Part shown: piece by piece, positions 1-22,213 of the stretch
Layout: the number at the start of each line of letters is the position of its first letter
Numbering within the stretch: the stretch's first letter is position 1
Origin: a virus
Direction: 5' to 3' (one strand)
Length of the DNA stretch: 22,213 bases
Virus record (IMG/VR): IMGVR_UViG_3300017788_000201
Span: 1 to 22,213 of that record
The notes under the pieces: model-generated
Told to the model about the DNA's origin: nothing
Databases searched by the model: none
The model's input: the letters and a program-made list of their open reading frames with translations, nothing else
Program-made: the position numbers and the translations under genes

Positions 1-612
1 CTCCGTGGGATTTTCCACCACAGACAGGAACGGCACAATGACTTCGTTGTAGATTTGCTCTGGCATGAGCAATAACTCGTCAATGATCATGCGTTGGAAA
101 CGGAAACCACGCAGTTTCTCACCGTCACCAAGAGGTAGGGCCGTGATTTTACTGCGGCCAATCTCCATAACCCATTGGTCATTCGTTTTCGAGATTTTGG
201 TCACTGCCTCGGCAAACATCGTGGCTTTTGGAGTCTTCATGATGTCCTCGATCTTATTGAAGATCATGCGGCTTTGACGGAAGCTTTTGGAAATGATGCC
301 GATATGGACTCCTTGATGTAGAATCGCGTCCAAAGCGGCGAAAATGCCCGTTGTGAAGCTCTTGGATTGACCACGACTCCAGATGCCCAAGAAATAGTCG
401 GTCAACATCATCGCCTTGACAGCCATGTGCTGAAACGGGAACAGTTTGACGCCAGTGAGCAACTCACAAGTGAACGATGGATTCTCTTTCAAGAACTTGT
501 AGAGCAAAATCTTTGCTTCCTTCTCGTCCAAGAAGTCAGGAATCTTCATGATTTCCTCATTGATACCAAGGAAATGCTTACGCCTCTTTTGATTGCCCTC
601 AATCCACGCCAT
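1..612 (-). CDS. terL: Terminase large subunit, N-terminal ATPase part (partial)
   Basis: This is the ATPase motor that drives phage DNA into the prohead; the nuclease half lies beyond the window edge. 204 residues are present. A Walker A-like motif SRGQSKS is at about residues 79-85. It is followed by a segment IISKSFRQSRMIF typical of the terminase ATPase core, and Walker B with catalytic acid MIIDE is at about 175-179. The ATG at 612 is chosen because GGAGG sits 8 bp upstream on this strand (621-625). The gene overlaps the end of the nuclease gene before it by 14 bp, so the two are probably translationally coupled. The motifs are seen directly; the family assignment rests on them and on the neighbouring structural genes. 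Confidence 0.9.
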   Translation of the reverse strand, partial: MAWIEGNQKRRKHFLGINEEIMKIPDFLDEKEAKILLYKFLKENPSFTCELLTGVKLFPFQHMAVKAMMLTDYFLGIWSRGQSKSFTTGIFAALDAILHQGVHIGIISKSFRQSRMIFNKIEDIMKTPKATMFAEAVTKISKTNDQWVMEIGRSKITALPLGDGEKLRGFRFQRMIIDELLLMPEQIYNEVIVPFLSVVENPTE

Positions 613-1522
613 TTAAAAGTCCTCCATTGATATAGAATTGAACGTCAACCTTCCACAGCTTCTTGCCATGAACCAGCAGCAGTGGAATCAGTTTTTCGCT
701 ATTGCGGCGATTGCCAGTGAACACGAATTGGCAGCAGTCGCGGAATTCGGTCTGTAGAGAGCGCATGTTGTGACCGATGTAGGCCAGATTACTCTTATGG
801 CATCGCTTGCCGTTGTTGGCGTGAATCTGTGCAAAGTCGCTTTCAACCACCACAAAGATGAAGGAGGATTGCTCTCTGGCGCGTTGGAGTTCGCGTTTGA
901 ATCTCTCCAAATTGTCCTCGCTTAGAGTTGATTTGAAGTCAGATTCTGACTTGCGATCAACGAACGTGTAGTCGAAATACTTGGGTTCGACACCATAGTC
1001 TCCCAAGTCCAGCTTCATAAACTCGCTACTAGGAAACTGTAGGGGCTGTTGCTCCCGCGTATCCACGAAAATCTTGGGGTTGGGATTGCGCAGGCATTCA
1101 TCGGGGAACTTGCCATCAAACATGAGTTTGCCGCCACAGTTTTTGGCCGCGTCAGAATAGCTACGGAAGAACTTCTTGAACACGGCGATGCTTGGCATAC
1201 CGTAGCTGTTTAGCATGGCTTCGCTAGGCGCAAAGTCGTCGCGAATCTTCACGCACAGCATTTCCATCAAAGTCAAGCTAGTCTCCAAATCCTTCGGGTC
1301 TTTCTGAGCAAAGAACTTGTCCTGATTTTGACTGTTAGCGAAGTAGCTTTGGAAGTAGTGTTCCTTGTTTTTGAACGGCAAGAGTTCGCCCGTCAGCAAG
1401 TCCTTGCGCTGATAGTGCTTAACGTAGTAGTCATGAATGAACATCCCGTGCTTCTTGATGTGAGCATGGAGGCTACGTTCAGAATCGAACTTTTGTTGAC
1501 ACTCGTAGCACTTAAATGACAT
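599..1522 (-). CDS. C2H2 zinc finger plus ERCC4/XPF-type nuclease
   Basis: A 307-residue protein likely to cut branched or specific DNA. The N-terminus has a classical C2H2 finger (C5, C8, H21, H25; spacing C-x2-C-x12-H-x3-H). After a middle region of unknown fold, an ERCC4-type nuclease core follows: VDTREQ at about 153-158, LGDY at 173-176 and VDRKSESD at 188-195, matching the GD(Y)...(E/D)RKxxxD catalytic pattern of the XPF/Mus81 family. It lies between a possible small terminase gene and the large terminase gene and overlaps both (11 bp and 14 bp). That position suggests a role in packaging or in resolving branched DNA before packaging, but a homing-type or resolvase role is also possible. 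The ATG at 1522 overlaps the previous stop and has only a weak purine stretch upstream. Confidence 0.82.
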   Translation of the reverse strand: MSFKCYECQQKFDSERSLHAHIKKHGMFIHDYYVKHYQRKDLLTGELLPFKNKEHYFQSYFANSQNQDKFFAQKDPKDLETSLTLMEMLCVKIRDDFAPSEAMLNSYGMPSIAVFKKFFRSYSDAAKNCGGKLMFDGKFPDECLRNPNPKIFVDTREQQPLQFPSSEFMKLDLGDYGVEPKYFDYTFVDRKSESDFKSTLSEDNLERFKRELQRAREQSSFIFVVVESDFAQIHANNGKRCHKSNLAYIGHNMRSLQTEFRDCCQFVFTGNRRNSEKLIPLLLVHGKKLWKVDVQFYINGGLLNGVD

Positions 1523-2564
1523 CTTCTTTATTGATTCCGAGAATGCGGCACTTCCATTCGTGCATACTCTCTAAACGGTTAGCCTCTTCATTCACCAATG
1601 TTTTTTGCATTTCAGCAATTTTAACCATGTTTTTGCGCTCCTGTTCATCTTGGAACATTTGCACTAAGGACAGGATGGAAGAGTTGTCACGCAGACGATT
1701 GCGCATACGTTCGGCGCGATCACCTTGCAGTTTCTTGGTAAGGTTCTCGATACGGGTTTCGCATTGATGGTATTCGCTAGATTTGGCCTTGATGATTTCG
1801 GCCAACCGAACCGTCATATCTTGCTGATCTTCAATCTCATCGAACTGGTCGTTGAGTTTGATCAAGTGCTTTCCGATCACTTCTAAATTGATGATCTCCT
1901 TGCACACGTTCATGTAAAGGTTCAACTCGTCCGAGGACAGGTCGGGCTTGTCCCAAGTCAGTCGCACGAACTCTTCCTCAAAGAGATTGCGGTCTTTTTG
2001 GGACGAGTAGTTGTTCATAATCATCACGAAGCGCGAATTGGACAAATTCACTTGCAGCTTTTCGAGATAGATTTTATGCTGACGATTGAGCTTATCTTCG
2101 GCCAAAGCAAGGCCCGTAGCGTCGTTTACCTTCTTCACGACACGGCTAAAAGCCTTTGGCGGAACGTATTCCGTAAGTAAGGCCGATTCTGAATTCGCAA
2201 CATAGTCGGGATTGATGGTTCTGATGTAGTCCAGAACCGTTCTTTGCTCCATGCCGAGCTTCTTGACTTCTCGGTCAGGGAATACAAGTTCGGCAATGCG
2301 GAAACTAGACATCCCCGTCTGGCTTTGCAGCACGATGAATTCTTTCTGAGAATCCGTCAGGTCAATGCTTTCGTTCTTTTCCTTCTTCGTGGTTGTGAAG
2401 GAGAAGTTGTTGTCAATCAAGAACTGACGCACCAAACGACCTTCTTTCTTGCGACCATCCAAACTCTGATCGTTGAAACAGCGCTTGGTAAGCTCGTTGA
2501 GGTCAGGGATTTGGGTATAGTTGGCGCAGATGAAATCCTTCTGCTCTTGAGTCAACTCGGTCAT
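1512..2564 (-). CDS. DNA-binding/coiled-coil protein, candidate small terminase
   Basis: A 350-residue protein with no family I can name with certainty. The N-terminal 130 residues contain two similar segments beginning LTQEQKDFI and LTDSQKEFI; the second continues GMSSFRIAELVFPDRE, which looks like a helix-turn-helix. The rest is strongly helical and charged, with coiled-coil character around residues 225-335. DNA-binding helices followed by an oligomerising helical region fit a small terminase subunit, and the gene lies two genes upstream of terL. This is inference, and the length is greater than most small terminases. AAGGA at 6 bp spacing supports the ATG at 2564. It overlaps the sigma-factor gene by 4 bp and the nuclease gene by 11 bp. 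Confidence 0.6.
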   Translation of the reverse strand: MTELTQEQKDFICANYTQIPDLNELTKRCFNDQSLDGRKKEGRLVRQFLIDNNFSFTTTKKEKNESIDLTDSQKEFIVLQSQTGMSSFRIAELVFPDREVKKLGMEQRTVLDYIRTINPDYVANSESALLTEYVPPKAFSRVVKKVNDATGLALAEDKLNRQHKIYLEKLQVNLSNSRFVMIMNNYSSQKDRNLFEEEFVRLTWDKPDLSSDELNLYMNVCKEIINLEVIGKHLIKLNDQFDEIEDQQDMTVRLAEIIKAKSSEYHQCETRIENLTKKLQGDRAERMRNRLRDNSSILSLVQMFQDEQERKNMVKIAEMQKTLVNEEANRLESMHEWKCRILGINKEDVI

Positions 2565-3247
2565 AGGATGTCCTTGTTCTTGAGAATTTCAATAGCCTTG
2601 TCGCGGAAGAGTTTTTTCAGGTTTTTTATCTGCTTGTAGCCGATCTTGCGGTTCTTTTCGCTGCTGCGGTAGCCCAAGAACTTCGCCACTTCTTCGTCCG
2701 TCTTCTTCTCGAAGAACAGCATTTGATAGGCCGCGTAGTAGTTTGGGGAAAGCACCTTCTGCATTTCAGTGTTCAAGGAGCGAACGGCGTCATCAAAATC
2801 CAGAGTGTCAAACGAAATATCCTCGACTTCCCGCGTGTGATTCTCTAGCTCCAATGGTAGCTTGATGTTGTAACCGTGCTGTTTGTTTTTCTGCCACGCC
2901 GCAAACAAGGAACAAGCCTTGTCTTGCACGCCGCTTTTTGTTTTTGAGCAGCCCTCGTCTCCGAGGTTATGCGGGCAACTTACGCACGGCTTGACGTAGT
3001 TTGTGTAGTTGTTGCGAATCAGATTACTCATCTGGTTCATGACAATGCGGGAAAGCCACGGCTCCAGCGGCTTACTTTGATCCCACATTTCCCACTTCTT
3101 GTAGATGTGAAGAAGGATGATTTGCTCGACATCCTCAAAGGACATCCATTTGATAGCGTTTAGCTGCCACTTATTGCGGCGTTTGCGAATCTCCGTTTGG
3201 ATGATTTCAAACTTATCAACGAAGGATGAGGCGGGGTTACTTTCCAT
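2561..3247 (-). CDS. Sigma-70-family factor, phage late type, with Cys insert
   Basis: A 228-residue protein probably directing host RNA polymerase to phage promoters. Residues about 34-84 look like sigma region 2: an acidic SFEDVEQ helix, then EPWLSRIVMNQMSNLIRNNY, resembling the W..I..N...D..R core. The C-terminal part, about 166-215, looks like region 4 with a helix-turn-helix (TDEEVAKFLGYRSSEKN) and a basic recognition end. Between them is a cluster of four cysteines (88, 91, 100, 112) that could bind zinc, which is unusual for sigma factors. Its place beside packaging genes resembles T4 gp55-like late sigma factors, although sequence identity to gp55 is not evident by eye. It overlaps the upstream zinc-ribbon gene by 11 bp and has no visible ribosome site, so coupling is likely. 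Confidence 0.75.
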   Translation of the reverse strand: MESNPASSFVDKFEIIQTEIRKRRNKWQLNAIKWMSFEDVEQIILLHIYKKWEMWDQSKPLEPWLSRIVMNQMSNLIRNNYTNYVKPCVSCPHNLGDEGCSKTKSGVQDKACSLFAAWQKNKQHGYNIKLPLELENHTREVEDISFDTLDFDDAVRSLNTEMQKVLSPNYYAAYQMLFFEKKTDEEVAKFLGYRSSEKNRKIGYKQIKNLKKLFRDKAIEILKNKDIL

Positions 3248-3608
3248 TTTTGGTCTTGCGTTCGGCTAAACGTTCTGCTAGGGAGGAATCACGCCTCACT
3301 GTTTGTTTTGGTTGGCCGAACAATTCGCCCAATTGGAAAGGTTGACGGTAGGTTCCGTCGTCCTCAATCGAGCAGTCAATTGAATCCAGTTGTGGAACTT
3401 CAATAGAAGCAGAGGAAAATTCCCCATCTGTGTCCTCTTCCTCGTCTTCTTCATTATCATCCACTTGGCGTGCTCGTTTGGTCGGAGTTTTGGGTTTACT
3501 CGCGGTTGCTTGAGCAGTCAATGGATTACCACATTTGCCGCAAAAGTTGGGCGGCGAATAGGTATAAGTCATCTTGTTGCCGCAATTAGTGCAGAATGAA
3601 TGAGCCAT
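3237..3608 (-). CDS. Zinc-ribbon protein with acidic linker
   Basis: A 123-residue protein. The first 30 residues contain a zinc ribbon of two CxxC knuckles: CTNC at 6-9 and CGKC at 23-26. A Lys/Arg-rich stretch (about 38-48) and a strongly acidic stretch (about 50-62) follow, then a polar tail ending with a basic C-terminus. No enzyme domain is visible. It lies directly before the sigma-factor gene and overlaps it by 11 bp, so it could act on transcription, for example by contacting RNA polymerase. This is inferred from position only. The start is supported by AAGGA 6 bp upstream of the ATG. A TATATA stretch in the 69-bp gap upstream could be a late-type promoter, but no -35 box is clear. 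Confidence 0.75.
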   Translation of the reverse strand: MAHSFCTNCGNKMTYTYSPPNFCGKCGNPLTAQATASKPKTPTKRARQVDDNEEDEEEDTDGEFSSASIEVPQLDSIDCSIEDDGTYRQPFQLGELFGQPKQTVRRDSSLAERLAERKTKNGK

Positions 3609-3677
3609 AGAAATTCCTTTTTAATCGTGAGTGTCTAGCTCTATATACTCAACCCGCCCCTTACGAATTCAACAACC

Positions 3678-4154
3678 CTAAGCTGTTTCCGTAGGTTTGG
3701 TGAGTGTAGAGCGCTTGTTGGTAAATGGACAATCCACACACTTGCCATGATCTGCGTTCATGTTAATCCCGTGCATGATCCCCTCTTCCATGCGCCCCGA
3801 AGATAGGATATACTCGCCATTCTTAGCCCGAAAAACCATGCGAAATGGAACGCCGCGAGCATTGGCTTTACGAACTTCCGCCGTCACCCTTGCGACCTCT
3901 GATGGGTCAAGGGAATTTTCAAAATCGGCATACTTCCCGCCGAAAGTTTTTGGGTCAACGCTATACAACGAAAACATGCGCGGACTCCACCATAACGTAT
4001 CAGTTTTTGCATCCCACTCCCAAGCCCCCGCCTCTGCCAACTCTAAAGCTTGGGCATAGCGAAATTGCTGGCGCCGCTTTAATTGACGCTCGGCTTCGCG
4101 TAGTTCGGTATTAATTTCTGCAAATGAACGGCCTACTTGGTCATGAACTTTCAT
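3678..4154 (-). CDS. Stand-alone PAS-domain protein
   Basis: A 158-residue protein. Residues 10-40 are charged and helical (probable coiled coil). A PAS fold follows at about 42-131, recognisable by GAWEWDAKTDTLWWSPRM, then LYSVDPKTF and FRMVFRAKNGEYILSSG, the usual order of PAS sensor proteins (PAS_3/PAS_4-like). The C-terminus carries a CVDC pair (139, 142). There is no kinase, cyclase or other output domain, so it may be a sensor or an interaction module whose partner is encoded elsewhere. Its ATG overlaps the stop of the small membrane protein gene by 4 bp (ATGA), implying coupled expression. PAS domains are rare in phage late operons. The fold call is fairly firm; the function is unknown. 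Confidence 0.72.
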   Translation of the reverse strand: MKVHDQVGRSFAEINTELREAERQLKRRQQFRYAQALELAEAGAWEWDAKTDTLWWSPRMFSLYSVDPKTFGGKYADFENSLDPSEVARVTAEVRKANARGVPFRMVFRAKNGEYILSSGRMEEGIMHGINMNADHGKCVDCPFTNKRSTLTKPTETA

Positions 4155-4411
4155 TTGTGAAAAAAGGAGATAATGGTATTGAATGCTTGAAGACTCATAA
4201 GTGTCGCACCCCCACCAATCAAAAAGAATTTCCCTTTCTCTAAAGCGCCTACGCGGTCAGAAAGCTTCTCCCACTCTGTTAAGGGCGTGAGATGTGTCAC
4301 TCTGACTGAAAGAGTTTCAATTGCTCCCGATAAACGCTTCAAGTCGTCATGCAGACGGTCATCTTTGTCTTTTTGCAGTCGTTCGATCTTTTCTTCCAGA
4401 GATTCTAACAT
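4151..4411 (-). CDS. Small coiled-coil membrane protein (XhlA/holin-like layout)
   Basis: An 86-residue protein. Residues 1-58 form a charged amphipathic helix with heptad-like leucine/isoleucine spacing, so a coiled coil is likely. Residues about 61-84 form one hydrophobic segment (FFLIGGGATLMSLQAFNTIISFF) suitable as a transmembrane helix. This layout is shared by XhlA-type haemolysin/holin partners and other small phage membrane proteins. The gene sits in the late block and overlaps the PAS-domain gene by 4 bp. A lysis role is plausible but no endolysin is in the window. No ribosome binding site is obvious before the ATG. Confidence 0.6.
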   Translation of the reverse strand: MLESLEEKIERLQKDKDDRLHDDLKRLSGAIETLSVRVTHLTPLTEWEKLSDRVGALEKGKFFLIGGGATLMSLQAFNTIISFFHK

Positions 4412-4445
4412 AATGAGTGAATGGCACGGTTTTGACTAGAATCAA

Positions 4446-5189
4446 CTAGCTTGTAATTTTTACACCTTTTTTATTCATATTGTCGATTTTTCCGACAATG
4501 AACTTGAGAATTTCGCTGCGGACAATATCGCTGTCGTCAAAGCGGAAAACGTGAATTCCACGCTCGACGCTCTCAGGATTGTCGAAGCAATCAATAAATT
4601 GCGCAAAACCACTGTTGCGCACATCGCTCTGCATGAGGTCGCCCGACAGGAAGAGTTTGCAGTTTTCCCCGATGCGGGTCAGGAGGGTGATGAGTTCTTT
4701 CTTGGAGAAGTTTTGGGCTTCGTCCAAAGCAACGACCTTATTTGTCCAGCTTGAGCCGCGAACAAAGTTGACAGGCAAGGCATTGATAACTCCGTCCTTG
4801 CGCAGGTTGAAAATGGTGGGGGTAGTGATAATTTCCTCCATCTTGTCTTCAAGCGGCATAAGGAAGGGGAGGAACTTTTCGTCCACTGTGCCTGGCAGAC
4901 TACCTAAGCCTCTATCGGCTGATTCCGCGATACTGCGGATGTAGGTCAACTCCAAGTCCCTATTGTTCGCGAGCAAGTTCAGCGCTGCATAGATACTTGT
5001 CCAAGTTTTCGCCGTTCCTGCTGGCCCCGCGATGAAGACAATCTTAGTTTCAGGTCGCAAGCAAATCTCCAACAGGTTCTTTTGCTTCTCGGAGAGTTTG
5101 AACTTCCGCTGTTTAAACTCGATTTTCCGCTCCATCGAACCGATTTCGATAGCGCCCTCTTTTTGTTGCTTGATTGGTTTTTTAGCCAT
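4446..5189 (-). CDS. phoH: PhoH-like P-loop ATPase
   Basis: A 247-residue cytoplasmic ATPase of the PhoH family, common in large phages and related to helicase-like P-loop ATPases; its exact phage role is unsettled. Walker A is GPAGTAKT at about 55-62 and Walker B is VALDEAQN at about 152-159, with the ALDEAQN signature typical of PhoH. Arginine-containing IRS and LSGDLMQSD segments also fit the family. The length matches short phage PhoH proteins. It lies 17 bp downstream of the virion protein gene. A TATAAT stretch lies just before the ATG (4-bp gap), but no good -35 box is seen, so a separate promoter is uncertain. Confidence 0.9.
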   Translation of the reverse strand: MAKKPIKQQKEGAIEIGSMERKIEFKQRKFKLSEKQKNLLEICLRPETKIVFIAGPAGTAKTWTSIYAALNLLANNRDLELTYIRSIAESADRGLGSLPGTVDEKFLPFLMPLEDKMEEIITTPTIFNLRKDGVINALPVNFVRGSSWTNKVVALDEAQNFSKKELITLLTRIGENCKLFLSGDLMQSDVRNSGFAQFIDCFDNPESVERGIHVFRFDDSDIVRSEILKFIVGKIDNMNKKGVKITS

Positions 5190-5206
5190 TCAAATTATAC
5201 TACAAA

Positions 5207-6115
5207 TCAATAGATGTTTTCTCTAATAGTTACAGAACCATTGAGAGAATTTCCTTGCTGCTGCGTGAGTGACTGACTTGTCACTTTTCCCTTGACATCG
5301 AACCCTAAAACGTAGTTCTCGCGGGGATTGAACGATGTGCCTGTGATGAAATGGCGGAAAGGGGAGAAGCGAAAGCCCACGGTAGAGCCATCGCCAGAAC
5401 CATTGAAGTTGATGATGCTGCCGACGTTTTCGCCCTCGATTGTAACGGTTCGCTCGACGCTATTGAGCAAAACACGCTCAGGAGTCTTGTTACCCACAGT
5501 ATAGACGGGGTTACGAGAACAAGAGACATTGATTTGGACACTCTTCTTGCTTTGCGGCAAAGGTTCCAGATTGCCCGTAATGCCAGCGGCCAAAGCGTGA
5601 AGGGCGTCAAAGTAGGCTCCTGTGCCTGCGGCCTGCAAGAGTCCTGGCGCGTTGGCAAGTCCCGTAAACTTCGTCCCCTCAATGTCTTCGACATCGTAGC
5701 TGTTGAACTCAGCGCTAAAAGTAATCGGCTGATATGGGATAATGTTGATCGAGTATGAGTTTAGGTGACAGTCTTTGAACAAGAAATTACCAACCCGAAT
5801 CTGGTGGCCCGTCTCAAACTCGCCCGTCAGCCCCAAAACTCCCGTCTGAGACATGGAGCGCGAATTGGCATTCTCACCAATGAGAGGAAACCAAGAAAAA
5901 GAAATCTTCGCGGCCAAAGGCGCTGTCGGCGCAAAGTCGTTACCGATTGGAGTGCGGCCCAAGTATTTGCGGGGTTCTAGGGATGTGTCGAAATTCATGC
6001 TGACTTCGTTTGCCGCCATCAAGTCGTGATTGTTGCTGCCAGTAAGAGGGGCGGCATCGGGGCTGGAGAAGTTCGCGAAGACGGGAACGTTGGTGTATTT
6101 GATGAATTTGGACAT
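5207..6115 (-). CDS. Virion structural protein, tail-tube-like
   Basis: A 302-residue protein rich in Ser, Asn, Thr, Gly and beta-type segments, without transmembrane helices or enzyme motifs. The opening (NVPVFANFSSPDAAPLTG...), the repeated strand-turn pattern and the ending (GSVTIREN) resemble phage tail-tube or related beta-sandwich tail proteins. Position as first gene of a leftward block leading to terminase fits a late structural gene. The assignment to tail tube rather than another virion component is inference from composition and length. The ATG at 6115 has an AAGGT stretch only a few bases upstream, a close and weak ribosome site. Confidence 0.6.
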   Translation of the reverse strand: MSKFIKYTNVPVFANFSSPDAAPLTGSNNHDLMAANEVSMNFDTSLEPRKYLGRTPIGNDFAPTAPLAAKISFSWFPLIGENANSRSMSQTGVLGLTGEFETGHQIRVGNFLFKDCHLNSYSINIIPYQPITFSAEFNSYDVEDIEGTKFTGLANAPGLLQAAGTGAYFDALHALAAGITGNLEPLPQSKKSVQINVSCSRNPVYTVGNKTPERVLLNSVERTVTIEGENVGSIINFNGSGDGSTVGFRFSPFRHFITGTSFNPRENYVLGFDVKGKVTSQSLTQQQGNSLNGSVTIRENIY

Positions 6116-6472
6116 TACCTTGTGCCTGTTGCAGGTATTTTACACGCGAAAAGGGTTTCCAGAAAGGAGGCTGGGATTTTTTTTTGTTTTGTTGTGGGGA
6201 GGTTTTGGGAAGAGGTCTGAAATCTTATAGGAATGGGGTAGGGGGGGGTAGATAAGATCAGGAGTAAGACAAGATGAGCAAATGATATATGGTTTTGTGT
6301 GTGATAAGAGGTATGGGAGATAAGATAGGGAGTAAGAGAAGATAAGATGATAATGGTTTTGTGATTTTGTGGCGGGAGATTGAGAAAACCTACCCCCCTG
6401 GCATTTGACAAATTATAGTGGCTCTAAATTCCCAGGAATGGGGGGAGGGGGTAAAATAAACGAAAAAAAGAT
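6116..6472. other. Divergent intergenic region, C-poor plus strand with G runs
   Basis: About 400 bp between the leftward late block and the rightward small-gene array hold no credible gene. From about 6160 to 6395 the plus strand is nearly free of C and made of G, A and T, with G runs (GGGGAGG, GGGG, a run of eight or more G near 6240, and GGGGGGAGGGGG near 6440). It must contain control signals for both directions. A possible minus-strand -10 box (TATAAT at 6412-6417) is present but lacks a good -35. The composition would also suit a replication origin or a G-quadruplex region; neither can be shown here. Confidence 0.6.
6251..6363 (+). repeat. Imperfect 45-49 bp direct repeat (two copies)
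   Basis: Copy 1 (about 6251-6299) and copy 2 (about 6319-6363) share GATAAGAT, then GGAGTAAGA, AAGAT and ATGGTTTTGTG in the same order with a few substitutions and a short indel. Further GATAAGA motifs lie nearby. The pair sits in the middle of the divergent intergenic region, so it may be a binding site array or part of an origin. Confidence 0.7.
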
Positions 6473-6500
6473 TTGCGTCTGTCCCCTGATGTGATACTGT
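6473..6500 (+). promoter_or_regulatory. Promoter for the gene at 6523
   Basis: TTGCGT (6473-6478), 16-bp spacer, TACTGT (6495-6500). The expected transcription start is about 16 nt before the ATG, so this first unit of the array has a short leader (contains AGCAAGAGAACACC) and no strong ribosome site. Confidence 0.65.
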
Positions 6501-6522
6501 TAGCAAGTAGCAAGAGAACACC

Positions 6523-6657
6523 ATGAGCAACACGACCACCACCTCCGCCACCTCCGCCGCCACCCTCAACAAGGCGGGCGTGAGCTTCGCCTCCTCCGCG
6601 CAGATGGCTATCCTGCTGGCTGCTGCCCTTGCCAAGCATGAGCAGCAAGCCAAATAA
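6523..6657 (+). CDS. Small Ala/Thr-rich protein (44 aa)
   Basis: A 44-residue reading frame from the ATG at 6523 to TAA at 6655. It is rich in Thr, Ser and Ala, with a hydrophobic amphipathic segment near the end (QMAILLAAALAKHEQQAK). No family is recognised. It is the first gene of the rightward array and is preceded by a good promoter at the expected distance; the next promoter starts 5 bp after its stop. Support comes from the promoter, the start context (AACACCATG, as in several neighbours) and the clean spacing. The hydrophobic stretch is too short and polar-flanked to call a membrane segment with confidence. Confidence 0.55.
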   Translation: MSNTTTTSATSAATLNKAGVSFASSAQMAILLAAALAKHEQQAK

Positions 6658-6662
6658 AAACC

Positions 6663-6690
6663 TTGCTTTCTCTGCTTCCCTCTCTATGAT
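6663..6690 (+). promoter_or_regulatory. Leaderless-type promoter for 6698
   Basis: TTGCTT (6663-6668), 16-bp spacer, TATGAT (6685-6690), then 7 bp to the ATG at 6698. Transcription is expected to start at or next to the start codon. Confidence 0.65.
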
Positions 6691-6697
6691 CAACGCT

Positions 6698-6886
6698 ATG
6701 CAAACAGACAACCTCACTCCCAAACAACAAGCCCTTTACCTTGAAGTCGTGCGCGATGGTGGCCGTGACATCCGTATCGAAAAAGGCGCGTATGAATTCC
6801 GCGTTCACTATCGCACGGCTGACGGTATCGCCAGCGCATCACGCGCCATCTATAGTGGCACGCTCTCTAACCCTAAACCCTTCTGA
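6698..6886 (+). CDS. Small orphan protein (62 aa)
   Basis: A 62-residue protein of unknown function, with a helical start (LTPKQQALYLEVVRDGG) and a strand-like centre (IRIEKGAYEFRVHYR). The in-frame ATG at 6629 lies inside the previous gene and upstream of the promoter, so it is rejected; the ATG at 6698 sits 7 bp after the -10 box. Codon use and composition look like real coding sequence, and the other frames are broken. It stands alone in its unit, followed after about 30 bp by the next promoter. Confidence 0.7.
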   Translation: MQTDNLTPKQQALYLEVVRDGGRDIRIEKGAYEFRVHYRTADGIASASRAIYSGTLSNPKPF

Positions 6887-6914
6887 CCATCCACGCTGGG
6901 AGAGCTAAAAAAAC

Positions 6915-6942
6915 TTGCATTCATCCTGCTATCTGATACATT
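6915..6942 (+). promoter_or_regulatory. Leaderless-type promoter for 6949
   Basis: TTGCAT (6915-6920), 16-bp spacer, TACATT (6937-6942), 6 bp to the ATG. An A-rich run lies just before the -35 box, as in most promoters of this array. Confidence 0.7.
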
Positions 6943-6948
6943 CACACC

Positions 6949-7071
6949 ATGAACGAAATCGCACCCGCCCTGATCGAAATGGCCGAAAAGATGTGGCCTG
7001 TGTCTGCCTTCCCTAGCCGTGCTGCATGGGAAGCGTATGTTGCCAAGTGGCTCCCCAAGATCACCAAATAA
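6949..7071 (+). CDS. Mini-protein, W/PKITK family, copy 1 (40 aa)
   Basis: A 40-residue protein with helical, Trp-containing character (MWPVSAF, AAWEAYVAKWLPKITK). It is clearly related to the 37-residue protein at 7900-8013: both share a WP motif near the middle and end with AW-x-AYV-x-KW-x-PKITK. Two related reading frames, each with its own promoter and ATG at 6-bp spacing, are strong evidence that both are genes despite their size. No known family is recognised. The ending suggests a short two-helix or helix-tail peptide that may bind a protein partner. Confidence 0.8.
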   Translation: MNEIAPALIEMAEKMWPVSAFPSRAAWEAYVAKWLPKITK

Positions 7072-7077
7072 AAAGAC

Positions 7078-7105
7078 TTGCAATCTAGTCTGTCCCCTCT
7101 ACCAT
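7078..7105 (+). promoter_or_regulatory. Promoter for 7115
   Basis: TTGCAA (7078-7083), 16-bp spacer, TACCAT (7100-7105), 9 bp to the ATG. At most a leader of a few bases is expected. Confidence 0.65.
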
Positions 7106-7114
7106 ACCCTTACT

Positions 7115-7348
7115 ATGACAAACGACGAACTGATGGCCCTAGTTGAGCAGCTTGATTGGAACTGTGACCCAAAGCCCTCCCCCTACCAATACCGCGCATG
7201 GCGTGTGCTGCTGCGTGAGCCTGCTGATGCTGTGCTGCCCCTGCTGCGCATCTATGAGGCTAAGTTGCGCACCTACAAAGGATTCTACCCCTACTCCTAC
7301 ACCCGTGCCTACGAACGCTGCGTAGCTGATGGCACTACGAACATCTAA
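7115..7348 (+). CDS. Small orphan protein (77 aa)
   Basis: A 77-residue, Tyr/Arg/Leu-rich, probably helical protein (DELMALVEQLDWNCD..., then WRVLLREPADAVLPLLRIYEAKL, then a Tyr-rich tail). No family is recognised. The start at 7115 is preferred over the longer in-frame ATG at 7019, which lies within the previous gene, because the promoter sits 9 bp upstream of 7115. It is followed by repeat copy 1. Confidence 0.72.
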   Translation: MTNDELMALVEQLDWNCDPKPSPYQYRAWRVLLREPADAVLPLLRIYEAKLRTYKGFYPYSYTRAYERCVADGTTNI

Positions 7349-7366
7349 CCCTGCGTAGTAAGCTTC

Positions 7367-7418
7367 CCTAGGTAAGTTACCTAGGCCAGGCACCCCCCTG
7401 GTAGGTATTCTCCCTAAG
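7367..7418 (+). repeat. 52-bp three-hairpin element, copy 1
   Basis: First of twelve 52-bp elements. Hairpin A is TAGGTAAGTTACCTA (fully paired around the centre), hairpin B is CCAGGC...CCTGG, and hairpin C is TAGG...CCCTA. The centre has an altered loop (ACCCCC). It is followed by a GTGCCAA motif at 7461-7467 and an A-rich stretch. Confidence 0.85.
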
Positions 7419-7508
7419 AAGCCTACCTATACACACCTACTACTAACCCTAGCACATACCGTGCCAACATTGAACAAAAAAGAATAAAAATTACCCCATA
7501 AAAAAGAC

Positions 7509-7536
7509 TTGCGCTCTACTACCCATGCGCTACTAT
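7509..7536 (+). promoter_or_regulatory. Promoter for 7570
   Basis: TTGCGC (7509-7514), 16-bp spacer, TACTAT (7531-7536). The only sensible ATG is 33 bp further on, giving a leader of about 27 nt that is rich in A and C and lacks a ribosome site. Confidence 0.6.
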
Positions 7537-7569
7537 TCCCTTGTCAGACAACCTCACCCACACACTACT

Positions 7570-7758
7570 ATGTTCGCCTTTTCCCCTTCCGCCACCGAAA
7601 TGCACTCCTTCGCCGCCGAGTATGACGCCCACATGGACGCCATGCGTGACGCCTCTATCGAGGCTCAGGAACAGGATGAAGAATGGCTCGAAAGCTGGCA
7701 GCGTCCCGACTACGAGGAAAATCGGGTTTGCCGCAAAGAATACTTGCAAGATCGCTAA
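7570..7758 (+). CDS. Small acidic orphan protein (62 aa)
   Basis: A 62-residue acidic helical protein (EYDAHMDAMRDASIEAQEQDEEWLESWQ) with a basic C-terminus. No family is recognised. The in-frame ATG at 7525 lies inside the promoter, before the expected transcription start, so the ATG at 7570 is chosen. A second open frame over the same bases is proline-rich and looks like a shadow. Repeat copy 2 follows after 29 bp. Confidence 0.7.
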   Translation: MFAFSPSATEMHSFAAEYDAHMDAMRDASIEAQEQDEEWLESWQRPDYEENRVCRKEYLQDR

Positions 7759-7787
7759 GGCTCGCGCCTAACCCCATCCTCAAGCCT

Positions 7788-7839
7788 CCTAGGGAAAATA
7801 CCTAGGCCAGGCACGCAAACCGTAGGTAAATTACCTAAG
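7788..7839 (+). repeat. 52-bp three-hairpin element, copy 2
   Basis: Hairpin A CCTAGG...CCTAGG and hairpin C TAGGTAAATTACCTA are intact. The central hairpin B is degenerate (CCAGGCACGCAAACCG), the weakest of the set. The promoter for 7900 begins 25 bp later. Confidence 0.8.
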
Positions 7840-7864
7840 AGCGAAAAAAAGAATAAAAAATGAT

Positions 7865-7893
7865 TTGCACTCTCTGCGGGCCTCTGCTACTAT
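7865..7893 (+). promoter_or_regulatory. Leaderless-type promoter for 7900
   Basis: TTGCAC (7865-7870), 17-bp spacer, TACTAT (7888-7893), 6 bp to the ATG. Confidence 0.72.
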
Positions 7894-7899
7894 ACACAC

Positions 7900-8013
7900 A
7901 TGAGCGAGAACGACTTACAACTGGCAGAAACCGCATGGCCCAAAAAATTCTTCGCCTCCGAAGAGGCTTGGTTAGCTTATGTTAACAAATGGTTCCCGAA
8001 GATCACCAAGTAA
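7900..8013 (+). CDS. Mini-protein, W/PKITK family, copy 2 (37 aa)
   Basis: A 37-residue paralogue of the protein at 6949-7071. It has AWPKKFF, then EEAWLAYVNKWFPKITK; the last part matches copy 1 at W, AYV, KW and PKITK. Bases differ at many third positions while residues are kept, which points to selection on the peptide. The gene is alone between repeat copies 2 and 3 with its own promoter. Function unknown. Confidence 0.8.
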   Translation: MSENDLQLAETAWPKKFFASEEAWLAYVNKWFPKITK

Positions 8014-8017
8014 AATG

Positions 8018-8069
8018 CCTAGGTAAGTTACCTACCCCAGGCGTGCCTGGCCTAGGCAAAATCCCTAAG
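8018..8069 (+). repeat. 52-bp three-hairpin element, copy 3
   Basis: Hairpin A is CCTAGGTAAGTTACCTA, hairpin B is the perfect palindrome CCAGGC-GT-GCCTGG, and hairpin C is TAGGCAAAATCCCTA. It starts 4 bp after the stop of the mini-protein gene. Confidence 0.85.
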
Positions 8070-8113
8070 AACGAATCTGTCAAGTAAAAAAGCGAAAAAT
8101 CTTTTCTGCAAAG

Positions 8114-8135
8114 TTGGCACGCTAATTACTATAAT
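8114..8135 (+). promoter_or_regulatory. Conserved TTGGCACG-TAATTACTA element, copy 1
   Basis: TTGGCACGCTAATTACTATA closely matches stretches at 10964 and 11611. It includes a TATAAT (8130-8135) and resembles a sigma-54 site (TGGCACG, then TTACT) but lacks the -12 GC. It lies 53 bp upstream of the -35 box for 8201. Function unknown. Confidence 0.45.
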
Positions 8136-8166
8136 CTCGGCAGGTAAAAAAAGAACGAAAAAGAGT

Positions 8167-8194
8167 TTGCACCACGCCGAAATTCTGGCATAAT
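8167..8194 (+). promoter_or_regulatory. Leaderless-type promoter for 8201
   Basis: TTGCAC (8167-8172), 16-bp spacer, CATAAT (8189-8194), 6 bp to the ATG. Confidence 0.7.
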
Positions 8195-8200
8195 AGAAAC

Positions 8201-8479
8201 ATGAACGAAGCAATCCTCTCCAACGAACAAGTCGCCACCTTCCTTGCCATGACCACCACCAGCAAGCAGCAAGATCACGGCACCGTTCCTAGCGTTCTTG
8301 ACAACGTGCTCGGCTCCCTGAAAGTGGTGCGCTACGAAAACGAGAAGGGTATCTACTCCATCGAAGTCGAGCGTTACAAGGGCGTGCGCCTCTCCAAAAA
8401 GACGGGCAAGGAAATTGCCACCTTCGTCGCTAAGGATGGCTCCTATCGCTCCCTGTTCGTGGCACAGATTCAGTTCTAA
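8201..8479 (+). CDS. Small orphan protein (92 aa)
   Basis: A 92-residue protein of unknown function. Residues 1-35 are polar and helical; the rest alternates strands and turns (LKVVRYENEKGIYSIEVERYKGVRL, then KEIATFVAKDGSYRSLFVAQIQF), suggesting a small beta-rich fold. The start is fixed by the promoter 6 bp upstream. It is a single-gene unit between repeat copies 3 and 4. Confidence 0.78.
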   Translation: MNEAILSNEQVATFLAMTTTSKQQDHGTVPSVLDNVLGSLKVVRYENEKGIYSIEVERYKGVRLSKKTGKEIATFVAKDGSYRSLFVAQIQF

Positions 8480-8497
8480 GCAAATCACCTTAGCCAC

Positions 8498-8549
8498 CCT
8501 AGGAAATCTACCTAGGCTTGGCACGCCTGGCGTAGGTAAAATCCCTAAG
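8498..8549 (+). repeat. 52-bp three-hairpin element, copy 4
   Basis: Hairpin A is CCTAGG...CCTAGG with loop AAATCTA, hairpin B is altered on its left arm (CTTGGCACGCCTGG), and hairpin C is TAGGTAAAATCCCTA. Confidence 0.83.
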
Positions 8550-8600
8550 CATTCACTTGTCAAGTAAAAAGAATAAAAATTCATCACAGTAAAAAAGAAC

Positions 8601-8628
8601 TTGTGCGATCTTGTTTTTCTGCTACTAT
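8601..8628 (+). promoter_or_regulatory. Leaderless-type promoter for 8635
   Basis: TTGTGC (8601-8606), 16-bp spacer, TACTAT (8623-8628), 6 bp to the ATG at 8635. Confidence 0.68.
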
Positions 8629-8634
8629 TCCATC

Positions 8635-8856
8635 ATGAACCTAGCTGAATCTAATCGCGCCAAAGAACTCATCGCTCTTGACCTGAGCAAATTGGACAAG
8701 CGCACAATCAATGGCTTGCGTGCAGAACTAATCACACTCATTAACTGGTTCTATGTAACCCCCATCATCGAACTGCGTGTGCTTGGCGTGTTTGGCCTTC
8801 TGCAAGACATGATCAACAAACGCGATGAAATGCTTCAAATCTTGAAAAATCCATGA
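8635..8856 (+). CDS. Small helical orphan protein (73 aa)
   Basis: A 73-residue, Leu/Ile-rich helical protein (AKELIALDLSKLDKRTINGL, LITLINWFYVTPIIELRVLG, LLQDMINKRDEML). No family is recognised. The in-frame ATG at 8611 lies inside the promoter, so the one at 8635 is chosen. Its stop overlaps the start of the next gene by 4 bp (ATGA), making a two-gene, translationally coupled unit. Confidence 0.72.
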   Translation: MNLAESNRAKELIALDLSKLDKRTINGLRAELITLINWFYVTPIIELRVLGVFGLLQDMINKRDEMLQILKNP

Positions 8857-9146
8857 CCAAACAACAGCAAGTCCAAAACGCCGTCGAAACAGCGTTTGCC
8901 AAACACAGTAAGAGAATCGGTTCCCATTGGGAAAACGAGGAAGCGGTGACTTATAATGATGTCGAAGATTTCGCGCATGACATCATCGCCGCAATCTTCC
9001 CCGATTGGACACGCGAATGCTTGACAGAAGAAATCGCCGCGCTAGAGTCTAATCCTCGCACTCATCCCGCATTCAAACGCTTGCGCATTGACTACTTGAA
9101 AGCCCTGCTTGACAAACACAACACCATCCATCCTCCCTACTCATAA
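8853..9146 (+). CDS. Small orphan protein (97 aa)
   Basis: A 97-residue, mostly helical and mildly acidic protein (QNAVETAFAKHSKRIGSHW, DVEDFAHDIIAAIFPDW, ECLTEEIAALES, then a basic C-terminal helix). No recognised family. It overlaps the previous gene by 4 bp and lacks its own ribosome site, so it probably depends on termination-reinitiation. Confidence 0.72.
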   Translation: MTKQQQVQNAVETAFAKHSKRIGSHWENEEAVTYNDVEDFAHDIIAAIFPDWTRECLTEEIAALESNPRTHPAFKRLRIDYLKALLDKHNTIHPPYS

Positions 9147-9177
9147 ATACCTTGTTCGGCATTAACGATTTACGACT

Positions 9178-9588
9178 ATGAAACCAGAAGATGACCTAGA
9201 AAACCCAACGCCCCTTGATCTGCTGTTGCAGAATGACTCTCAACCTACGACATCATCGCCCTCTGAATTGGGAGCAGCACCTTGCTGTGCTTCTTCCGAG
9301 TCAGAATGGAAGCCCGACTACTCGGTAACGCCCCGCCGCATCGTGTGTGCCGCGATGCTTAAAGAAGGGCGAATCATCACGGGAGCACGGCACTACGATA
9401 AAGTCATGCGTGCGCAAATGGAGGCATCTGAGGGCATAGCGTGGTGGAGAGGATGCACGCAAGGATTCATTGACCAGTTTGGCGACTTTTTGAACCGCCG
9501 AGACGCATGGAAAGTGGCGGAGAAGCAAGGACAAATCCGCCGCGAAGTATCAACCCCAGGCACACTTTACAGCGAGAACCTGTATTAG
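9178..9588 (+). CDS. Conserved phage protein of unknown function (136 aa)
   Basis: A 136-residue protein. Residues 1-40 are a low-complexity polar leader. From about residue 50 it shows a pattern I associate with a conserved phage family: RRIVCAAM, IITGARHYDKVM, GCTQGFIDQFGDFLNRRDAW, and an ending GTLYSENLY. That family has no known function; conserved His, Asp and Trp residues could be functional. No clear ribosome site or well-spaced promoter precedes the ATG, so it is probably transcribed with 8635-9146. Repeat copy 5 follows. Confidence 0.78.
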   Translation: MKPEDDLENPTPLDLLLQNDSQPTTSSPSELGAAPCCASSESEWKPDYSVTPRRIVCAAMLKEGRIITGARHYDKVMRAQMEASEGIAWWRGCTQGFIDQFGDFLNRRDAWKVAEKQGQIRREVSTPGTLYSENLY

Positions 9589-9614
9589 CACAACGCCTCG
9601 GATTAGCCAGTGTT

Positions 9615-9666
9615 CCTAGGGAAACTACCTAGGCCTGGCCCGCCCCTGGTAGGTAAAATACCTAAG
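9615..9666 (+). repeat. 52-bp three-hairpin element, copy 5
   Basis: Hairpin A is CCTAGG...CCTAGG, hairpin B is CCTGGCCCGCCCCTGG (rearranged arms), and hairpin C is the perfect TAGGTAAAATACCTA. A TCCCTAGGGA palindrome lies about 35 bp further on, possibly a partial copy. Confidence 0.82.
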
Positions 9667-9745
9667 CGCCCGCCTTACTCACCCATCCGAAAAATCCCTA
9701 GGGAGGGCTATTTAATTCCTACCGCAAAAAAAAACGAATTACTGC

Positions 9746-9774
9746 TTGCACGCAAAGCAAAAATCGCCTATCTT
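9746..9774 (+). promoter_or_regulatory. Leaderless-type promoter for 9780
   Basis: TTGCAC (9746-9751), 17-bp spacer, TATCTT (9769-9774), 5 bp to the ATG. Confidence 0.7.
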
Positions 9775-9779
9775 GAATC

Positions 9780-9983
9780 ATGCAGCACTCCTTCGACACC
9801 GCTTCAAACCTTTTGATCAAAATCGCCGCTCATGATCGCCCTGCTAATATGACTCATGACATGCAAATGATCTATGGCCGCACCTACTTCAAGGGTATGC
9901 TTGCAAGCTTGATTGTGTGCGTGCCAGAAGTCAGAGACTACATCGAAAAAATCGCAAAATACCATGAAAATTCCCTCAATTAA
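9780..9983 (+). CDS. Small orphan protein (67 aa)
   Basis: A 67-residue helical protein with several Met and His (DTASNLLIKIAAHDRPANMTHDMQMIYGRTYFKGMLASLIVCV). No family is recognised; the hydrophobic part is too short and interrupted for a firm membrane call. It begins a three-gene unit (9780, 9995, 10122). Confidence 0.72.
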   Translation: MQHSFDTASNLLIKIAAHDRPANMTHDMQMIYGRTYFKGMLASLIVCVPEVRDYIEKIAKYHENSLN

Positions 9984-9994
9984 AAAGATTGAAT

Positions 9995-10129
9995 ATGATT
10001 CACGTTGGAACACTCTCTGATCGCGAACTGAAAAAATCAATTCGCAAAAAACTACCGCCGCCGCCACAAAAACACCGCAGCGCGAAAGACTACCGCCGTA
10101 ATCCTAAACACAAAAACAACGATGGATGA
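9995..10129 (+). CDS. Small basic protein (44 aa)
   Basis: A 44-residue, very basic peptide: an N-terminal helix (SDRELKKSIRKKL), a run of four prolines, then a Lys/Arg/His/Asn tail (KHRSAKDYRRNPKHKNN). It may bind nucleic acid. It starts 11 bp after the previous stop with only an A-rich stretch upstream, and overlaps the next gene by 8 bp. The tight packing and coherent composition support it; no homologue is recognised. Confidence 0.6.
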   Translation: MIHVGTLSDRELKKSIRKKLPPPPQKHRSAKDYRRNPKHKNNDG

Positions 10130-10304
10130 CTTTCGCAAAGAACAAAAGAAAAAATGCTTTGACGGCAGCAAAAACAAGCGCAGCAAATATGGTTGCCCCT
10201 GCTGCCGCGAGATTCGCAACCTGAACAAGCACAAGAAATTTTCCCGCAACATGGCCCGCGTTCGCTTGAAAGAAAAAGATAAAAAAGACTTGCGCGAAGA
10301 ATAA
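10122..10304 (+). CDS. Small basic Cys-containing protein (60 aa)
   Basis: A 60-residue, Lys/Arg-rich protein with a CPCC motif near the middle (YGCPCCREIRNLNKHKKF) and another Cys upstream, which could make a small metal site or nucleic-acid-binding peptide. It overlaps the previous gene by 8 bp. Its last codons (AAA GAC TTG CGC GAA GAA TAA) also form the -35 box and spacer of the next gene's promoter, a clear case of coding and control sharing bases. Confidence 0.7.
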   Translation: MDDFRKEQKKKCFDGSKNKRSKYGCPCCREIRNLNKHKKFSRNMARVRLKEKDKKDLREE

Positions 10305-10317
10305 AACCTGCTATCTT
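10290..10317 (+). promoter_or_regulatory. Leaderless-type promoter inside the end of 10122-10304
   Basis: TTGCGC (10290-10295), 16-bp spacer containing GAATAAAACC, TATCTT (10312-10317), 7 bp to the ATG at 10325. The -35 box is within the last codons of the gene before it. Confidence 0.72.
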
Positions 10318-10324
10318 ATCCATC

Positions 10325-10582
10325 ATGAATTATCCACAAGCTCTCACAATCTCAGAACTTAAGTCTTTGCTTGAACAAGCAGAAAAAGAAATCGGCGGCA
10401 ATTCTCTTGTTTACTTGTGGAACGGCGACAATAGCGAAGCGATTTGCGGTCACCAAAAAGACAACGCAGTTAAGAATATGGTTGCCACTGACGGAGAAAA
10501 AAAAGCTTTTGGGCTGGAAACTTTCAATGTTGATTGGATGTCTGACTCCAGCGGAAGTTGGATGAAAAAAGTGAACTCTTGA
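10325..10582 (+). CDS. Small orphan protein (85 aa)
   Basis: An 85-residue protein opening with a helical motif ALTISELKSLLEQAEKE, a form common in small phage proteins with a short HTH-like or helical start, then strands (SLVYLWNGD). The middle repeats polar Asp/Asn/Lys turns, and the end is WMSDSSGSWMKK. Function unknown. The start is fixed by the promoter 7 bp upstream. Confidence 0.75.
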   Translation: MNYPQALTISELKSLLEQAEKEIGGNSLVYLWNGDNSEAICGHQKDNAVKNMVATDGEKKAFGLETFNVDWMSDSSGSWMKKVNS

Positions 10583-10591
10583 AACTTTTCC

Positions 10592-10619
10592 TTGCACAAG
10601 GAATAAAACCTGCTAACTT
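10592..10619 (+). promoter_or_regulatory. Leaderless-type promoter for 10627
   Basis: TTGCAC (10592-10597), 16-bp spacer with GAATAAAACC, TAACTT (10614-10619), 7 bp to the ATG. The sequence from the spacer to the ATG nearly repeats that before 10325, suggesting the two promoters arose by duplication. Confidence 0.72.
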
Positions 10620-10626
10620 ATCCACC

Positions 10627-10794
10627 ATGACCACCATTGAAAAAACACTAATGCAACGTGACGGTTACACCCGCGAAGAAGCCCGCGAAGCCTTGCGCGA
10701 TGCCCGCCAGCGCGTTCTGGACGGCGAGAACCCCGAAGAAATTCTTTACGAGGATTTTGGGCTGGAGCCTGACTACATCTTTGACCTGATCTAA
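10627..10794 (+). CDS. Small acidic protein of a widespread mobile-element type (55 aa)
   Basis: A 55-residue, acidic, helical protein. The pattern MQRDGYTREEAREALRDARQ, then DGENPEEIL, then EDFGLEPDYIFDLI matches a small protein I know from phages and conjugative elements of diverse bacteria; its function is unknown. The longer in-frame start at 10558 lies inside the previous gene, so the ATG at 10627, 7 bp after the -10 box, is chosen. A cloverleaf-like structure and repeat copy 6 follow. Confidence 0.82.
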   Translation: MTTIEKTLMQRDGYTREEAREALRDARQRVLDGENPEEILYEDFGLEPDYIFDLI

Positions 10795-10806
10795 GACTTT
10801 TCCCTG

Positions 10807-10885
10807 CTAGGGGGACAGGAGGTTTAAGCCTCCTGTAGGAGGCTCCATCCTCCATCAAAGCTCTAAGAGCGGCGACTCCCCCTAG
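10807..10885 (+). ncRNA. Cloverleaf-like structured region
   Basis: An outer 9-bp stem pairs CTAGGGGGA (10807-10815) with TCCCCCTAG (10877-10885). Inside are three hairpins: CAGGAGG/CCTCCTG (10816-10822 with 10829-10835; its outermost A-T pair competes with the outer stem), GGAGG/CCTCC (10838-10842 with 10849-10853) and GCTC-TAA-GAGC (about 10860-10870). The result is a four-way junction of about 79 nt. It is not a tRNA: no anticodon or TTC loop is present. It may act as terminator, RNA-stability element or DNA cruciform. Its last bases overlap repeat copy 6. Confidence 0.5.
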
Positions 10886-10935
10886 TAGGGAACTTACCTA
10901 TGCCAGGCACGCCTGGCCTAGGCAAAATACCTAAG
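10884..10935 (+). repeat. 52-bp three-hairpin element, copy 6
   Basis: The left arm is changed (AGTAGGGAACTTACCTA), hairpin B is the perfect palindrome CCAGGC-AC-GCCTGG, and hairpin C is TAGGCAAAATACCTA. Element length is again 52 bp. Confidence 0.82.
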
Positions 10936-10963
10936 TAATAATCGCATCATTCTTTCACGCCAC

Positions 10964-10983
10964 TTGGCACGATAATTACTAGA
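10964..10983 (+). promoter_or_regulatory. Conserved TTGGCACG-TAATTACTA element, copy 2
   Basis: TTGGCACGATAATTACTAGA, 43 bp before the -35 box for 11041. Nearly identical to the copies at 8114 and 11611. Confidence 0.45.
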
Positions 10984-11006
10984 GTAAAAATTAGCTAAAA
11001 AACATC

Positions 11007-11034
11007 TTGCGCTTCTCTGTTTATCTGTTACCTT
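11007..11034 (+). promoter_or_regulatory. Leaderless-type promoter for 11041
   Basis: TTGCGC (11007-11012), 16-bp spacer, TACCTT (11029-11034), 6 bp to the ATG. Confidence 0.72.
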
Positions 11035-11040
11035 ACTCAC

Positions 11041-11241
11041 ATGAAAGAAACATACTACGGCTTCACGGGCAACGAACTCATCAACCTTGGCGAATATAAC
11101 AACATCAGCGAGGCTTTGTATGCCTCCATGTGTCATGATGCTAACCCTCGCGACTACCACTTCTTCTACATCACCAGCGCGGAGGGCTGGCAGTTTCTCG
11201 CCAACAAAATGCTCGACACTCTCAACACCAACAAACAATGA
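11041..11241 (+). CDS. Small orphan protein (66 aa)
   Basis: A 66-residue protein rich in Tyr, Phe and Asn (YYGFTGNELINLGEYNNISEALYASM, then YHFFYITSAEGWQFLANKM). It looks like a small alpha/beta fold; no family is recognised. It overlaps the next gene by 4 bp, forming a coupled two-gene unit between repeat copies 6 and 7. Confidence 0.75.
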   Translation: MKETYYGFTGNELINLGEYNNISEALYASMCHDANPRDYHFFYITSAEGWQFLANKMLDTLNTNKQ

Positions 11242-11468
11242 AAAACAACAACGCCATCCGCAAATTCAAAGTCGGCTCCCTGTATCGCAACAATGTTCAC
11301 CCGTCCTCTCTTTACATCTGCGTTGCAGACGTTGAGTGGCAAGGCGACAAAAAGAGCCGCTTCACCAAAAAATGCCTTGTGGTTCTGGAAGACCGTAGCC
11401 CTTCTAATTGCAAAGGTCACATTGTCGCTTCCAATGCCGTGAAAAATTGGAACTGGCGCGAAGTCTGA
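11238..11468 (+). CDS. Small basic beta-rich orphan protein (76 aa)
   Basis: A 76-residue basic protein with a barrel-like pattern: KFKVGSLYRNN, SLYICVADVEW, KKCLVVLED, HIVASNAVKNWNW. The opening resembles small beta-barrel phage proteins that begin with a 'F-x-V-G-x-x-Y' strand, but I cannot assign a family. It starts within the stop of the previous gene (ATGA) and is followed by a strong GC-rich hairpin. Confidence 0.73.
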   Translation: MKNNNAIRKFKVGSLYRNNVHPSSLYICVADVEWQGDKKSRFTKKCLVVLEDRSPSNCKGHIVASNAVKNWNWREV

Positions 11469-11483
11469 TCGTCAATGACTTAC

Positions 11484-11509
11484 GGAGGGGGTGGGCATCC
11501 ACCCCCTCC
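11484..11509 (+). terminator. GC-rich terminator-like hairpin after 11238-11468
   Basis: An 11-bp perfect stem GGAGGGGGTGG / CCACCCCCTCC with loop GCAT. No T-run follows on this strand, so it may end transcription poorly or serve to stabilise the 3' end. Confidence 0.6.
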
Positions 11510-11518
11510 CTAGGGCCG

Positions 11519-11570
11519 CGTAGGAGAAATACCTACGCCAGGCGTGCCTGGGCTAGGTAAAACACCTAGG
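11519..11570 (+). repeat. 52-bp three-hairpin element, copy 7
   Basis: Hairpin A reads CGTAGG...CCTACG instead of CCTAGG...CCTAGG: both arms have changed together, keeping the pairing. Hairpin B is the perfect CCAGGC-GT-GCCTGG and hairpin C is TAGGTAAAACACCTA. Confidence 0.86.
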
Positions 11571-11610
11571 AAAACCCTTTAGCGCGATTTTTGTCACGAT
11601 TGGCACAATG

Positions 11611-11630
11611 TTGGCACGATAATTACTAGA
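11611..11630 (+). promoter_or_regulatory. Conserved TTGGCACG-TAATTACTA element, copy 3
   Basis: TTGGCACGATAATTACTAGA, preceded 11 bp earlier by a second TTGGCAC (11600-11606). It lies about 42 bp before a promoter-like pair (TTGCAA 11654-11659, 16 bp, TAATTT 11676-11681). Confidence 0.45.
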
Positions 11631-11640
11631 ATAAAAAATA

Positions 11641-11772
11641 GTGAAGAAAAAAGTTGCAAAGCTCGCGGAAAGTGGTAATTTAAGGGGTCGCAAGATTCTA
11701 GACTCTCTTGCTTCTAATGAATCGCTCATCTTGGTTGGAGTTAGCTTTAATTATGCTTCGGTGAAAGCCTGA
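11641..11772 (+). CDS. Possible small protein with GTG start (43 aa), or an RNA unit
   Basis: An open frame from GTG at 11641 to TGA at 11770 would encode a 43-residue basic-start peptide (KKKVAKLAESGNLRGRKIL, then LASNESLILVGVSFNYASVKA) of plausible composition. Against this, a promoter-like pair (TTGCAA 11654-11659, TAATTT 11676-11681) lies inside it. That pair would start an RNA near 11687 containing the hairpin GCAAGA/TCTTGC (11691-11696 with 11707-11712). Either a short gene or a non-coding RNA occupies this stretch; an open frame of this length can also arise by chance. Confidence 0.3.
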   Translation: MKKKVAKLAESGNLRGRKILDSLASNESLILVGVSFNYASVKA

Positions 11773-11814
11773 GCAAGCTGCGGTGGAATCCCGAATCTCA
11801 ACTGACATTTTCTC

Positions 11815-11842
11815 TTGACTTCTCTCCTTTCTCGCTTATCTT
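11815..11842 (+). promoter_or_regulatory. Promoter for 11867
   Basis: TTGACT (11815-11820), 16-bp spacer, TATCTT (11837-11842). The ATG is 24 bp further on, giving a leader of about 18 nt rich in A and C (CACCAAGAAAAACATC) without a ribosome site. Confidence 0.68.
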
Positions 11843-11866
11843 TACCCCATCACCAAGAAAAACATC

Positions 11867-12151
11867 ATGAACGACATCCTCACCAAAGACGACCTAATCG
11901 CCCTCCTGCGCGCCAAGAAAAACGAAATCATTAACGCGCTGAACAGCAAGCACGTTGTTTACGCCAACGAAGGCGTTTCTGCCGTCAAAGCCAATGGCGT
12001 CCGCACCTTCACCATCAAGGACATTGAAGGCGTCCACACGGGCAAGACGGGCCGCACCTACATCACTGCCAAGGTCATTGACCATGACGACGGCGATGCC
12101 GAGAAGTTCAGAAATTTGCATGTGGCAGGTCTGCAACTCGCATGGGAATAA
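11867..12151 (+). CDS. Small orphan protein (94 aa), upstream of tRNA-like RNAs
   Basis: A 94-residue protein with a helical start (TKDDLIALLRAKKNEIINAL) and a strand-rich remainder (VRTFTIKDIEGVHTGKTGRTYITAKVIDHDDG). No family is recognised. It is followed within 17 bp by the first of two tRNA-like RNAs, with no promoter seen between them, so the RNAs may be processed from this gene's transcript. Confidence 0.75.
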   Translation: MNDILTKDDLIALLRAKKNEIINALNSKHVVYANEGVSAVKANGVRTFTIKDIEGVHTGKTGRTYITAKVIDHDDGDAEKFRNLHVAGLQLAWE

Positions 12152-12168
12152 GAATTTCCCGAAACCTT

Positions 12169-12255
12169 GAAGGGAGACGGCAATCGGAGAATGCCTTGTG
12201 ATTTTCGCTGACGAGCGTTCTGAACAACTAGCAGGTTCAAACCCTGCCCCCTTCA
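12169..12255 (+). tRNA. tRNA-like RNA 1, atypical anticodon arm
   Basis: Acceptor arms GAAGGGA / CCCCTTC pair at six of seven positions. The D-arm is GGC-GCC with GG in the loop (12179-12195). The T-arm is canonical: GCAGG-TTCAAAC-CCTGC. The 35 nt between the D- and T-arms fit a class II tRNA (Leu/Ser/Tyr type) in length. The best anticodon stem, TGTGA/TGACG, has a mismatch and a G-U pair, around loop TTTTCGC (formal anticodon UUC). A competing hairpin CGCT-GACG-AGCG also forms. The discriminator is A and CCA is not encoded. It may be an unusual tRNA, a decayed one, or a tRNA mimic. Confidence 0.5.
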
Positions 12256-12287
12256 CTTCTTTCATTTAAAACAATAAAAAACAATTT

Positions 12288-12389
12288 GAGCGCGTGGCGG
12301 AACGCAAAGACGCAATGAGGCCCGATACCTAGTAGCGAGCCAAGGGCAGTCAGACTAGGAAACTGCAAGTTCAAATCTTGCCGCGCTCA
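12288..12389 (+). tRNA. tRNA-like RNA 2, enlarged central region
   Basis: The acceptor stem is perfect over 7 bp (GAGCGCG / CGCGCTC). The T-arm is canonical, GCAAG-TTCAAAT-CTTGC. The D-arm is GCG/CGC and the 5' part (GTGGCGGAA...AGACGC) resembles Leu/Ser tRNAs but lacks the GG of the D-loop. About 51 nt lie between the D- and T-arms, more than a class II tRNA needs. They can form an arm CCTAGT/ACTAGG (12328-12333 with 12354-12359), or a mismatched anticodon-like stem TGAGG/CCTAG with loop CCCGATA. CCA is not encoded. The ends are clearly tRNA-like; decoding is doubtful. Confidence 0.5.
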
Positions 12390-12415
12390 TCCCATTTCAA
12401 CCTGAAACACACACT

Positions 12416-12787
12416 ATGAGAGTCCGACTCAAAAACCTCGGCGGCTACATTGACTACCAAGGAACCGTCACGGGTCTTGCGTTTCAAGAAACAGCCACCC
12501 TTCCGTCGTCAAAAGCGGCATTAGCCGTTCCGCGTTCAAAAGAATCATGGGTGCATGTGAAATGGGACATTCCCCACCATCCATGCACTTCGCCCATCCA
12601 GTTGAAGCATTTGATACCGCTTGAGATTGGCGAACTGATCGGACAACCAAAGGACAAACCGACTTCACCCCTAGCCCTCCGCTTGGCCCACATTCTCGAT
12701 CATCACATCACAGGGAATCAGCTTGTCGAAGGCGTTCACGCTCTCTTTGTGGACATTCAAAAAGCAATCATCGAATTCAAACCCTAA
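12416..12787 (+). CDS. Orphan protein (123 aa)
   Basis: A 123-residue protein. Residues 1-75 are strand-rich (RVRLKNLGGYIDYQGTVTGLAF, then WVHVKWDIPHHPCTSPIQLKHLIPL), resembling a small beta-barrel domain in which a Trp-x-x-Val-x-Trp strand is followed by a 'HLIPLE' strand. The rest is helical (LALRLAHILDHHITGNQLVEGVHALFVDIQKAI). No family is assigned. The ATG follows an A/C-rich stretch (CCTGAAACACACACT) without a ribosome site, 27 bp after the second tRNA-like RNA; it may share that transcript. Confidence 0.73.
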   Translation: MRVRLKNLGGYIDYQGTVTGLAFQETATLPSSKAALAVPRSKESWVHVKWDIPHHPCTSPIQLKHLIPLEIGELIGQPKDKPTSPLALRLAHILDHHITGNQLVEGVHALFVDIQKAIIEFKP

Positions 12788-12794
12788 TCACACT

Positions 12795-13067
12795 ATGCAG
12801 CGCAGCGAATCCAGCACAACTCAAGTCAACGCCTCTTTGCGTTACTGTCACGAAAACGCCGTGAACATCTTCGGCCCCGTGCGTGAAATCAAGCGGGCAT
12901 GCATCAACAAAATGCGCAACGTCGGCCCACTCAAGAACGTGCCGCAAGAACCAAAAATCGTCCGCCCCTTGGGCATCCGCATCACAGAGAACGTCAAAAA
13001 GCATTCGGCAAAATACAAATCACGCGCCAAAGAACTCGCGCAAAGTTTCCTTCGCTGGCGTGCGTAG
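12795..13067 (+). CDS. Basic orphan protein (90 aa)
   Basis: A 90-residue basic protein with an ordered central region (ASLRYCHENAVNIFGPVREIKRACINKM), then a Pro/Lys-rich linker and a helical basic end (AKYKSRAKELAQSFLRWRA). No family is recognised; nucleic-acid binding is possible from charge. The ATG at 12795, 7 bp after the previous stop, is preferred to the in-frame ATG at 12723 inside the upstream gene. A long GC-rich hairpin and repeat copy 8 follow. Confidence 0.7.
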   Translation: MQRSESSTTQVNASLRYCHENAVNIFGPVREIKRACINKMRNVGPLKNVPQEPKIVRPLGIRITENVKKHSAKYKSRAKELAQSFLRWRA

Positions 13068-13082
13068 GTTAGTTGGGTAACG

Positions 13083-13121
13083 GGGGGAGAGGGGTTTCAG
13101 TAGTGTGTTCCTCTCTCCCCC
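13083..13121 (+). terminator. Long GC-rich hairpin after 12795-13067
   Basis: A 12-bp stem with one G-U pair: GGGGGAGAGGGG (13083-13094) with CCTCTCTCCCCC (13110-13121), loop of 15 nt. No T-run follows. Its last bases overlap repeat copy 8. Confidence 0.6.
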
Positions 13122-13171
13122 TAAGACTTTTACCTACGCCAGGCGTGCCCTGGCTAGGTAATTTCCCTAAG
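13120..13171 (+). repeat. 52-bp three-hairpin element, copy 8
   Basis: Hairpin A is partly changed (CCTAAGACTTTTACCTACG), hairpin B is CCAGGC-GTG-CCCTGG, and hairpin C is TAGGTAATTTCCCTA. The promoter for 13258 follows. Confidence 0.82.
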
Positions 13172-13223
13172 AGAAAAAAAACACACAAAAAAGTCTTATC
13201 CAGCATAATGCTCAATTTTAATC

Positions 13224-13251
13224 TTGACAATCCCACAAATCCAAGTAAACT
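13224..13251 (+). promoter_or_regulatory. Leaderless-type promoter for 13258
   Basis: A perfect TTGACA (13224-13229), 16-bp spacer, TAAACT (13246-13251), 6 bp to the ATG. Confidence 0.72.
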
Positions 13252-13257
13252 ACCACC

Positions 13258-13632
13258 ATGAACGTCACCATCACCTTCACCAAAGAACAATTCCTCGAAC
13301 TGCTGGTCAAGTCCCCTATCGTGCGCGAGTGGGCCTATAACACCATTCTTCCCCTCCAAACGGAGAACAACGAACTTGCCATTCTCCAGCACTATGCGGA
13401 CGAAATGAACAAACAGTTCCCCGATGCCGACCGCAACAAAGTCCCCGCAATCAAGTGGTTGCGTGCCGCCGTGCGCGATGAGGCGCACTTGAAGGTGTTC
13501 GGGAAGTTTGGTTTCTCGTCTTACCCCTCCGATGTGAACACGGAGGGTCACTCGATCAACAACGGTTGTCTTACGCTCGTTGGCGCGAAGCAATTCGTGG
13601 AAAAGTTCTGCACCCCAAAACCTTCCGTGTAA
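13258..13632 (+). CDS. Orphan protein (124 aa)
   Basis: A 124-residue protein that starts with a strand and helix (VTITFTKEQFLELLVKSPIVREWAYNTILP), continues helical (ELAILQHYADEMNKQFPDADRNKVPAIKWLRAAV) and ends with a loop-rich region and a helix (GAKQFVEKFC). It has the look of a small phage enzyme modulator or DNA-binding protein, but I recognise no family. It is a single-gene unit between copies 8 and 9. Confidence 0.76.
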   Translation: MNVTITFTKEQFLELLVKSPIVREWAYNTILPLQTENNELAILQHYADEMNKQFPDADRNKVPAIKWLRAAVRDEAHLKVFGKFGFSSYPSDVNTEGHSINNGCLTLVGAKQFVEKFCTPKPSV

Positions 13633-13643
13633 TCAACGCTTGC

Positions 13644-13695
13644 CCTAGGTGAAATACCTAGGCCAGGCATGCCCTGGGTAGGTAAAATCCCTATG
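13644..13695 (+). repeat. 52-bp three-hairpin element, copy 9
   Basis: Hairpin A is CCTAGGT-GAAAT-ACCTAGG (7 bp perfect), hairpin B is CCAGGC-ATG-CCCTGG, and hairpin C is TAGGTAAAATCCCTA. A GTGCCAA motif lies at 13731-13737. Confidence 0.86.
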
Positions 13696-13777
13696 CCCGC
13701 GTAGGGAAAAGTCTTAGGGTAGCATAAAGCGTGCCAACTCGCGCAGAATAAAAATTGCATAAAAATGCCTTTCGCCC

Positions 13778-13805
13778 TTGACTCTCTGCCGTTCTGTGAT
13801 ACAGT
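13778..13805 (+). promoter_or_regulatory. Promoter for 13815
   Basis: TTGACT (13778-13783), 16-bp spacer, TACAGT (13800-13805), 9 bp to the ATG. Confidence 0.65.
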
Positions 13806-13814
13806 TATCGCGCT

Positions 13815-14060
13815 ATGAAGAAACAAACACAAGCCATTGATGTGCTGGTTAACCTCGTTGACTGGCTGATGAATAACGACCGTGAAACCCTCGCGCCCGC
13901 TTTCGCCGCTCTGAAAATTGACGCGGAAACGGTGTTTGCTGCTTTTGACCACGCTTACGGCGAGGAAGAAAGCGAAGATGACAACGACGGGCATCTGGTC
14001 TCGCGAGCGCGTGCAAATCAAGAATTGCGCCTGATGGGAGTTGACATTGACGGAGAATAA
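13815..14060 (+). CDS. Small acidic orphan protein (81 aa)
   Basis: An 81-residue protein: helical start (QAIDVLVNLVDWLMNNDRETLAPAFAALKIDAETVFAAFDHAYG), then a run of Glu/Asp (EEESEDDNDGH), then a short helix. No family is recognised; strong negative charge in the linker could mimic nucleic acid. Its last codons (TTG ACA TTG ACG GAG) contain the -35 box for the next gene. Confidence 0.74.
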   Translation: MKKQTQAIDVLVNLVDWLMNNDRETLAPAFAALKIDAETVFAAFDHAYGEEESEDDNDGHLVSRARANQELRLMGVDIDGE

Positions 14061-14068
14061 GCTATCTT
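14041..14068 (+). promoter_or_regulatory. Leaderless-type promoter inside the end of 13815-14060
   Basis: TTGACA (14041-14046) lies in the last codons of the previous gene. A 16-bp spacer leads to TATCTT (14063-14068), then 5 bp to the ATG at 14074. Confidence 0.72.
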
Positions 14069-14073
14069 GTGCC

Positions 14074-14706
14074 ATGACTCCAAAACTTGCCAAAGAACTT
14101 ACTGGCGGACTTTCTAAGCCGTCGAAAATGCCTGGTTTTGCCTACTCCATCCCTGCGGAGGAATGCAAAGTCGGCTCTAAATTGCGAAAGGTCAAAGGCT
14201 CCATTTGTGAAAAGTGTTACGCTCTCAAAGGGCGTTACGTTTTCTCAAATGTGAAAAATGCCTTGCGCAAGCGGTTTGACAGCCTACTGAATGCCGAGTG
14301 GGTGGCGGCTATGGCTTTTCAAATCTCGCAAGCCAGCGTGAACGTTTTCCGCTGGCATGATAGCGGCGACCTGCAAAGCGTCGAGCACTTGGAACGCATC
14401 GCGGAAGTTTGCCGCCTAACCCCTGACGTTCGCCATTGGTTGCCTACTCGCGAATACGGCATGGTTACAGAATACAAGGCGCGGCATGGGGAATTTCCCG
14501 ACAACCTGAATGTGCGTCTCTCTGCTTACTCGATAGACGGGCCGCTGCCCGAAGGGGCCGCGAATCGCTTAGGAGTTACCCTGTCTGGCGTTACTCGCGA
14601 CATGAGCAAGGTCACATGTCCCGCCTATCAGCAGGGCGGCGTATGTGGTTCATGCCGAGCATGTTGGAGCAAAGAACAAAAAGCCGTAATCTATCCCGCA
14701 CACTAA
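14074..14706 (+). CDS. GP88-like Cys-rich phage protein (210 aa)
   Basis: A 210-residue protein resembling the phage 'gene product 88' family, whose function is unknown. Visible signatures: KMPGFAYSIPAEECKVGSKL, CEKC at about 45-48, FRWHDSGDLQSVEHL in the centre, and a C-terminal Cys cluster C-x8-C-x2-C-x2-C (about 182-197). The Cys-rich ends suggest a metal or iron-sulphur site, and the layout has a passing similarity to radical-SAM-like proteins, but no CxxxCxxC radical-SAM motif is seen. The TTG-started longer frame at 14041 is rejected because the promoter places transcription at 14074. It is the second largest gene of the array. Confidence 0.75.
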   Translation: MTPKLAKELTGGLSKPSKMPGFAYSIPAEECKVGSKLRKVKGSICEKCYALKGRYVFSNVKNALRKRFDSLLNAEWVAAMAFQISQASVNVFRWHDSGDLQSVEHLERIAEVCRLTPDVRHWLPTREYGMVTEYKARHGEFPDNLNVRLSAYSIDGPLPEGAANRLGVTLSGVTRDMSKVTCPAYQQGGVCGSCRACWSKEQKAVIYPAH

Positions 14707-14723
14707 CCCTAAACCTTTCTCCT

Positions 14724-14780
14724 ATGCTTGCATTCGTGTTTCTGGTTGCGGTGGTTGCTCTCCTTAGCAGACATCGCTAG
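14724..14780 (+). CDS. Possible hydrophobic micropeptide (18 aa)
   Basis: A very short open frame from ATG 14724 to TAG 14778 encodes a hydrophobic segment (MLAFVFLVAVVALL) and a basic end (SRHR), like a single-pass membrane micropeptide. It has no clear ribosome site or promoter and is 17 bp after the GP88-like gene. Composition alone supports it, so confidence is low. Confidence 0.25.
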   Translation: MLAFVFLVAVVALLSRHR

Positions 14781-14793
14781 GTCATAGCCCTAC

Positions 14794-14822
14794 GGGAGGG
14801 GGCGCGAAAACCGCCCCTTCCC
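14794..14822 (+). terminator. GC-rich hairpin after the GP88-like gene
   Basis: An 11-bp stem with one G-U pair: GGGAGGGGGCG (14794-14804) with CGCCCCTTCCC (14812-14822), loop CGAAAAC. No T-run follows; repeat copy 10 begins 12 bp later. Confidence 0.6.
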
Positions 14823-14834
14823 CTAGGAAACCTC

Positions 14835-14886
14835 CCTAAGAAAATTACCTAGGCCAGGCGTGCCCTGGGTAGGTAAAACACCTAAG
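14835..14886 (+). repeat. 52-bp three-hairpin element, copy 10
   Basis: Left arm CCTAAGAAAATTACCTAGG, hairpin B CCAGGC-GTG-CCCTGG, hairpin C TAGGTAAAACACCTA. An extra CCTAGG at 14822 precedes it, as if a partial copy abuts. A GTGCCAA motif lies at 14915-14921. Confidence 0.85.
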
Positions 14887-14970
14887 AAAATCCCCTATAC
14901 CCTAAGCAAGTGCCGTGCCAAGTCATGCAGGAATCGAAAAAAGAAAAATGCGCGTGAAGGTGAAAAGATG

Positions 14971-14998
14971 TTGCTTTTTGTTTTTCCTCGGCTATCTT
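14971..14998 (+). promoter_or_regulatory. Promoter for the DUF932 gene
   Basis: TTGCTT (14971-14976), 16-bp spacer, TATCTT (14993-14998). The ATG is 44 bp further on, giving a leader of about 38 nt made mostly of A and C, without a ribosome site. Confidence 0.68.
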
Positions 14999-15042
14999 TA
15001 GCACGTTAACAGAAACAACAAACCAATAGAACACACACCACT

Positions 15043-15822
15043 ATGTCACTCCTGATTGCCAAGAATAAAGTCTCCTTCGATGAACTCAAAGGCACGAAAA
15101 CCCCTGACGGCACCGATAGCTTCCAGCCCATCGGTCACGCCCTCTTGGTGGATGAAACCCGTCAAGCCATCGAGCGTGCTGGCTACACCGTCAAGGAAGA
15201 GGAACACGCGCTCGCTCGCATGGGCCAGCGTTACTTCGGCGGCTTCGTCATCACTGGCAAGAACATTGATGCGACTGATCGCCAGCTTGTGCTTGGCCTT
15301 CGTAACGCGCACGACAAGTCCTTCGCCGCTTCGGTCTGTATCGGCAACCGCATGATCGTCTGCGAAAACCTCTGCTTCGCCAGCGACATTAAGCTCTCCC
15401 GCAAGCACACAACTAACATCCTGCGCGACATCCCCCGCGTGCTGAGTGAAGCGGTGGGCCGTCTCGTCTCGCACTTTACGGACATGCAGGCTCGCATTGA
15501 TCGCTACAAAAACCACGAACTGTCGCTCGACGCTGCCGCTGGTCTGGTCATCCAGCTTGCGGATGGCAAGGCCATTCCCGCTCGCGAGGTCTATCCTGTG
15601 ATCGAGCAGTTCCGCACCCCGAACCACCCCGAATTCGAGGGCCGCACTCTCTGGTCACTCTACAACGGCGTGACTGAGTGCCTGAAAGGTGGCGACCTTT
15701 CCAAGCTGCCCGCCCGCACGATGGTCATGCAGTCCATCTTTGACGGTCTGGCGGGTCACTCGCCCATCATCGAAGTGGAAGTGGTGGACGCTGCCGACCT
15801 GAACGACGACAGCGCGGAATAA
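15043..15822 (+). CDS. DUF932 phage/plasmid-like protein (259 aa)
   Basis: A 259-residue protein of the DUF932 / phage-plasmid-like family, whose biochemical role is unknown; members occur in phages, plasmids and beside repair or anti-restriction genes. Recognisable parts: an N-terminal strand-rich region (PIGHALLVDETRQAIERAGY), the core (GGFVITGKNIDATDRQLVLGLRNAHDKSFAASVCIGNRMIVCENLCFASD) with the family-typical 'R.S.D.S......G..V.VC.N....' order, then a long helical C-terminal half. Strong biased codon use and its own promoter with an A/C-rich leader suggest high expression. It is the largest gene of the array and is followed by a good terminator. Confidence 0.82.
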   Translation: MSLLIAKNKVSFDELKGTKTPDGTDSFQPIGHALLVDETRQAIERAGYTVKEEEHALARMGQRYFGGFVITGKNIDATDRQLVLGLRNAHDKSFAASVCIGNRMIVCENLCFASDIKLSRKHTTNILRDIPRVLSEAVGRLVSHFTDMQARIDRYKNHELSLDAAAGLVIQLADGKAIPAREVYPVIEQFRTPNHPEFEGRTLWSLYNGVTECLKGGDLSKLPARTMVMQSIFDGLAGHSPIIEVEVVDAADLNDDSAE

Positions 15823-15839
15823 GTAAGCGAGACTCCTAC

Positions 15840-15865
15840 GGGGGCGGGAAACCGCCCCCTTTCTT
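15840..15865 (+). terminator. Intrinsic terminator after the DUF932 gene
   Basis: A perfect 8-bp stem GGGGGCGG / CCGCCCCC with a GAAA tetraloop, followed by TTTCTT. This is the best intrinsic terminator of the array. Confidence 0.8.
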
Positions 15866-15875
15866 ATGCCTTCTC

Positions 15876-15927
15876 CCTAGGGAATTTACCTAGGCCAGGC
15901 GTGCCCTGGCTAGGTAAAACACCTAAG
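15876..15927 (+). repeat. 52-bp three-hairpin element, copy 11
   Basis: Hairpin A is CCTAGG...CCTAGG with TAGGGAATTTACCTA, hairpin B is CCAGGC-GTG-CCCTGG, and hairpin C is TAGGTAAAACACCTA. Close to the consensus. Confidence 0.87.
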
Positions 15928-15950
15928 CATAAAAAGAGAATAAAAAAGAC

Positions 15951-15978
15951 TTGCGCCACATCAAATCTCTGCTACCTT
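15951..15978 (+). promoter_or_regulatory. Leaderless-type promoter for 15985
   Basis: TTGCGC (15951-15956), 16-bp spacer, TACCTT (15973-15978), 6 bp to the ATG; preceded by GAATAAAAAAGAC. Confidence 0.74.
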
Positions 15979-15984
15979 TACAGC

Positions 15985-16155
15985 ATGAACAAGAAATTCA
16001 GTGTTTGGTTTGAAACCCGCAGTTACAACGCAATCGGCAGTTACACTTCGCGGGAAGTGACAGTCGAGGCGGCGGACGAAGATGCTGCCTATGAAGCTGC
16101 AATGAACTACTTCCACAGCATCAACTTGGAAACCCCGCTTTCCCATCAAATGTAA
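15985..16155 (+). CDS. Small orphan protein (56 aa)
   Basis: A 56-residue protein with a strand-strand-helix pattern (KKFSVWFETRSYNAIGSY, SREVTVEAADEDAAYEAAMNYFHS), a form seen in many tiny phage proteins that resemble half of a beta-alpha fold. No family is assigned. The start is fixed by the promoter 6 bp upstream; the longer frame beginning at 15901 runs through repeat copy 11 and is rejected. First of a unit with 16165. Confidence 0.75.
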   Translation: MNKKFSVWFETRSYNAIGSYTSREVTVEAADEDAAYEAAMNYFHSINLETPLSHQM

Positions 16156-16160
16156 GGAGG
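16154..16160 (+). promoter_or_regulatory. Strong Shine-Dalgarno site for 16165
   Basis: AAGGAGG ends 4 bp before the ATG at 16165 and overlaps the stop of the upstream gene. It is the only strong site of this kind in the array and belongs to an internal operon gene, in contrast to the leaderless first genes. Confidence 0.8.
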
Positions 16161-16164
16161 TAGC

Positions 16165-16428
16165 ATGAACGAATCCACGCACAACCCCATGTCGTTTACT
16201 AACCTCTTTCTGCTTCATGAAGTGCTGGTGGCGGCTAATACCCCTTGGGCGAAAACCAACTTCTGTCCGACAGATCGAATGATTCAGGCGTGCGAGTTGA
16301 AAGACTGTCGCTACTTTCGTGAAAACTCTTTGTGTGGCGTGGTTCATTGCGGCGACGAATTCTTCGCCGTCACCTGTACAAACGATGAATGGGTGAAAGC
16401 AGATGAAGTATCTGTTGACCCGTGGTAA
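16165..16428 (+). CDS. Small Cys-containing orphan protein (87 aa)
   Basis: An 87-residue protein with five cysteines spread over the second half (FCPTD, ACELKDCRYF, NSLCGVVHC, VTC), which might bind metal. N-terminal part helical (FTNLFLLHEVLVAANTPW). No family is recognised. Translation is supported by the strong ribosome site 4 bp upstream. Its last codons hold the promoter of the next gene. Confidence 0.78.
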   Translation: MNESTHNPMSFTNLFLLHEVLVAANTPWAKTNFCPTDRMIQACELKDCRYFRENSLCGVVHCGDEFFAVTCTNDEWVKADEVSVDPW

Positions 16429-16442
16429 TTGTCTGCTACCTT
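16415..16442 (+). promoter_or_regulatory. Leaderless-type promoter inside the end of 16165-16428
   Basis: TTGACC (16415-16420) lies in the Val-Asp-Pro codons at the end of the previous gene. A 16-bp spacer leads to TACCTT (16437-16442), then 6 bp to the ATG at 16449. Confidence 0.72.
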
Positions 16443-16448
16443 TCCATC

Positions 16449-16739
16449 ATGAACACACTACTCGAAACCCTTCTCAACGGCGGCTACATCAGCCCCCAAT
16501 TCGTCAACAACTACGAAAAAGTGTTCCCTAATCTGACGGTCACAATCAAATGGTGTGACTCCATGAGAGAGACGACCACTCTTGGCAGCGTCAATGAATG
16601 TATGAAACAGGGCGCGAAACGCGGCGATTGTGTGCGCGAGGCTTTCATTCCCGCTTTTTGTCACGCCGCACTTTGCAAAGCTTTCGGCATCACTGACGAA
16701 GATCAGGCGAAATACTATCAAGACAATCCCACCATCTAA
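16449..16739 (+). CDS. Small orphan protein (96 aa)
   Basis: A 96-residue, mainly helical protein with four cysteines (KWCDSM, NECMKQGAKRGDCVREAF, CHAALCKAFG). The Gly-Gly-Tyr-Ile-Ser-Pro-Gln-Phe start suggests a capped helix. No family is recognised. The in-frame codon at 16422 precedes the transcription start and is rejected. It is followed 4 bp later by the next gene. Confidence 0.75.
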   Translation: MNTLLETLLNGGYISPQFVNNYEKVFPNLTVTIKWCDSMRETTTLGSVNECMKQGAKRGDCVREAFIPAFCHAALCKAFGITDEDQAKYYQDNPTI

Positions 16740-16743
16740 CACC

Positions 16744-17103
16744 ATGAACCGAGTCCGAGTCTATCGAAACCTCCATAAGAAATGCCTTTCTGTGCTTCAT
16801 CGCACGCCGAAGGGCTGGCGTCTCCTGAAACATGTGCCGCGCTTGGAACTTCTGAACGTTGTGTTCAAGGTGTCGCAGGCTGGCCGCGAACGTGTCGTGC
16901 GCGAGAAGCGGAAGAATGTTCATGCGTTTGTCGAAGGCGACGACTGTGGCGTGACCAACATCACAAGCAGCAATCTCCGCTTCATCGGCTACAACCCCTA
17001 TGTGGCGGGCGAATTCCGCGACAAGGAAACCCAAAAGCCAGCACGCGAGGCATCGTGGGCCTTCATCAACGAAAAAGGAATCACTGCCATCAACGTCTTG
17101 TGA
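16744..17103 (+). CDS. Conserved phage protein of unknown function (119 aa)
   Basis: A 119-residue basic protein. VRVYRNLHKKCLSVL at the start and GRERVVREKRKNVHAFVEG in the middle match a pattern I associate with a conserved phage family of unknown function; the basic central strand region may bind nucleic acid. The ATG at 16744 follows a CATCTAACACC stretch 4 bp after the previous stop, without a ribosome site. It is the last gene of the rightward array, and repeat copy 12 starts 12 bp later. Confidence 0.78.
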   Translation: MNRVRVYRNLHKKCLSVLHRTPKGWRLLKHVPRLELLNVVFKVSQAGRERVVREKRKNVHAFVEGDDCGVTNITSSNLRFIGYNPYVAGEFRDKETQKPAREASWAFINEKGITAINVL

Positions 17104-17115
17104 GTAGTGCTTGCG

Positions 17116-17167
17116 CTTAGGTGAAACACCTAGGCCAGGCGTGCCCTGGCTAGGTAAAATCCCTAGT
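17116..17167 (+). repeat. 52-bp three-hairpin element, copy 12
   Basis: Hairpin A is CTTAGGTG-AAA-CACCTAGG: the T-G and TG/CA changes keep pairing. Hairpin B is CCAGGC-GTG-CCCTGG and hairpin C is TAGGTAAAATCCCTA. It marks the end of the array. Confidence 0.86.
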
Positions 17168-17269
17168 CATTCAACCTAGTCAACTCACCTACTACTTATT
17201 ACGTCCCTTATTACGTCTTATTTGGTTCCGTTATTAGGAGCAATGCCGCTCGCATTATTTAATGCTTTT

Positions 17270-17349
17270 TTATTTGGTAGTGCCCTTATTTGGCAACACT
17301 CTTATTTGGTAGTGCCCTTATTTGGAGGCGTCTGTATTTGGCGCACCTG
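17270..17349 (+). repeat. Five exact-period 16-bp tandem units running into tRNA-Arg
   Basis: Units start at 17270, 17286, 17302, 17318 and 17334. Each begins TTATTTGG (GTATTTGG in the last); units 1 and 3 are identical (TTATTTGGTAGTGCCC). The last unit covers the encoded CCA and the end of the tRNA acceptor stem. Looser TTATT motifs continue upstream to about 17195. On the tRNA strand each unit reads CCAAATAAG, so the CCA of the tRNA is in register with the repeat. Confidence 0.85.
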
Positions 17350-17415
17350 GCAGGGATCGAACCTGCGACCTACGGATTAGAAATCCGCTGCTCTAGTCCA
17401 CTGAGCTACAGGTGC
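17339..17415 (-). tRNA. tRNA-Arg (anticodon UCU)
   Basis: A complete cloverleaf: acceptor GCACCTG / CAGGTGC, D-arm GCTC...GAGC, anticodon arm GCGGA-TTTCTAA-TCCGT with anticodon TCT, T-arm GCAGG-TTCGATC-CCTGC, discriminator G and an encoded CCA (17341-17339). It reads AGA (and AGG by wobble). It lies downstream of the RuvB-like gene, with that gene's terminator between them, and no separate promoter is evident. Confidence 0.95.
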
Positions 17416-17427
17416 TTGCAAAGTTTT

Positions 17428-17471
17428 GCCTCCCCCCGCCCGCGCTTTGTAAGCCGTTAAAAGGGGGAGGC
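17428..17471 (-). terminator. Terminator-like hairpin after the RuvB-like gene
   Basis: GCCTCCCCC pairs with GGGGGAGGC (17428-17436 with 17463-17471), a 9-bp stem with a loop of 26 nt, 16 bp after the stop of the leftward gene. Only a short AAAAC/TTTGC stretch follows, so efficiency is uncertain; the tRNA-Arg lies just beyond. Confidence 0.6.
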
Positions 17472-17487
17472 GGTCAACGCACCACCA

Positions 17488-18396
17488 TTAACCAATTGTT
17501 TCCAGCAGCTTCAAGCCAGCGCTTGTAATTTCTCGCTTCGCATCAATGCGGAGGAAGTTCATACGGAGCAAGTGAAGCTCAACGTCACGGCGCAAAGCCT
17601 GAGCACTAAGGCCAGTGATCGCCGCGAGGGAAGTGAGAGTCAGCGGGCCGCGAGACTTGAGGGCGGCGAGCACCTGAATTTCGGTGTTGGTCACGCCGCG
17701 AGCGTTGATGTTTGCCTTGTGGCACAAGCTCTTCCAATCTTCGTTGGAGAAGTCGGGGTTGTTTTTGGCCTCGCAGAACATTTTAATGTCGTTGGAGCGC
17801 TTGACGGCACTGCGGGCATTGCCGCGAACCGTGGTCGCGATCTCATCGAGCACACCCGCTTCAAACTTCACATCAGGAATGCGCTTCTGGATGATCTGCT
17901 TCACTTCGCTGGAAGTGTAGGCGACGAAATCCACAACCGAAAGACGATCTTTAAACGGCGGGAACAAGCGATCAAGTTCCGTAGTGGCGAACACAAAAGA
18001 CATCTGCGCGAAGTCGAAAGTGTATTCGACATCCTGATGGGTGTAATGCACCACGTTTTTCTTCTCGGTGTTGAAGATGGTGAGAAAGGCGGAAACCAAC
18101 TTCTTCGGCAGTTCGTGCGCCTCATCGAAGAAGAGAACGCATTCGGTGCCTTGCACCTGCGGCATCAGTTGCTCAAAGAACTGTTTTTCGTTCTTGATGC
18201 TGCTGCTGTTGATCTCGTAGAAGGTCTTTTTGCACGCTGCGCCAACTGCGCGGGCGAATTCGGTCTTGCCGATGCCGCGTGCGCCGTTGAACATGAGGAA
18301 CGGGAGAACGCCCGTCGTCTTGTAAGCGTCCAAGTAGAAGGAAAGCTGACGCTTGATGTGGTCTTGACCGACGATGTGTTTGAATGCTGGCTTCAT
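17488..18396 (-). CDS. RuvB-like AAA+ ATPase / Holliday-junction helicase type
   Basis: A 302-residue AAA+ ATPase resembling RuvB and clamp-loader small subunits. Walker A GARGIGKTE at about 38-46, Walker B FFDEAH at 89-94, sensor 1 FATTE at 136-140, an arginine region LFPPFKDRL at 144-152, sensor 2 RGNAR at 191-195, then a C-terminal winged-helix-like domain from about 240 (LAALKSRGPLTLTSLAAITGLSAQALRRDVE). The N-terminal FKHIVGQDHIKRQLSFYL is typical of RuvB. The usual role would be branch migration. It is divergent from a PD-(D/E)XK nuclease gene. The promoter is good, but the leader (about 28 nt, ACCACCACCACCATCACCC) has no ribosome site. Confidence 0.85.
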   Translation of the reverse strand: MKPAFKHIVGQDHIKRQLSFYLDAYKTTGVLPFLMFNGARGIGKTEFARAVGAACKKTFYEINSSSIKNEKQFFEQLMPQVQGTECVLFFDEAHELPKKLVSAFLTIFNTEKKNVVHYTHQDVEYTFDFAQMSFVFATTELDRLFPPFKDRLSVVDFVAYTSSEVKQIIQKRIPDVKFEAGVLDEIATTVRGNARSAVKRSNDIKMFCEAKNNPDFSNEDWKSLCHKANINARGVTNTEIQVLAALKSRGPLTLTSLAAITGLSAQALRRDVELHLLRMNFLRIDAKREITSAGLKLLETIG

Positions 18397-18431
18397 GGGT
18401 GATGGTGGTGGTGGTTCGTGTTAAGACTGAT

Positions 18432-18459
18432 ACTATACGCGAAGAGGGGGTTTAGTCAA
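18432..18459 (-). promoter_or_regulatory. Promoter for the RuvB-like gene
   Basis: On the minus strand TTGACT (18459-18454), 16-bp spacer, TATAGT (18437-18432), then about 35 bp to the ATG. The leader consists largely of ACC/CAC repeats. Confidence 0.72.
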
Positions 18460-18504
18460 GGTTTTTTTGTGGAAAAGAAAGGTGTTTTAAACGTATTTAA
18501 AGAA

Positions 18505-18510
18505 TAAAAT
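18505..18510 (+). promoter_or_regulatory. Possible -10 box for 18517
   Basis: TAAAAT ends 6 bp before the ATG at 18517, the same spacing as in other leaderless units, but no good -35 box is visible at 16-17 bp. Confidence 0.4.
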
Positions 18511-18516
18511 CTTTCA

Positions 18517-18846
18517 ATGATTCCTTATCCTAAAAACAAAAGCAAGTTTGAGTTACAAGCCGAATTATTCTTTGCGCTTAAAAACGAAGGCTTCTCCGTT
18601 CGTGGCGAAGTTTCAGCAAAAAATGAAAGTGGCAAAAGTATGTTTGACCTCGTTGTATTTGTTGATGGCAAAGCAGAAATTATTATTGAAGTTAAGAATT
18701 CTCCTCATGCCGCCTTGGTCTATGGAAAACAAACAAAGCAAGCCAAGAAGTATAACTCTTACGGGTTAGCCGTCATCTACCACACTTCATTACATTCTAT
18801 AGAAGAGACGGTCGCTAAGGTGCGAAAATATTTCAACGGTTATTAG
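18517..18846 (+). CDS. PD-(D/E)XK nuclease-like protein (109 aa)
   Basis: A 109-residue protein with the core of the restriction-endonuclease fold: an N-terminal helix with Glu (SKFELQAELFFALKNEGF), then FDLVVF with the catalytic Asp (about 44), then IIIEVKNS with the E-x-K pair (58, 60), and a following helix with Gln (KQTKQAKKY). The order matches Hjc-type Holliday-junction resolvases and related nucleases; the exact substrate is unknown. The gene is clearly richer in A+T than its neighbours, suggesting separate acquisition. It is divergent from the RuvB-like gene, and a resolvase-helicase pairing is possible but unproven. Confidence 0.8.
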   Translation: MIPYPKNKSKFELQAELFFALKNEGFSVRGEVSAKNESGKSMFDLVVFVDGKAEIIIEVKNSPHAALVYGKQTKQAKKYNSYGLAVIYHTSLHSIEETVAKVRKYFNGY

Positions 18847-18939
18847 CCTTTTTATTCCCCCGTGATTTTTTTATCCGATATGCCAGACACTAAGCGGTTT
18901 AATGTCTGACATACCAGACGTTTATTAGCCTTTTTATTC
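18840..18939. terminator. Bidirectional terminator with an 18-bp direct repeat
   Basis: Two identical copies of TTATTAGCCTTTTTATTC (18840-18857 and 18922-18939) hold the stop codons of the converging genes: TAG of 18517-18846 in the first, TAA of the leftward 18934-19191 in the second. Between them TATGCCAGACA (18879-18889) pairs with TGTCTGACATA (18903-18913), an 11-bp stem with one wobble. Confidence 0.65.
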
Positions 18940-19191
18940 GTCCACGGTCATTTCTTCGGGGCGCGTCACGCTGAATTGAATCTGCGGTTCTTCCTCGACT
19001 TCGGGTGGCGCAGTGGTCACGACGATGGGGGCGTATTCCTTGACGGTCACACCGTAGTCGCGCAGCCAGATCGCGCCCACAGGGACGCTGGCATCCTGCG
19101 GAAACAATTCATTGAGTTGGCGCAGGGTGATGTTGACGAGAGATTTTGCGCCTTTTGGCCTGCCTCTTTGGTTTTTGGTTTCGGTATTCAT
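18934..19191 (-). CDS. Small protein with AT-hook-like N-terminus (85 aa)
   Basis: An 85-residue protein. RGRPKGAKS at residues 9-17 looks like an AT-hook or basic DNA-binding tail, followed by a helix (LVNITLRQLNELFPQDASVPVGAIWLRDYGV) and an acidic tail (PPEVEEEPQIQF...EEMTVDE). No family is recognised; DNA binding is inferred from the basic motif. The start is fixed by a promoter with perfect TTGACA 9 bp from the ATG to the -10 box. Confidence 0.74.
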   Translation of the reverse strand: MNTETKNQRGRPKGAKSLVNITLRQLNELFPQDASVPVGAIWLRDYGVTVKEYAPIVVTTAPPEVEEEPQIQFSVTRPEEMTVDE

Positions 19192-19200
19192 AGTGGTGTT

Positions 19201-19228
19201 AATATATGGGTTTTTATGCTGATGTCAA
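19201..19228 (-). promoter_or_regulatory. Promoter for 18934-19191, inside the end of 19214-19387
   Basis: TTGACA (19228-19223), 16-bp spacer, TATATT (19206-19201), 9 bp to the ATG. The -35 box is the Leu-Thr codon pair near the end of the upstream gene. Confidence 0.78.
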
Positions 19229-19387
19229 GTTTTTACTTTGCACCCACTTGTCTATGAAACTGAGTGCTCGGTCTTCTGTGGGGAAGCCATAAACTTCCAG
19301 CGTGTTGCCGCACTCGTCGTTTTCGTAAACTTCCCACTCGTTCGAGTATTCGTTCCAGTAGGGGGAGAGGTCGATGAGTGTGATCAT
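19214..19387 (-). CDS. Small acidic orphan protein (57 aa)
   Basis: A 57-residue reading frame (ATG 19387, TAA ending at 19214): acidic and aromatic (MITLIDLSPYWNEYSNEWEVYENDECGN), then YGFPTEDRALSFIDKWVQSKN. No family is recognised. It is supported by a promoter 6 bp upstream and by the reuse of its last codons as the next promoter. Its sequence fits a small beta-alpha fold. Confidence 0.72.
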   Translation of the reverse strand: MITLIDLSPYWNEYSNEWEVYENDECGNTLEVYGFPTEDRALSFIDKWVQSKNLTSA

Positions 19388-19393
19388 GGGGAT

Positions 19394-19422
19394 AATGTAA
19401 GGGGTTTTTATGCTGGTGTCAA
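19394..19422 (-). promoter_or_regulatory. Leaderless-type promoter for 19214-19387
   Basis: TTGACA (19422-19417), 17-bp spacer with CATAAAAACC, TACATT (19399-19394), 6 bp to the ATG. The -35 box includes the TGA stop of the upstream gene. Confidence 0.77.
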
Positions 19423-19574
19423 GTCATGGTTGCTGAATCTTTCGGATAGAGAATGGGCGCGTCCAAGTCATAGCGAGGACTTTTTTTTTCTTCTTTTGCT
19501 GCTTTCTTAGTGGGGAATGTCCCCATGATCAGTTCGGAGCGGGAACCGTGGTAGATGAGTTGGTATTTCATCAT
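19419..19574 (-). CDS. Small basic orphan protein with a nine-A run (51 aa)
   Basis: A 51-residue reading frame: MMKYQLIYHGSRSELIMGTF, a Lys/Glu stretch, then SPRYDLDAPILYPKDSATMT. It overlaps the stop of the upstream gene (ATGA), so it is coupled to it. The Lys/Glu stretch is encoded by a run of nine A on this strand (T at 19481-19489), a site prone to polymerase or ribosome slippage; a one-base shift would alter the C-terminus. The start could also be the second ATG at 19571. No family is recognised. Confidence 0.62.
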   Translation of the reverse strand: MMKYQLIYHGSRSELIMGTFPTKKAAKEEKKSPRYDLDAPILYPKDSATMT

Positions 19575-19807
19575 GATTCGTCGTATTCGTTGGTGATGGT
19601 TTCGACACGGACAATTTTGAACTCTGATTGTTTTTCGCAGCGAATATTGGATGCCTTTTCAACACCAAGTTGACTGCGGGCATCGTCCAAAGTGCGCAGG
19701 CCGCGCACAACGGGCCACCACAAATGTTCGACAGCAGCCTTAGACGACATATCGCGTGAGTGGATTTGCCAAGTGGTGAGTTTGAGGGTGCGGTCAGGGA
19801 GATTCAT
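19571..19807 (-). CDS. Small orphan protein (78 aa)
   Basis: A 78-residue protein with a strand-rich start (RTLKLTTWQIHSRDM), a helical centre (AAVEHLWWPVVRGLRTLDDARSQLG) and a basic-acidic end (KIVRVETITNEYDES). No family is recognised. Its promoter is almost identical to that of 20471-20719. The stop overlaps the start of the following gene. Confidence 0.74.
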   Translation of the reverse strand: MNLPDRTLKLTTWQIHSRDMSSKAAVEHLWWPVVRGLRTLDDARSQLGVEKASNIRCEKQSEFKIVRVETITNEYDES

Positions 19808-19813
19808 GGGAGT

Positions 19814-19841
19814 AAGATACTCTATTTTTATTCCTTGTCAA
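19814..19841 (-). promoter_or_regulatory. Leaderless-type promoter for 19571-19807
   Basis: TTGACA (19841-19836), 16-bp spacer AGGAATAAAAATAGAG, TATCTT (19819-19814), 6 bp to the ATG. It is identical in both boxes and spacer to the promoter at 20726-20753. Confidence 0.82.
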
Positions 19842-19842
19842 C

Positions 19843-20421
19843 CTATTCTTCACTCAACCTGCCGCTTTGCTTCGTCCAAATGAGCAAATCAATTTGTGCG
19901 ATGCTCATGCCAGGGTATTCAGCTTCGGCCAAGTGCAAAAACTGACGCTCCAAGCTAAGATATTGTGTTCCGCTAGGGGTGTTCTTGGGAGCCTCATGGA
20001 CTCCCCTGTCGCGCATCCATGCTAAGATGTGAGTGTCGAGCACGGCGCATTCGCAGTGGGGCCGCGAATGAAGCAAAAAGAAACGTGCGGTCTTAGGCCC
20101 ACATCCATAGACTTCCATCAGTTCAGTGAGGGTTGCCGTGCGCAGATCGAGCGAGAGAGACTGCACCACCGCTTTTGTGAGGCGCGAGTATTGCCCGACC
20201 TTTGCGGCGACCAAGGCATTGTGGATGCCAATTTCGCCCAAATCACTCAAATAATCAAATGGCGTGATGTTCCGCCAGTGGGCCTGGTGCAGGAGTTTGC
20301 TCAGACAACGACTGGCATAGTCACTGTTTTTGCCCGCCACGAAGAGCGAGAAAAGCCAAAACGCCTGCAATTCAGAGTCTGAACGTTCAAAGTTTGTGAT
20401 GTTTTTGGGGTCAATGATCAT
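19843..20421 (-). CDS. HhH-GPD DNA glycosylase-like protein (192 aa)
   Basis: A 192-residue base-excision-repair-type protein. A helix-hairpin-helix GCGPKTARFF at about 106-115 and VLDTHI at 127-132 give the Lys and catalytic Asp positions of the endonuclease III / OGG superfamily. The remainder is helical, as in that fold. No C-terminal four-Cys iron-sulphur motif is present, so it is nearer to OGG/AGOG-like than to Nth. Substrate base unknown. The first ATG at 20421 is chosen over a TTG 6 bp further upstream. It follows the 20471 gene by 49 bp with no clear promoter, so it is probably co-transcribed. Confidence 0.83.
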   Translation of the reverse strand: MIIDPKNITNFERSDSELQAFWLFSLFVAGKNSDYASRCLSKLLHQAHWRNITPFDYLSDLGEIGIHNALVAAKVGQYSRLTKAVVQSLSLDLRTATLTELMEVYGCGPKTARFFLLHSRPHCECAVLDTHILAWMRDRGVHEAPKNTPSGTQYLSLERQFLHLAEAEYPGMSIAQIDLLIWTKQSGRLSEE

Positions 20422-20470
20422 AAGCAAGAGGTCAGGATTACGAGTTGTGTGCCGTGTTGCCAGTTTGTCT

Positions 20471-20719
20471 TCACTTGTCCAGTGACTCGGCGCGTTTTTC
20501 AGGCTTCATGCCATAGATCAGACATGGAGGGGTCTGGCTAATGTCAACCAAATGCCACCATTCCAGTGTCGGTTTGTCGTCAGACCAAGGTTCAGCCGCG
20601 TGTTCGTGCAAGAACTTCAAGGCTGCTTCGGGCGACTCGTAACTACCGACAAGGTCGTTCCATCCGCCGCAGGGATAGTATTCTTCGCCACCAAATAGAA
20701 GTATGGGTTTTGCTTTCAT
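20471..20719 (-). CDS. Small orphan protein (82 aa)
   Basis: An 82-residue acidic protein (MKAKPILLFGGEEYYPCGGWNDLVGSYESPEAALKFLHEHAAEPW, then EWWHLVDIS). The 'Y-P-x-GG-x-x-D-x-x-G-S-Y-x-S-x-E-A-A' pattern with a strand-turn-helix resembles small phage proteins that modulate or inhibit others, but no family is certain. It starts a unit with the glycosylase gene. Confidence 0.76.
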   Translation of the reverse strand: MKAKPILLFGGEEYYPCGGWNDLVGSYESPEAALKFLHEHAAEPWSDDKPTLEWWHLVDISQTPPCLIYGMKPEKRAESLDK

Positions 20720-20725
20720 GACAGT

Positions 20726-20753
20726 AAGATACTCTATTTTTATTCCTTGTCAA
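20726..20753 (-). promoter_or_regulatory. Leaderless-type promoter for 20471-20719
   Basis: TTGACA (20753-20748), spacer AGGAATAAAAATAGAG, TATCTT (20731-20726), 6 bp to the ATG. The TGA of the -35 box is also the stop codon of the upstream gene 20750-21157. Confidence 0.83.
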
Positions 20754-21157
20754 GCATTATCCACTCTCCACACATTCAAGATGCGGTGGCAACGCCCAAC
20801 CGTCCAATCTTGCACAACGCCGTTCTTAGAGCACAAAATGTGTCCTTTAGTGCGGATAAGGTAAGTGCCACGATAGTTTCGCGCTCCAAACGCACGAACC
20901 GTTTTTGTGTGCGGCACCACAAGAAGAGTAACATCTTTGACGCTCTTACCAAGCTTTGTTAATTCTTCGATCACAATGCTTGTCTGAAAACCGTGACCGT
21001 GTTTCCTGCCCCTAACGCGCAACATATTGTGTGCGATTGGATAGTCGATGCTTGCGGCAGCAGCCAAAGCCTTGACTGTGCAATCATTTTTTTCGTGCGG
21101 GAAAAGCCTGTTCTGCTCTTCCTTCAAACTGAGGTAAACAGTGTTGGAGTGGTGCAT
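20750..21157 (-). CDS. Papain-like/C39-like cysteine-protease-fold protein (135 aa)
   Basis: A 135-residue protein resembling small phage proteins with a papain-like fold. NDCTVKALAAAASIDYPIAH at about 24-43 places a candidate catalytic Cys (C26) at the start of a helix. A later strand GTYLIRTKGHILCSKNGVV places a candidate His (H106), followed by QDW as in related phage proteins. Activity could be peptidase, amidase or transglutaminase-like, or none. It has its own leaderless-type promoter. The function in infection is unknown. Confidence 0.78.
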   Translation of the reverse strand: MHHSNTVYLSLKEEQNRLFPHEKNDCTVKALAAAASIDYPIAHNMLRVRGRKHGHGFQTSIVIEELTKLGKSVKDVTLLVVPHTKTVRAFGARNYRGTYLIRTKGHILCSKNGVVQDWTVGRCHRILNVWRVDNA

Positions 21158-21163
21158 GGCAAT

Positions 21164-21191
21164 AATATAAGGAGTTTTTATTCCCCGTCAA
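21164..21191 (-). promoter_or_regulatory. Leaderless-type promoter for 20750-21157
   Basis: TTGACG (21191-21186), 16-bp spacer GGGAATAAAAACTCCT, TATATT (21169-21164), 6 bp to the ATG. The -35 box overlaps the TGA stop of 21188-21367. Confidence 0.78.
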
Positions 21192-21367
21192 GCATTTTTG
21201 GCATAAAACTCAGCCGCTTTCTTCCACTCATTTTCACTCATAATAGAAAGAAATTTTATGTTCCTGTCTTCAGCATGATTTCTTGCCTGAGCAATGCTTT
21301 TGAAGAGTCCTAAAACAACAAAAGGATTATTAGCTCTTTCAATTAAGGCAATGTATTTTTCTTTCAT
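21188..21367 (-). CDS. Small orphan protein (59 aa)
   Basis: A 59-residue basic protein with a strand-helix-strand-helix pattern (KYIALIERANNPFVVLGLFKSIAQARNHAEDRNIKFLSI, then ENEWKKAAEFYAKNA). No family is recognised. The in-frame TTG 9 bp upstream overlaps the -10 region, so the ATG at 21367 is used. It lies just downstream of tRNA-Gln. Confidence 0.74.
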   Translation of the reverse strand: MKEKYIALIERANNPFVVLGLFKSIAQARNHAEDRNIKFLSIMSENEWKKAAEFYAKNA

Positions 21368-21374
21368 GGTGTCC

Positions 21375-21402
21375 AATATAACGGAATTAAAATCCTTGTC
21401 AA
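21375..21402 (-). promoter_or_regulatory. Leaderless-type promoter for 21188-21367
   Basis: TTGACA (21402-21397), 16-bp spacer, TATATT (21380-21375), 7 bp to the ATG. It lies directly after the tRNA-Gln gene. Confidence 0.78.
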
Positions 21403-21417
21403 CGGATTTCGTGGAAA

Positions 21418-21488
21418 TTGCCCCATAAGGAATCGAACCTCAATCAAGAGAATCAAAATCTCCTGTGTTACCATTACACCATAGGGCA
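21418..21488 (-). tRNA. tRNA-Gln (anticodon UUG)
   Basis: Complete cloverleaf: acceptor TGCCCTA / TGGGGCA (one G-U), D-arm with GGTAA in the loop, anticodon arm GGAGA-TTTTGAT-TCTCT with anticodon TTG, T-arm TGAGG-TTCGATT-CCTTA, discriminator A. CCA is not encoded, unlike tRNA-Arg in this window. It reads CAA. It lies between 21527-21730 and 21188-21367. Confidence 0.93.
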
Positions 21489-21526
21489 GTTGTAGGGGTG
21501 AGTTGTTGATGTTGGACAAAGGTAGC

Positions 21527-21730
21527 TTATTTGGGGCGAGAGTCCAGGATTTTGTGTTCTTTTTTGAACGCACGAACGATTTCACGCGATTCGCCGCAGG
21601 TGCATCCGAGTCTTTTTAAGTGCTTTTTTATTCGCGAGTATGTTCGTAGAGGGGCTAAAGCATGAAAAATACTAGGGTGGAAGGTGGGTTTATCGGCGGG
21701 CGCGTCCATCTTTGTTGTAAAAGCGGCCAT
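21527..21730 (-). CDS. Small basic orphan protein (67 aa)
   Basis: A 67-residue protein: Ala/Pro/Thr-rich start, then a basic helical half (LAPLRTYSRIKKHLKRLGCTCGESREIVRAFKKEHK) with a CTC pair. It might bind nucleic acid. The ATG at 21730 lies 7 bp after the previous stop; a TTG at 21760 in frame would overlap that gene and is less likely. It ends CCC AAA TAA, the same CCAAATAA string found at the previous gene's end and in the tandem repeat near tRNA-Arg. Confidence 0.66.
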   Translation of the reverse strand: MAAFTTKMDAPADKPTFHPSIFHALAPLRTYSRIKKHLKRLGCTCGESREIVRAFKKEHKILDSRPK

Positions 21731-21737
21731 AGTGGGC

Positions 21738-22028
21738 TTATTTGGCGCGGGAGGGTTCAAATTTTGTCATTTTCGTTGATGCTTTCTCCCGCCCTGCCTG
21801 TGGCAGAGCAGGGGCGTTCGCTGGATTGTAATTTCGGAACTCAGGAGTGCCTCGCCAGTTCCATTCGCGGTCGCTTTCATCCTCGCCATCGGGGCAGTTG
21901 AGCCACATGTAAGAGTAGCAGGGTTCTTCAACGTGGACATGCGCCCACAGGCCACCGTAAAGGCGGCGATACCACTCGAAGTTCCTGAGGAAACATGCAA
22001 ACCAGCCCCAGCGAACAAGGCGGCGCAT
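21738..22028 (-). CDS. Trp-rich orphan protein (96 aa)
   Basis: A 96-residue protein, unusually rich in Trp, Tyr and Arg in its first half (RRLVRWGWFACFLRNFEWYRRLYGGLWAHVHV), then PCYSYMWLNCPDGEDESDREWNWRGTPEF and a basic tail. The frame remains open upstream of the ATG at 22028 for about 30 bases (KKDDERRW), with a GAAAGGAG site near 22065 but no normal start codon there. The start is therefore uncertain. A competing frame starting at 22042 has an unnatural Ser/Ala/Gly-rich composition and is rejected. Confidence 0.65.
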   Translation of the reverse strand: MRRLVRWGWFACFLRNFEWYRRLYGGLWAHVHVEEPCYSYMWLNCPDGEDESDREWNWRGTPEFRNYNPANAPALPQAGREKASTKMTKFEPSRAK

Positions 22029-22051
22029 CCAACGGCGTTCATCGTCTTTCT

Positions 22052-22213
22052 TTATTTCGTTGCTCCTTTCTCGCCGTGGATGACCTCGGTGTTAGCACAA
22101 AGAGCCAGCCCCGCGATGGTCGAGACCGTTTCAAGAATGTCTAGCTGGCCTTGTCGGTAGTCGCCAGTGCTGCCCATTATAGGACCGTGGCGCTCGATTT
22201 TCTCCAACGCCTC
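22052..22213 (-). CDS. Partial orphan protein at the right edge (53 aa seen)
   Basis: An open frame entering from the window edge and ending with TAA at 22052. The visible 53 residues include EALEKIERHGPIMGSTGDYRQG, then LDILETVSTIAGLALCANTEVIHG, a helical, mildly hydrophobic end. No family is recognised and the N-terminus is missing. It lies directly upstream of the Trp-rich gene. Confidence 0.6.
   Translation of the reverse strand, partial: EALEKIERHGPIMGSTGDYRQGQLDILETVSTIAGLALCANTEVIHGEKGATK

Follow-up and report, generated by a model that had tools for sequence, protein, structure and literature searches.

A rigidly spaced double-palindrome element between operons of uncultured phages, a candidate protein-bound DNA site

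Intergenic gaps in a group of uncultured phages carry a repeated element whose core is TAGG-N7-CCTA, a spacer and a second TAGG-N7-CCTA. The element has a rigid two-site design and lineage-specific spacing. With a confidence evenly balanced against doubt, we take it to be a DNA site specific to these phages, a double palindrome that lies at operon 3' ends and is bound by a putative protein. Each copy would present two inverted 15-bp TAGG-N7-CCTA palindromes at a fixed distance, flanking a looser GC palindrome.

The analysis was performed on a 22.2-kb linear virus fragment from IMG/VR (the window, meaning the whole stretch at its full length). The original prediction had placed 12 indel-free 52-bp copies of an element with three hairpins (A, B and C) in its plus-strand gene array. 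An alignment of 52 columns contained zero gaps in 12/12 copies, and a scan of the window with a 20-position consensus gave a score of at least 18 at exactly these 12 places and no further copies. In 300 Markov shuffles no score of at least 18 was reached, the maximum being 15. All copies lie on the plus strand between plus-strand genes, and the minus-strand blocks of the window contain none, as had been predicted. Copies 1 to 6 occupy 7367..7418 (core 7369-7416), 7788..7839 (core 7790-7837), 8018..8069 (core 8020-8067), 8498..8549 (core 8500-8547), 9615..9666 (core 9617-9664) and 10884..10935 (core 10886-10933). Copies 7 to 12 occupy 11519..11570 (core 11521-11568), 13120..13171 (core 13122-13169), 13644..13695 (core 13646-13693), 14835..14886 (core 14837-14884), 15876..15927 (core 15878-15925) and 17116..17167 (core 17118-17165). 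An extra TAGG-N7-CCTA 15-mer, read from the sequence, overlaps copy 10 (14824..14838). Hairpin B, which had been described as invariable, is not constant: copy 2 (CCAGGCACGCAAACCG) has lost it, in copies 4 and 5 it is weakened, and in copy 1 its loop is six bases long.

Related contigs were reached via window proteins (a DUF932-like gene and a clamp loader), and more were obtained by a pattern scan of IMG/VR that permitted spacers of 15 to 20; the matches listed had spacers of 17 or 18. The element was found in nine further uncultured phage contigs, which together with the window gives 68 copies, 59 of them distinct. No exact match to the pattern was detected in 84,980 bacterial and archaeal genomes, a set outside which the host may lie. 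The array region of the window had no nucleotide match among 50,697 phage records; in the phage database, a single element copy gave no good match and the proteins had distant relatives only. In the collections searched, the element is restricted to this phage group. The search of other genomes proposed with the original prediction has thus yielded nine more contigs and no bacterial match, and the element is neither private to one genome nor free of constraint. G009, at 91.6 kb the largest contig, carries genes for DNA polymerase III alpha, ribonucleotide reductase and lambda-like tail proteins. It also encodes a pair of sigma-70 region 2 domain proteins, and the window encodes one protein with this domain. 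The element is missing from G009 outside its array. Because neither an integrase nor a repressor was seen among the G009 protein families listed, its life style is likely to be lytic. Terminase relatives were found in two metagenome-assembled genomes, whose bins were assigned to Flavobacteriaceae and Verrucomicrobiales respectively; since the bins disagree, these relatives do not settle the host.

In the left 15-mer the first TA and the ACCTA are invariant in 59/59 distinct copies; the right 15-mer is equally fixed (59/59) at its TAG, at the A in position 6 and at its final TA. The remaining core letters differ in a few copies; the third left position does so most often and reads A in 10/59. 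Conservation is stronger in the right 15-mer (8.1 bits) than in the left (6.3 bits), and the site is therefore not a perfect dyad. The spacer measures 17 bp in 55/56 copies outside the window; the exception, a copy of G008, has 18 bp, as do 12/12 window copies, so that the outer palindromes are 32 bp apart, centre to centre, in sister phages and 33 bp apart in the window. Mostly the spacer contains a CCAGG..CCTGG palindrome centred on the element. Its arms slide, and the palindrome is broken in some copies, for example window copy 2; the distance between A and C is rigid even where hairpin B slides or is lost. The central bases switch between C and G in orthologues, and the element arms have diverged despite the rigid length. 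Lone TAGG-N7-CCTA sites outside the elements numbered 26 in the arrays, compared with 0 to 6 sites for other spacings; about 5 of the 26 resemble tRNA T-loops by eye. None was present in the non-array remainder of the window or of G009. As the lone sites are enriched only in arrays, we read TAGG-N7-CCTA as a DNA-level unit that is used singly and as a fixed pair.

The element comes after the last gene of an operon. Within an upstream gene family the stop codon lies at a conserved distance from it: 10 bp in most contigs for g7, 54-59 bp for g4 and 51-58 bp for the DUF932-like gene. The spacing to the following ATG, by contrast, is variable. Often the stop codon is just 7-60 nt away with no intervening terminator. 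At 12/55 boundaries a hairpin with a T-tail lies 5' of the element, which there sits between terminator and promoter. At copy 11, for example, an intrinsic terminator (15840..15859, plus strand) separates the DUF932-like gene from the element, and a putative promoter, TTGCGC..TACCTT (15951..15985, plus strand; consensus by eye), follows directly before the next ATG. The conserved core holds no promoter; promoters and terminators are separate neighbours. Copy 12 lies 3' of the last array gene and faces a minus-strand tRNA-Arg and the clamp loader, with neither an array gene nor an array promoter downstream of it. No T-tract (U-tract in RNA) directly follows the element, and runs of four T occur within 30 nt in just 8 of the cases listed; the element itself was accordingly not classed as an intrinsic terminator, which is a GC hairpin with a direct T-tract. 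The operon-end position, the boundaries with a preceding terminator, the setting of copy 12 and the missing U-tract together suggest a boundary or insulator role.

At five boundaries that are common to the window and other contigs by upstream gene family, the window copy measures 48 bp and every counterpart 47. Arm similarity among window copies (0.63) equals that to copies from other genomes (0.63), which argues against recent homogenisation as the source of the common length. The simplest inference from these comparisons is that the spacing was altered in concert, without visible homogenisation, under a trans-acting factor that would require one spacing. Alternatively, the uniform spacing could stem from an earlier spread of the 18-bp version within the window lineage.

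The original prediction had taken constant length and paired changes as signs of selection on structure. The length constraint holds, but the structural part was largely lost on comparison with other genomes. It would be unlikely, on the evidence below, that the copies act as an RNA element that folds in the 3' region of mRNA and whose hairpins protect or process transcripts. The frequent closeness to stop codons without a terminator between would fit such a role, as would the paired changes in window copies 7 and 12, where pairing is indeed kept. However, the outer stems are nearly invariant or vary by mismatch in 46 ungapped copies; at the two outermost A pairs, 4 double changes stood against 38 unpaired cells in these 46 aligned copies from other genomes. 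RNAalifold reported not one base pair with a compensated change. The alternation of ACCTA and CCCTA in hairpin C, formerly counted as a paired change, sits at the loop edge. Covariation is confined to the central stem, where it exceeds that in shuffles and is partly due to two registers of the sliding CCAGG/CCTGG arms. With compensatory change nearly nil in the outer helices and present in the central stem, the element was not assigned to the structured RNA elements; nor was it assigned to a known RNA family, as no Rfam covariance model hit the elements, with E values up to 1 allowed.

The three hairpins are better described as two inverted copies of one site (A and C) around a variable centre. 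The left loop matched the reverse complement of the right loop with 5.1 bits, and the right loop itself with −0.8 bits. Loops that are reverse complementary fit inverted DNA sites rather than two hairpins read by one RNA-binding protein. In folding, the sense strand (−21.8 kcal/mol) was less stable than the antisense strand (−24.2 kcal/mol), and the coding strand gave the weaker fold in 45/59 copies, which are related, so that a P value would not be independent. The rigid distance between A and C, kept while B slides or disappears, and the boundaries at which a terminator precedes the element also speak against a transcript function. One nested dyad, overlooked in the original prediction, can be formed from the same TAGG and CCTA words, as a long hairpin with outer TAGG/CCTA, middle TACCTA/TAGGTA and inner CCAGG/CCTGG pairs. 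It was rejected: arms within an element mirrored each other less well than arms permuted within genomes did (11.14 mirror matches observed versus 11.58, with 0/5,000 permutations as low), and pairs outside the invariant core lacked covariation. The three-hairpin RNA reading is thus mostly unsupported and has mostly been set aside, with an RNA role possible for the central stem. Among the roles named in the original prediction (RNA processing or stability element, protein-binding palindrome, recombination site), the protein-binding palindrome fits best.

Paired NtrC enhancer sites are two palindromes about three helical turns apart, and the element likewise has two palindromes at such a separation, 32 bp being similar to that of the paired NtrC sites at glnA. 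We consider it improbable that the element acts as an enhancer-like activator site, in the manner of NtrC sites, with its two palindromes switching on sigma54-like promoters (TTGGCAYG-N4-TTGC-like) nearby. TTGGCAYG is found 30-89 bp past many elements in either orientation, and some −24/−12 pairs are near consensus, for example TTGGCACGGCACTTGC at 14914 on the minus strand. However, roughly half of the window elements lack a TTGGCAYG nearby, the −12 part is poor at several sites (TTAC), and no phage sigma54 activator was seen in the window or among the G009 families listed. The element differs from the NtrC sites in sequence, has no known activator here, and is tied to gene 3' ends, its position tracking the upstream gene and not the next start.

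A site for recombination or cassette shuffling, by which operons move as element-bounded units, was judged improbable to the same degree. Operon order does vary from contig to contig, as the g6-g2 block can precede or follow g3-g4; many block borders carry elements, and at one window boundary the upstream side of the element matches G011 and the downstream side G001/G006. But changes of order at operon borders would be expected in any case, and insertions between close relatives fall inside operons and not at elements. No site-specific recombinase was noticed, and homologous recombination needs no rigid 17/18-bp spacer. Still more doubtful is a selfish or mutation-driven palindromic repeat, maintained by copying and not by function. 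The many palindromic intergenic copies would agree with it, and so would the C/G flips of central bases in orthologues, as from template switching at palindromes. It is opposed by the occupation of the same gene-family boundaries in diverged genomes, the length that is rigid while arms diverged, the confinement to one genome region and the fact that the pattern used matched none of the bacterial genomes searched. An integron-like cassette site was rejected, as genes seem to have their own promoters and the insertions of close relatives lie away from elements, and so was a REP-like host repeat, for which 84,980 genomes held no exact-pattern match, with the host possibly outside that set.

The element was further compared with known repeated phage elements. 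Stoperators, the sites of the L5 repressor in cluster A mycobacteriophages, occur in many intergenic copies and are proposed to stop transcription elongation; they are asymmetric, 13 bp long and bound by a monomeric repressor in temperate phages (PMC9283540). The element resembles them in its many copies per phage genome, its place in short intergenic gaps and its fixed orientation to transcription, the 12 window copies sharing one orientation that rests on a modest left-right asymmetry. It differs in being two inverted 15-bp palindromes at fixed spacing instead of one 13-bp asymmetric site. Furthermore, stoperators serve repressors of temperate phages, whereas no repressor is among the G009 families listed and this related genome looks lytic. 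The element may work in part like stoperators, yet it does not belong to the stoperator family. By the account in PMC4503421, which cites Arbiol 2010 and Comeau 2014, the promoter early stem-loops (PeSLs) of T4-like phages combine an early promoter with a terminator-like stem-loop. As far as that account extends, PeSLs are like the element in being composite conserved intergenic modules amid small shuffling genes, and the two are unlike in that the conserved part of the element is not a promoter, is not an intrinsic terminator and is built of two rigidly spaced sites. Of PeSL-like shuffling, a differing operon order between contigs was seen, with the insertions of close relatives inside operons. 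Extended start-associated sequences (ESAS) of cluster K mycobacteriophages lie just upstream of start codons and consist of 17-bp repeats with a variable spacer (PMC3203893). They too are a repeated phage intergenic element with imperfect inverted repeats near many genes, but the element described here is anchored to stop codons and has a fixed spacer.

Similar modules were present in more distant phages. A relaxed search for paired TAGG-N7-CCTA sites met for the most part with isolated chance matches; among the matches listed there was one new multi-copy contig, G014. G014 is a distant relative (two large proteins are about 39% identical) and carries 17 modules of the type TAGGGGATTCCCCTA-N21-TAGGGGATTCCCCTA soon after stop codons, with one extra copy having N22. 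These modules contain perfect palindromes in the same architecture at a centre distance of 36 bp. Contigs G002-G005 have proteins in common with the window group and other intergenic modules, with a CCAGGG-N4-CCCTGG palindrome. From both sets, repeated intergenic modules with lineage-specific sites are common in the wider group.

The proposal of a protein-bound double-palindrome site is built on the anatomy, the rigidity, the array enrichment of single 15-mers, the position after stop codons, the confinement to this phage group among the collections searched and the near-absent outer covariation, and the repetition of the architecture in G014 with perfect palindromes and N21 was counted in its favour. 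Counted against it were the covariation of the central palindrome, the unequal conservation of the two 15-mers (right over left) and the G014 centre distance, which is not a whole number of helical turns. A putative trans-acting protein would bind both palindromes as one complex and so fix their spacing. As the spacing is lineage-specific, the binder is probably phage-encoded; a search of the window and of the G009 protein families listed turned up the sigma-70 region 2 proteins but no protein with a link to the element. Less confidently, the complex, placed between a gene end and the next promoter, might serve as a transcription insulator or roadblock, a mode that would be functionally like the stoperators of mycobacteriophage L5. 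More tentatively, the element could be a two-site ruler: a phage protein complex would dock on two palindromes an exact distance apart where nearly every operon of the accessory region ends, and isolate neighbours, and a change in its reach would shift all sites (32, 33 or 36 bp between centres).

Phages pack many small genes of unknown function under separate promoters, and the element bears on how transcription units are kept apart. The one-bp shift in spacing at every site of one lineage, in copies that are otherwise unlike, is a natural experiment on the co-evolution of a complex and its sites. The element also provides a search pattern for this uncultured phage group and a handle toward its regulator.

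Six of the 12 elements in the window were followed by a TTGGCACG site 30-47 bp downstream. Both orientations were represented, with sites at positions 7460, 13730 and 14914 on the minus strand and at 8114, 10964 and 11611 on the plus strand, and several of them resemble sigma54 -24/-12 promoters in sequence. In the distant relative G014, an array of 17 modules of the TAGGGGATTCCCCTA-N21-TAGGGGATTCCCCTA type was located at positions 12001-23732 (locus L161), where TTGAC[AT] was present 23-25 bp past each module, followed by TGTTACACC. The intergenic modules of the related phages G002-G005 (loci L037-L050) consisted of a GC hairpin, CCAGGG-N4-CCCTGG and GTCAA..CTATTACG, and often included a terminator. 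The L5 stoperator consensus also contains TGTCAAG.

C<->G flips were observed at the central spacer bases in the counterpart elements of four other uncultured phage contigs, G001, G006, G012 and G013 (GGCCAAGCCCCCTGGCA versus GGCCAGGGGGTCTGGCA). Template switching at the palindromes would yield flips of this kind. A structured-looking stretch, CTAGGGGGA...TCCCCCTAG, was located at window positions 10804-10883, in the gap that separates a stop codon from copy 6, and clear relatives of it were found in the contigs G011 and G013.

The window encodes tRNA-Glu at 12169-12256. For a second tRNA-like stretch after it (12290-12390), no tRNA was called by ARAGORN. A conserved 350-aa protein of unknown family is encoded on the minus strand (1515-2564), with an ERCC4 nuclease on one side and a sigma-like protein on the other. 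No convincing match was obtained for it in a Pfam search; by eye, it appeared helix-turn-helix-like in sequence.

Promoter-like TTGCG-N17-TAYNNT sites were located at 8613-8641, 15963-15991 and 16427-16455, along with similar ones. Because these sites stop only a few bases short of the ATG, their placement suggests leaderless mRNAs for the window genes behind them.
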